Positions 1 to 64,000 of a stretch of 64,000 nt of DNA are shown here, piece after piece. The notes under the pieces were generated by a model. It made no database searches, was not told the DNA's origin, and worked only from the letters and a program-made list of their open reading frames with translations. A program made the translations under genes and the position numbers. Position 1 is the first letter of the stretch. Every line of letters begins with the position of its first letter. The DNA is taken from positions 3,475,042 through 3,539,041 of the forward strand of contig JAPNXP010000010.1 of assembly GCA_028753945.1 (NCBI GenBank). Reading direction: 5' to 3'. Origin of the DNA: Hexactinellida sp. DTS-2022. Lineage: Eukaryota; Porifera; Hexactinellida.

Positions 1-2100
1 GATTGCCTTATCCCGGTTTGCATTAACTTAAATTTGTTATATCTATTTAATATAGAGCCACACATCAACAGAAACTACCGTCCAGGCGGAGGAACACAGT
101 GTTCACTTTGTGTATTGCTTGTCTTCGCTCACTTTGTTTTAACTAAAAAATTTTTATTTATTATATATTGAGCCCACACATCAACAGGCACTACCGGCCA
201 GGCGGAGGAGCAGAGTGTTCACCTGGTTTATTGCTTGTAATAGCACACTTTGGTTTAACTTAAATTTGTTTCATATATTTAATATTGAGCCACACATCAA
301 CAGGAACTACAGTCCAGGCGGAGGAGCAGAGTGTTCACTTAGTGTATTGCTTGTCTTAGCACACTTTGGTTTAACTTATATTTGTTTTATTTATTAAATA
401 TTGAGCCACACATCAACAGACAGTACCGTCTAGGCGGAGGAGCAGACTGTCCTCGTAGTAAATTGATTGCCTTAGCCCACTTTGGTTTAACTAAAGTTAC
501 TATATTTATGAAATATTGAGCCACACATCATAATGCACTACCCTCCAGGCGGAGGAGCAGAGTGTTCACTTAGTGTATTGCTTGTCTTAGCTCACTTTTG
601 TTTAACTTAAATTTGTTTCATATATTTAATATTGAGCCACACATCAACAGGAACTACAGTCCAGGCGGATGAGCAGAGTGTTCACTTAGTGTATTGCTTG
701 TCTTAGCTCACTTTGGTTTAACTTAAATTTGTTTTATTTATTTAATATTGAGCCACACATCAATAGGAACTAGCTTCCAGGCGGAGGAGCAGACTGTCCT
801 CATAGCAAATTGATTGCCTTAGCCCACTTTGGTTTAACTAAAATTTACTATATTTATTTAATATTGAGCCACACATCAACTGGCAGTACCGTCCAGGCGG
901 AGGAGCAGAGTGTTCACTTAGTGTATTGCTTGTCTTAGCACACTTTGGTTTTACTTAAATTTGTTTCATATATTTAATATTGAGCCACACATCAACAGGC
1001 AGTACCGTCCAGGCGGAAGAGCAGAATGTTCACTTAGTGCAGGGATCGGCAATTATGTTTCACTATTACCGCATTCCAGTATTCAGCACATCACTGTTAC
1101 CCCGAATCCAGAAACTAAATTGATAAACACAAAAACAAGCTGTTTCATTTATAGACGAGACAACGGAAGTAAAATTATTGAATTTAATTCTGTTCATAAG
1201 CATGTATATAATGTCTAAAGTAGCACTTGCTACCCTTAATAATATCAGCACTGTGGCTTTATTTTGACAGTTGGCATCTTATATCGCTTTGCGGAAGGTC
1301 TCTTTACCCCCAGAAAACCTGAAATTACCCCCAATGGGGTAGTTACGCCTAATTTCCGACAATTGAATTATTGTATTGCTTGTCTTAGCACACTTTGGTT
1401 CAACTAAAATTTGTTTTATTTAATTAATATTGAGCCACACATCAATAGGAACTAGCGTCCAGGCGGGGGAGCATAGTGTTCACTTAGTGTATTGCTTGTC
1501 TTAGCCCGCTTTGGTTTAACTTAAATTTATTTTATCTATTTAATATAGAGCCACACATCAACAGAAACTACCGTCCAGGCGGATGAACACAGTGTTCACT
1601 TTGTGTATTGCTTGTCTTAGCACACTTTGGTTTAACTTATATTTGATTATTTATTTAATATAGAGTCACACATCAACAGGCAGTACTGTCCAGGCGGAGG
1701 AGCAGACTGTCCTCATAGTAAATTGATTGCCTTAGCCACTTTGTTTTAACTAAAATTTGTTTTATTTATTTAATTTTGAGCCACACATCGACAGGAACTA
1801 GCGTCCAGGGGGAGGAGCATAGTGTTCTCTTAGTGTATTGCTTGTCTTAGCACACTTTGGTTTAACTAAAATTTATTTTATTTATTAAATATTGAGCCAC
1901 ACATCAACAGGCACTACCGTCCAGGCGGAGGAGCAGACTGTCCTCATAGTAAATTGATTGCCTTAGCCCGCTTTGCTTTAACTTAAATTTGTTTTATCTA
2001 TTTAATAAAGAGCCACACATCAACAGAGACTACCGTCCAGGCGGAGGAACACAGTGTTCACTTTGTGTATTGCTTGTCTTAGCACACTTTGTTTTAACTT
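1..2100. repeat. Satellite array, about 116 bp unit
   Basis: Some fourteen tandem units share a core reading GAGCCACACATCAACAGG, then a GTCCAGGCGGAGGAGCAGA block and a CTTGTCTTAGCACACTTTGG block. Successive GAGCCACACATC cores lie about 116 bp apart (near 288, 403, 519, 635, 751, 868, 984, then 1432, 1549, 1666, 1782, 1898, 2014). Two sub-variants alternate: one reads TGTTCACTTAGTGTATTGC and the other CTGTCCTCATAGTAAATTG, which suggests a higher-order arrangement. The array runs off the left edge and ends near 2100. Short ORFs inside it are chance frames. Confidence 0.9.
1039..1370. mobile_element. hAT-like fragment inserted in the satellite
   Basis: The satellite is interrupted by about 330 bp of unrelated DNA starting CAGGGATCGGCAA, close to the CAGGGGTCGGCAAC terminus of the hAT MITEs at 16439 and 24684. 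No matching inverted terminus is seen at the right boundary, so the right end is either degraded or belongs to another insertion. The satellite resumes with TTGTATTGCTTGTCTTAGC. Confidence 0.45.
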
Positions 2101-2271
2101 AAAGAGAAAGTATGTGTCATCGCTTTTTGTCGAAATCCTCTAGTAATTTTTTTCAAATATTCTAGCGTGTTGATATATTATTGTGCTCTTGTTGGATTAA
2201 AAATAAATAGGTTCTAAATATTAAATAGTTTTGCAAGTAAGATAAATTCAAAATGCGAAATTTAGAAATTT

Positions 2272-3716
2272 ATGCGACTAAAATTATTCAGGAGTTCAAC
2301 AAAAAAAATGAATAGTGGATCATTAAGTTCAAATGTGAAAACTCATATGAATACATTAGAATCATATATACGTCATGAATACCATAACTTAACCGAGGTT
2401 AGCCACAATCTAGAAGAAGATTTCAATAATTCGATTGGTACTAAGGACAGTCAAACATTTAAGGAAAAATCTCCATTTGGGAGACATTTTGTTAGCATTG
2501 CCAAACTTTGCGAAAATGATATTAATAATAATGCTTCAAAAAGTATACTAAATCCCAATCTTTGCTATAATCCAGATCTTATAGAATACTTGTTAACTTA
2601 TTACTTGCCAATTTTACCTTTATGGAGTGGTATCATTGAAAAGTATTTCAGTAGGTTCAAATTATGCTCATTGTTGTAATGCTGTCGTAGAGAATTGGAT
2701 GCGTATTGAAAAGTTAAATATTTTGTTCTCTGAAACTAATTTAAGAACTGGAGATATTATTAAAAAATTGTATTCTGGTATAGTAAGTAGGATTCGTGCA
2801 TTTCGGTTCGCCTTTCATCCGAGAGCTAATAAAGTTTTTTAAAGTCATAAACGATTGAGAAATAATTCGGAAGAGCAAAGTATGGAAGAGTGGTCAAGGA
2901 AAAGTAAACAAACATGTGGCTATTTAAAACCTAAAATTTATGAATTTCCTATTACGAAAAAAATCAAAGTTGATGATAAAGCTCATAAATTAAAGACAAA
3001 TTTGTCCCTCGAAAATATGAAAAATGATCTGCCTTACATAAGGATTGTAGACCACCAGAAGTTAAAGTAGCTTCCATCATAACTGATGAACAACTGGTAG
3101 AAACGGGTATTGTACGTTATAGTTTACCAAACTTTCGTCCACCTCACATTGAGTGGCAAATTGAAACTTGTAAAAAATGGAATTTGCAATTTTGTCAGCA
3201 GGTGGCATACTCCTTTTCTGATATCTTACCGAACAAGGAAGGTTTGTTTATTTATGATCCACAATTGATGGAGTATATAGTAGGAGATGGAAATTGCTAC
3301 TTTTCTACTTTTTCATACCTTATAACCGGAAGTAAAGGATATCATTTAGATATACGAACCCTAATAGTTGAAAATTTGCTTGGAAAATTAAGCATGAGCT
3401 GTAATAAATATTTGCGTACAAAGTATGTGTACACTCAGGGTAATTATAGAAATGTGCAGGACTGGGTTAACAAAATGGGAATGAATAAGAATGGGAAATG
3501 GGCTACGGACCTGGAGGTTTTCGCACTGCACTGCTGTTTAACATCGATATTTGGATATATTTGGGTCCTCTTCGAACACGTTGGGTAAGCTTTTCAGGAA
3601 ATGGATCAAGTTATGATCAGCTAATAAAGATACCAACATCAAATGGTTTGTATATACAGAATTTGGCTAACCAATATGAGCCAATTCTTTCTGTTAAGTT
3701 TGGAAATCATAATTAG
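2272..3716 (+). pseudogene. Decayed transposon ORF with C-terminal OTU cysteine-protease domain
   Basis: I see coding remnants in three frames: 2272-2679, 2627-2842, 2855-3070, about 3060-3580 and 3498-3716. The middle part (SNYAHCCNAVVENWMRIEKL) resembles a segment found before OTU domains in uncharacterised transposon proteins of invertebrates. The last part is an OTU-like domain: GDGNCYFSTFSYLITG carries the catalytic Asp-Gly-Asn-Cys box, followed by KWATDLEVFALHC. The frame then shifts to NIDIWIYLGPLRTRWVSF and ends in NQYEPILSV. The usual catalytic His before Tyr-Glu-Pro reads Gln here, so the protease is probably dead as well as frameshifted. OTU enzymes normally cleave ubiquitin chains. 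Calling it a transposon relic rather than a host pseudogene is inference. Confidence 0.7.
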
Positions 3717-5340
3717 TAGTAATTCTCAATATTGTAATATTTAATTAATTAAATTCATGTCAAATAAATCACTTGTTTAACATCCCACCTTTCTCAATAT
3801 TATTCTCCAAATAGCAACTACTATAACATCGCAATGTAAAGTTCTCAGTATTAATATCTTGTATTTAACATTAATAGTAAGAATCTTATGAATGAATACA
3901 TGACATGTTATCGACTACAAAGAAACTATCCACTTTAAAGGACTTAATAGTACTAAAATCACAAATAAATAGAGTTTGTTCATAAATGTTTTCTTTGAAT
4001 CCTTTGAATTTTATTAAACTATGTAGATATTTTTAGAATAAGCATTTGGCTCTCCATAGGCGGTAACATAGTTCTAAGTAGTATGGATTCATACTCAATG
4101 TTATACTACATACTTCATTAGGCCTATCTAAGTTCTTCCGAGTTAGTTGAAATTATTTGGAGTGACGAATTTCGAATTACGATTTTGGTTTTCATTTTTT
4201 CGGGATTGTTTCTACATTTTGTCAATTTTATGATCGATTTCTATCAATTAGAGAATATAAGCATACTCCCTGAGTTCGTTTTCCCGAATAATAGAAATCG
4301 GCTCGATTTTCTATGGAACTATCATTAGTGAGGTTGTGTTTCATTTTTAGAACCTTCAACTACTCTAGTGTCTTCTCTAGAATCAACCCCGTCTACGTCA
4401 CTTTGTGAGAATACTTTTCTCCCAAAATATCAAATATTGGGTGACAAAAATTAAGAAGTGATGCGCAAAATAATATTGAAACATTCTAAATTAGACCATT
4501 TACCTTGAAATGTATTACTGATATTGCTAGGATGTGAGAGCTAAGCTCTAGCATATTTTTTAATTTGAAGATTTATGTGACATCTCCGAAATCACACCAC
4601 CATATATGGGCATGTGAAATTATAGCATTGGAACCATTTGGATAATGGTCTCATTTGATCTTCCAATGAGTTTATAATTGGATATTGATGTGATTAGTTG
4701 GTTAGAGCTAAGCTCCAGAGTTTATACTCTAGGAGAGAGGAAATTTGACTCGTCATCAAAAATGGGCACATTACATGCCCATATATGGATCATTTTGAAA
4801 ACGGTGGGTGTTAGAGTAAAAATGTATTATGGACGGATAGGAAGTCGGGTATTGCGAACATTTTGAGACGTACATAGTGATTATTACTGCTCGGGTTATT
4901 GAGATACAAAAAACATACCTTCGAATGAGATTATGGGCGATAAACTTTAAAATTATAACTTTTTAAAAAAAATTTTTGATCAATTGTTGATTATTTTTGT
5001 CAGTGAATACATGGAAAGTGTAATTGACAATATCTATGATTCCATTATTAGGGAATAATGTGATAGTTCTCATTTAAAAAGGTGAAAACAATGGACAACT
5101 CTACAAAAAGGGTCATATCTCTGAAAATCTTGGTGGAAAAGTCTCAAAACCAAGTGCAAACTATATATATTGTCAGTCTCTACTGTTTGACAAAAGTTTA
5201 AAAAATTTGTATAATTATTTTTTCTTCAGAAATTGAAATTTTTTGCTGCGTACGATTCCCTTAGCAAATTGAGATATTGAAATGTAATTTATTCCATTAC
5301 AATATCACAATCAAACTCTTGTTATTCCTTTCCAAATTGG
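3717..5340. other. AT-rich spacer, no gene seen
   Basis: No coding frame with recognisable content. Near 4535-4560 and 4705-4735 two GAGCTAAGCTC-type segments, each followed by CCATATATGG, look like a weak local duplication. Otherwise plain AT-rich sequence. Confidence 0.5.
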
Positions 5341-5399
5341 TTATTCATGTGGTTAACACGTAATTATATTGAGAATAGATATTGAGAAAACAGGTGAGA

Positions 5400-5516
5400 A
5401 AGAATAACAGTGGTAGTAGAAATCTCATGGTAGTAAGAATCTCATAGCAATATAACATCCATGGTCCTTGTATACAAAGTAGTAAGAGTCTCATGGTAGT
5501 AAGAATCTCATACAAC
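5400..5516. repeat. Short direct repeats GGTAGTAAGAATCTCAT
   Basis: At least four imperfect copies of GTAGTAAGAATCTCAT lie side by side, immediately outside the left terminus of the long-inverted-repeat element that starts near 5519. Confidence 0.6.
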
Positions 5517-6589
5517 AGGACTGTTGTATGCCAGAATGACTCGCATGCTAGAATGACACAAACCATGGATATTCACTATCTATGCTAGAATGACACGCTC
5601 TACTAATCATCTAATGACTGTTAGAACTTCACAGGTTTCTCAGTTCATTCAGACAATTACATTTCACTTTTTGTTATGGCTTCTTTATCTTTAGATTTTA
5701 AAATAGCCATACAGGTACTACTTGTTTTTAATGAGTTCTAATATTTCGTATTTGATTTCATTCTTTTAAAACCAATATTCGCTGATAGAAAAAGCAAAAA
5801 GTATGTTTAAAATTAAGACATTAAGATAGGTATCAACACCGATTATTCGGTATTTAAATCTTTTGGTAGAATACTGTTCTAATTAATATTCTTGTGCTTG
5901 TAGATTTACAAGATTAAGGCATACATGTCGCAGGCGAAATTGAGTACCAGGCGAAATGGAGTCATATTACTTATAGAAAATTTTTAACTAAATATTATGG
6001 GTTGTTATAAATTGATTATATCCAGATCTAATCCCGCGATTTGTTCACTTCCAAATGTTAAAATACTAGGTAATCAAGTATGCTGAATACGAATTTGACA
6101 CTCACAAATTTATATTATGTCTATTTATTGTTGTTATTTACAATATAGGTAAAAAAATTAAGGAATATTCCAAATTAACATAGAGACTAGCGGTTATTTT
6201 AAGTAATTGCATAGTATACTAAATACGAATTTAGTCTAGAATTAACTACATATGTACTTGCAAATAAGTGCTGTTTGTTGTTAAAGAGACACTTAGTGAC
6301 ACTTGTATTTGAGATAGATACTAATTTCTAAGCCACTTACTAAGTTACTAATAGGCGTCGTTACTCGCCCGGGTGCCCGGAAATGTCCGGGCGGCCCGGA
6401 AGGGTTGCCCTTATGCTACTAATACTATACCCGGAGTTTCCCCGGAATTTCCTGGCTGCCCGAAGGATTGACCTATGCATTTACTGTATAGCGTCAGGAG
6501 GGAGGTGTCGACCCCACCCTCAAGTCAGGGGAGAGTATCTTGTTGTTCCCAATATTTTATTCAATGGTAAATTCTGGGGCTACGGTTAC

Positions 6590-7260
6590 GATTCAATTTC
6601 TCGCCACGGTTAGCCAGTCAACCGCCCATGCTGATCACCACAGTAGAACATTATTTATACTACATAATTAGTAAGGTTCAGCTTTGTTTTATTCCTTACT
6701 ACTGCTACATTTCGTCCTTCAGAAAATATTAAATCAAGGCTGAATTCGGTTAACCGCCGCTAATACCGGTTAACTGTTACGGATTTTAGTGATCAGTTAA
6801 CCGATATGTTAATATTACAATTTACAATTAGAAGTACAAATTATTGGATAACAGTGTGAATTTGCACGCATTTTGTTCAGAATATAATAATTGTTTATCT
6901 TATTACCCATAGTCACAGATATATTTTGGTGACAACACAGTGTAGAAGTAACCTGAAGTGATAAACTTGTACGCAGTTAATTGTACTAATAGAGTACTTG
7001 GCTAAAAGAATGTGTTTTTCGTTACTACAATTTAGATATTTTCTGAGAAATGTCTATATATTTTGTTATAACTTTCAGTGGCGGTTAACCGGTTAACCGT
7101 AGTGTGAAGATAATCGTAACCGTGGCCTCAAAATGGTTAACCAACCCCACCCTTAACTATAGTTTATACAAGGCTGGATTTGTTAACCGGCTGGCTAGCG
7201 GTTGCATATTTCGTTAACCAGTTAGCCGGCCTGTTGATAATCAGCAGCTAGCAGTATTAT
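6590..7260. repeat. GGTTAACCG-rich low-complexity stretch
   Basis: Repeated GGTTAACC/GGTTAACCG words occur at 6610-6625, 6745-6800, 7080-7105, 7130-7145, 7180-7230. The word TAACCAACCCCACCCTTAAC near 7138 looks like a hAT-type terminus (complement starts with AGGGTGGGGTTGG), and a similar end is at 7740-7765. I could not pair ends with a target duplication. Confidence 0.5.
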
Positions 7261-7275
7261 TTGGAAATTATCTTA

Positions 7276-7524
7276 CAGTACATCCTCGCTAGTCCGAACA
7301 GGAGATCCAACGTATATTACAATGGAATCCTAAATTAATAAGTCTCAGACAATAAATTAGGTAGTATACTACATGTTTAGTTGGATTAAAATGCTTTGGA
7401 CAAGTTTGATCCAAATTATCGGAATCTCATGTAATAGAGGCCAATAGAAAATGTATTACTTCACTAATCGGAACAGAAATTTTTAAATCGGAACACTTCT
7501 GTTGGGATTAGCGAGGAAGTACAG
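7276..7524. mobile_element. Tigger-like MITE, 249 bp
   Basis: Left end CAGTACATCCTCGCTAGTCC and right end GATTAGCGAGGAAGTACAG form inverted termini flanked by TA on both sides (7274-7275, 7525-7526). The CTCGCTAATCCG-type terminus and TA target fit pogo/Tigger MITEs. It is nested in long-inverted-repeat element A. Confidence 0.75.
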
Positions 7525-8229
7525 TATAAATAATTAAAATATCTGAATTTTGTTGGAATGATGATCATAAATCCATTTCTCATCACTACAATGACCCATT
7601 ATATATTTTCTGTAACTACACTGTTTCTAACTTGCTCAAATTGCGAAATGTATTAGTTAATGACTACTTATGGAGTAATACTTTATAATACTGAGTCCTA
7701 CACTGTAGTATAAACAAAACGAATAATAATTGTAGCCTCAGAACGGTTAACAACCCCACCCTTGGTTTATAGGAATTTACTACATACATATGGAATTGCA
7801 TATATTTAAGATTACCATATTCTAACAAAATTAATATAATTTAAATTAGTGTTTTATATACGCAATTACATTGATATTATTTAACTAGATTAACAGAGCG
7901 GTTAACTGCTCAATTAAATCTGTAACAGTTAACCAATATTAGCAGCTGTTAAGCGGTCACCCGGCTATCCGAATTTAGTCTAGACCTGTGAATTGAGTCT
8001 AGTCTGTAGGTATCGTTTCGCCCCTCATAATATTATTTGGGGTGGCCGTTAATAGACAGCCGGGACCCCGGATCAAAACCTCTTGAATATGATAGGTTAC
8101 GAGATAGCAAAACAATTATTGAACTACCAGAATTACAACTGGTGGATAACCTTATCCTAAAGAATGCACTATTGTTAGCCCGCCTATGGTCTCGCGGGCT
8201 ACCAAATCCGGCAGTGCTTAAGCAGACCA

Positions 8230-8350
8230 CAATAATATATATATTAAAAGCACAATAGTTCTTTGTGAGTGTGTGTGTGTGTGAGTAGGTATGTGTTTGT
8301 CCGGATTACATTAAAGTAATTCGGAGATAAAAAACGCATCTCTATTTGAG
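8230..8350 (+). mobile_element. Head of a dispersed Helitron-like repeat
   Basis: TATATATTAAAAGCACAATAG, then a GT-rich tract, GTTTGTCCGGATTACATTAAA and GTAATTCGG. The same order of words opens repeats at 21284, 33184 and 56812 (plus) and, complemented, at 14545 and 54060. Only the head is clear here. Confidence 0.5.
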
Positions 8351-10155
8351 ATAAAAACTAACTAGAGGCCTGCATTTGTCCGGCTCCGTATGTCGGCATT
8401 TGTCAAAAATTCCCAATATCAAATGTTTAGAATTTTCCGACTACTTTGTCTCTATGTTTATGCTGGCATTTCTCCGACTGTTTATTAAGTATCGCAATGT
8501 GAGTATTCAATAACAGTTGTAATTTATTTATGTTTTCACTCAACACAATTTTTGTTGATATATGTACTTTTCAGATCTTGTGTTTTATTTAAAGATGATA
8601 TATTGGCTAATAATAGAATACGTATAATAAATATATTAATGCTATTTAGTAATTGATATTTAAATTAACATGGATTTTACTTTGGCTCAATATAAATAAA
8701 ATCGCTGTTCAAAATATAGAACATATGAAGGTCACAAGTTGTTTGTATCCAAAAGAAAGATAATCAATATACTAGGCTTGTGCTCTTTTTAGCTAAGCTC
8801 AGTCAAGAATGTAATCATATTAGTTAGCTTTCACAGTCAATATGTGTTACTGTGCTATTTCTTTTTCAGTCGTTACATAGCACCTTTTTTATAGAAAGTG
8901 CTCCTGAATTAACATTTAACAAGGCCTCTTAGTGTGTAAGAGGTTTTCTGCTGAGCACCCATTAGGGTCGCTGGCTATACTTACTCGCACTTGACACCCA
9001 CTATAGTTAGGGCTGACTTCGCACCTGTCCAAAGATTATATTACTTAGTGAAAGTAAAATGTAATGAAGCTTCTAAATAATTTTTATTATCAATTATATA
9101 ATTTATATTACATATAATTACAATAAACATTTATTGTTTGTTTGAAGGTACGAGAAACGAAATGACTTTCAGACCCTGTAGACATGCAAATTGGTGTAGA
9201 TTGCAGAATTAAATTAAATTAAATAACTTGGATTAACATTCGTAATTGTCATTCACCAATTCAGAGCAGTTTCGAAATAATATCATTTAGAAGTTCCTTA
9301 ATTCCCACACACTGACCTTGAGTTTGAGATTTTCTGATTAATTCCCAATCCCATTCTGAATGGACTGGGATTAATCTTAAAATCTTTAAAACTATAATTT
9401 CCATAGGGATTTGGCCCCATCTCTGGTTGCATATTATAACAATTGTTATTTTTAGACTATTTTCCAATATTGAGAAAGTAGTCTGGAAAATGTCAACATC
9501 TTAGATTCGGAGAATTCCCACATACGGAGTTTGACGTAGTCTCGGAATGGGATTAGTAGGGCCCATAGGTTAGTCCATTACGGTGACATTGGGAGGCCAT
9601 TGCACATTGGTGATTCAATTGGCAAACTTTTGTATGTCCATGGTCCTACCAACCATACCAGAGCCTACGCCTTTGTATTGTTAATTTATAGATGCACATT
9701 TAAACACATTTACTACATAATTAGAAGGTAATTACTCATTTACTCACTATACATTCTCAACTGAGTGATATTGATAAGCTGATTTAACAGCAAAACCAGC
9801 TATTAAACCAACTAACAAGAACCAGCTTATCAGTAAAGAATGTGTCCGTTTAATTATATTCTGTTTATTTAGTATATGTATTTAAAATAATATGTATTGA
9901 AGATTAAACTGGTGTCTTGAGTGGAATGGTTTGAATTCGCGAGTAGATTACGATAGATATTTATTACGAGCCTATAATCTCGTTCGCTTTTGCTAGCGAA
10001 TATATTTACATATTAACCTCGCTTTATAATAAACTTATAAAAGGACTCGTATTCATTTTTACAATGTTCAATATTAATTTATATACGTTCTATATGATAC
10101 TTGTTTGCTTACTTACTTATAATTTAAAATCTCAATCTTATTCTTAGTCATTAAT
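8351..10155. other. Interior of element A without recognisable gene
   Basis: AT-rich sequence between a Helitron-like head and the right inverted arm. No frame has recognisable protein content. I see no pairable transposon termini. Confidence 0.45.
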
Positions 10156-10925
10156 TCCCCAACTTTAACAACAAACAGCCCTTATTTGCAAGTAGTTAAT
10201 TCTAAATTCGTATTTAGCATATGCAATTACTTAAAATAATCGTCTAATCTCTATGTAAATTCTAATATTTTACAAACTTGTTTACCTATATTGTCAATAA
10301 CAACAATAAATATTTGTATTAGAAACTTGTGAGTGTCAAATTCGTATTCAGCATACTTTGTTTACCTAGTATGATAAGTGAACGAATAACTGGATTAGAT
10401 CTGGGATATAATCAATTTATAACAACCCATAATATTTAGTTATAAATTTTCTATAAGTATTATGACTCCATTTCGCCTGGTACTCAATCTCGCCTGACAC
10501 TCGCAGGCGAAATTGAGTTTCAGGCGAAATTGAGACTCAATCTCGCCTGGTACTCAATTTCGCCTACAACATACATACAGTGAGATTCCTTTCAATAACC
10601 ATAGTTATATTGTTATAATACAATTCTATCACATTTCTAGCATAGATAGTGAATATCCATGGTTTGTGTCATTCTAGCATGCGAGTCATTCGGGCATACT
10701 ACTGTATTTTAAAATCTAAAGATAAAGAAGCCATATCAAAAAGTGAAACGTAATTGTCTGAATGAACTGAGAAACGTGTGAAGTTCTAACAGTCATTAGA
10801 TGATTAGTAGAGCGTATCATTCTAGCATAGATAGTGAATATCCAAGGTTTGTGTCATTCTAGCATGCGAGTCATTCTGGCATACAACAGTACTAATGGGT
10901 AGGTATCAAATATAGATTACATAAT

Positions 10926-11100
10926 CAGTGTTTCATCCAGACATTTAGGCAAAGGGGGCAAAGTAGAGTTTTGGGAATATGAGATTCAGCTTTGATCAAT
11001 GTATTTTTCAAATCCCAAGGGAGGGCACTTAGGATCCAAGGGGGGGGGGGGGAAATGCACCCCCCCCGCTCCACCCTAAATCCCCCTAAATGAAACCCTG
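10926..11100. mobile_element. Possible hAT MITE with poly-G/poly-C interior
   Basis: The left end CAGTGTTTCATCCAGACATT and right end CCTAAATGAAACCCTG are imperfect inverted repeats. The interior contains a run of about 14 G near 11041 followed by an 8-C run. Flanks share only ATAAT, so the target duplication is unconvincing. Confidence 0.45.
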
Positions 11101-11195
11101 ATAATTTTCTTGTGTTTGATATTATATGGCCTTAGAACTTATCCCTGGTTGGGTTTCAAGGTCAATGGTTAATCCTTAGATTGAATCATCTATGT

Positions 11196-11445
11196 CAGGG
11201 GTGCTCAAACTATTAAATCTACGGGCCACTTTATCTCGTTTTCTGCTAGAACTCGCCATTTCAATTAGGTTCTGCCTCCCACGTTATCTAATAATATCTA
11301 ATAATATCTAATAATTGATAGTATTCGTAAATGCAAACTATAGTTACCAAATACTGTATTCATATTACGAACATTGATGCATTTGTAGAGTATATAGATT
11401 TGAAAAGAAGCGAATTATCCGCGGGCCACCATTTGAGCACCCTTG
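11196..11445. mobile_element. hAT MITE, 250 bp, CAGGGGTGCTCAAACT termini
   Basis: Left CAGGGGTGCTCAAACT and right ATTTGAGCACCCTTG are inverted termini of the hAT type, with subterminal CGGGCCAC on the left mirrored as GGGCCACC on the right. Flanking octamers ATCTATGT and ATTTATGC agree at 6 of 8 positions, as expected for an aged hAT target duplication. Confidence 0.8.
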
Positions 11446-11754
11446 ATTTATGCCCTAACTGATATATATATTGTGTATATAGTCATAATAATGTAAAAGT
11501 TGTATAACGATCACTAATTCTAGTCAATGAAAGTAGTCAGGTCGCTTAAAATCGAATTTTAGCCCTTTTTAGCTAGACAAAAGCTCAAAATTATTATACT
11601 TAATCTTTATTACCGCGGCTCAATTTTTCCCGCGGCCCCACGACCTACGGATACATTTTGATATCATCTTGGATTTTTTATTTGCGGCTCTACTAAATCG
11701 CCGATATTACCCTAAGGCGAACTAATTCAAAAATTTTCAGGTCAACGTTTAACG

Positions 11755-11895
11755 ACCTGATTCGTTGTCCACATGAAATTCCTCTTCTTTAAGGGGTCAC
11801 TTTCCCATATTTTATCCCTAGCAACGCAATAATGTTACAACATTCGATTCTCAAATCTTGTTCTAAACCTATCGAGTGACCCCTTGTTCGAATCC
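11755..11895 (-). repeat. GGGGTCACTCGATAGG module (in left arm of B)
   Basis: A module of about 110-140 bp bounded by GGGGTCACTCGATAGG and a GTGACCCCTTAA-type end, with an internal GGAATGTTGTAACATT box. Further copies sit at 15580-15680, 20668-20775, 22725-22825 and 38205-38315, with a partial one near 53850. Confidence 0.7.
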
Positions 11896-12434
11896 CATCA
11901 GCTATATGAGTCTAGGTATTAGAGCTCTGCGCGGGTCATATGCGGGACCCGCACCCGCCCCGCATCTATTAGTAATTGACCTTGCACCCGCCCCGAAAAT
12001 CCGACAATATAAACAAATGAACCCGCACCAACCCGCAACTAACACACATTAACCCGCGCTCAACCCGCACCAAAACTCGTTGACCAGTATTATCGCTAGG
12101 AATATATAATAGGGTGTAAACACTCGGCGCACAATGCAGGCACAAAAATATTTACATCATTAAGGATTAAAGAAGACGGCAATATGTTTGGGCGGAAATT
12201 TGAACATAGAATTACGTGTTTATTATTCGGGAATACGAAATAATTCAACGTACAATTCGTTCCATCGCAAGACTTCTGCCATCTTAAGATTATATTGTTC
12301 ATTAATTTTGTTTAGGAACTATAGAGGGGTACATTGTTACAATTAGTGGACACTGCACCCCCAAACAGGGCCGGATTAACAGAGGTGGAGGCCCTGGGGC
12401 AACCAGTGTTGTGGAGGCCCCTAACTCCTTCCAC

Positions 12435-12982
12435 CAGAGTGGACCATGGGTCATGGGCAGGGTCGGAGGAAGAGGGGCGGTTGGGGCGGCCTGGGCCGCC
12501 CCACTTTTTCTGTGATTTTTTTGGTATTCTGAAATTTCGCGGGGCTGTTTTTTGACTCTGCAATCCTCACAATTATCATCATAATACAAGGCCGCCCCAC
12601 CTCTCACGAGCTTCCGCCGGCCCTGGTCATGGGTCATGGGTCAGATGGGTCACTTAAATTGATGGGTCATGGGTCACGGCTGTGACCCATGACCCATGAT
12701 CCATTTGGAATTCCAGTTATAGAACGAATCAAATTTACCCAGAAACATTACAGGGTATTTCTTTGGTATTAGAAATCTACCAAAATTAATTGATTGACAA
12801 GCATCATACATTATACATATATTGTGTTACATAATGTTTGGATATTAAAAATACATTTTAAAAAAGTCAATGGATAAGACGTTGGGTCAATGGGTCACTC
12901 AATGGATCATGGGTCACAAATGCGATGGGTCAGATGGGTCATGGCCTCATGGGTCACTAATGTTGACCCATGATCCACTCTG
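12435..12982. mobile_element. hAT MITE, TGACCCAT-rich, 548 bp
   Basis: Left CAGAGTGGACCATGGGTCA and right TGACCCATGATCCACTCTG are near-perfect inverted termini, flanked by identical CCTTCCAC at 12427-12434 and 12983-12990. The interior is made of many TGGGTCA/TGACCCA words. A sister copy is at 61631-62059. Confidence 0.95.
12458..12625. mobile_element. hAT MITE, innermost, 168 bp
   Basis: Left CAGGGTCGGAGGAAG and right CTTCCGCCGGCCCTG are inverted termini with identical GTCATGGG octamers at 12450-12457 and 12626-12633. It is the innermost of the insertions nested here, lying in the TGACCCAT-rich hAT. Confidence 0.9.
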
Positions 12983-13020
12983 CCTTCCACTACAATTGTC
13001 CAGTGAAAAATGAAGCACAA

Positions 13021-13190
13021 CTTTGGTGGTGGAGGCCCTTTGGTGGTGGAGGCCCTTTGGTGGTGGAGGCCCTTTGGTGGTGGAGGCCCTTTGGTGATGG
13101 AGGCCTTTGGTGGTGGAGGCCCTTTGGTGGTGGAGGCCCTTTGGTGGTGGAGGCCCTTTGGTGGTGGAGGCCCTTTGGTGGTGGAGGCCC
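13021..13190. repeat. 18-bp minisatellite, about 10 copies
   Basis: The unit CTTTGGTGGTGGAGGCCC is repeated about ten times, one copy being shortened near 13095-13107. The same GTGGAGGCCC word occurs once at each end of the host hAT (12385 and 13180), so the array probably expanded from a subterminal motif. Gly/Trp-rich and Pro/Lys-rich frames across it are artefacts of the repeat. Confidence 0.9.
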
Positions 13191-13792
13191 CGGGGCAGTT
13201 GCCCCGGTTGCCCATGGGTTAATCCGGCCCTGCCCCCAAATAATCCTTAGCGAGAACTCATGCGCAAACCCGCGCTGACCCGCATCAACCAGCACCAACC
13301 CGCAACAACCCGCAGTAAGAATCTCTGACCCGCACCCGCCCCGCATTACGATTCCGTGACCCGCACCCGACCGCCCCGCAAATATTCTGATTCTTTGACC
13401 CGCAAGAACCCGCGGGTTGCGGGTCCCGCAACCCGCATTTATTAACCCGCCCCGCGCAGTGCTCTACTAGGTATAAACATAGGCACACTAAATCGTCATT
13501 TAATGGTGGTGTAGGACAATTTCTTAGTTATCATTACAGTATATTATCTCTAATAGTCCACCAGTGGGTAAAAGAACCCAGGTGGACTATTTTAGAGATA
13601 ATGGGACTATTAAAGAATTTATCCTTAATGAACATGAAATAAACAAATATACATAATATACCAAGTTACTAACATACGGTATAGTTAAAGTATATTAGTA
13701 CAATCAAATATAATCGAGTCAATAGAAACAATTAGTGAGTTGAACTGTACGTAAGTTCTACGTAATAAAATCTGGTCTTTTACCAGTCCACC

Positions 13793-13970
13793 CAGGGTTT
13801 CATCTAGACGTACGCGACGCGCCTCCAGGCGCGTAATTTTGGAAGGAAATTTTTCTAGGCGCGCGAAATCGAGAGATGCTCCAAAAGACGTAATACTAAA
13901 TGAGTATTTTAGGCGCGTGTAAGCGAGCTCAAACTTAATCTAGGCGCGCAGAAAAATTTGCCTAGGTGAA
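13793..13970. mobile_element. GC-rich hAT-like MITE, 178 bp
   Basis: Starts CAGGGTTTCATCTAGAC and ends with GCCTAGGTGAA, an imperfect inverted copy lacking the final bases. Identical AGTCCACC octamers flank it (13785-13792, 13971-13978). The interior is full of GGCGCGC words. Nested in the mariner-like element. Confidence 0.6.
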
Positions 13971-14099
13971 AGTCCACCTATTTTTTAGAGCCCATGCGGA
14001 CGTTAGCTTAAATAATATCGAAACTAATTAAGGTGGGAAATAAAAAAGTGGATTATTAGAGAAGTGGACTATAAGAGAGAACTGACTGTAGCTAGAAAC

Positions 14100-14547
14100 A
14101 GTCAGGGCACTTAACATATAATGGTGACGAGCCCTTCGGTCTCGGTCGCTTTGCGACGGAACGGTGCTACGTACTTCAAGTTAACGGAAGCTATGCGGCC
14201 ATGGAAAATGGTAGTGGATGTTATATACAAGCTTTTCCACCATTTTCCATAGTTTTAACTTGTTTATCAAAAATACCCGTTGGAAGCTAACTTCTAGTTG
14301 ATTTTGAATTTTGATTAAGCTGTTTAGCTATTTTATAGACAACAACAACAAATATTCATATTGTAAATTTTTGAATGCGAAATTCGTGTTCAGCATACTT
14401 GTTTACCTATTATAACATATGGAAGTTAGTTTATATCTTAAATATAAATGCGGTTTCGATTCCCAAATTAATACAATCCGGACAAAGACACAAACTAACA
14501 AACAACAATCGAGTCGAGTTTTGATAATATAATATAGATATACTGGA
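14100..14547 (-). mobile_element. Helitron-like repeat, minus orientation
   Basis: Read on the minus strand it opens TCTATATTATATTATCAAAACT, then GTTGTTTGTTAG, TTTGTCCGGATTG, and ends near the GC-rich CGCAAAGCGACCGAGACCG block. This matches the order of words in the copy at 21284-21720. Confidence 0.5.
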
Positions 14548-15089
14548 CTTAGGCACTAAAATCTTATAGTTAATTTATCCTCTTATCTGATCCATTTATA
14601 AATGATTCGGTTATTACGTACTCAAATAAGGCGTACCAATTTCTATTCCAAGTAAATAAAATACATGTATTTTAAATCGGTTAGTACTCTAGAAAACTAT
14701 CAGCAGAACTCAGTTAGTAATTGGTTCAAGTGAGTAGGTGACAACTAAAATAATTTATTCTCATCGTTAAGTATTAAGTATGTCAAAATCGGATTCATAC
14801 CTTTGAACAAGTCAGTATTTCGACGGATTAGACGTCCTCGGTTAGTAAGTACTTTTTCTTGTTTCCCAGGATGCTACGTCTTAACCCCGTTCTAGTATTC
14901 TTTAACTATACCGTATGTTAGTTTATTGTAACTTAGATGTTTCTTAAGGCTAAATTCTTTAATAGTTTACCTGGGTCCTTTTACCCATAGGTGGACTATT
15001 AGAGAGAATATACTGAAATGACAACTAAGGAAATTGTCGTACACCTCCATTAAATGAGTGATTTAGTCTCACTATGTTTATAACTAGAC

Positions 15090-15548
15090 CAGGGTTGGGG
15101 CCGATTACTTTCAGATGCTCGATCTATATTTTTTAAACGATTATGATTATGATTACGAATACGATCTATAATTTTTAAGCGAATACGATTAAGATAAACT
15201 TGTATATGATTACGATTATGAAAACAACCCAAATGTATACTAAATGCGGTCTGGCTAAGTCTGATGATTCGAATATAAAAGTACTAACAATAAGGAAAAG
15301 AGACAATTTCAATAAACTAACTGTTACTGTATATATTATGATGGAATTCCAATTAATGCGACTGTTATTGAATAATAGCACTTTCGCAGGTGCAATCCTA
15401 CGAGTTGATAATATATCCTAAATTTAAAAGATAAATACGCTAATAAAATAGCATGATTACGATTACGATACGATTACACTCTAATAGAATCATCTGATTA
15501 CGATTACGATTATGATTACATCGAAATGTTTAATCGACCCCAAACCTG
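15090..15548. mobile_element. hAT MITE rich in GATTACGA words, 459 bp
   Basis: Left CAGGGTTGGGGCCGATTA and right TAATCGACCCCAAACCTG are inverted termini, flanked by identical AACTAGAC octamers at 15082-15089 and 15549-15556. Both subterminal zones are degenerate GATTACGATTA repeats. The interior 15200-15421 open frame has no recognisable content. Confidence 0.9.
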
Positions 15549-15940
15549 AACTAGACTCAGATAGCTGATGGGAGTCGAACAAGGGGTCACTCGATAGGTT
15601 TAGAACTTTGAGAAAGGAATGTTGTAACATTATTGCGTTGCTAGGGATAAACTATGGGCAAGTGACCCCTTAAACGAAGGGGAATTTCATATGGACAACG
15701 AATCAGGTCGTTAAAAGTTGACCTGAATAAATTTTGAATAAGTTCGCCTTAAGGTAATATCAGCGATTTAGTAGAGCCGCAAATAAAAAATCCAAGATGA
15801 AATCGAAAATGTACCGTTCGTTGTGGGGCCGCGGAAAAATTGATGCCGCGGCAATTAAGATTAAGTAAAAAATTTGGTGCTTTTGTCCAGCGTGTCCCGA
15901 TATCGATTTCAAGCGACAATCAGATTTGTTGCGAATTGTT

Positions 15941-16015
15941 GCGTAGCGAGTTGTCGTGTTGCGTAGCGAGTTGTCGTGTTGCGTAGCGAGTTGTGTTGCG
16001 AATTGTCCGTTGCGA
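15941..16015. repeat. 22-bp tandem repeat, about 3.3 copies
   Basis: GTTGCGTAGCGAGTTGTCGT is repeated head to tail, decaying rightwards into GTTGCGAATTGTCC and related words up to about 16060. It lies immediately outside the right end of long-inverted-repeat element B. Confidence 0.8.
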
Positions 16016-16265
16016 GTTGTCGTGGTGCAAATTGTCGTGGTGCGAGTTGTCGTACTTCCGCATAAAGTACCCAAAGGAGACGGGACGTTCACAGAGGTAC
16101 CTCGTGCCAGGCTTAAGTTTAAAGAAGGCGCTGCTCCATTTTTGCTGCCTGGATGTCCATCTTATTATTAAACAACATCGAAAACTAAGCGGACTCGCTT
16201 GTAATACTACTCAAAAGTAGATGAATTGCTGAATAAAACCATACATATGAGTTTGTTTCTGAAAC

Positions 16266-16393
16266 CAGTGGCGGCGCTAACCACCCGCCACTGGTGGGGC
16301 ACAATTTCGTCATAGGTGGAGCACAGGCAATTAAACTTGGGCATACTTACATTAATGAGGTGGGGCACAGGCCCCATCCTGGCGCCGCCTCTG
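16266..16393. mobile_element. hAT MITE, CAGTGGCGGCGCTA termini, 128 bp
   Basis: Left CAGTGGCGGCGCTA and right CTGGCGCCGCCTCTG are inverted termini. Flanks TCTGAAAC and ACTGAGAC agree at 6 of 8. A lone right end of the same family lies at 36885-36919. Confidence 0.8.
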
Positions 16394-16438
16394 ACTGAGA
16401 CAGAGCGAACATATAAGTGGAATATCAATACTCTACAG

Positions 16439-17228
16439 CAGGGGCTGGCAAACTTTTGAATGAAGTGTGCCAGTTTTCCTATAATGTCAACTTATTTATG
16501 ACCTTCCGTGCCAAATATAATCCTCATAGCTCTGTCACTGGAAAATTTGTCCCCCGTACCAATTTTACAGGCAAAATTTGGTTCGGTGGGCCAATATTCG
16601 ATGGAAAAATGGTCCAGGCCTGAAATATTTCGTCCCTTGATGGGACCAGTATTTCATTGAATTTTGGTTATAGGATCGTTTTTCCAAGGAATAATGGGCA
16701 CTCGGAACAAATTTCCCCGAAGGTATAGGTCCTGAGACCTAGATTCCATGGAAAATTGTCCTAGGAACAATATTCCATGGAAAAATGGTTCTAGCACCAT
16801 TTTTGCAGAGAATATTTGGCCTGGTACTTTCTTCCTCACATGACTGACCCAACCCGACTAATCAGTTCCTTTCCAGTCTTACGCGCTTAAACCTCGTTAA
16901 AACAGTTTAGCACTTTATCTTCTACTTATTACTAATTCCATCCCATGGTGGGACAAAATATTTCAGGTGTGACCATTTATCCATGATAATCTTTGTCCAT
17001 TCGTACCAATTTTCCAAGCAGACCAAAATTTCCGTGTCAGTTCTATCTCTTATGTATTTAATGAAAAGTAATAACACTTTATTGGAGTTAAAACTTATGT
17101 GTTAGGTTGGCAAAAAACAGAGAAAACTGAAAATCGTCGACAAGGAAGAGTTTGAGTAAAAGAGAAATGTCGTGGAGAAATACTTCGCGTGCCATAAGTG
17201 GCACGCGTGCTAGGGTTGCCGACCCCTG
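16439..17228. mobile_element. hAT MITE, 790 bp, CAGGGGTCGGCAAC family copy 1
   Basis: Left CAGGGGCTGGCAAAC and right AGGGTTGCCGACCCCTG are inverted termini. Flanks CTCTACAG and CTTTAAAG agree at 6 of 8. The body contains repeated short inverted words such as TTCCATGGAA and a GTGGCACGCG block near the right end. The copy at 24684-25444 is clearly the same family. Confidence 0.9.
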
Positions 17229-17236
17229 CTTTAAAG

Positions 17237-18359
17237 GATCTAAAAGATAAGTTGACTCTCATTTGTTCAACCAATAATTGGTTAGTATGATAACGTGATT
17301 ATCTTACCACATTTATACTCCCCAGTTTGATAGAACGGAATATATCAGTTGACCTCTATCTTGAAATTAATTGTTTTTCTATCCGAAAATGTTTTTGCAA
17401 ATGGAAAAATATTTCTATTACTGCCGACTCAATAACTTCATAGTGGGCAAATCAGCGGTCTTAGCCCAAATTTTGAGGTCTGTGTATTTGCTCAATTTCT
17501 TATTATGTGTTGCTAGGATAGTCAAGGACCATAGAAATATTATTTATTTTATCAAATTCCATCTGCAAGTCAAGACATTATAATTTGAATTACGATCATT
17601 AACTATGGTTTCCAAGATAAAACTCGAGTTTTCAAATAGTATCAAGTTTCAAGTGCTAAATTTACAACATAAAAGAAGCTTTCTAGAGCATTTGAAAGCA
17701 TAAATTATCAGTTTTCCTTCTAGTTTCCAGATACTTGTCTATAATTAGTACACCTATTATGGTTTCCGTATTCGTTATTATCTATTTTATTCAGTTTTCG
17801 ATTATACTTTTGTATATTTAGTGCCCGATTATGTATGGTAAGATATGGTCAATTATTACACCTATGTTATCTTAAACTACAGAAATTCTCTTTAAGATGT
17901 AACCAGTCACTAATTGACATCATTTGACCCAAAAATGTTACATACATTATTAAACTGTCCATCGGACTATTATTTCAAAAAATTGAGTTGTTTATTAAAT
18001 ATTCAAATACTTGAGTTAAGTATAAAATGTAAAATATGTAATATCTACTGTGTTTATTCGTTAAATCAATGTAATTTAATAATATTGATGCATTTATTGT
18101 TCTTGAAACATGAACGATAATACCAGTGAAGTATCCGAACAGATAGTGTGTTAATTTCAAATCCCAAAACAGAATAAGAAATATTTTCTGAGTTCTATCG
18201 TAATTATTAATTTGTTGCTTCTCACATAGTACATGATTTTAATCAGTTTTAAGGCGGAAAATAAGATGTAAGATGCTCATTTGTATTCTACATATCGACA
18301 CATACTACTAGTATGAATATTCCAACTAGATCTGTGAGAATTATCAAAATATTTTCGAA
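17237..18359. other. AT-rich spacer, no gene seen
   Basis: No recognisable coding content or transposon termini. The short frames 17371-17583 and 17914-18120 are AT-biased and show no domain. Confidence 0.4.
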
Positions 18360-18541
18360 ATTCGATTTATCCCATTTTTGCTAAGTCATCACAACTTAAA
18401 AAATAGAAGCCATACCAAAAAAAACTTTTCCCAATCAATTTGTCATAGGTGATAACCCATAGGTAACTATTAACTTTTATATCTCTATCTTGCACCTAAA
18501 TACCTATGACCGCTGATGTACCTGTTTTTGCTGTGAACTGA
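18360..18541 (+). mobile_element. Relic 3' end of a Transib element
   Basis: The words GAAGCCATACCAAAAA, GATAACCCATAGG, ACCTA..ATACCTAT and GTTTTTGCTGTG follow the same order as the 3' end of the Transib element at 36385-36517. The terminal CACAGTG has lost about four bases. No body or 5' end is found to its left. Confidence 0.6.
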
Positions 18542-18899
18542 TATCCGAGAAATTGAATCAATACTTTGCGAAATATCTTATTCGGGGAAATACAGTATCT
18601 TATCCACAAATTATAGAAACCGAACGTCGTCTCAAGCTATCCACTTTCTTGAATATTTTTTTCTCAGCAGTCGGCCTCTTCTTTACCCATTCAGACATTT
18701 GTAAAATCCTTTTCTACCCCAGATTTTAATAATCCTGATCATGATGACAATATAATCTAAGACCCGTTCCTTGAAGATATAGGCGATTTATCATAAATCT
18801 AATGTAGTACTTGGGCGTAGCCATGGGGGGGCCTAGCCCCTCAAATTTTTTACAATAACTTTGAATAAGGATAGATTGAGCTTTCGCTCACTTTATTGT

Positions 18900-19450
18900 A
18901 ATAGTCTGGTTCCATTTCCTGAAAAGAGGCCTGGATAACGAGTGTAAATGCATTTGTTGTTAATTTTTGGGAACAAGTGTTTTTAGGGTAATTGGAACCT
19001 GCTGAATCCAAAAATCACTGTATCCAAGCTGAAATATGCCGTATTGACTTTCAAATTAGGAAAAAACAATATGGCTTCCTGGTATTTGGGTCTATTGTGT
19101 ACTTGTTGATAACTCGTAATCCGCTAATGCTAGACACAATAAATGTATTATTGTCGTATAGGAAGTCATATTTAGGCAGTCCGTAGACCACGTTGATTAA
19201 CTCAATTATTTGTGGAATGTAAGTTATGCGGTTTTCACACTATTCCATATATGGGTATGTCATTAATATGTAGAAATAATCTCTGAATCGCATATAATCT
19301 GGTTCCATTTTTAAAATATGAGTTGTTGAGGTATTTGAAGTTATTATTTGGGAACAAGTGTTTTAAGGGTAATTTGGACCTGCTGAATCCAAAATCAATG
19401 TTCCCATACTGATATGATGTATTGACCTTCAAATTAGTAAAAATACAGTA
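18900..19450. repeat. Two diverged copies of a segment of about 150 bp
   Basis: TGGGAACAAGTGTTTT, GGACCTGCTGAATCCAAAA and TATTGAC.TTCAAATTAG occur in order at 18968-19058 and again at 19347-19438, so this region contains a local duplication. Confidence 0.7.
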
Positions 19451-19738
19451 ATGGATGCCATTTCAAGCCTCAAGAGACAGTCAAGTGATTCATTATCGAT
19501 GTGCATTATTTGCCAGGAGCATAAAAAGTCAGAAAAGCCTGTTAAAGGTGGAGCACAAGGAGTTCAACGAATAGAAGAATGTGCTACCCAGAGACACAAG
19601 TTAAAAGATCGGAGGAACAGAGAAATTATAGACAGAGTGCTCAATGTGTCAGCATTACAAGAACTTCCGACATGGCACAGATCATGCTACTCTTGGTTCA
19701 CTGACAAAAGCAAAATAGCTAGACATGTGCCAACATAC
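19451..19738 (+). CDS. Truncated N-terminal ORF with CIICQ and WHRSCYSWFTDK motifs
   Basis: A frame opening with an ATG at 19451 runs for about 96 codons of plausible protein before a hAT element (start 19739) replaces the rest, adding a meaningless tail. It has a Cys-x2-Cys pair (MCIICQEHKK) near residue 18, a basic stretch RHKLKDRRNREI near 50, and WHRSCYSWFTDKSKI near 76. This layout resembles N-termini of long uncharacterised transposon-associated proteins of marine invertebrates. The function is unknown and I do not assign one. It is probably a dead fragment or one exon of a broken gene. Confidence 0.5.
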
Positions 19739-20030
19739 CAGTGTTTGCAAGCGTTGGTTCTATTCAAACCCCGCTGCGCTGCGCTGCGCTTCTAATTTTT
19801 GGGTGCCCGCTGCGCTGCGTTGTTAATTTTTTTGGATCCCCGCTGCGCTGCGCTCCAATTTCATATTAGGTTTTCATATCATATATATATATATATCATA
19901 TATATATCATATTATATAACTTATGCTAGCGCAAAGTAACAAATTTTCCCTAACTAATATACTTCTTGTGTCTATAGTCATAATCATGTAAATTTGTATA
20001 ACTATCAATAACTCTAGTTAATAGTGTAAG
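19739..20030 (+). mobile_element. hAT element, GCTGCGC family, 5' part only
   Basis: CAGTGTTTGCAAGCG begins the element; runs of GCTGCGCTGCGC follow, then an AT microsatellite and the block GCAAAGTAACAAATTTTCCC. The copy at 58247-59395 has the same order. The right end is missing here; similarity ends near 20030. Confidence 0.7.
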
Positions 20031-20039
20031 AGTTTTCTA

Positions 20040-20330
20040 GCGGAAGGAAATATTAGTTTCAATTAGAAAATAGAACCTTACTCGATCTCAACAAGTTGAG
20101 TGAATAAAATTATCACAAGTTGAAATTAGATTTCATTTAACACTTTCAATTAAACTGACGTATTAGTGAACAAATGAAATTTGCAACTTAATTGTGGCAC
20201 AAACTAAGCCCTATTTGAAAATTCGTGCACTGTTAAAAGGTGTAGAATTAAATTTTCTATCGAATGCAGATAAATTTTAATATTCGGGCACTATTTATTG
20301 TTCCTGTTGTGACATTAAACGGGTCTAAAC
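20040..20330. repeat. Dispersed repeat, TCAATATAATTAT..AAGTTGA type
   Basis: Shares word order (ACAAGTTGAAA, AGATTT..ACA.TTTTA, TGTGGCA...TAAACCC, TTTCTATCGAATGCA) with 23100-23220, 28640-29150 and 57990-58200. Ends near 20405 with ATCCATTGTATATACTATA; a related edge (GGCCACTATACTATAGGATAG) is at 29115 and 63590. Class unknown. Confidence 0.5.
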
Positions 20331-21283
20331 AAAATGCTTTATTATATTTTATGAATTTACTTATCCACCGATCATCGGTAGCACCGTTAATCCATTGTAT
20401 ATACTATATAGTGGGAAGCATAGCAGCCATATTGGAGTGAATTGTTCAATTTTTGATACAAGCATGAAAATTGGTACAGAGATAGATAAATATATTATAA
20501 AAAGATATGGATATGGAGGCATCACGAAATTTTAATATTTTCAAGATGGCGGCCAAAATTGTCGAAAGTGTCGGACAAAAGCCCGCTCTCGCGATTACTT
20601 GTTAAATGACCTTGTAGAGTGTTTATATGCTCATAGTTATTCTCAAATGACTGTGCGGTGAAGAAAGAGGGGTCACTCGATAGGGTAGAAACAATATTTG
20701 AGAATGGAATGTGTCACATTCCAGCGTTGTCAAGGAATGTCATCCCTCCTAAACATGGTCATGTGACCCTTATAATGACTGGAAATCTTATGCTGATTAC
20801 GAATATCAGCATTAAACATTGATTAAACTTCAATTGACAGAGTTAATTTGATTTTGTATACATATATGTACTACAATATAACTCGGTTAGTACGTACTTC
20901 GGCTTAGTAAGTACTAATTTTTTTAACCAATTAGTAAATTTTTATGTATCTCAATATAATGTAAAGTCAGTTAGTAACTTAGTACTGTATAAATCATATA
21001 ATCACTTTTCGTGTCTTCTATTTCGGCTATTTTGCACTAGTCTATTTGCACATTCATGATAACAAATTGGTATCAACCGGTGTTATTCGAATTGAAGATT
21101 CTTTGAAGCGTCCAAAAATTGTGTTCATAGTCACGGAAATTCGCATTACCCGTGTTCGTACTAATGAGGTTATATTGTATATTTCAAACTTTGAATTTAC
21201 TTAGGATTTATTTAGTTTAAACGCTCAACAATATTTTAGGCGAGAACATTCAGGGGCTAAGGATTTTAAGAAACTATTGATGA

Positions 21284-21725
21284 ATCTATATTATTAAAAC
21301 TCGACTGTTGTTTGTTTGTCTGTGTGTGACCACTGTGTGTGTGTGTGTTTGTCCAGGTTGCATTAAAGTGATGGGGAATGGGAATAGAACCTCATTTATA
21401 TACGAGATAGAAAATAACTTCCAAATGTTATAATAGGTAAACAAGTACGTATGCTGATTTCAAATTTCGCATTTTTTAATTTTAATATGAATATATTGTT
21501 GTTGTTCACAAAAAGATAACAACTTAATGAAAATTCAAATCACCCTAGAAGTTTGCTTCACGGGTATTATAGCTAAACAAGTTAAAAGTATGGAAATGGG
21601 AGGAATTGATGTTTACTAACTCTATCATCAATGGTTTAGTGAGGAGTAAGGCCGCATAGAGGCAGTTAACTTGAGGTGCTTAGTACAGATTCGTCGCAAA
21701 GCCTCCTATTTAACTCCTATTTAAT
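21284..21725 (+). mobile_element. Helitron-like repeat
   Basis: Opens TCTATATTATTAAAACTCGA, followed by GTTTGTTTGTCTG, a GT tract, TTTGTCCAGGTTGCATTAAA and GTGATGGGG. It continues with ATAGGTAAACAAGTA, a TTGTTGTT block and TAAACAAGTTAAAAGTATGG to CCGCATAGAGGC and CGTCGCAAAGC. TC at the start is compatible with a Helitron 5' end. It serves as a reference for the same family split by the Transib at 33521. Confidence 0.5.
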
Positions 21726-21904
21726 AACTAACAACTTACAAGAGTTTATAACTGCAACTATTAATAATCGATGATCACTGGGTAACTCGAATGGCAGGGG
21801 CGTATCGAGCCATTCACCTGGAGGATGTAGTCCTCAATGGGGCAGACTTTACAATATTTTTTCTTATAGTATAAGATCCACTATTTTGAGGAAATAGAAT
21901 ACAC

Positions 21905-22056
21905 CAGGGTTTTTAAGGCCGATCTTGGTGTAAATTTTGCAACAAAATGTTTTGGAGTTACACCACGATTCGGGTCGGCAGCGGACGCTGCAGTGTTGAG
22001 TTATACTAAGGCCGCTTCTGAGTTACACCAAGGTCTCAACCTTAAAAAAAACCCTG
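21905..22056. mobile_element. hAT MITE, 152 bp, CAGGGTTTTT family copy 1
   Basis: Left CAGGGTTTTTAAGGCCG and right CTTAAAAAAAACCCTG. Flanks GAATACAC and CAATACAC agree at 7 of 8. The interior carries TTGGTGTAA and GGAGTTACACCACG words shared with the copy at 38819-39015. Confidence 0.85.
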
Positions 22057-22117
22057 CAATACACAGTTTTGATTTATTTTAAAACATGGATAATATCTTT
22101 ACATGCATGCCTATATA

Positions 22118-22296
22118 CAGTAGAACCTCGTTAATACGAGCACCAATGGACGATAGAATTTTGTTAGCTTTATCCAGAGTTCATATTAACCGGAGTAAAA
22201 CCCTTTGTAGCTTGTAGGGACCAGATTCTGTGGAACTGTTTGTCGTCCTATCCGCGAAATGGTATTAACTGTGTTCGTACTAACGAGATTCTACTG
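22118..22296. mobile_element. Tigger-like MITE, 179 bp
   Basis: Left CAGTAGAACCTCGTTAATAC and right GTACTAACGAGATTCTACTG are inverted termini flanked by TA on both sides. A second, partial piece of similar style (CTCCGCTTTATAGAGCC) follows at 22365-22400. Confidence 0.85.
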
Positions 22297-23099
22297 TAAT
22301 ATGGAAATATCCGTTGAATATAAGATGGGTATTGGTGTCGAATCTGTCGATCAAACGCAGTCGACTCCGCTTTATAGAGCCACCAGTTAATAGATTTCTC
22401 CGCTTAATCGAGTAAATGTTTCACAGGATTTTTAGGACGGAATGACATTTTGGTTTAAAATAGAACTCGGTTAGCATGTAACCCCTCGGGAGATAAAATT
22501 TGTGCATATTATCCAAGTGTACGTACTAACTGACTTTACATAATATTGAGATACATATAAATTTACTAATTGGTTAAAAAAATTAGTACTTACTAAGCCG
22601 AAGTACGTACTAACCGAGTTATATTGTAGTACATATATGTATACAAAATCAAATTAACTCTGTCAATTGAAGTTTAATCAATGTTTAATGCTGATATTCG
22701 TAATCAGCATATGATTTCCGGTCATTATAGGGGTCACATGTTCAGGGATGACATTCCTTGACAACGCTGGAATGTGACACATTCCATTCTCAAATTTTTT
22801 TACTACCCTATCGAGTGACCCCTCTTTCTTCATCGCACAGTCATTTGAGAATAACTATGAGCATATAAACACTCTACGAGGTCATTTAACAAGTAATCGC
22901 GAGAGCGGGCTTTTGTCCGACACTTTCAGACAATTTTTGTCCGCCATCTTGAAAATATTAAATTTTCGTGATGCCTCCATATCCATATATTTTATAATAT
23001 ATTTATCTATGTCTGTGCCAAGTTTCATGCTTGTATCAAAAATTGAACAATTTTATTGCTATGCTGCCCCACTAATATAGCTTCTACAATAAATTAGAA

Positions 23100-23470
23100 G
23101 CCAGTTCAAATTCACAACTAGAATCAATATAATTATCTCAAGTTGATTACAATAGATTTAACAGTTAACTCAAACTTAAATGTGAATATAAGAGAAATTT
23201 GTGTGTTATCCTAAAATTAGACCCCTCTCACGGTTATTGGCCATTTTCGAAGTCCCTGTGATGGGACGAAACCATTGACATATCATCCCTATGAGGTGGG
23301 GGCCTATGGACGATCAGTCTCCATACTAAGTCATGGCTTCATCTCCTAACATAATTAGAATTATTGGCGCCATTTTAGTAGGTTAGGTATATACCTCATT
23401 ATATTATTCAAGGTTAGTTTATTCTTTTCTTTTTATTCTTCATTTAAAACCTTGACGAATTAAATTGTTG
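23100..23470. other. Spacer with a partial dispersed repeat
   Basis: 23100-23220 belongs to the AAGTTGA-type dispersed repeat seen at 28640. The remainder shows no recognisable feature. Confidence 0.4.
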
Positions 23471-23472
23471 TT

Positions 23473-23738
23473 ATGCCTCATAAACGGAAGCCAGGGATTC
23501 AGGGGGGAACAGATTCAGAACTTAAGCTGACCGAAGCGTTGGGAGCGAGCCAATGAGACTCCAGAGCATACCCGACTCCGATCAGTCTGCTATACGAGAT
23601 GGAGAGTCGGAAAGTGAACGTGCTACTCGCCTCCTAACGAAGAGGGAACACCAGTCGGCCTATTTAGGCTCTCAGACTGACGAGCAAACTGCTAAGCGCC
23701 TCGATAAGAAAAAGAGGGAACGCCAGTTAGTTCTATAA
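23473..23738 (+). pseudogene. Arg/Glu-rich fragment resembling a Helitron N-terminal region
   Basis: An ATG at 23473 opens MPHKRKPGIQGGTDSE and stops at an in-frame TGA; an overlapping frame (23553-23738) continues with ERATRLLTKREHQSAYLG and TAKRLDKKKRERQ. Repeats of the type E-R-x-x-R-L-x-x-x-R-E are common ahead of the Rep/helicase of animal Helitrons. No Rep or helicase motif is present downstream, and the frame is broken, so this is at best a relic. Confidence 0.4.
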
Positions 23739-24079
23739 AGGGATAAATCTTTGAAGCGATTGATTGAAAACTGTTGGTATAAAGGGATAAAATTTTGAAG
23801 CGATTAATTGAAACTGTTGGGACTCGGGAGTTATTACTTAATTTGTTATTTCATGACGTCATGTAACCACAATGTGTAAACAGGTGTTTCACATTGGATT
23901 AACCTGTTCTATGAAATCTGGAGTCAATCTGATCTGAATTGAAGGAGTTATGCTTAAATTACCTATCTTATTTCGTCATAATCCAAAATACCGATTCAAA
24001 GACCATATGATCGTTGTCGCAGTGCAAATTACCCTGTATACAAATTTTCAGCTTTCTGGGACTCGTAATCTTTCCAATT

Positions 24080-24150
24080 AATTCTGGACAAACAAACAAA
24101 CAAACAAAACCAGAACAATTGCGCTTTTAATATATAGATAGATAGATAGA
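24080..24150 (-). mobile_element. Terminal block of a TTTGTCC-type dispersed repeat
   Basis: TGGACAAACAAACAAACAAA, then GCGCTTTTAATATATAGAT and a short TAGA tract. Complemented, it resembles the heads of the Helitron-like repeats; alternatively it is the 3' tail of a retroelement ending in a microsatellite. Confidence 0.4.
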
Positions 24151-24683
24151 TTAATAAGGTATCAATAGATCCATTGAGTCAATATATATTATAGTCACTA
24201 TTTGAGAAAAGGAACTACCATGATAGTCTCGAATCTCAGGGTTGTAAATAGATCATTTTTTAGTGTGCTTCTTCTAGTAAAAAACGTTATAGTAGGTTCC
24301 TACTATAGTTTTATACTATAAGTGCACACTATTGAATTTACCTCTGTCGGACTTCCGGCCGGCCGTACGCGATGGCCTGACTAAACCATTGGTGATAGAG
24401 ATTTAAAATTTGGACAGGAGATATAGAATTCCCTGAAGATGATCACCTCGAAGCCCAAATTCTCTATTTCGCTTTTGTTCGTCAGTTATATCGAAATTTG
24501 TATTCTGGTCCAGTGACTCTTTAATAATTCGAATTATTAATTGAAATTATAGAGGTTGTATTCTCCTAAGGATGTTCTTTCTATTTATCAACTAAAATGA
24601 ATAGGTCGCTAATCAATTCTACGTTTTATTCACGATTATTTACATAAATCAGCCATCTTCTCCATATTGTAATTACTCTATAG

Positions 24684-25444
24684 CAGGGGCCGGCAACCTT
24701 TTGAATGAAGTGTGCCAGTTTACCTATAATGTCAACATATTTATCACCTTCCGTGCCAAATATAATCCTCATAGTTCTGTCACTGGAAAATTTGTCCCAA
24801 AAATTGTCCCCGTACCAATTTTACCCAGATAATTTGGTTCGGTGGGCCAATATTCGATGGAAAATGGTCCAGGTATGAAATTTTTCGTCCCACGATGGGA
24901 CCAGTATTTCATTGAATTTTGGTCATAGGACCATTTTTCCATGGAATAATGGGAACTCGGAGCAAATTACCCGAAAGAATAGTTCCGGAGACCTAAATTA
25001 CATGAAAAAATGGTCTAAGGAACAATATTCCATGGAAAATGGTTCTAGCACCATTTATGCAGAGAATATTTGGCCTGATACTTTCTTCCTCTCATGACTG
25101 ACCTCCAACCCGACTAATCAGTTCTTTTCCAGTCGTATCTGCTTAAACCTCGTTGAAACAGTTCAGCACTTATTCTCTACTTATTACTAATTCCATCCCA
25201 TGGTGGGGAAAAATTTTTCAGGAAGTGACAATTTATCCATGATAATCTTTGTCCATCCGTCTTATGTATTTAATGACAAGTAATAACACTTTTTGGAGTT
25301 AAAACTAATGTGTCAGGTTGGCAAAAAACAGAGAAAACTGAAAATCGTCGACAAGGAAGAGTTTGAGTAAAATCACTTAGCGTGCCGTGGAGAAATACTT
25401 CGCGTGCCATAAGTGGCACGCGTGCCTAGGGTTGCCGACCCCTG
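24684..25444. mobile_element. hAT MITE, 761 bp, CAGGGGTCGGCAAC family copy 2
   Basis: Left CAGGGGCCGGCAACC and right GGGTTGCCGACCCCTG are inverted termini with identical CTCTATAG octamers at 24676-24683 and 25445-25452. The body is the same as the copy at 16439-17228. The intact duplication suggests a fairly recent insertion. Confidence 0.95.
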
Positions 25445-25744
25445 CTCTATAGTATACTCAATACAATAGAACATATTACATAAGCCTACTATCTAGGATA
25501 ATGACTGTTATTGATTGGTTTGTAAGTGAATATGTGTTTCATACAAGTGCAATTGAAACACTTGGAAGTTGGAATATTTTACAAGTTGATGATGATGTCA
25601 ATTTATTATTCAAGATAGTAACGTAAATACTAGCACGTATTCCTAATTTCTATTTGTAATAATTAATCTTTAATTAATTTAATTAAACATTTGAAGTTTC
25701 ACAATTCAAACATTAATTAAATTTTATTACATTAAGATGAAATG

Positions 25745-25825
25745 TAATTTGAATATTGAAATTCTAGTTAAATTAAACATTGGGGAAGTGTAATCAGAAG
25801 GAGCACACTCCCATCCCGTCTGTGA
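25745..25825. repeat. Dispersed repeat end, CTCCCATCCC..CTGTGAGGG
   Basis: AAATGTAATTTGAATATTGAAATTC, GGAGCACACTCCCATCCC and TCTGTGAGGGTTTTT recur at 39280-39377. The family is unknown. Confidence 0.6.
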
Positions 25826-25837
25826 GGGTTTTTTTTT

Positions 25838-26360
25838 TTTCTCAAATCAAATCAAATCAAATCATTTTAGATTTAAAATTATTTCAAATCAAATCATTTC
25901 AAATCATTTAAGATTTCAAATCATTTCAAATCAAATCAAATCAAATATTTGAAATTTCAAATAATTTCAAATCAAATCAAATCAAATATTTGAAATATTT
26001 CAAACTTTTAAATCATTTCTGAATCACTGTCAAAACGTATAGAAATTTAGAAAATGATCTTATATATTTGAAATTGAATTGAAAATGACGTGAAATTATA
26101 CTAAAGCGATTTGGAAACGATTTGAAAATGATTTACCCAATATTATTTGAAAATGATCTGAAAATGATTTGAAAATGATTTGGAATAATTTCAAATCAAA
26201 TCAAATCAAATCATTTGAGAATTCAAATATTTTCAAATCAAATCAAATCAAATCATTTGAGGATTCAAATAATTTCAAATCAAATCAAATCAAATCATTT
26301 GAGAATTCAAATTCTCTTAAATCAAATCAAATATTTGAAATATTTGATTTGATTTACAAC
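25838..26360. repeat. AAATC pentanucleotide microsatellite, degenerate
   Basis: Long runs of AAATCAAATC and its variants CATTTGAAATT alternate over about 520 bp, partly with inverted phase (GATTTGA near 26340). Confidence 0.9.
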
Positions 26361-26544
26361 ACTGGTCTCGATGCTAAAATTCCCAAGCTAACTAATCAAA
26401 TCTATCCTTAGAAATATATTTTACCAAATGAGTGATTAGCCCAGTACTGAGCAGGTCTGCCAGCTGCTGGACGTCCTGTAACTGCAGGGATCCGACGAGG
26501 CCTCAAAATACCTGGAGCAGATACAGAAGTCGGTAAGACACTCG

Positions 26545-26785
26545 TAGACAACAACAAACAACAACAACAACAACAACAACAACACAATTAAAACAACAAG
26601 ATAGGAGAGAGTGCACTGCGCTTAGTTATATTATTTTTGTAAGCTATGTTGTATCGTATTTTGAGGCACTATTGCCTCAAATACGATACAACAGCACTCT
26701 TAATTGGTACCTAACATATAATTTTGTATTGTTCGTTTGTTTGTGTATTTATTTATTTGTTGTTGTTGTTGTTAGGTATACGGCT
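26545..26785. repeat. AAC microsatellite and mirror GTT tract around a perfect hairpin
   Basis: A CAACAACAA tract (26545-26600) faces a TTGTTGTTGTTG tract (26755-26775). Between them 26648-26694 holds a near-perfect inverted repeat: GTTGTATCGTATTTTGAGGC and GCCTCAAATACGATACAAC around a CACTATT loop. The whole looks like one palindromic unit. Confidence 0.75.
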
Positions 26786-26835
26786 GGGAGATAGCAGATG
26801 TTCTCCTAAACTGAACAGAAATGAACACTCATCCG

Positions 26836-28060
26836 TAATCTACGTTATATAAGGCACCAACTTTGTGAAACTGGACCATGGATTAAAGGAAGGCTATTGA
26901 TAAATAGGTTATTTATCGTTATCTAAATAATTAGTAGTGATAGACCTCATAAATGTTCATTAACTATATAGGAACATGGTATCAAAGTATACATAGCACC
27001 CTTCAGAATTGAGCTATGTCATCATTTGATCACGTAATCGCTATTTTGGTGGATATTATCGTGTTTTTATAGCCTGCTTTAACATAGTTAGCGCTATATA
27101 AATGTTCTAAATTGGAACATGAGGCTGTACATAACTAGTTGAATGAAATATATCGAAATTATAAATGGAATGTGACACATTCCTCGGTTGCCAGGGAAAT
27201 GCAATTTTATTAAAATGAGCTATAACTCAAAAACTGTCGATTTTATGTAAACTATGCTAGTACTGATCTATCCGCAATAGGTAACTTCCTATTCATTGAT
27301 AATACATTCTCTAGGCCTAACTTCAATAATTTTTGAGATAATGAGTGTATTACCTCATAAGGAATTAAGTGCTAATTATCCTATTATCTCAAAAATTAAT
27401 GTAGTTAGGCCTAGAAAATGTATTATCAATGAATAGGAAGTTACCAATTGCGGATAGATCATTACTAGCATAGTTTACATAAAATAGATAGTTTTTGAGT
27501 TATGGCTCATTTTAAGAAATATGCATTTCCCTGGCAACCGAGGAATGTCTTAACATTCCATTTATAATTTCGATATATTTCATTCAACGAGTTATGGACT
27601 TCCTCATGTTCAATTTTGAACATTTATAACGCATTTAACTATGTTAAAAGCAGGGTATAAAAACACGATAATTCCAACGAAAAATTGCGATTACGTAATC
27701 AAACGGTGATATATCACAATTCTAAAGGTTGTTACATATGCCTTGATATCATGTCCCTAACTTTCTATATAATTATAATATATTTCTCAGGTCTGCCATT
27801 ACTAACTATTGAGATAAAGATATGTCAGCTAATAATTAATCAATGGCCATTGCCGGCGCCACGTATTATGAGGTGTGGGTGTAGTGGGTGTCCACTGTAT
27901 AGTCTAGTGGGTGTCACTGTACAAGCACCGCTTCATTTCCTTGAGGCAGTGGGTGTCCGGACACCCAGGACACCCCGGGTTGCGCCGGCCCTGTTGGCCT
28001 TTAAGTAATCCATGGTTCGGACTTCGGAGTAGTAGTAAGGCCTTATATAACGAAGGTCAC
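26836..28060. mobile_element. Giant foldback element, copy 1
   Basis: Two arms of about 500 bp are mutual reverse complements around a centre near 27345. Landmarks from outside in are CTACGTTATATAAGGC, GACCATGGATTAA, AACATGGTATCAA, TTGATCACGTAATCGCTATTT, GAACATGAGG, GGAATGTGACACATTCC, TTGCCAGGGAAATGCA and TAGGCCTAACTTCAATAA. The right outer end reads GGCCTTATATAACGAAGGTC. The right arm carries a hAT MITE at 27848-27991. No coding capacity. Confidence 0.85.
27848..27991. mobile_element. hAT MITE in foldback copy 1
   Basis: Left CATTGCCGGCGCCAC and right GTTGCGCCGGCCCTG are inverted termini; the interior has repeated GTGGGTGTC words. Comparison with foldback copies 3 and 5, where ATCAATGGCCTTTAAG is continuous, shows the exact insertion point; the duplicated bases are about TGGCC. 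Confidence 0.7.
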
Positions 28061-28285
28061 GGAATATAGCTTGTATCTCTCTAGGCTCTCAAAGATTCGC
28101 TCCTGAATAACATCCTACTTATGCCCAGTGCATCAAAAACTATAATAACAAAGGTTAGATTCCTTGTATCCCTTCCCGTTGCCATGAAATTTGGGCTCTT
28201 AGTTAATTAAACTCTGTTCTGTGGAGGGCTCATTATTCTTCCAATTCCGAATTACATCCGAAGAGGATACGGAAGGAAAACAAAA

Positions 28286-28387
28286 TTGCATCCTGTGCCG
28301 ACGCATGTTCCTTTGGTGGCACTATATTTTGTTGGTGGTTTATTGATAGTGCCTCCAAAGGATCATGCTGTCGGCACAGGCTGCAAT
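28286..28387. repeat. Short inverted repeat, arms about 42 bp
   Basis: TTGCATCCTGTGCCGACGCA at 28286 with CTTTGGTGGCACTAT mirrors ATAGTGCCTCCAAAG and TGCTGTCGGCACAGG at 28346-28381. It would fold into a strong hairpin with an 18-nt loop. Confidence 0.8.
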
Positions 28388-28639
28388 CTTGGATTTTTTT
28401 TCGCCAAGTCATCAACGAATCATGGTGTCAAGAACCATTTGTTAATTGGTCCCAGTCACAAGGAACGGTAGATAAATTAGATATTTGTTTTTATCATAAA
28501 CCATCTTAAGTTTAATGCCATTCATTCATTATGTATTGATAATAAATTATATTATTAGTTATTTATTTTAGCAATGTTTTCCACGGTGAGTTGAGTAAAG
28601 TCAACAAATTTCTTATACTAAATTACTTTATTTTAGTTA

Positions 28640-29150
28640 ATCCATTGTATAGTAATACTAGAATTAAATAGAAACCAGCTGGAATTTATATGCTAAATCA
28701 ATATATTTATCGCAAGTTGAAACAATAAAGTAAGATTTAACAAGTTAAATCAATATAATTATTACAAGTTGAAACAATGGAATTAGATTTCACAGTTTTA
28801 CTGAAATTGAAGTGTGAGTAAACAAAGAAATTTCAGCCCCAAATTATGGCATGAATTAAACCCTTTTTAAAAATTTGTCCTCTTCCAATTGACGCAAAAT
28901 TTATGGTGAATCCAATGGTGAAATAAAAATTGGGGGTTTAGTATAACATTTTTTGAGTTATGGACGAGAAAAAATTAGAAATGTGTAAAAAATGTGTCCA
29001 AAATTTGGTTTTCAGAAATCGTAACCTCAGGTGCAAATTAGACGGTAACACCGCACCTGCATGCCAAGTTTCAAGACTTAATCTACAAAGGTGTGGCCAG
29101 GGATTAGAACTGGGCCACTATACTATAGGATAGTCGGCACAGTAATAAAT
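28640..29150. repeat. Dispersed repeat, AAGTTGAAACAAT type
   Basis: The longest copy of the family seen at 20040, 23100 and 57990: ATCAATATAATTATTACAAG, then GAAGTGTGAGTA, TATGGCATGAATTAAA, GAATCCAATGGTGAAATAA. It ends ACTGGGCCACTATACTATAG with GTCGGCACAGTA; the same edge occurs at 63578-63612. Class unknown. Confidence 0.6.
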
Positions 29151-29159
29151 TTAAGCATA

Positions 29160-30247
29160 AATTAGGTATTATCAATGAATAGGAAGTTACATATTCAGGA
29201 TAGATCAGAACTAGCCCAGTTTACATAAAATTGATAGTCCTGAGTTATGGTTTATTTTAAGAAAATATACATATCCCTGCCAACCGAGGAATGTGTTAAA
29301 ATTCGATTTATAATTTCAAAATATTTCATTTAACTAGTTCTGGGCATCATCATGTTCCAATCTTGAACATTTATAACGCGTTAACTATGGTAAAAGCAGG
29401 TTATTAAAACACGATATTTCACACCCAAAATAGCGATTAAGACATTAAGTAATCATATGGTCAAATAGCACAATTCTGAAGAATGCTATGTATACCTTGA
29501 AACCATGTTCCTATATATTTATAGTACATTTATGACGTCTATCATTGCTGGTTATGGAGATAAATTTAAACAACCTATTTATCAATAGACTTTAAGTAAT
29601 ACATGGTCTAGAAAGATATACTCAGTGGCAGCGGCGGCGCCAATACATTTTCTAGGCCTAACTACATTAATTTTTGAGATAATGAGATTATTAGCACTTA
29701 ATTCTTTATATGGTAATAATCTCATTATCTCAAAGATTATTCAAGTTAGGCCTAGAAAATGTACTATCAATGAATAGGAAGTTACCAATTGCGGAAAGAT
29801 CATTACTAGCATAGTTTACATAAAATAGATAGTTTTTGAGTTATGGCTCATTTTAAGAAATATGCATTTCCCTGGCAACCGAGGAATGTGTCAACATTCC
29901 ATTTTTTTCGATATATTTCATTCAACTAGTTATGGACATCCTCATGTTCCAATTTTGAACATTTATAAAGCGTTAAACTATGTTAAAAGCTGGCTATAAA
30001 AACACGATAATTCCAACGAAAAATTGCGATTACGTAATCAAATGGTGATATATCACAATTCTAAAGGGTGTTATGTATGCCTTGATATCGTGTTCCTAAC
30101 TTCCTATACAATTATAATGCATTTCTCAGGTCTGTCATTACTAGCTATTGAGATAAAAATAAGTTAGCTAATAATCAATGGCCTTTAAGTAATCCATGGT
30201 CCAGGAAAATCTACTCAGTAGTAAGGCCTTATATAACGAAGGTCACT
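29160..30247. mobile_element. Giant foldback element, copy 2 (one and a half units)
   Basis: 29160-29610 matches only the right arm of the family (TATTATCAATGAATAGGAAG to TTTAAGTAATACATGG). From 29640 a centre and a second right arm follow, ending GGCCTTATATAACGAAGGTC at 30243. The piece CAGTGGCAGCGGCGGCGCC at 29624-29643 between them looks like part of a hAT end. Confidence 0.75.
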
Positions 30248-31400
30248 GTCCCTCTGAGGTTTGTGTTCATTTAATTACCGTATTTACTAGAATAGTAACC
30301 TAGGCGATTTTTCGCCGTATTGGGACCAAAGATTTTAATGAATAAGCATGTACTGGAAAATTGGGCCACGAAATATTGGTCATAAGACCATTTTTTCCAT
30401 GGAACTTTGGTCCCCAGGACCAATATTTCGGGGGAAATTGGTCGCCCGAACCAAAATTCCATGGAACGAAATAGAACTTGAAATCTGGGGTATATCTTCC
30501 TTGACAGTTGCTCGCTATCCTCGCATTATTTCTTTTTCAACATATCTGGATCCGGTAGTGCTGGATGTATCAAATTGAATTGAATTGAATCAATTTAATT
30601 GTGACAAGTTATCGACATTGAGTTTGTGGATATCTTGGTGCAACTTCAGTAATAAACACCACCTAGATTTAGTCGAATTAGGCTAAAACGCTATATGGAC
30701 ACGTCTAGAACTCGCTAAATGATGAAGATAGACCAAAAGAAACCCAAAATCGGACAATAATTGACAAAGTTACGGCCAAAATCAGTTATAAGCCAAATCC
30801 TATGGAGAAAATTGATAACATCACAGAAACCTTTTATAGTGTAAACAATGCTATTACAGTAGTTTCTCTTGTGCATACTAGCTAAATTTGACTATTACAG
30901 AACACATCTTATATGTGTCAATTTCTACTCTCTATTTTTAACTTTTCAAATTTCTGAAGATATCAATTTGTTGACAATCATATCCTAATTAAATGCCTAC
31001 AACATTACTAGATATTTGAAATCAATTTTTATTTGCACCATCATCACTAGTTCGACTACCTTTATAATAATAAGAATATTGATCACTTACCAAAAGTGAC
31101 TTCGACAAATAAATAGTACAATTATTTGGTGGGGGTACGCTACCTACACGTAACAATTAAATTAAAAGTTAATTGAGGTAAGAAGCAAGCTAATCGTCTG
31201 TAATTAATAACTGTTGGAGCTGCTAATGGCGTACTATCGTACATATGGATAAAATATACAAATTCCATATATTGGTATGCGCTGTCATATTGTGCTCAAC
31301 CCTCTTGGAAGCGTTAAGTAAGCTACAATTGTACATTGAAAATTAGAAATGCATTTCTCATGTAATACTTTGAGATGAATCAACTGCATTACATTTTAAT
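30248..31400. other. Spacer with a fragment of a hAT-MITE body
   Basis: 30340-30480 repeats words of the 16439/24684 hAT body (TTGGTCATAAGACCATTTTT, CCATGGAA, CCAATATTTC) but lacks both termini. The remainder has no recognisable feature. Confidence 0.45.
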
Positions 31401-31460
31401 TGTCTCTAATAGTCCACTTTCTAATACTCATGTTCTCTACTGGTCCACTTCTATAATTTT
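31401..31460. mobile_element. Mariner-like terminus, partial
   Basis: TGTCTCTAATAGTCCACTTTCT and CTCTACTGGTCCACTTC are tandem variants of the TCTCTAATAGTCCACC end. The complementary end GTGGACTATTAGAGAGACAATACAGTA is at 31946-31972, so 31401-31972 may be one element interrupted by the Tigger-like MITE. Confidence 0.55.
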
Positions 31461-31559
31461 GCTTTGCTCATCGTGTTTATATGAATTTAGTGAGTGTATG
31501 TATATGCGAAATTATATTTGAATGTACTAATACTCTGACAATACCGTATATTAGTTATA

Positions 31560-31859
31560 CAGTACACCCTCCCTAATCCGAACAGAGGTGTTCCGATTAA
31601 AAAAATCTTCTGTTCCGATTAGTGAATTCGTTCGGATTAGTGAAGTAATGCATTTTCTATGGGCATCTATAAATGAGAATCTCGATAATCCGAACCAAAC
31701 TAGTACAAACCTTGTTAATTCGCAATAAACATCTTTTGATCTCCTTAAAATACTTGCCTGAGACATATTTTTTATACTTCCATTGCCATTTACGATTTTT
31801 CCCACATTTATTAGAATAATATTTTGGTTTCTCCTGTTCGGATTAGCGAGGGTGTACTG
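31560..31859. mobile_element. Tigger-like MITE, 300 bp
   Basis: Left CAGTACACCCTCCCTAATCC and right GGATTAGCGAGGGTGTACTG are inverted termini flanked by TA on both sides. Internal CTAATCGGAACAG-type words match the MITE at 7276-7524. Confidence 0.9.
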
Positions 31860-32344
31860 TATTACCTTTGATGTTACTTAATTAAGACTAAATTCTTCAT
31901 TAGTCCATGTTCTCTAATAGTCCACCTGTGTCGTTTTCCCACTGGTGGACTATTAGAGAGACAATACAGTACTGAAGTAAATAACTACTCTAGACAGTTG
32001 AGTTATACGCAGTATTTCACATAGCCTTTGCAAATCTGCTCACCTCTGGGTTCGCAAATTAAACTATTTCTTACCTAAACAATACTAAAATCCCTATTTA
32101 CCTAGCTGAAGCTGAATGGATATGGGAACGATAACAAATTTGAAGTTTATATATATTGCACCCGGAATCCCAGATGAAAGCCTGATAATATGATATAAAT
32201 ATATATATATATTCTATTCTGTACTCACCCACCCTGTTTGCACTTGAATTGATATATAACTAGACAATTGTTGTAATTAATATTTTATTGATAAATTAAC
32301 ACATAATATATATACATATTTACAAATTCCCAACACACAATTAA

Positions 32345-33180
32345 CTGGTTACGGGATTATGGCCTTTTAGCTCGTGCAATGCAATGCAAATGTGGGGAGG
32401 AAATGTATGAGGGTGCCTACGCCAACTCCAAGGATGGTTACAATTGGAAATGTCGCGCATGCAAGAGTTCCTGTTCAATCCGTTTTGGTTCCTTCTTTCA
32501 TCCTTCCAAACTCTCGCTTACTTCGCTTCTCCAATTAATGTATCTCTGGTGTGAGGACATTCAGTCACACGCTATTATGGAGTAGCAGTTGCAGTGGGCA
32601 CCAGCTACTGTTGTTGATTGGAAGAACTTTATGAGGGATATCTGTGTTGAAGAGATCATACAAGATGCTGAACCCTTAGGGTTGTCCCGGAATTATCGTG
32701 GAGATTGATGAATCCAAGTTCGGCAAACGTAAATACAACCGCGGAAGATTAGTGTGGGTACTTGGGTTTTTGGAATAGTCGAGAGAGATTCAGGCCGAAT
32801 GGTTATGTTATGTGTACCAGATAGATCTGCTGCAACTCTGCTACCCCTTATCCAGCATTACGTCCTACCTGGCTCCGTTGTATACTCAGATGAGTAGGCC
32901 GCATACAATATCTTGGCTCATACACCCCAGTACACGCATCACACTGTGAACCATAGTGAGAACTTCGTGAATCCAACTACTGGTGTGCATACTCAAGGAA
33001 TTGAAGGTAGCTGGAACATTGTTAAGAAAAGAATGAGAAGAGGATCAACTACTAATCCTGATGAACTGTTGGAAACACATCTGGCTGAGGGTTGTTGGAG
33101 GAGGAGAAACAAGGATAACATCTTTAACAACATCATAAAAGGGATCCGAAACTTATATCCATTTTTTTACTCAGTATCTA
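32345..33180 (+). pseudogene. Merlin (ISXO2/IS1595-like) transposase, broken
   Basis: The N-terminus reads CKCGEEM..DGYNWKCRACKS, a zinc-ribbon style head, then SIRFGSFFHPSKLSLTSLL. In a shifted frame follow VEIDESKFGKRKYNRGR (first catalytic Asp), then after a further shift FGIVERDSGRMVML and VPDRSAATLLPLIQ. Next comes VYSDE at 32885-32899, followed by a TAG where Trp is usual. TVNHSENFVNPTTGVHTQGI and EGSWNIVKKRMRRG follow. The order matches Merlin/IS1016-type DDE transposases. At least two frameshifts and two stops (after HAIME and after YSDE) make it non-functional. I could not identify its terminal repeats. Confidence 0.85.
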
Positions 33181-33183
33181 AAC

Positions 33184-33520
33184 GATTATATATATATTAT
33201 TAAAAGTCAAGTGATGTGAGGTTGCTTGTTTGTTTGTCGGGTTGTATTAAAGTGATGGGGAAATTGAAACAGCATTTTAAATTGAAACAAACTTCAAAAT
33301 CTCCTAATAGGTACATAATTATGCTGATTACGACTACCGCATTTTCAAATTTAAAATACCTATGTATATTTATGTTGTTGTTTACAAAAATAGGGAAGCA
33401 AATTACGGAAAATAAAATAAAAACCCAAACTTCAGCTTGCATCGTGAATACAGGTAGACAAGCCTAAACGATGGAAAATGGTAAAGGGGATGTATATTAC
33501 GTCCCTTTCTACTTACTCCA
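33184..33520 (+). mobile_element. Helitron-like repeat, left part, split by the Transib element
   Basis: TATATATTATTAAAAGTCAAG, GTTTGTTTGTCGGG and TTGTATTAAAGTGATGGGGA match the head of the 21284 repeat. The right part resumes at 36518 with GAGTGAGGAGTAAAGC, like TAGTGAGGAGTAAGGC at 21640. The Transib element therefore landed inside an existing copy. Confidence 0.6.
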
Positions 33521-34136
33521 CACAGTGGGCAAGTGGAAATGGAGCATTTTTCGACCACCTCAGATTGACTCTAAATTAATGCCATTGTTTTCAGCATAAA
33601 TGAAAACCTAAAAATCCAATTTATTGTGCTGACAAATATTCTTGATCAAGAGTTATGTATAATGAGATCATCATGTTACAACAATTCTAAAAAAAGATAT
33701 TTTTTGGTTTCAGAACTGCAATATCAAAGTCGATCAAATTATATAATGTTGATGAAATATTCAAGTTAGCTTTATCACGACGTTTCATACTCATTGGCAT
33801 TTATTGAAATCAATATACATGAATGCATTATATCTTTTATATAATCTAAAATTATCATACATTCCGACTAAAATTTTATGATTCGGACGCATTTAATAAT
33901 TTTCAATATTGTTCTTGGACTTTTGAGAGCAATCAGGAGCAATTCGTTTTTACATTTAAAATGAAAGGTTATGATGATATCTTCAAATTAAAAAGTAATC
34001 TAGATGCGCGAAAAGGCGCGATTGGGGTCATCTATTGACTTTAAACCATGGAAAATATTACATTTTTAATTAAGGAATAATAAATTTTATACAAAATAAT
34101 TTATTAATTAAGTACATAATATATTTAGCAGTTAAA

Positions 34137-34408
34137 ATGAATAACAAAGATGCCCTCGACTTCCTCAGTTGTAAATCAACTATTAAAGATGCAACTGAGC
34201 ATTCATTGATTGGTTTCAACTTTCCCAAAGTGAAGAAAATTTGATATATAGGAAATTTCGAAACCTCACATCCGAGAGAAGCACTTTCAGGAAAAACAGC
34301 GATGTATCTTCATGGGAAGACATGCTATTTTATTCAAGATCTGTACAAAATCCTTCAAAGAAAAGAATTTCGGAAGATAAAACTATTTTTGTAGCCGAAA
34401 TCTCGAAA
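34137..34408 (+). pseudogene. Broken N-terminal portion of the Transib transposase
   Basis: An ATG at 34137 opens a short frame (MNNKDALDFLSCKST) that ends at a TGA near 34243. An overlapping frame carries NLIYRKFRNLTSERS and continues to EISK before a TAA at 34409, in the same frame as the main ORF. The minus-strand relative at 62060-62510 has recognisably parallel sequence (KKRRFSSDADTKNF against KKRISEDKTIF), so this is real N-terminal protein now cut by a frameshift and a stop, unless splicing removes them. Confidence 0.6.
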
Positions 34409-34432
34409 TAATTTATTAAACCGCTCTCCCAG

Positions 34433-36262
34433 TTGACTATTAAGGGATTGAAAGTTCGATTATCTCCTCTAATAAATTTGATCAAAACACTAGCTGCGAA
34501 AGAAGATGTTGATTGTAAGAATATATATATCGCTTCGTATGGTCTTCAGTTAGTCTCTAGTTCCGAACATGACATAACAACTGCTTCCTTTTGCAAAGAG
34601 ATCATTTCTACAGGGTCTTTTGGTAAATCAGGTCAACGACTCCCAATTGACAAATCTGCATTCCTTTTAGACCAATTGGAAATCGGGAAGAGAAAATACA
34701 TCGATCTAATAAAACTGTTAAAATCAGAAAATATCATATTTCCTCCGTATCTAGAAGTTTCTCGTTACCGTACAGAAATCACACTTGCTAATGAGCTAGA
34801 GCTCGTTTGTATAAAGAGTGACTGTGTCATCGGAATTCGAATCCCATACGGTAGAATTTTACTGCAGATCGTTTCTAGATTGCTTGGGATACTTCCCAAA
34901 TTATCCGCAGACCGATTTCCTCTGAGCATGAAGATATCTGATGGTTTGGATGGTTCTGGCTCCCACCAAATCTATAACCAACTCCAACCTAGTCCAAGTC
35001 TCAGTTCAAAAAAATTCCTCTTATACGCTTTTAAAATGATTCCTATTCAGGACTGTGCTGGCTGTGAAATTTGGGTCAACACAATACCGAATTCACCTTT
35101 TCAAGTCAGGCCTATTGCCTTAGTTGCGATGAAGGAAAACGAAGATAATGTGAGATTTCTAATGGATTCCTATATTAATCCTGAAACATCAATCATCGAA
35201 CAGTATGGGATTGAGTTAGACCAAGGAATAATTAAAGTAAAAGTGCTCCGTACCATGTTTGATGGGAAAATGTCAGGTATACTAACGGGTGCAGGTGGTG
35301 CAAAATGCCAACTATGCACTGCTACCGCTCATCAAATCCATGATTTAGAGATAGTTAGATCAGGATTTCCCATGAACAGGACCATTTCGGCGGCCAAAGA
35401 AATATTTTCTCAAGTTGATAGGGTTGAATTTCTCTCACTTCCATCACAGAAGAGATTCGGATTGACACACGAACCAGTCTCCGATATAGACGTTATCTCT
35501 GCATCTCCACTCCATTCATATACCTGTGTTTTCCGTTGGTTCATGATACTTGTTTATCACTTACATTCTGGTTCAAGAAAATGGTCACCAACATCTGTGA
35601 AAGTGCAAACATCAATGAAATTTGTTCGAAGCTTTTTACAAGAGAAGACTGGCTTAAAGATTGATCAACCAACGAGTGATGGGGGGACGACTTCTACCGG
35701 GAACATCGCGCGACAATGCTTCAGTGACAAGAACAACTTTATCCATTGGATAAGTTCCTTGATTCCAACCGAATATCATAATTCTTTGATCAAGATACAG
35801 AGCAATTTGTCTGCCATTTTGCGCACTTTTAGCTGCAGTAGGGAAATCAACACAGATCAACTTGATATAGTTTGCCGTGAAACATACGAGTTCATCTTAA
35901 TCCACTTCCCATGGGCTAACATTACTCCATCTCTACACAAACTGTTAGCCCATTGCGCAGAATTAATCAAGGAATGCAATGATGGATACGGTTTGAAAAG
36001 TTTTTCAGAAGAGGGAGTTGAAGCTTCCAATAAGCTCATTCGAAGATATCGCGAACATCTAGCCCGTAAAAATTCCTTTCCTTTGAATACAAGAGACATT
36101 ATGGTCCGTCTTCTCAGTCAAAGTGACCCTGTATTGAACTCATTTCGGAATATCATAAGGTGTCATAAGTGTGGAGAGTTAAGCCATATCTGCAAACTAA
36201 GTTGTAAAACTACTAGTCCAATAGAGCAAGAACTATTATTTAATTCTTTACTAATTAATTAA
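34433..36262 (+). CDS. RAG1-like (Transib superfamily) transposase, catalytic core
   Basis: The 609-codon frame carries the RAG1/Transib core. By alignment from memory: KISDGLDGSGS supplies the first catalytic Asp (D170, RAG1 D600). TMFDGKMSG supplies the second (D277, RAG1 D708), and SEEGVEASNK the Glu (E530, RAG1 E962). The zinc ligands are also kept: C292 and C295 in CQLC, and H502 and H507 in HKLLAH, matching RAG1 C727, C730, H937 and H942. A C-terminal Cys/His cluster CHKCGELSHICKLSC (577-591) is an extra zinc-binding candidate. The enzyme would cut and paste DNA ended by CACAGTG. The frame starts after a TAA and the first codon is TTG, so the true N-terminus lies upstream (broken) or arises by splicing. 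The core itself has no internal stop. Functionality is uncertain. Confidence 0.9.
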   Translation: MTIKGLKVRLSPLINLIKTLAAKEDVDCKNIYIASYGLQLVSSSEHDITTASFCKEIISTGSFGKSGQRLPIDKSAFLLDQLEIGKRKYIDLIKLLKSENIIFPPYLEVSRYRTEITLANELELVCIKSDCVIGIRIPYGRILLQIVSRLLGILPKLSADRFPLSMKISDGLDGSGSHQIYNQLQPSPSLSSKKFLLYAFKMIPIQDCAGCEIWVNTIPNSPFQVRPIALVAMKENEDNVRFLMDSYINPETSIIEQYGIELDQGIIKVKVLRTMFDGKMSGILTGAGGAKCQLCTATAHQIHDLEIVRSGFPMNRTISAAKEIFSQVDRVEFLSLPSQKRFGLTHEPVSDIDVISASPLHSYTCVFRWFMILVYHLHSGSRKWSPTSVKVQTSMKFVRSFLQEKTGLKIDQPTSDGGTTSTGNIARQCFSDKNNFIHWISSLIPTEYHNSLIKIQSNLSAILRTFSCSREINTDQLDIVCRETYEFILIHFPWANITPSLHKLLAHCAELIKECNDGYGLKSFSEEGVEASNKLIRRYREHLARKNSFPLNTRDIMVRLLSQSDPVLNSFRNIIRCHKCGELSHICKLSCKTTSPIEQELLFNSLLIN

Positions 36263-36593
36263 ACTCTTAGACAAGTGTGGACTTGTAATCGTAATTGGAA
36301 TTTGATTATATTTCAAATAGAATTGATTTCATAATAATGTAATATTTTTGGAAATTTGCAATGACGTCATATAATTAAATTCTGAAGCCATACAAAAAAT
36401 TTAGATGCACCAATCGATTCAGAATGGTCGATAACCCATAGGCTAATAATATATTTATAGGTCTAGCAGCCACCTAGATACCTATTTCCACTTGACAGCC
36501 ACTTTTTGCCCACTGTGCTCCATAGTAGAAAGAGTGAGGAGTAAAGCAACTTCCCTATTAGCAACTAGTTTTGCAACAAAACCAGAGTTCTTA

Positions 36594-36838
36594 ATGTAAC
36601 GGTAACTGATTAAAATAACGTCGTAATGGCAATGGAATAAGTTTAACGTAGTAACGGTTACTGTGTTTCGGTAATGTAATGGTAAGAGTAACTGATTAAA
36701 GAGAACGGCAACAAGTTAAAGTAACGGATGTCCGTTACCGTTACTCCGCGACGCCCGTTACTTTTACTTTTTTCCGTTACCGTTACTTGTCGACACCCGT
36801 TACCGTTACTGTTACCGTTACCGTTACTAGTAACGGAG
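36594..36838. repeat. GTAACG-rich degenerate repeat
   Basis: Many copies of GTAACGGTAAC/GTTACCGTTAC occur, first in one and then in the opposite orientation, as in the subterminal zones of a hAT-like MITE. No clean termini were found. It is followed at 36885-36919 by the right end CTGGCGCCGCCTCTG of another hAT family. Confidence 0.7.
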
Positions 36839-37382
36839 CACATTACTGGTTGTACAGTGTGGCCCCCCTGAAATCCCCCCTGGGATCCCCCTACCTGAAA
36901 ATCCTGGCGCCGCCTCTGACAACAAACCTGCCAGAAAACAAGTTCTATTCCGAAAATGTATTAACCAGTTTATTTGTCGAAGGCTAGTCTTTAGGTGAAG
37001 TATAATACTTGACAACTTTTTCCAATTTACCACAAGAGAATGCTTATATAGAGCTGAGCTTTGTAGAGTTCAGATTTTTCCCATACTAAAAGCCCAGGCT
37101 TACTTTGTAAAGGTCAATTTCAAAGCTTGGGGAAAACTGAACTTTCTCAGTGCCTGAATACACACATACTGAAAAACTGAACTCTACTAGAGCTGAGCTC
37201 TATATAAGTAATTTCTTACCACAAAGTGTCAAAGACAACAATAAATATCATTTCAGAAATATTCCGATTCTAAATTGGAAATCATCATCCTTGTTTACCT
37301 ATTAAACCCGTTGGGTGCTGGCCTCTATGTGCATTTCGAATTTATCAACTTTTTGCTTATTTTGTAACAGCAACAATAAATA

Positions 37383-37523
37383 CAGGTGAACTCCCGTTAT
37401 AACGAACTCGGATATATCGAAATACCCGCTTATTAACGGAGCACTAAATGCATTAATTATTTTTCCGCTTATAACGAAGGAATTTACAGGTCACGAGCAC
37501 ATCGTTATAACGAGAGTTTACTG
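37383..37523. mobile_element. Tigger-like MITE, 141 bp
   Basis: Left CAGGTGAACTCCCGTTATAA and right TTATAACGAGAGTTTACTG are inverted termini with TA flanks. Internal words (CCGCTTATAACGAAG, GCACTAAATGCATTAATTAT) match the copy at 63683-63842. Confidence 0.85.
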
Positions 37524-37638
37524 TATTCATATTTGAAATTTGTAAATGCGGAATTCGTTTTCATACTTCTGTTTAAGAACAAAGGTAGTATAATAAAGAC
37601 GACTATGTTTAACATTAATCCAGTAAATATCATACACA

Positions 37639-37741
37639 GGGCCGGCAGAAGCGGTCAGGCCAATAGCTCAACCACTCTTACGTCACTAGTTAGGCCGGTC
37701 ATGTCGTGGCCTGACCACTATAACTGCTTCCACCGGATCTG
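37639..37741. mobile_element. Palindromic hAT-like MITE, 103 bp
   Basis: Left CAGGGCCGGCAGAAGCGGTC and right GCTTCCACCGGATCTG, with inner GGTCAGGCC and GGCCTGACC, form an almost complete hairpin. Flanks ATCATACA and ATACATAC match poorly. Confidence 0.6.
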
Positions 37742-38204
37742 ATACATACCTTGTATTAATAATCACGAGATTGGATAACATCTAAATCGAAATCCTGAGA
37801 CTATACTCTATTTCTAAGGTTAATTCAATTATTACGTAGGATAATACACATATTTACTACTTCCCAGAGGCCGAGGGTAGATGGTTTTACTATAATGTAC
37901 CTAAGCAAGGGTGGTAATCACGTAAAAGTTACTTAAGTGTTGCATAAGGAACCGGTCTAAGTGTGATTACTGGTATAAATTAAGCCGGGACGAATTTGCT
38001 ATGGAATAGACAAACCCATAGAAACGATTACAAATCTAAATTTAGCCCGGAACTAATTGTTAAATGAACAATTTATGACAAGTTGGTATCCGGCCGGAAC
38101 CATTTTGCAGCCGGAACAAATATGTCAGAACAGTACAATTGCACAAAATGACTTTTGAGAGGGTCCGCATGTATCTAACTAGCTTCAGGAAGCTGAGTGG
38201 AGTC

Positions 38205-38345
38205 GAACAAGGGGTCACTCGATAGGGTTGGAATAAAATTTGAGAATGGAATGTTGTTTAATTCCTACAACATTCCTGCGTCGTCAAGGAAAATTTTCTC
38301 AGGTGACCACTTAAATGACGCCAAATTTAGTGTTGAGTACGAATC
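38205..38345 (+). repeat. Solo GGGGTCACTCGATAGGG module
   Basis: CAAGGGGTCACTCGATAGGG, then GAATGGAATGTTG, CCTACAACATTCC, CGTCAAGGAAAATTT and AGGTGACCACTTAAATGACG. This is the module found inside both arms of elements B and C, here on its own. Confidence 0.7.
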
Positions 38346-38502
38346 CCTTAAGTGGTCAATTGTGGCCGACACATTGGAATTTGGAGTTGGAACTATATCC
38401 AAAAATACACTATTTGCATGAAAGAACAAACCTACAAAGTCTGAAAATTCTATATAAAAATTCATAATTATGCCTTTTTTTTGGTTGTAAGCGGCTGGAT
38501 TA

Positions 38503-38652
38503 CACACTGTTCTCTCTAATAGTCCACCAGTGGGAAATTGGCCCAAAGTGGACAATTAGAGATTATGGACTATTACAAATATATAAATAGTTGATTTGGA
38601 CAAGTAAATAAGTGGACTATTAGAGAAGTGGACAATTAGAGAGAACACACTG
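38503..38652. mobile_element. Mariner-like MITE, 150 bp
   Basis: Left CACACTGTTCTCTCTAATAG with GTCCACCAGTGGG and right GTGGACAATTAGAGAGAACA with CACTG are inverted; TA flanks both sides. The interior repeats the GTGGACTATTAGAGA word. Confidence 0.8.
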
Positions 38653-38818
38653 TACTAAAATCAACGCTTCAAATACTTCAATAGTAGTATTATAAGAATT
38701 TGAATAAATAAAAATGCAAAATAATCAGGAATCATTGCCTTGGTTTCACTTTACTGACTACAAATTTTCAGGTAAGCATGAAATTGCTGAATATTAAAGG
38801 TGAGGTATGTCACTAGTA

Positions 38819-39015
38819 CAGGGTTTTTTTTAAGGCCGATCTTGGTGTAAATTTTGCACCAAGATTTTTTGGAGTTACACCACGTTTCGGGTCGGCCTGG
38901 GCCTGTGTAGTGTTGAGCTACACCACGATTATGGGTCGGCCGCTGCCGCTGCACAGTTGAGTTACACCAAGGCCGCGCTGAGTTACGTCAAGGTCTCAAA
39001 CTTAAAAAAACCCTG
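38819..39015. mobile_element. hAT MITE, 197 bp, CAGGGTTTTT family copy 2
   Basis: Left CAGGGTTTTTTTTAAGGCCG and right CTTAAAAAAACCCTG with identical CACTAGTA octamers at 38811-38818 and 39016-39023. GTTACACCACG and GGGTCGGC words are shared with 21905-22056. Confidence 0.95.
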
Positions 39016-39279
39016 CACTAGTATATGTATTGAATAAATAAAGCTTAATCAGCACTTAAACTAGTGTGGTTTGTTTGAGAAAATGCTTACCGTAAATTCA
39101 GTCAGGTATAGGAATTTAATATTACGCATTATGGAACTATAATCAATCACTCGAGCGAATATTATTCGAATTCAATTTTGATGGCGGATTTATTATCAGT
39201 ATAGATAGGGCTAAAACAGATATATGTTTGGATATGAAGGGGGCTTTATTAGTGAAGGTGTGGGTCGAGCTAAGATGAA

Positions 39280-39377
39280 ATGTAATTAAAATATTGAAAT
39301 TCAGTTAAAATTATACTTTGGGAGCGTCCTGTGCAACCAAAAGAAGCATACTCCCATCCCATCTGTGAGGGGTTTTT
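39280..39377. repeat. Dispersed repeat end, CTCCCATCCC..CTGTGAGGG, copy 2
   Basis: The same word order as 25745-25825: GAAATGTAATTAAAATATTG, GCATACTCCCATCCCATCTG, GAGGGGTTTTT. Confidence 0.6.
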
Positions 39378-39446
39378 GATCTCGTGTTTACTTTCAATAC
39401 TGTAGAAATGACTAGTTGGAATTTTCTAGAAAAACAATAGATGCAT

Positions 39447-39597
39447 TATACGATCATACCTTGTACGTTCGGGGAGCGTATAATGGACCTTGTACGCTAA
39501 AATCGTTATACGTTATACGTCGTATGATGATTATACGTTACGTATGATGGCATAATACGTTCACCTATCGTATAATGGTACCATATATACGTTATAC
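39447..39597. repeat. ATACGTTATAC / CGTATAATGG word cluster
   Basis: About 150 bp dense in ATACGTTATAC, CGTATAATGG, CGTATGATG and TTGTACG words, in both orientations. It ends exactly where the P-element terminus begins (39598). Confidence 0.7.
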
Positions 39598-39945
39598 CAT
39601 AGCATTCTATACATAAGGCAATGGCGCGCTTAAAAATCTTTAGACCAGGGATTGGTTAGTTACTTAGAGTCTTAGAGAATCTACTATTACTATCGTGGTT
39701 ATATAATGTTTATGCTAAATATTCCATAATAATATGTAGGTTTCTAATGCATAGTATTGCATACGATTAGTTTAGACTATTTTGAATCAAATAAGAGACA
39801 GTTTAATGTATTTCTAAACACTTACAAGAAATGAAGAATAAAATAAATATCTATAATAATAAAACAAGTAGTAACAAGGATGTAGTATGTAGTAAATATA
39901 CAAGTAGTATTGTCTTTAAATAGAAATTAGCGTTCCTTTGCCTAG

Positions 39946-40155
39946 CAGTGAGAGCTGCGTTCTTAACTGGTTGGTGTCACCGCTCATCGTCTCCTCGTCT
40001 CCTCGTCTAGTTGTTATAGTAAAACTGTGAGAGCTGCGTCTTAACTGGTTGGTGCCACCGCTCCTCGTCTCCTCGCCTAGTTGTTATAGTAAATCTGTGA
40101 AAGCTGCGTCTTAACTGGCTGGTGTCACCGCTCCTCGTCTAGTTGTTATAGTAAA
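39946..40155. repeat. Three tandem copies of about 70 bp in the P element
   Basis: GAGAGCTGCGT..CTTAACTGG, TTGGTGTCACCGCTC, CTCGTCTCCTCG and TAGTTGTTATAGTAAA repeat three times. They lie at the 3' side of the transposase, near one terminus, a place where internal repeats of P-like elements may bind transposase; that role is inference. Confidence 0.8.
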
Positions 40156-40429
40156 GATGCAAACTTCTGAAGTATTTTTAGTTAAATTTCTAGAAGGTTA
40201 AGAAGTATTAGGAAGAAAATTTCTGAAGTTTTGAATTATCGCGACCAACTACAATGTTATTAAAATTTTCAACTTTCTTAGATAAAATGCAATTAGCCAC
40301 TGTTGTTAACAATTTCTTAAGAATATCCCATTTTGATGCCATACATATACACCACCCCCTCCATATTTAACTGGAATTTCTTTCAATTTAGAGCAATTAA
40401 ATGTCGACTAATTTTCTACGGCAAGGTCC

Positions 40430-43400
40430 CTCATAAAATCAACGACTTAAATTGGGATGATTATCGATCTTAATAAATAATTCGTACATTGTTACGACAG
40501 ATTGATAAACATTTTCTGATGGATATTTAAGGGAACATCTATCGAGCAGATTAATTAATGAAAATCATGAATCGTTATTAATTTGAATATCTTTTGGAGA
40601 AGTCAAAAAATCATGGCAGACTGAACATTCAGAGGATTGTTTAAAATAAGAAAACACTGCATACCCGGCAATATTGTTAAGGCATTCAATGTGAGAGTTA
40701 TCAAATATAGGGTTAGTAATGTCAAGCAACTCATCTGTAAAATATTCTAAATTAATTTCTGAATATCTTTCTTCGACATTATCATCTGCAAAAGATTTTA
40801 AATATTCTTTAATACATATCGTATCGGTGCCAGCTTGTTCAACAAATAGAAACTTAAGAAGGTTAGATAACTGAAGTTTAAGCTACTTTCTAAAATTTGA
40901 CAATATGATATGTTATAGTGGGACCCAGACATTTGGCGATAAAGTCCAAAGTGATGTTCTAATGCGTCGTTTTGTATTCGGGATGTCAGCAAATATTCAT
41001 AACCACATTATAAGGTTAATCTATTAATTAAGAATGGAAGAGCCAGACAAGTGTGTCTAAAACTGGTAAACGTTTTTAGGTGTAAGCTTACCCCTAGTTA
41101 ATGGAATAGCTCTCCAACAATCTAGCCATTTAACAACATTTTCCAAAAACACTAATCTTTCGTCGTTATAGGGAGTGGGGCTAGATATGGATTATTGAAA
41201 CGTATGTCATTCCCGACCCAATTAACATTAAAGATGCTCCAGATATGATTTATGAAGTTGAGAAAATCAACAGTTTGAAGGGATTTACCAATGTTAGCAT
41301 GGTTAATGAAACTAGAAAGACCGGCAGCTGTAGATTCATGAAAAATTCTCAAAGCCAAGTTCACATTTTGTCGCTCTAACTGAGATGGCCAACATGCTTT
41401 TGATGTTAATTTTGGGGCCCTCTTAATGATAGAAAATTTGTCATCTTCCGAAGATCGTCAAATGCTGCATAACATATTGTAGGATATCTAGACCCCGTCA
41501 GCTGGCTGGGATTCAAAATAATGTTGGCAGTAGGTATAGAAATTCTTAACTGAGTGCAAGGTAGATTTAGGGATTTAGATGATTCAATTGTACATTCATC
41601 AAACTTGGGATATACACTAACCAGCCAAATGTATTTGAACAATTGGAATTTTATTGCAGGCACAATAGTCGTCTGGTAACTTATTAACGGCAGTTTAAAC
41701 TACTCTGAAATGACTGTAAACATCTTGCTATAGTTATAAATTACAAAATATTTTGAATTCAAATTATTTTAGTCAATATCCATCAAGTGGCATAAGTAAT
41801 TCTGCCACGTGCCACTTGTGTCACAAGTGGCACAAATGGCAATGTGGCAGTATTTCAGATGAAAATAATCGTATGTTTTGAAATTATGCACCTAGAGTAA
41901 TTCGACCATGTGGAAGTCAAATCTGCAATCAGAACTTGTATATTATCATTACATCTTGATGATCAGAAATTATATATTTAATTAGCTAATTATATAGTTA
42001 ATGAGTTTAACAACTCCATATAATTGTAAATTCAAAAAATTTGCCATTTTATTATACTTTAAATATCGTATCATGTAAATAGCAGTGCTGATGTATCCAT
42101 CAATGCTATTATGCTGCTAGAAGCTAGAATGTATAAATACAAATTATTGCTGTTCAAATACTTTTGGCCGGTCAGTGTATATAAAAGTATTTTCAAAATC
42201 TTTTAAATTCAGCCAATTATTACGAATTGACTTGATAATATGAACAATATCAAAAAATAATACAAGATTACGATCTGTATTACAAGGATCTACAACCTTA
42301 GGATGTAATGTTTTCCCGTCATCTGAAAATAACTTATAAAGGTTAACATTTAACGGATAGTTGTCAGTACAAATAGCTTCGACAAAGAGACCACAAGTCT
42401 CGATATCAAATATAGCTTTGGTAATTATTGGATGTAAATAAGCAGCAGAAGAACCCAAAGGAATGAGGCGCACGATGGTTGAAAACTTTATAATTAAACT
42501 TGAAACCATCAGCGAAAATACGGTTGTTGCAGGATCTCTAGGATTATCAATTGCGCCCAAAATCCTACCTCCTTTATATGATACATCACTACGTATATGA
42601 ACTTCATCCATTTGAAGTATCACATGACGTTCCCTGTCACTAAACTTAGAGGTTATTTCCTTAAGAATTCGAAAATAGTCACCATCTATCCCCAGAGTGT
42701 TTTTAATATGAAGCAAGTTTCGCTTATGTGGCAAAATTAAACAACTAGATGACTGGATATTTCTATAACAAGCTGGTGATAATCCGTGAATTTTAAGTGA
42801 AAATACTTGAGTTAATTAATATATCATACCGCCGGTTATTTTTTGAATGGATCAAATTTGTCAGTTGTCCTACAATAAAACACAACAAAAATTTTATGGA
42901 ATCAGTACAAGTGAATAGATTGTCAGTTACGTCTAGATCTAGTGTGTCACATTCAACGAGGTTAATTGCGTTTTGTAGCTCATTGATAGCTAATTTGACA
43001 TAATTGTTTATCGAATGTTCAGCAGATGTGTGTTCACTATGAGTTGGTGTGGAAAAGTTATCTACCTCATAAAGTGAACTTACAATTTGGCGGGTGTCAT
43101 TAATTGAAATTCTTGAAATACAAATTGGAATATTGTTAATGCCAAATGCTTTGATAAACAAATCATGGTCAATTAAAACTGAACGTTCAATTATAGGTCC
43201 GGAATCAGTAATAAGAATTTTCAAAAAGTGCAAAAAATTGTCCTCGGAATGGTGAGAAATCCAACCGTTCCTGAGATCAATCAAATGCAACTTAGAAAGA
43301 AGGTCAGAAAATGAATGAACAAGAAACTTATCTACTGTTTCTTCGTTATCATCAGCTAAGCTATGAGTGTAGGCACTTTCCATCATCAATCGTTCCTTGT

Positions 43401-43805
43401 CATCTTTTGAAAGTCTCTTCGCTTTTGAATTCGAATCAGATAGGTAGGAAGGATAGTTGGGAAATATGCTTGGAACCGCACCATTCTTTAGAGCCACTCT
43501 ATCGCGGGGAACAGTCATATTTCGCTGTCCATCAAAATATTGGTGTGATCTCTCGATGTCTCCATATCTGAAATGGTGTTGCATACCTAATTATAAAAAT
43601 TAAATTGAGTATACATATAAGGATGTGAAATTTCTAATTGAATACCTTCATATGTTTGTTGGCTTCATAATCCTTCCTTGGTCTAGGAATGACTCTGAAC
43701 CATTGTTCTCGTAATCGCTCATCTTTAGGAAATTGAAAGTTTAAGTAGAAGTATATTTGCCTAAATAGTTCGACCTGCAGCCTGGGACAAGACAAGACAT
43801 TCGAA
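40430..43805 (-). pseudogene. THAP-domain P-element transposase, degraded
   Basis: Reading the minus strand: a THAP exon (about 43805-43647) with FPKDERLREQW, a 58-bp GT-AG intron, then the rest of the THAP domain (HHFRYGDIERSH..AVPSIFP). A long helical/GTP-insertion-like stretch follows to 42793. After a frameshift near 42790 comes the catalytic part: ILQMDEVHIRSDVSYKGGRI with the first Asp, ICTDNYPLN with the second, and FDIVHIIKSIRNNWLN. A Tc1-like MITE (41615-42177) splits the frame. Beyond it lie FHESTAAGLSSF, FNVNWVGNDIRFNN, LEHHFGLYRQMSG and, near 40600, IAGYAVFSYFKQ with CSVC. A one-base shift at the intron acceptor also disrupts the THAP frame. The family is certain; the gene is dead. 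Confidence 0.88.
41615..42177. mobile_element. Tc1/mariner-like MITE inside the P transposase
   Basis: Left CACTAACCAGCCAAATGTAT and complement of the right end CACTGACCGGCCAAAAGTAT are inverted termini with TA on both sides (41613-41614, 42178-42179). The interior has a GCCACTTGTG/CACAAGTGGC hairpin near 41805-41835. Removing it rejoins ENTFI to YPKF in the transposase, which confirms the boundaries. Confidence 0.9.
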
Positions 43806-44522
43806 TAGTCAAAATAAGTGGTAGTAGGTGATGTAGGTAGTGGGAATTGAAAGTTGCACTGAAAAGTGAACTTCTATGGTATTCGTATAAATTTTGTATA
43901 CAACAATTATGGGTGGATATAAAAATTAAACAAATTCAAAGGTGCAATTGATTGAATCAATGATGGTGTATCTCTAAAAATAGACCATATATATTTGGCA
44001 TTACATCGTACTAAATCTCCTGACGGATGATTACTAAACTTTTTATATCGTATTGGCATAATTTCTGAAATATTAGTGGAATATTGGAAAGCTATAAAAA
44101 CGACATTAGAGGATGGAATTCAGAAATATTATAGTCTAAGATGCTTTAAAAGGGTATAAGGGTTGGGGTTAATGGAAAAAAAATTCCAATTAGCAAAGAA
44201 GAAATTGGAAAACACAATTTACTAAATCTAAGTAACTAACCAATCCCTGTTCACAAATATATTTGCGCGTCATTGCCTTAGTGTGTAGAATGCTATGATT
44301 CATCCAAAACAATACGCACGAGGAACAATTGGAAATTTAGATTATTTCGCTATGACACCAAGCCATTTATAAAGTGGGTAAGATCCAAAAGAGTAGATAA
44401 ATAAATTGGAAGTTTGTAACTATCTTAATTCTAATATATATGATAAAGACGGTCCCAATTGTATAGAGGGGTTATCATGTGAGCTGAATTCAAATTTTGA
44501 AGATAATCATCAGAATTCTGCG

Positions 44523-44660
44523 GCCGTATTCACTAAGAACTTAAGATCGATCTTAGTACTTAAGTCTTAAGTTCGATTTTAAGTCGTATTCACTAAAATC
44601 GGTATTCACTAAGATTTAAGTTCGATCTTAAGACCCAACTTTAAGCTACTTAGATTAAGT
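44523..44660. repeat. Palindromic CTTAAG/GATCGATC-rich end, likely Harbinger terminus
   Basis: GGCCGTATTCACTAAGAACT is followed by many CTTAAGATCGATCTTAAG-type words and two more GTATTCACTAA copies. GGCCGTATTCAC is a common style of PIF/Harbinger end. It borders the Harbinger gene relics on their 3' side. Confidence 0.55.
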
Positions 44661-45099
44661 ACTGTATTTGATTCGCTTTTCACTTCATAAACGTTGTTCA
44701 AATTTACTTCTATCGAACATTAATCTACCGTGATTGATATTAGACTTTAAATAAACGTTAAATATTTTCGAAAGGTTTCTGGTATTGTGTGTAATCACAT
44801 GATATAATTCGTAGCATAATATTCTTGCTTGTATGAATAAACATACCTACATTGTTTGAAATGTACATATGTATAATACTACCTAGTTCTAATATGCATT
44901 ACCATAGAGAAAGGGTTTATATAAATTTTAGTATGACTGTTGGAAATCATTTACATGATTTTTCCATCAGTGCTCTTCTGTCAACTGAAGCTGTGCTGAG
45001 AATACAGCCATCTGTTCATACAAAACTGCCTGCTGTAATGGAAGTAAGTCTGCAGCACTCGACAACTCGACCGAATCATCTTGGTTATCAACCATTTGG

Positions 45100-45690
45100 T
45101 TATTCAACTTCTGGAGACTCTAAAATTGGACTTCCTTCAAATTCAACGGGATCCTCTGTTGATGCTGTTAAGCTATTTGATGCTACGCGTATTGGGATTT
45201 CATTGTTCCCAGCTGGTGCTTGGTCAACAGCACCTGAAATTCCACTAAAAGCAGGGGTGTGATGGAACATCTCTGTTACCCGGCCTGCAGAGTCATAAAT
45301 ACCTGTATCTGTTGATATGTATAATGAGCATGTCTTCGTCTTCGACATGTCCAGCAGTGTTTGTACCCCCCCCCCAGTCTTTATGGCCCTAAAGCTTGCA
45401 TCAATTTTATGTTTGGCGTTTAGTTTAAGGTTGATCCATTTTTTTTCACGTCTTCTACAGCTCTGCCATTACCATTTGCTGGATTAAGTTTGACTACAAT
45501 GTCTCTGCAGATTTGTTTTTTTTTTTTTGTCAGCACTATTTCCTGAGCCTCTCAAAATCTCACCTGCTGATTCAATTTCATCAATGAGACTGCATTCTTC
45601 TTCTCTAGTCCAATTTGTTTTGTGGGTGTCGTCCATTTTTTTCGGTATTGTAAACTTATTGCAAGTACTCTGCAGCAATTTATATACACG
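45100..45690 (-). pseudogene. Harbinger-associated Myb/SANT-like protein, broken
   Basis: Minus-strand frames read NWTREEECSLIDEIESAGEI, later AVEDVKKKWINLKLNAKHKI, then AFRAIKTGGGVQ in pieces. Next comes a longer frame (45348-45100) with STEDPVEFEGSPIL. The order Trp-Thr-x-Glu-Glu...KKWxxLKxxxK...TGGG is that of the Myb-like partner protein encoded by Harbinger transposons, which helps the transposase enter the nucleus and bind ends. A poly-C run near 45368 and a T run near 45522 disrupt the frame. Confidence 0.65.
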
Positions 45691-46049
45691 GGAGGACGCC
45701 GACCTACGAAATCATTAATGACACTGTATATTTTCGTAACGCTAATGACGCAGAAATTTTGATGTCGATATGTTAATATTTTGTTTTAGTGAACTGTTTC
45801 ATGTTACAATATACAAAGCACTTGTTGTTTATATGTTTTGTTTAATCTTTATGTGATGAATGATTATATACAACTTATGCTCTTTGATATATAAATTTGA
45901 TTAATTGTATATTAGCGTTTAAATACAATCTTAATTCAACTAAAGTTATGAATAACAAACTGATCCCTGTAGTGTTTTGCAGCAAAATGCCCAGTTTCCT
46001 CAAATGCGAACGGTTCATCCATCATACTTGCATGATGATCAATAATGGA

Positions 46050-46440
46050 ATCTTACAACATGGGTTGCTTCCAAACAATAGCCATATTATGAAGAACAGC
46101 ACATGCAAGAATAATAGTGCAGACTTTATCTGCTGCCATGCGGATCTCTCCGTGAAGGCAATGAAATCTTCTCTTCCACCTCCCAAAGGTTTGCTCTATT
46201 AATACACGGGGTTTTTTGTGGGAATAACTATAATTCTCTTGGACATTTGAAGCAGGTTGCCGCTATGGAGTTAATAAATAGGATTTCAGCATATACCCGC
46301 TATCACCTAAGATATGCTCTCCAACCAAGAAGTTATTCTCCAAATATGTTCACCTGAGAGTGCTTCCAAATACGTGAGTCATGTACTGAACCAGGGAATC
46401 TTGCCAATACATCGGAAAATCTACCATCAGGTAGACTTCA
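46050..46440 (-). pseudogene. PIF/Harbinger transposase, C-terminal half
   Basis: In shifting minus-strand frames I read DGRFSDVLARFPGSVHDSRI, then LVGEHILGDSGYMLKSYLLT, IEQTFGRWKRRFHCL and VCTIILACAVLHNMAI. These match the DDE domain of Harbinger/HARBI1 transposases (PGS.HDSRI, LGDSGY, IE.TFG..K.RF). The N-terminal half is missing: the relic stops at 46440, where a GC-rich GACGGGGGGCCGGTGCACGC piece begins. Several shifts make it inactive. Confidence 0.8.
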
Positions 46441-46535
46441 TAGGCGTATAGTATGACGGGGGGCCGGTGCACGCACCGTCAACTAGTATGCATTACGGGG
46501 CGGAGGCCTCTTCGCCCCGTCAGCTTTCTGTTAAA
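46441..46535. other. GC-rich insert of unknown type
   Basis: GGCGTATAGTATGACGGGG, GTGCACGCACCGTCAACTAG and ACGGGGCGGAGGCCTCTTCG stand out in base composition from the surroundings. CGGGGCG...CGCCCCG pairs as a small hairpin. No termini assigned. Confidence 0.4.
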
Positions 46536-46589
46536 GATTCCGGAAAATATATAAATATATACAGAGTATGAAATCATGACTATTTCAAT

Positions 46590-47652
46590 CAAGAGTAGAT
46601 TTTTCCAGACCATGGATTACTTAAAGGCCATTGATTAATAGCTAACATATCTTTATCTCAATAGCTAGTAATGACAGACCTGAGAAATGCATTATAATTA
46701 TATAGGAAGTTTGGAACACGATATCAAGGCATACATAACACCCTTTAGAATGGTAATATATCATCATTTGATTACATAATCGCTATTTTTCGTGGTATGG
46801 GGGATTATCGTGTTTTTATAGCCTGCTTTTAACATGGTTAAACGCGTTATAAACGTTCAAAATTGGAACATGAGGATGTCCATAACTCGTTGAATGAAAT
46901 ATATAGAAATTATAAATGGAATGCTGACACATTCCTCGGTTGCCAGGGAAATGCATATTTCATAAAATGAGCCATAACTCAAAAACTATCTATTTTATGT
47001 AAACTATGCTAGTACTGATCTATCCGCAATTGGTAACTTCCTATTCATTGATAATACATTTTCTAGGCCTAACATCAATAATCTTTGAGATAATGAGATT
47101 ATTAGCACTTAATTCTTTATCTGGTAATACACTCATTATCTCAAAGATTATTCAACTTAGGCCTAGAAAATGTATTATCAATGAATAGGAAGTTACCAAT
47201 TGCGGATAGATCAGTACTAGCATAGTTTACATAATATCGATAGTTTTTGAGTTATGGCTCATTTTATGAAATATGCATTTCCCTGGCAACCGAGGAATGT
47301 GTCAGCATTCCATTTATGATTTCTATATATTCCATTCAACGAGTTATGGACATCGTCATGTTCCAATTTTGAACATTTATAACGCGTTTAACTATGTTAA
47401 AAGCAGGCTGTAAAACACGATAATTTCCACGAAAAATAGCGATTACGTAATCAAATGGTGATATATCACAATTCTAAAGGTTGCCATGTATGCCTTGATA
47501 TCATGTTCCTACTTCCTATATTATTAGAATGCATTTATCTGGTCTGTCATTACTAGCTATTGAGATAAAGTTAAGTCACCTATTTATCAATGGCCTTTAA
47601 GTAATCCATGGTTTGGAGTATTGGTAAGGCCTTATATAACGAAGGTCACGGT
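46590..47652. mobile_element. Giant foldback element, copy 3
   Basis: The most complete copy: the left arm starts near GACCATGGATTACTTAAAGG and the right arm ends CCTTTAAGTAATCCATGG with GGCCTTATATAACGAAGGTC. The arms of about 500 bp face each other around TAATGAGATTATTAGCAC and the complementary TAATACACTCATTA near 47100. GGAATGCTGACACATTCC and TTGCCAGGGAAATGCATA lie in each arm. Confidence 0.85.
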
Positions 47653-47896
47653 TTAGTGGATATTCTTGAGAAAAAACGCTTAACGCAATTTTTTAATGAT
47701 TTTTTGCAATTTGGGTGGGACGTGCGAGCATGTCTCTCCCAAAGAACTCGATTCTCCCTCGCACAATAAATCCCCATTCATCATTTCGTTGTTTACAATG
47801 TGACATAGTTTAATGCACGAATGAATCAGTTTTGACACAGCTAAACTAGTCTTAATAATTCGCACTAATAGTGCTCTTCACTACTTCATTTCCACA
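47653..47896. other. Spacer
   Basis: The minus-strand frame 47865-47680 (SKLIHSCIKLCHIVNNEMM) has no recognisable domain. Nothing else seen. Confidence 0.35.
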
Positions 47897-48199
47897 AATC
47901 TCACAGTGTGGAACCATGGGGTAATAGGAAAAATTTGAAATATCCAAATGCTAATTTAAATGCGACATTCGATTCTATAATGTTGAACGAATAGAAAAAT
48001 GTTATTGCCATTTACCTGGTTAAATATATATCATGCCTACACAGAGTCAAAGTTATGCATAAAATTTTAAAATTCAATTTCTGAAAAACCACAAATATCT
48101 ATTGTTAGCCAACTTTGCTATATTTAATTATGCTTGATTCTTTGGTAAGTCAAAACTTATATGTGTATTCTTATACATCATTTGATAGATTTTGACTAG

Positions 48200-49220
48200 T
48201 TTTCAAACTGAACTAACAAAGTGATAATTTTTTATGAATTTTCCTTTCGGGCTATTTTATTAATAACTTCATGCATTGTGGCAATTATTCCAAATGTCTG
48301 ATCTTAGAATGCAAACAATTGCGAGCTGAATTGTTTGCGTTTTTATGTTGTCTATTTATCTAAGCTTCGATTTAAAACATTTCTACGCCCGCCCGAAGGC
48401 GCCCAAATATATTTTCGAGCTAAAGTAAATAGTTGGTCAAGATATCGGACGCTTTTTCAATTTTTCCAATTTTGAACTTTCATAAAAATTAACTAATTTC
48501 CCTTTTAGTTGTAAACGAATAATGGTTTAAAATAATATTATACGGTTTTGCTTGAATAATAACTATTGTAAACTGTACTAGCTCATCAAATTTGACAATA
48601 TGAGTGAATTTGTTTCTAACAAAGACACATATGATACTTATGTAGCTAACGACGGAAGTATCATTATATCTGTACAAACTCTGATTGGAATTAGTCCGTA
48701 CACTGTGTAATAGCAACCCTGTACTGGTAAATCGATTCAAAGCTATAATGGTATATAAAGACCCGACAAACTGCGTACAAGACACATTATACAATAATTA
48801 ACTTAAGAAAAGCTATCAATAAATGTCAATTCATGGTATTTAGTTACTGAATTATTTGTATTAGCTTAACTTTGTTCTTGTTTCCATAAAAAATGTTAAC
48901 ATAAGGTAGAGCAGCTTTTGCAGTGTCATACATAGGGCGTAGCCTAGAGTTAATGATTGGTACTATGTATTATGACTATGAGTCATAATAAGTAGGGAAT
49001 TTTGGGACAATTTTGATTATGTTTAATAGAAAATACTGATTCTGTGTAAATTATTGGTAGAACCATGGCTCTATTAAACCTACCGAAGCCTACGCACATG
49101 ATACACGTTCAATTTTATTAATTATCATAAAATGTAGAGTGATAAATATTTGATTATTATTGACCCATATTAAAAATATTCAAAATAAATGAATGATGAT
49201 GTCATTTTCACATATTTCTA
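48200..49220. other. AT-rich interior, no gene seen
   Basis: GCAAACAATTGCGAGCTGAA pairs with TTGTTTGCG at 48310-48350 as a small hairpin. The minus frame 48794-48489 has no recognisable domain. Confidence 0.4.
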
Positions 49221-49221
49221 G

Positions 49222-49683
49222 TTGTTAAGCCACCATACACGATGCAACACAGTAAGATACACGGTGCAACAATGTTACAAGCAAAATGTTGCATACAACA
49301 CAATTTTCGTAAGACAAGTTGCATGCAACATTTATTTTCGTGCAACATTGTTGCATGGAAATTACTCTATTACACGTGGTAAATATATTATTTTAAATCA
49401 GTACTATATGTATAATCCCAATGGATTTGTTAATTCCCAATTCAGTATTGTGGATAAAACACACGTTGTCGTTTCCGCATTCCAAAATATTAAACTTCTC
49501 CGGAGGAAATTGCAATCGACCAGTCCACGCAAATTGAGATCTCATGGGTTAAAGCTTGGATCAAAATCGAGAGACGCAAAGTGCATTTCATCTATTGATG
49601 AAATAAATTTTTTAGTTGACACATCAAGTTATAGAAATTTCGTAAGGATGGATCGTCTATCCAGTGTTAAATTAATTAATTGA
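49222..49683 (+). CDS. Unrecognised 153-codon frame
   Basis: The longest intact frame in this element. The first third translates the terminal GTTGCA repeats and is probably spurious. From about residue 65 (NPNGFVNSQFSIVDKTHVVV) to the end the composition is more protein-like, with a basic stretch RRKLQSTSPRKLRSHGLKL. I do not recognise it, and it may be a chance frame. Confidence 0.25.
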   Translation: MLSHHTRCNTVRYTVQQCYKQNVAYNTIFVRQVACNIYFRATLLHGNYSITRGKYIILNQYYMYNPNGFVNSQFSIVDKTHVVVSAFQNIKLLRRKLQSTSPRKLRSHGLKLGSKSRDAKCISSIDEINFLVDTSSYRNFVRMDRLSSVKLIN

Positions 49684-52600
49684 TTAATTAATAATTATCA
49701 TAAGGTATAGCATAGCCTACTAAACATAAGGCCATTTCACTGAGCCAAATGCGCCTGGACCAGAGATAAGATGAAGGCGATTTTCTTATATACCCATAAT
49801 GTAAATATTTAAATTTTGATTAAAACTACAATGCTTATCTGGTTTAGAAATATAGTGAACGAGATTCGTCTATATAAATATTAGCTATTCTAATTACAAT
49901 TTCTATTTAAGGTTGCAGTATACCTTTAAATTTACCAATTTCGGGTATTTTGCCACTTATAGGTTTTATTTCATTTCTGGATAGAACAGCCTATGCCGCA
50001 TCTCTATTCCAAACTTTGTAGAAAAATATAGAAAACTTTTAATAATACCGACTTTTTTGTGACCTCCACCTAAGCCACTCCTGTAGGGGCTCATTTTTTT
50101 CTGACACCGCCATCTCCAGCCGCAACTTTTGTCAATTTGGGAAACACATTTTGCCTTCATATACAACCTAGAAACAAAATCTCAACGGTTTTGGACAGCT
50201 CTCAATTAGTTCTATCTTGTCTATGTAGCGAATTTCATTTGTGACTTTTCTTTCTAATTATATTATATTTCCTAATGATAAAAAAAGTGATGTCGACTGT
50301 TATTGATGAAAAATTGGACTCATAAGTAATCAAAAAGAAGTTGTACATTCACATGATATATTAGAAGCTTCTCTATGTAATAAAACAGGAAACAAGTCTT
50401 AATCATTAAGAGGAAAAAACTTGTGTATCCCAAGAAAGTGTGTTTATAAAAAATTTAAATTTTCTCCATGTTACCAAGGTCGAATATTATTGCATCTTTG
50501 GATAGATCTCGCAGCAGGGAATCTAAAACAAAAAAGATCTTTCAAATCTGCAAAAAACTTTAGAAAAAGTGCTTAAAAGTATACTGCAACCTTAATTAAT
50601 TCAATCACACTTTGCCTTATAATGCTAGCTCCTTGTTTATTTATATCCTGGACTCATACCCTACTCTTGCTCTGCTCCCAGATGTGCTACTGGATACTAT
50701 AGTGATCATAGTGGTGTTGCAGTATTTCACATTCCTTCTGGTCCGCAAGACATCGTCCATAAGTGGAAACGTTTTCTGCATAAAGATGGTGTGTATATAT
50801 ATCTTTACTAGCTTAATTAATTACTTTACCAGTTTTCCTTTAAACTTAAGCTTTATTAATAACATCACTTACATATATTAATTAATAATTACGTAATTAT
50901 GTAATTATATGCTAGATCTTCACACACTGAAAAATATTTTCGTTTGTGCTAAACACTTTGATCCTGATGATATCATTGACAGACACAAAATTATCTTGAC
51001 ATTGATGGCCAAACGAAGATACGACCAATAAAAGCTACATTGAAGAAAGGCGCAGTACCTAAATACCTTCCTGGTGGCCCAGATCGTCTTAATGATCACA
51101 CTATCAAGTATCAGCGGCTTGATAGAGACAAAAAGGAGCATATGATTTACAGATCCATGTATGTCAAGTTGTGCTAAATATAAATGTTTTGCATTTTAAC
51201 ATGTATTTTATTGTATATAGGCAATGAAACAGAGTATTGACTTGTACGAAGAAGAACAGAGAAAATTCACTGTCTCTAAATTAGATGACATAATCACTAA
51301 ATCATCTAACATTAAGATCACCAAGGATGGATTTCTGGCTCCTTGATACCACATTTATATTGTAAATCTGACATCAAATGCAGCAGTCATTCAGTTTCTT
51401 CAAGTTAAACTGTTATAATCGTGGAACCCTTGCGAATCTCTCAATCAGCTGTTTGTTTGAAAACCGATAGATATGAACATTGATTGATTAATCAACACTC
51501 TTGGAAAGTAGTTCGTCTTAAGGACCGAAATTACATAATGATGCCAGATTTAATTGAATGTATACTATAGTTCGTTGGTTAGAGTCTGGGGAAGCTTACC
51601 AGTTCATAGGAAAATTAACAGTTCAAATCTTCACGAGTTTTCACCATTCAAGTATTGCACTGCCTAACTTGTAGAATATTGAGCGGAGAATGTGGAATTG
51701 TCATCATTTATACAAATTGATCTTATTGAACACCATTTTGGATTATACAAACAAATGTAAAACTACATTGGTTTGTCAAGTCCTGGAAAATGAGAGGGCA
51801 CTTAAACAGTCTAATATTCTCAAGTCGATAATAGGAAAGATTATGTCCATAAAGATAGAGATTCGTTTATGGAATTTATCAGCAGCTTCGAAACCCATGA
51901 AGATGGTCTTTATCGGAGCCATCCTGAGAATTTTGATTTCACACATTATGTGTGTGGGCACTCTTTTGAAGTTTTTCCTGAATTCATACACAAGACAACC
52001 TCTTGCATTTATCGGAGGATATGCTGCCTTTCTTATTAAGGAAATTGTCTAAATTCTCAGATTTGTACCCCGATTGTTGTTCAGTACTCATAGAAAATAT
52101 ACGGAATTGAATGGAAATTGAAGACCCGGATTTTAACTTTTGCCTTTTGTATCGTGGCTGCTTAAAATGACCCTTCCAATTACGTGCTAAATGTGGTGTT
52201 TACACCTTGAAGAGTGTTTACAATGATGTTTTCAATCGGATTCAAGCAAATCCCTCCTAAAACTCGATAGTGAAAAGTGCTAAGACTTCGTTGATGAGTG
52301 TATAGATTGCTTAGACAGAAGGAAAATCAATTTATTACTTTAAATTTTAACAACAGTAGCCAATTGTTACTTAACAGCAACAAGGCAAAGAACAATAATG
52401 TTCCTACTAACTGACCCAAAGAAAATCATAAGAAATTCCTCTAAACATTTGCTTAGTTTTCATAATTATACTATCTAGTTTGCATGTAATAATAATACTT
52501 GAGCTTGAATTTATGTTGGGAGACAACTATGAACGATGTATACTACTTTGATATGTGTAGTTGATATAATGATTCTAGTATTAATCAAGTAATTGGTTAC

Positions 52601-53250
52601 AGTTAGAAAAATAAACCCGCCTTTATCTTATCCCTGATCCAAAGCAGTGAAATGGCCTTTATATAGTAGGCTATGGGTATAGCCATTTTTTGTATTCTTA
52701 GTTACCACTGGATATCTATATATTCATCCAAACCTCATTTATTCGGGCACTGTCGTCCGGAGGCTGCCCAGAACTAGAATTTACCCGGATCTTAGAAATA
52801 TAATGGTTAGTACATGTGCAATCCCAAAGTGTATAATCCAAATTTTCTAGATTCATTCAAAATCAAAAAACGACGTTAACGGGTCCTGGATAATTTATAT
52901 TTGTAGTATTTCTAGGAAAGGAATATGCATCAATACGATCAGTGTTTTTAAAACCGTGCTCAAATTTCTAATATATACATTTGTGTTCGCATTAAAGGTG
53001 ACTTGATTAAGAGTAGTGAGATTAAGTAGCAAATTAAATAGGTACACTAGAAAGAACATGTGAAATTTTCAATTGTTTGAGTAGGTGAAAAATGCAAACG
53101 AAAATAATCTGAACGCAACATTTCAACATACACGATGAAACTAAGTTGCATGCAACATTGTTGTATGCAACTTTGTTCCATGAAAAATTTAACATACACG
53201 ATGCAACAAAGTTGCATGCAACTTTGTTGCATCGTGTACGGTGGGCTTTA
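49226..53250 (+). mobile_element. THAP/P-like transposon II, about 4 kb, degraded
   Basis: Left TAAGCCACCATACACGATGC and the complement of the right end, TAAAGCCCACCGTACACGAT, followed by GCAAC, are inverted termini. Next to each end lie several GTTGCATGCAAC-type palindromic words (49240-49360, 53110-53240). It encloses a THAP-type transposase relic on the plus strand. The target duplication is unclear. Confidence 0.65.
50650..52262 (+). pseudogene. THAP-domain P-like transposase relic
   Basis: First exon remnant: TGYYSDHSGVAVFHIPSG with DIVHKWKRFL, the first half of a THAP zinc finger. After an intron-like gap, FVCAKHFDPDDIIDRHKI and LKKGAVPKYLPGGP complete it. A piece at 51220-51340 (DLYEEEQRKFTVSKLDDI) and another near 51710 reading IDLIEHHFGLYKQM, then VCQVLENERALKQSN, match the C-terminal part of P-type transposases; FIGGYAAFL near 52010 parallels IAGYAVF in the other P element. 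The catalytic Asp-containing block is missing, so the gene is both frameshifted and internally deleted. Confidence 0.7.
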
Positions 53251-53379
53251 GAAAAAAATAATAAAATTTATGGATTCTACGGAGTCGATTTCCTACCTGT
53301 ACTAATGCAACTTTTATACGTACCATTAACGTAAATACCTATTACCCCATAATCGCCATTTTTGCCACACTGTGTATCT

Positions 53380-53985
53380 TACTATTATATGGTCCTGTGG
53401 AAACACGTGCACTTCTTTTTAATTATTTTGGTTGTCTTAGATTGGCTTTCTTCTTATATAACTCGATGTATGTGTTGTTGACATAATTTTCCGACAACAC
53501 TTGTGCACGCCTGTCCTGGCAATTATCAACGATGGTATCACCTCTCTCAATGCTTGCCCTGTTGATGCCTTCTGCTCTTTTCTCACAAATAACCACTCTC
53601 GGGTATTCTTCTACTTCATTCTAACACAAAGGGCACATTTCTTGGCTCGCGCTCATATCAATATCTAATATGCTAATAGAAATATTAGCAAATAATTGGA
53701 AATAATTTTCAAAACTACATGGGAAAACACAATACAAAATATAACCAGTTTTATTATGTATTTCCATTTGAAAATTTATCATACCTTCAGCCGTAAACTA
53801 TAATATTTCCAAATTAAACAGTACTCAGTAAGCATAGCCGAGAAAAACCAGGGGTCACTCGATATGGTTTATAATGTAATTTCGTTACAATTACAAATCA
53901 ATTAGGCACACAAGTAATTTCGTGAACACAAAATAATGTCCTAAATTTATTTTAGTAAAGAAATAAAAAATAATATAGAATATTG
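53380..53985. other. Spacer with a partial GGGGTCACTCGATA module
   Basis: CAGGGGTCACTCGATATGG at 53849-53868 begins the module seen in elements B and C, but it is not continued. Otherwise nothing seen. Confidence 0.4.
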
Positions 53986-53989
53986 AAAT

Positions 53990-54066
53990 CAAGTACGCGT
54001 AGAATATCACACTAACAAACACAAACACAAACATGCATACAACAATCGAATTTTAATAATATAGAT
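53990..54066 (-). mobile_element. Helitron-like head, minus orientation
   Basis: Complemented it reads TCTATATTATTAAAATTCGA, then GTTGTATGCATG and GTTTGTGTTTGTG. This is the 5' head of the family described at 21284. Confidence 0.5.
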
Positions 54067-54084
54067 GAGTTCTGGTGTACTTTG

Positions 54085-55741
54085 CACAGTGGGAATTTTC
54101 AGGGGTGTAAGTGGAAATAGTAAAAACTATGCTAGATAGACTCTAATGAAGTATTATTGACATATAGATTATCGGTAGCTGCAAACTGAATGGCATTACC
54201 AAAAATGATGTACCTAGGCTCCTAAACGTAGTTCTAAACAATTCATGTTAATTCTGTCATATATTATACTTTAGGTTTGTTAACAAATTTTTTATTGTTC
54301 ACCCATGATTATATATACTATTAAAACACAAGCCTGGGTGTATATATATATATTTGTTTGTATGTTACGAGTTGATTGAAGAAAGTGGACGGTTTCCAAA
54401 TGTGATTTTTGGCATATAGGGGTACCCTTTGGCACCAGACAACAAGTTGAGGTTTCCACCGAAAATTTCTCACACCTCGACAAGTTATGACGTCATTGTC
54501 ACATTTCGAGAACCCTGAAAATTCACTTAATCGCACATAATTCGCGCCCTCTAAGAGATAAAAATCTGAAAATTTAATAGAACATGCACATTAATGATGC
54601 GGACACGTTGGTCATACCAGATCACCAATACGCTTACTCATTATCGCATGATGACGTAATCATTAAAATTTCACATTGTTAAATTCTACTATTTTAGGCC
54701 TATTTACGCTTCATAATCAATATTAGGAGTATGTATACCATGTACCACACAGCAACCGCGAAGCGGTTGGTGTGTGGTTCTGTTCCGCCGCGAAGCGACC
54801 TAGCAAGCGAAGCGCGCTAGTTGATAATATTTATTGAACAAGGTATAATTTTTTCAAAAATCCTAATATATATCGTTCAAAGTTATTAAGTGATCCACGT
54901 CGCGCCTTTATAAACTATTTTATAAGAATATTACATCACCTAGGTTTTAGAACTAGTAGAACCTAGTTTTGACAATATTGTTGAGATATCAGTATGTAAA
55001 ATATGTTACAATTAATTTTCCGACAGTTCAGCTCCCTACTAAACTTTAATTCATCTAATTGACACCGAATGTTTGATATTATTCAGATTCTAATTAATTG
55101 TAATCCATAACTCACTGGATTCGAGTTAAGAAATTCACAAGCTTCCTTGTTATACATAAGAAATAATTTTAATTGAAGGAGAATAATTTGTACTTGAATC
55201 ACTTATCTTAATAAATTAATTAATATTGAAAGAAAATATCTGTGGGCAAATTTTTGGGCATCTGGCATTTGGTTTATGTTGAAGTTAAATATGTCTACTT
55301 TATATTAAAAACACTAAAAATCCCCATGAGCCTGGACACGATATTTCCCATCATCTTGAAGGAGGGGGACTAAGTAAGAATTTTTTGTCTGAATCGTATA
55401 TTTTCCGTTAGCCACATCCCATAATCAATTTATACTGAGATGTTATTATGATATATAATATATATAATTAACCATGTATATCAGAATATTCAAAAGATAA
55501 GTCATTCTCAAGAACAGTGTTCTCAAAATCTGCAATGAAGCATTAGTAGCTTTCTATAACCGCAAAATAGAAATTCCAATTGTCAAAAATCTAATACATT
55601 CAATAGTCATAACAACCAAAATATTTCTTAGATTGGAATGAAATTATGCATTACTAGGTTATTTGATATTCTGAATTCAGGGCTAACCACGAATTCAAGT
55701 TTCAAGAGAATGATAATTTTTCCACCTAAATTACCACTGTG
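54085..55741. mobile_element. CACAGTG-ended (Transib-like) element, 1657 bp, non-autonomous
   Basis: Left CACAGTGGGAATTTTCAGGG and complement of right CACAGTGGTAATTTAGGTGG, flanked by identical 5-bp CTTTG at 54080-54084 and 55742-55746. GTGGAAATAG starts at base 27 of the left end and GTGGAAAAAT at base 17 of the right end. A CCACGTCGCGCC block at 54896 parallels 63068. There is no transposase. A Helitron-like repeat is nested at about 54309-54820. Confidence 0.85.
54309..54820 (+). mobile_element. Helitron-like repeat with GC-rich 3' hairpin
   Basis: Starts TATACTATTAAAACACAAGC with a TTTGTTTGTATG tract and ends ACCTAGCAAGCGAAGCGCGC followed by TAG, then T. TAGC and GCTA near the end can pair. 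CTAG followed by T agrees with the Helitron CTRR end inserted between A and T. Confidence 0.5.
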
Positions 55742-55746
55742 CTTTG

Positions 55747-56380
55747 TATGGAAAACAAATTTACAATGAGTTATCAATAATTAAGCGGAACATTGAAAAT
55801 TTCTTGCATAACACGGAGTTTCAAGAAGCCCAATTGAAACCAGTCCTCTGGCATATAAAAATACATGCAAGCGATATAAGTGAAAACTGCAGATAAAACG
55901 AACAAGTTTCGACCTTCCCCTAGTGTTCGTATTTACGAGAGTCATCTGAATAAAGTATTTGAAACATCAGTGCTAGTTAAATTAATGATATTAATTCAAA
56001 ATAGATTGGGCTACAAAATTCAGCACATTAGTGAAAACGCATGCATTATATAGGAAATATAACTAAATTTATTTAAAATTACAACGCACAGTATATATGT
56101 TAATTGTGCAAATAAGATTCGTGCATGGAATTTATAATAGAAGGTACTCGATCTCAAAAAGTAAATAGAAGCTACTCGATCTCACAAAGTGACATCGAAT
56201 AGCTTCTATTTTCAATTTGAAAACTAAGATTGTATATAAGATTATATACTACTATCATACGCGTGAAGTATCTATCATGGCGGGCTCTGGGGAGTCAGGA
56301 TCCTCCAGGTCGTTAATGTACTAGCATCCTGTGGAGTAAAGGATGGCCCATGTCATAAGGTGTAAATTTAATGTACTATA
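55747..56380. other. Spacer with one small hairpin
   Basis: GAAGCTACTCGATCTCACAA and its neighbour duplicate GAAGGTACTCGATCTCAAAA lie at 56142-56185, and ATCGAATAGCTTCTATTTTC at 56193 pairs with them. No gene. Confidence 0.45.
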
Positions 56381-56574
56381 TTTGTTTAAACCATTGGTAG
56401 CTTCATCATAGCCTCCAAATGCTGAAGATGCTCGATCTTGGAACGTATTGACCTTCTGATCGATCTTCGACCTTGGACGACCAAGGTCGAAAATATTGGC
56501 CCAAAAATTTGTCCCCTGTAGGGGTTTATTTTGGGGAAACCCTCAAATTTGGGGAGCCCCCCAAAATCCAAATA

Positions 56575-56740
56575 TGTGTCACATATTTTTGAGGTGCCCT
56601 CTCTATTTGGGGGTGCCCCACCTAAATTGGAAATAGTTATTTTTTGTTAATATTGGGGGGCCCCCATAATCCTAATATATATCACTTATTTTGAAGGTGC
56701 CCTCTCTATTTGGGGGTGCCCCCCTAAAATTGAAAGTAGT
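56575..56740. repeat. Direct repeat of about 110 bp with G/C runs
   Basis: GGTGCCCTCTCTATTTGGGG followed by GTGCCCC.CCTAAA.TTGAAA occurs at 56591-56635 and again at 56694-56740; a related GGGGAGCCCCCCAAAATCC precedes. Confidence 0.7.
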
Positions 56741-56811
56741 AAGTTATCGAAATAATTTGGAGTTGTATGGCTCCAGGAATCGTGAGGTTAATCATTATTC
56801 TCCAGCTGTAA

Positions 56812-57047
56812 TCTATATTATAAAACTCGATTTTGTAGGTATGTGTGTGTGTTTGTTTGTCCGGTTTATATTATAGTAATGGGTGGTAGGATCTGTATAT
56901 ACATTGTAGTAAATATATTGCCTTCTGGTGGCGATATTGATTAAGTGAACAACTAACTAGTGGTAATGTTTAACAGTGTATTTTGAATATACGAGTGCCG
57001 AAAGCCCGAGTTGAAAACCGCATAGCGCAAGCAAGCAAAGCCGCTAG
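56812..57047 (+). mobile_element. Short Helitron-like element, 236 bp
   Basis: Begins TCTATATTATAAAACTCGAT after an A, has the GTGTGTTTGTTTGTCCGG block, and ends CAAGCAAAGCCGCTAG before a T. TAGCG and CGCTA near the 3' end can form a stem. This is the cleanest copy with both ends. Confidence 0.55.
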
Positions 57048-57064
57048 TATTAATTAACGCTGAT

Positions 57065-57835
57065 CGTGACCTTCGTTAGATAAGGCCTTACTACTGAGTA
57101 GATTTTGCTGGACCATGGATTACTTAAAGGCCATTGATTATTAGCTGACATATCTTTATCTCAATAGCTAGTAATGACAGACCTGAGAAATGCATTATAC
57201 AGTGGAGCCTCCCATAACGGACACTCCAAATAGCGGACAACCTCTAAATAACGGACAACTCTCGTGGCACGGATTTATTTATTTAACATATGTCTAATAG
57301 AAAAGCAACCTCTAAATAGCGGACAACCTCTAAATAACGGACAACGGTTCCGGTCCCAAGGTGTCCGTTGTTCAGAGGCTCTACTGTAATTGTATAGGAA
57401 GTTAGGAACATGATATCAAGTCATACATAAAACCCTTTATAATTGTGATATATCACCATTTGATTACGCAATCGCTATTTTTCGTGTGAATTATCGTGTT
57501 TTTATTGCCTGCTTTTAACATAGTTAAACGCGTTATAAATGTTCAAAATTGGACCATGAGGAAGTCCGTAAATAGTTGAATGAAATATATCGAAACTATA
57601 AATGGAATGTTGACACATTCCTCGGTTGCCAGGGAATGTATATTTCGTAAATGAGCCTTAACTCAAAAACTATCGATATTATGTAAACTGTGCTAGTACT
57701 GATCTATCCGCAATAGGTAACTTCCTATTCATTGATAATACATTTTCTAGGCCTAACTTCAATATCTTTTGAGATAATGAGTGTATACCATATAAAGAAT
57801 TCAGTGCAAATAATCTAAAGAACTTAATTAAGTAT
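57065..57835. mobile_element. Giant foldback element, copy 4, left arm and centre
   Basis: Starts GTGACCTTCGTTAGATAAGG, the mirror of the right ends of the other copies, so it defines the family's left terminus. It proceeds to the centre (TTTTGAGATAATGAGTGTAT) and then stops; the right arm is missing. A Tigger-like MITE interrupts it. Confidence 0.8.
57200..57386. mobile_element. Tigger-like MITE, 187 bp
   Basis: Left CAGTGGAGCCTCCCATAACG and right CCGTTGTTCAGAGGCTCTACTG are inverted termini with TA flanks; the interior repeats CTCTAAATA.CGGACAA three times. The uninterrupted foldback sequence in copy 3 (GCATTATAATTATATAGG) proves the insertion. Confidence 0.9.
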
Positions 57836-57989
57836 AAGTAATAGTACGTTTGGTACAACTTTCGAACGAATTTTCAATCTCTTTGTACGTGTACTAGTAG
57901 CACAAGTAAAGAAAAGTATGATATCCCGAAGGTTCGAGATACGGATGTCAAGTAACAGGGTTTCATACAGGAGGTGGTAGGAGAGGTGG

Positions 57990-58180
57990 TAGGAGATAAA
58001 AAGTTTGGTTCAATTGAAACACAGTCCTTAAATCAATATAATTATATAAAATTGAAACAATAGAGTAAGATTTAACAGTTTTACTTTAATTGAAGTGTGA
58101 GTACAACCCCCATTTATGGCATGAATTAAATACATTATAAAAAATTTTTTCCCATAAGACGCATTATTTTAAGCTGAATC
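57990..58180. repeat. Dispersed repeat, AAATCAATATAATTAT type
   Basis: Same word order as 28700-28930: ACAATAGAGTAAGATTTAAC, GAAGTGTGAGTA, TATGGCATGAATTAAA, then GAATCCAATGGTGAAATAA at 58174. It abuts the truncated 3' part of the second RAG1-like gene. Confidence 0.6.
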
Positions 58181-58246
58181 CAATGGTGAAATAAGTAGTT
58201 TTGAGAGTGCTTCTTTGTGCTGTTGCTCAATTAATGAAGATAATAT

Positions 58247-59395
58247 CAGTGTTTGCAAGCGCTGGTTCTATTCAAACCCCGCTGCGCTTCTAATTTTTGG
58301 GTGCCCGCTGCGCTGCGCTGCGTTGTTAATTTTTTTGGATCCCCGATGCGCTGCGCTCCAATTTTATATTAGGTTATCATATCATATATAGTATATATAA
58401 AAACTGTCTGTATATTTCATAAATATACAGACACGGTCTTTAAATCTAATGATACACAGACAATTTATAAAAAGTTGAGGGTTTTTGCCTAGGCAAAAAC
58501 AAGGCGTGTCCTATGGATAATTTGCCGAGTAAAGACACTTTTGCTGGATATACTCCATAAAAGACACTTAAAGACACTTGCTCGTCTATAGAGACATTTT
58601 TTATATATATATATATCATATACAGGTAAACCTCCCAAAGCGGCACCTCCGAGTAGCGGCAACCTCCGAGAAGCGGCACAAAACCATTCTCCCGATGGGT
58701 GCCGCTTTGGGAGTTTTACCTTACGAGCAACCTCCCAAAGCGGCAACCTCCGAGAAGCGGCACAAAATCATTCTCCCGATGGGTGCCGCTTTGGGAGGTT
58801 TACCTGTATATATCATATTATGACTACTGTGCCTACGGGGTGGGCGGGCTAGCGCAAAGTAACAAATTTTCCCTAACTAATATACTTCTTGTGTGAAGTT
58901 GTGTCTATAGTCATAATCATGTAAATTTGTATAACTATCAATAACTCTAGTTAATATAAGTAATTTATTACGAATTCATTAGTGTTAGTTGCCTATTTCG
59001 TAAACTTTGAACGTGCATACTATTCCTTCGGCCTTCCACCTGTATTTCGTATTCAAATAAAATAGTCTTAAGTTAAACATGTTTTCATTTGGTTTCTCTC
59101 ATTATGTAATAATCAAGCAAAGACAAATATCTAATTAAAAATGACGTGGTTACGAAATAGATATGAATATATTACTTTTATTTACTGAGTGCAACATTAA
59201 AACTATTGAAGGATCTTTGGATATTCTCATTAATTGCTGAATTAAATAATTGATAGGTATTTGCCCCTCGTGTTTTAAAGAACTGTTTAAGGGCATAAAT
59301 CCTGAAATGCGCTGCGCTGGAAATCAAGATAGCGCTGCGCTGCGCTTCGCTGGAAGTCAATGTAGCGCTGCGCTGGACACAGCGTGCAAACACTG
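58247..59395. mobile_element. hAT element with GCTGCGC repeats, 1149 bp
   Basis: Left CAGTGTTTGCAAGCG and right AGCGTGCAAACACTG are inverted termini. Flanks GATAATAT and GAAGATAT agree at 6 of 8. Runs of GCGCTGCGCTGCGC lie at both ends. It cuts the second RAG1-like gene between VYSCISS and LSSLIEQQ and carries a Tigger-like MITE. A 5' part of a sister copy is at 19739. Confidence 0.85.
58623..58806. mobile_element. Tigger-like MITE with internal duplication, 184 bp
   Basis: Left CAGGTAAACCTCCCAAAGCG and right GCTTTGGGAGGTTTACCTG are inverted termini with TA flanks. GCAACCTCCGAGAAGCGGCA followed by CATTCTCCCGATGGGTGCCG is present twice, so half of the element was duplicated or two copies recombined. 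Confidence 0.9.
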
Positions 59396-60218
59396 GAAGA
59401 TATACATGAATATACACACTCAATGAACTGTGACTCGCTAGAAAAAGCTCTTCGTGCAACGCTACCAGTAGACATCGTTCCACCTGAAGGGTCCGGTTGG
59501 TCTATTCATTACCCTATCCTTTCTAGTACAACGTTGCGCACAGAAGTGCATCGATAGGTGGATAGCTGGGGACGTAGGCGCCAATTATAATTTACCACTG
59601 CTCAAATGGTATACCAGTAAATTTACCCACCTGAAAATACATGTATAAGAGTGTAGAGGAGAGGCCCGTGTGTATTAATGGTTGAAATAGTTTCGTGATT
59701 CAAATTGAATCGATCATTGGATGGAAGAGAGAAAATTGATTCGATATCTTCCAGTTCTCCAAACATTTATATTGCATCAGAAATGTGCCTGTTAATGGGG
59801 AATCCTTGCAGTATTAACTGTGGATCCTTAAGTTCTTTGTGAGTTGCTGTGCATAGCGCAGCTTGCTCCCCCTGGCCCTGAAAGTATTGCAGCCATTTCC
59901 CCATCGAATATTGATTGATCTAGTAAAATCAACAGATACATGACCCATTCCAGGTATGTCAACTCCTTCATTCTTCATTTGTCAGTTCAGATTTATTATG
60001 TGAGTCATAAATTGTCTGATATTTGACAAATTTTCTTTAGAAGCGCATAAAAAGATTGGCCGTTGACAGAATGGAGAGTTAGGGGTAGTAATTTTCCAGA
60101 GTTTGTTTCCACTTAAGGACTTGATGGAGATTAATTTGAAGCAACAATATCAATGACTTGGTGGAAGTATTTTTATTTTGTTGGTTGTATATTGTATGAC
60201 TTCCTGATCCATCTAAAC

Positions 60219-61230
60219 CAGTGGTTCCCAACCTGGGTTCCGCGGAACCCTGGGGTTCCGCGGATAATGTTTGGGGGTTCCGCGGGTTTCTTTGAAGAAT
60301 CGATGTATGTGAGAAAATATTTAAATCATTTTCAAATTGTCATCAACATATTACTTGGTATATGTATTCCCAATTAACTTTTTGGTATTTCTCAACGTGA
60401 CAGTATATATAGTTGGTTATGCTAATTGTAGAGTGGGATATAAATATATATGAATCAGATTAAATTTATTTTAGACATATTTTCAACATCTACTCTCATT
60501 GTTTTAGATTTTACTTAGTTTTTTGAGATAATGAGTGTATTACCATATAAATAATTAAGTGCTAATAATCTCATTATCTCAATGATTATTTAAGTTAGGC
60601 CTAGAAAATGTATTATCAATGATTAGGAAGTTACCAATTGCGGATAGATCACTACTAGCATAGTTTACATACAATCGATAGTTTTTGAGTTATGGCTCAT
60701 TTTAGGAAATATACATTTCCAAGGCATCCGAGGAATATGTCAGCATTCCATTTATATTTTCGATATATTTCATTCAACTAGTTTTGGACATCCCTATGTT
60801 CCAATTTTGAACATTTATAACGCGTTTAACTAAGTAAAAATAGGGTATAAAAACACGAAAATTCCCCGCGAAAAATAGCGATTACGTAATCAAATTGTGA
60901 TATATCACAATTCTAAAGGGTTTTATGTAAGCCTTGATATCATTTCCTAACTTCCTATACAATTATATTGCTTTCTCAGATCTGTCATTACTAGCTATTG
61001 AGATAAAGATATGTCAGCTAATAGTCAATGACCTTTAAGTAATCCATGGTTCGGAGTAGTAGTAAGGCCTTATATAACGAAGGTCACGTATAATTGTATT
61101 AATTAATCATTCATTATAATTTTTCTTTTTGAAAATTTATGAGTGGAAGAAGATACAGGGGTTCAGGGTTCCGCAGTTTGCCGCAACATGTTTAGGGGTT
61201 CCGTGATTGAAAAAAGGTTGGGAACCACTG
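60219..61230. mobile_element. hAT element, CAGTGGTTCCCAACC termini, 1012 bp
   Basis: Left CAGTGGTTCCCAACCTGGG and right AAAAAGGTTGGGAACCACTG are inverted termini with identical ATCTAAAC octamers at 60211-60218 and 61231-61238. GGTTCCGCGG repeats fill the left end. It separates DGLD from GSGSHTIYN in the RAG1-like pseudogene and contains half a foldback element. Confidence 0.95.
60515..61088. mobile_element. Giant foldback element, copy 5, centre and right arm
   Basis: Runs from TTTTGAGATAATGAGTGTAT through TAGGCCTAGAAAATGTATTA and TTACGTAATCAAATTGTGAT to GGCCTTATATAACGAAGGTC. The left arm is absent. Confidence 0.8.
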
Positions 61231-61630
61231 ATCTAAACCATCTACTATTTGGAAACTAAGCGGGAAATCCTCTACTAATGGACGAGATATTGTAGAAAGG
61301 TTTCTAGTAAATGTATGATCTACATATTGGTTGTAGGATAAACATGCACCAATTGGTTCTAAAACACTAGGAAATAACTTTATTGATGAACGTAAAATGA
61401 TACTGTTTCTCCTATCGACTAACTTCTGTTAAGCAGGAAATTGAATATAACTAGATAGTAATGTTGAAGAAGCTTAGTTTATTTCTTCTTGCCTATTCCC
61501 AGCATATCAAGAAGGAACAATGACTTATCAACATCAACATCTCTCCTGACTACTTTACCAAAATCCCCAGGAAAATTTCCAGTTACAATTAACTTAGATA
61601 CCTTAGCTACTTGTCTGGTATCATACTCAT

Positions 61631-62059
61631 CAGAGTGGACCATGGGTCAACATTGGTGACCCATGACCCATCTGACCCATCGCATTTGTGACCCATGACC
61701 CATTGACCCATCGAGTGAGCCATTGACCCAATCAAGTAACGCTTTGACCCACGTGTACCCATTGACCTTTTTAAATATCTATTTTTTTATATCTAAACAT
61801 TAATATGTAACATAATCCGACTTATAATAAATGTATGATGCTTGTCAATCAATTAATTTTGGTAGACTTCTAATACCAAATAAATACCCTGTAATGTTTT
61901 GGGTTAATTTGATTCGTACTATAACTGGACGAACATCCAAATTCCAAATGGTCATGGGTCATGGGTCACAGAGCCGTGACCCAAGACCCATCTGACCCAT
62001 CGATTTAGGTGACCCATCTGACCCATGACTCATGACCCATCGACCCATGTTCCACTCTG
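61631..62059. mobile_element. hAT MITE, TGACCCAT-rich family copy 2, 429 bp
   Basis: Left CAGAGTGGACCATGGGTCA and right GACCCATGTTCCACTCTG are inverted termini, flanked by identical ATACTCAT octamers at 61623-61630 and 62060-62067. The sister copy is at 12435-12982. It interrupts the RAG1-like pseudogene just after VSNEY. Confidence 0.95.
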
Positions 62060-62519
62060 ATACTCATTAGAAACCAACTGTAGAGCGAGTGCAGGAATCT
62101 TGATTTCTGAAATGTTTTCCAAATCAGCAAGTACTCTGATAGAGTCTAATACATTTGATAGACGTGATCGCTGTTGCTTAAAAGAAAAGTTGTCAATACT
62201 CTTCCTATAATGCACTGAAAAATTTTTTGTATCAGCATCGGAAGAAAAACGCCTCTTCTTCAAATCTGGTTAGACAAAAACAGCAGAGTTCCAGAATTTT
62301 CCACCCAGTGAGTCAATAGATTCCTTATACTTCCTGATTGTATCCCGAACCCTGGTTAGGATAGTGTAGATATTATCTCTCTTAGTAACGTCTAATTCAA
62401 TATATTCCTCCAATTTGACAATCGTTTGAGAAATATTGTTGTCACTTTCTTTCTTTATTCTTGCAAAACCAAGCCTGGTTTGAGGGATAGTAATTGGAGT
62501 TCAGCCATAGATTAGGATG

Positions 62520-63060
62520 TAAATAAGTAATTTGTTATTATAATTACTGAAATATTATTTATTCTTTATATTATTTTACATATACGAATATATATTACAA
62601 ATTTATAGATATAAAACAACATGCCATTTGCATATTCCGAAAGGTATATTGTTACATAGCAACAAATAAAAATCATTGGAATTTCCTTAGCAACGTATAT
62701 TGAAAATGGAATTATATAACTTTCTAGAAGTTGCGCACTGTTTCGGGAGCTAAGATTTCCATAATTATTCTCCCAGTTAAGCGGAGTACACTGTATTTGA
62801 ATACAAAATATCACGATTTATAGATAGTAATTCAGGTGAAATCAAATATGTGGTATTTTAGAATTCTCAAAACCACAAATGGAACTATCTAGTATTTGAT
62901 ATAATTCAAAAGTTTATCTATAGGCTTTGTTTGATTTCAAAATCAATTCAAATTTCATATCCGTTAGCATACTAAATACTATCTAAATTGAATTTAATAC
63001 AATTTAGAAGCATTTTGATAACCACAAAAAATTCTTATTTCCATGTGTTAAGCCACTGTG
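62520..63060. other. 5' non-coding region of the second Transib copy
   Basis: AT-rich, without recognisable genes. From 63061 the words CCCACGTCGCG and TTTTCGCGCCC parallel (in complement) the GCGCGAAAAGGCGCGATTGG block of the autonomous element at 34005, which supports colinearity up to the terminus at 63571. Confidence 0.5.
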
Positions 63061-63577
63061 AATTACCCACGTCGCGTCTTTTCGCGCCCTTGAAAATATC
63101 TTAAATTCAAGCTATTGTGATTAGCTTCAATTTAAAAACTAAATATCATTTGCCCACGATATATTTCAGCACTATATCTACAAAATAATATTTATGTGAA
63201 CGCAGTTCATTCCAGAGATATAGATTTTGTTTAAATCTATAAATATCGACCTAGCATTCAAGGCTTTTTGAATTGAAATGGATTATATATAAAGTCTAAA
63301 CGTAATTGATAACTGAGTTTTACTTTCAATCACTAGTTTGATTAGAATTAAGTATTTACAATTATATCCAGTGGTTAACTAAAATATTAAAAATAATTTT
63401 TTGGATCCAATCAATTGACATTCAGGACAGCATAACTGAAATATTTGACGATATTCACTTCCCAAAATTTGGTTACCTAGGTTTTAGAGTATAAGGAATT
63501 CAATTATGACAATACAATTGAGATCTGAGTATGTCAGAAAAATGCTCTACTCAACCTGTTTTCCCACTGTATAGAAC

Positions 63578-63612
63578 TGGGCCACTATACTATAGAATAG
63601 CCGGCACAGTAA
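63578..63612. repeat. Edge of the dispersed repeat ACTGGGCCACTATACTATAG
   Basis: The same words with GCCGGCACAGTA occur at 29113-29148. Confidence 0.5.
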
Positions 63613-63682
63613 AAACAACTATTAGAAACAAAAAGAATATATATATATACTAAATTAATAAAATATAATAAAATTATAAATA

Positions 63683-63842
63683 CATTGAACTCCCGTTATA
63701 ATGAAGTAGGATATAACGAAATACCTGCTTATAGCGAAATGGAGATTTTCCCCCAAGCACTAAATGCATTAATTATTATCAGCTTATAACTAATATCGGG
63801 ATATAACGAAGCAAAGCACTACGTTTTAACGTGAGTTGACTG
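63683..63842. mobile_element. Tigger-like MITE, 160 bp
   Basis: Left CATTGAACTCCCGTTATAAT and right ACGTTTTAACGTGAGTTGACTG are imperfect inverted termini with TA flanks. GCACTAAATGCATTAATTAT in the middle is shared with 37383-37523. Confidence 0.8.
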
Positions 63843-63878
63843 TATATAAACTAACTAAAAAACTAAACAAACAAATAA

Positions 63879-64000
63879 TTAAACTAAACCCCCAAACCCT
63901 TCTCCATCCTCCTCCAAATTCTCAGCCACCTGGCCTCCCTCCACTTCCTGCTCCTCCCCCGTAGCAAGCTTCTCAATACTAGCACCTCTCCTCATCCCAA
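63879..64000 (-). CDS. C-terminal part of an acidic protein, cut by the window edge
   Basis: On the minus strand an open frame enters at the right edge and ends at a TAA (63879-63881): it reads GMRRGASIEKLATGEE, then EVEGGQVAENLEEDGEG and ends GGLV. The stretch is much richer in G+C than its surroundings and shows no repeat structure, which is what an exon in this landscape would look like. No domain is recognisable from about 40 residues. It could be a host gene or another transposon ORF. Confidence 0.5.
   Translation of the reverse strand, partial: GMRRGASIEKLATGEEQEVEGGQVAENLEEDGEGFGGLV

Follow-up and report, generated by a model that had tools for sequence, protein, structure and literature searches.

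Unequal Short and Long Ends in Transib Transposons of a Hexactinellid Sponge Genome

The genome of Hexactinellida sp. DTS-2022 carries Transib cut-and-paste transposons with two unequal ends; family membership, 5-bp target-site duplications (TSDs), two spacings of a second block, the pairing of one short with one long end, their orientation, and block letters that change together at the two ends are established at the level of sequence. The whole explanation proposed below, including how the ends would be read and paired, we regard as likely.

Transib is the transposon family thought to be ancestral to RAG1, the enzyme that shuffles antibody genes. The recombination signals (RSSs) on which that enzyme acts have spacers of 12 and 23, so that their nonamers start at bases 20 and 31, and the 12/23 rule pairs one short with one long RSS. 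At stake is whether this rule needs RAG2 or was inherited from Transib ancestors. One review suggests, in its section 6, that the rule hinged on RAG2, which evolved later (PMC8355894). Some Transibs with uneven ends have been published before (PMC9435367; Kapitonov and Jurka 2005, cited from PMC8355894); what is new here is a further, family-rich case.

Elements and ends within a 64-kb window

The window is the whole 64,000-nucleotide stretch analyzed, and block starts are counted from the first C of the heptamer. CACAGTG is enriched in it, with 15 matches against 4.13 expected.

33516..33520, no strand: TSD CTCCA, left, the same 5 bases standing at 36518-36522
33521..36517, plus: 2997-bp Transib element whose transposase frame is interrupted upstream
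33521..33527, plus: 5' terminal heptamer CACAGTG of the 33521 element
33533..33542, plus: second block GTGGAAATGG, starting at base 13 of its 5' end
34433..36262, plus: RAG1-like/Transib transposase frame P0001, 609 codons, without an intact N-terminus
36481..36491, minus: second block GTGGAAATAGG, starting at base 27 of its 3' end
36511..36517, minus: 3' terminal heptamer CACAGTG of the 33521 element
36518..36522, no strand: TSD CTCCA, right
47902..53374, no strand: GGTAATAGG-family element, 5473 bp, left end short, right end long, TSD agreeing at 4/5 bases
47918..47928, plus: block GGGGTAATAGG at base 17, short end of the 47902 element
53338..53348, minus: block GGGGTAATAGG at base 27, long end of the 47902 element
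54085..55741, minus as assigned from the end types: 1657-bp element with its long end at 54085 and its short end at 55741, flanked on each side by TSD CTTTG
54111..54121, plus: block GTGGAAATAGT at base 27, long end of the 54085 element
55715..55725, minus: decayed block GTGGAAAAAT at base 17, short end of the 54085 element
58180..63571, minus: relic noted in the preliminary description, its 5' end at 63571 resembling that of 33521
63034..63060, minus: extra short end, CACAGTG + 10 + TGGAAATAAG, like the genome's CTTAACACA short ends

The end positions given in the preliminary description were all correct. Counting confirmed its block at base 27 for 36517 (minus), 54085 (plus) and 53374 (minus), and at base 17 for 47902 (plus), for 55741 (minus), where the block is decayed, and for 63571 (minus), where it is very weak and the heptamer reads TACAGTG. 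The spacing of 13 that it gave for 33521 is real in the window copy but did not hold as a family property: among 20 related left ends the block starts at 17 in 19 and at 16 in one. Nor could the copy be called autonomous, as its transposase frame is preceded by a frameshift and an in-frame stop; the element contains no other frame of at least 110 codons. With an outlying spacing and a broken frame, 33521 was rejected as the type copy. No frame of at least 200 codons was found inside the 47902..53374 element. Within the relic, positions 59452-59911 are 60% identical to transposase DNA, and no TSD was seen around 58180 and 63571. The short end at 63034..63060 was absent from the preliminary description.

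Transposases of the Transib superfamily

The proposal that these transposons are relatives of RAG1 was borne out by comparison with solved structures, which P0001 matched at E 3.5e-26 for HzTransib (PDB 6pqn), 3.5e-11 for ProtoRAG and 6.5e-6 for RAG1; a five-sequence transposase profile reached E 3.3e-44 against 6pqn. HzTransib is the best solved match to the catalytic part, and alignment to its solved chain starts only at profile position 170. PF12940 gave P0001 23.4 bits, just under the 25-bit cutoff, and exceeded the cutoff for two other transposases, L079 and L082. D270, D374 and E627 (L079 numbering) are invariant in 5/5 transposases; from the 6pqn profile alignments, we take them to be the catalytic positions. 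The hallmarks of the Transib superfamily are all present: a RAG1-core-like DDE transposase, a 5-bp TSD, and CAC-starting ends with an RSS-like heptamer.

Upstream of the catalytic part, a profile of 14 N-terminal regions found the RAG1 nonamer-binding domain (NBD), 3gna, as its best match (E 0.0077) and the only one below 0.01. The first 16 of its 19 matches were RAG1 chains, collinear with the catalytic part, those other than 3gna lying at 0.045-0.29 and being largely the same protein; ProtoRAG was not among the matches of this search. The N-terminal region appears to bear a weak resemblance to the RAG1 NBD, and it is a plausible reader of the second block.

Transib Subgroup I, which consists of RAG1-like single-gene transposons, is among the nearest described systems; asymmetric bipartite TIRs in all members, an NBD equivalent and a zinc-knuckle C-terminal tail (CTT1) have been reported, along with a zinc-binding-region segment (the alpha11-alpha12 equivalent) lost from Subgroup II (PMC9435367). 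Asymmetric TIRs are found here as well, but some members of Subgroup II have them too (PMC9435367). The motif Cx2Cx3[GS]Hx3-5C occurs in 5 of the 8 C-terminal tails found, compared with Cx2Cx3GHx4C given for RAG1L (PMC7204232); it is absent from L081 and L082, and the tail of L011 is incomplete. Between two 6pqn-aligned stretches lie 47 profile positions, compared with 12 residues in HzTransib; the longer stretch may correspond to alpha11-alpha12. A search for RAG2 (PF03089) gave 0 matches in this genome, but also 0 in 14 control genomes. Arrays of TTAGGG and of TTAGG, also sought, had 0 and 1 matches.

Spacing, pairing, and joint change of the ends across the genome

Two spacings are a real and general property of ends in this genome. 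The pattern CACAGTG+N(2-32)+TGGAAATAG, searched as CACAGTGN{2,32}TGGAAATAG, had 318 matches and its reversed control 0. Spacers of 9-11 (N{9,11}) accounted for 166 sites and spacers of 19-21 (N{19,21}) for 145, each with a control count of 0, leaving 7 by subtraction for all others. Among the first 100 of the 318 sites the spacers were 9 (1 site), 10 (46), 11 (2), 14 (1), 19 (9), 20 (40) and 21 (1). A related block, GGBAATAG, followed the heptamer at 153 sites against 11 in the control; all these counts take in only ends with an exact heptamer and exact block. Variants of the second block by family include GTGGAAATAGG, GGTCGATTAG and GGGGTAATAGG. Of the outcomes that the preliminary description had named as fatal to its idea, equal spacing and a block confined to the window's few copies, neither was seen genome-wide.

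Whole copies gave a similar picture: nearly all with both ends legible have a short spacing at one and a long spacing at the other. Six of 10 transposase copies with fetched flanks had a perfect 5-bp TSD and exact heptamers at both ends; the other four (L059/60, L061/62, L063/64 and L071/72) yielded no acceptable pair of ends, and for L063/64 a pattern match then placed a 5' end 2123 bp upstream. Of the 20 copies L039-L058, nine had a perfect TSD, a best-of count in that the right end was the candidate with the best TSD match, and all nine had the left block at 17 and the right block at 26 or 27. No right block was found in 3 of the 20, and two had it at 35 and 17, both without a TSD.

The suggestion that short and long ends belong to one element holds as anatomy. 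Among the 300 sites listed of 464 found, all 53 convergent neighbors within 8 kb combined one short with one long end, compared with 25.6 expected from class frequencies, and divergent neighbors comprised three long/long, three long/short and two short/short pairs. Orientation also followed the preliminary description: beside the 76 transposase matches, short ends lay on the 5' side in 4/4 cases and long ends on the 3' side in 5/5, among the 200 of 311 ends listed. Eight of the 53 pairs measure 810-829 bp, 17 measure 1121-1171 bp and 10 measure 1805-1829 bp; because the pairs stem from few size classes, the binomial P of 1.8e-17 overstates their independence, and we reject a reading of them as 53 independent events.

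The same amplified size classes, within which copies of a family are not independent, could mean that the asymmetry arose by chance in a single ancestor and was copied along with it, with no role in pairing. This seems improbable, since the 9-10 bp offset is kept in clear-block families with transposases sharing 46-57% identity with that of L079 (L081, at 43%, has only a weak block). Long frames also persist: 20 of the 76 transposase matches combine a frame of at least 600 codons with a stop-free match, one of the 20 being the window copy, broken upstream. The block, moreover, changes jointly at both ends. In nine families, block identity was 8.56/10 within a family and 5.71/10 between families (permutation P 2e-5, with an offset window picked after seeing the data and also used in the permutations), and the 6 bp after the heptamer agreed in register between the two ends (P 4e-5). 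Identity of the 5' block to the 3' end was 0.64 at offset 9 and 0.58 at offset 10, compared with 0.18-0.48 at the other shifts tried.

These nine families came from the 12 elements of a motif-free test, leaving out 33521 as an outlier and the 54085 element and L033 as judged kin of included families; for the ~820-bp family, the 5' end of L040 was paired with the 3' end of L049, as the 3' block of L040 lies at 26. The motif-free test put the best offset at 9-10 in 9/12 elements, of which L065/66 (P 0.26) and the 54085 element (P 0.06) were not singly significant. Offset 14 was best for 33521 (P 0.13), -1 for L073/74 (P 0.22) and -2 for L077/78 (P 0.32); the last two were retained in the joint-change test though weak, their blocks (5 and 6 of 10) not clearly preferring their own partner. 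Two distances about one helical turn apart, as first described, are borne out, but the offset varies between 9 and 10 from family to family rather than being uniformly 10.

The second block, whose 5' copy precedes the transposase, could alternatively be an end-proximal site for a host factor or a promoter, not for the transposase. We think this very improbable: the block sits at both ends and in matching family-specific letters, short elements included, and the protein has an NBD-like region, an NBD equivalent being reported for Transib (PMC9435367). Rather unlikely, by our estimate, is that the additional 9-10 bp in the long end are there for an HMG-box protein to bend and that the distance to the block simply follows from this. 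The two ends of L065/66 share their first 16 bases, and the long end resembles the short end with 9 inserted bases; the 23-RSS is reported to be strongly bent, with an arch in its spacer (PMC6941560). Bending alone does not account for block letters that track between ends, and it is compatible with, not opposed to, the paired-end reading of unequal Transib ends.

Paired ends and related systems

Each end consists of CACAGTG, about 6 bp in a common register and a second block of about 10 bp, starting at base 17 where the end lies 5' of the transposase and at base 26-27 where it lies 3'. In the proposed paired-end reading, the catalytic core would read the heptamer and the NBD-like N-terminal region the second block, and a transposase dimer would grip a short end together with a long, probably bent one. 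A difference of 9-10 bp, about one helical turn, would leave the block on a similar helix face, and the asymmetry would favor pairing between an element's own ends, much as the 12/23 rule acts on RSSs.

The likeness to 23/12 signals claimed in the preliminary description stands for the heptamer, identical to that of the RSS, and for two spacings about a turn apart that combine one short with one long signal (53/53 among the 300 listed sites); the numbers are approximate, 17 and 26-27 against 20 and 31. V(D)J spacings also differ in being 11 apart, and that system has RAG2 and is a domesticated locus, not a transposon. The block here, GTGGAAATAGG or variants, was rejected as an RSS nonamer because its letters differ from ACAAAAACC. 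Drosophila Transib5 and Anopheles Transib2/N1/N2/N3 also have 5' and 3' spacers that differ, at a reported 12/23 +/- 1 (Kapitonov and Jurka 2005, cited from PMC8355894), compared with starts at 17 and 26-27 here. AanRAGL of Aureococcus has a 13-bp element, 4 or 13 bp and then a 10-bp element (PMC9435367), which by our arithmetic puts its second element at base 18 or 27 and so comes close to the geometry here; it shares the 5-bp TSD (PMC9435367) but has RAG2L and other letters. Amphioxus ProtoRAG has TIRs that differ between its 5' and 3' sides, contain two conserved elements and are preferred as a 5'/3' pair (PMC8289069), but it differs in its 27/31 spacers and in having RAG2L.

Statements in two papers count against our explanation. 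Protostome RAGLs are proposed to be relatively insensitive to TIR asymmetry and the amphioxus NBD to be auxiliary (PMC7204232), and most Transib families are said to have symmetric ends (PMC8289069). The ends of HzTransib are described as symmetric, with little or no nonamer similarity (PMC8289069). A stronger proposal, that a paired-end rule equivalent to 12/23 is enforced without RAG2 by an NBD-like domain in many coresident Transib families, with family-specific block/NBD codes preventing cross-mobilization, we hold as tentative and somewhat doubtful.

A typical animal genome is said to contain a single autonomous Transib or a few at the most (PMC4411706), and this genome has several long-open-frame families with clear short and long ends. 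Such families would offer natural substrates, together with family-specific block variants, for testing the need for RAG2.

Two block spacings and their pairing

Across the genome (112.4 Mb in 18 contigs), CACAGTG followed after 2 to 32 bases by TGGAAATAG occurs at 318 sites, of which 166 have a gap of 9 to 11 bases and 145 a gap of 19 to 21, leaving 7 for all other gaps; the reversed-pattern controls returned 0. Because the block GTGGAAATAG begins one base ahead of the searched word, it starts at about base 17 or 27 from the first C of CACAGTG, and we call these short and long ends. The sister block GGBAATAG has 153 sites versus 11 in its control, and the first 100 of these comprise 43 equivalent to spacers of 9 to 11, 52 equivalent to 18 to 20, and 5 others. 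All end counts are lower bounds; the patterns miss ends with an altered heptamer or block. Every position in the preliminary description was correct on checking, and its second block is conserved genome-wide at two spacings.

Pairing was examined among 300 listed sites, 100 each from the short, long, and GGBAATAG sets. Neighbors lying face to face within 8 kb (≤8 kb) numbered 53, and all 53 combined a short with a long end, compared to 25.6 such pairs expected from class frequencies. Divergent neighbors, used as a control, were mixed (3 long/long, 3 long/short, and 2 short/short). The convergent pairs fall into few size classes and are therefore not 53 independent events. Of 20 copies whose left ends are related to the one at 33521, 19 have the left block starting at 17 and 1 at 16, so the base 13 originally noted at 33521 itself does not represent the family spacing. 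A perfect TSD is present in 9 of the 20, and in each of these 9 the right block starts at 26 or 27; among the other 11, 3 yielded no right block, and two with right blocks at 35 and 17 lack a TSD.

Orientation and joint change of the block

Among correctly pointing ends in the short and long matches listed near 76 transposase match rows, the 5' side of the transposase was short in 4/4 and the 3' side long in 5/5, as had been proposed from the window. Exact heptamers and a perfect TSD mark both ends in 6 of 10 transposase copies with fetched flanks, and in 4 of these 6 the motif-free best offset was 9 or 10 and the 5' side of the transposase had the shorter spacing. The remaining 2, the copies L073/74 and L077/78, gave motif-free offsets of -1 and -2, without significance. 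One element was delimited in L025, a locus fetched from the genome:

250-1667 of L025: 1.4-kb element, CAAAC flanking each end, block starts at 17 (short) and 26 (long), AACAGTG as right heptamer

When 5' bases 17 to 26 were slid against the 3' end in nine families, identity was best at shifts 9 (0.64) and 10 (0.58), with 0.18 to 0.48 at the remaining shifts tried. The block matched at 8.56/10 within families versus 5.71/10 between them (permutation P 2e-5), with L073/74 (5/10) and L077/78 (6/10) not outstanding. The six bases after the heptamer agree in register between ends (identity 0.76, P 4e-5), so that within each end a terminal part matches in register and the block out of register. The shifted match within families indicates that in most families the letters of the two blocks change in step, as would be expected of a single protein reading both.

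The transposase and its surroundings

33521-36517: Transib element, CACAGTG at both termini, CTCCA flanking both sides, 609-codon frame within

The best solved relatives of this frame (HzTransib, E 3.5e-26; ProtoRAG RAG1L, 3.5e-11; RAG1, 6.5e-6) identify the family, at the level of sequence, as Transib. Although the copy had been called autonomous, its transposase lacks an intact start, with a frameshift and an in-frame stop upstream; frames in four relatives run to 708 to 743 codons from the first ATG.

A 14-copy profile of the stretch preceding the catalytic part, searched against 177,635 solved sequences, had as its best match the RAG1 nonamer-binding domain (NBD; 3gna), at a modest E of 0.0077. 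The first 16 of 19 matches were RAG1 chains, those other than 3gna at 0.045 to 0.29, and ProtoRAG was absent from the 19. This NBD-like region keeps the order seen in RAG1, and alignment to the solved HzTransib chain begins only downstream of it; an NBD equivalent in Transibs has been reported before (PMC9435367). A CxxC...H...C zinc-knuckle motif occurs in 5 of the 8 transposase tails found, resembling those of RAG1L and of Subgroup I Transibs. These tails, a stretch additional to HzTransib, and the asymmetric ends tentatively point to Subgroup I. A search for RAG2 matched nothing in the genome, but its control search was silent as well, so the gene may yet be present.

Other features of the window are as follows:

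12990-13463 (-): reading frame carrying a proline-rich tandem repeat
42144-43590 (-): relic of another DNA transposon in two overlapping frames, one matching PF21787, a TNP-like RNase H domain, at E 2.4e-11, the other with no Pfam match
46604-47526, 57387-57841, and 60511-61055: separate repeat family, inverted copies 85-90% identical
63034-63060 (-): additional Transib short end, CTTAACACATGGAAATAG-like, within the Transib relic 58180-63571 (-)

With this extra short end inside the relic, elements may be nested there. In a genome-wide search for telomere-type arrays, four tandem TTAGGG units gave 0 matches and five TTAGG units 1, compared to 69 for the reversed control (five GGATT).

Relation to known Transibs

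Uneven Transib ends as such have been described before. PMC9435367 attributes them to all Subgroup I Transibs, and PMC8355894, with reference to Kapitonov and Jurka 2005, to Transib5 of Drosophila and to Transibs of Anopheles; PMC8289069 describes most Transib families as symmetric. In AanRAGL, a 13-bp element followed by a spacer of 4 or 13 places the second element, by arithmetic, at base 18 or 27, nearly matching the 17 and 26 to 27 of the ends here. A comparable published census was not found among titles and abstract starts, in a search that most subscription journals lie outside. According to PMC4411706, an animal genome typically holds one autonomous Transib or a few. This genome holds several families, with 46 to 57% protein identity to one another's representative, and 20 of 76 transposase match rows (window copy included) have a frame of at least 600 codons with no stop in the match. 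What the genome adds is scale: several families, long open frames, short/long pairing throughout the convergent neighbors listed, and blocks that change together.
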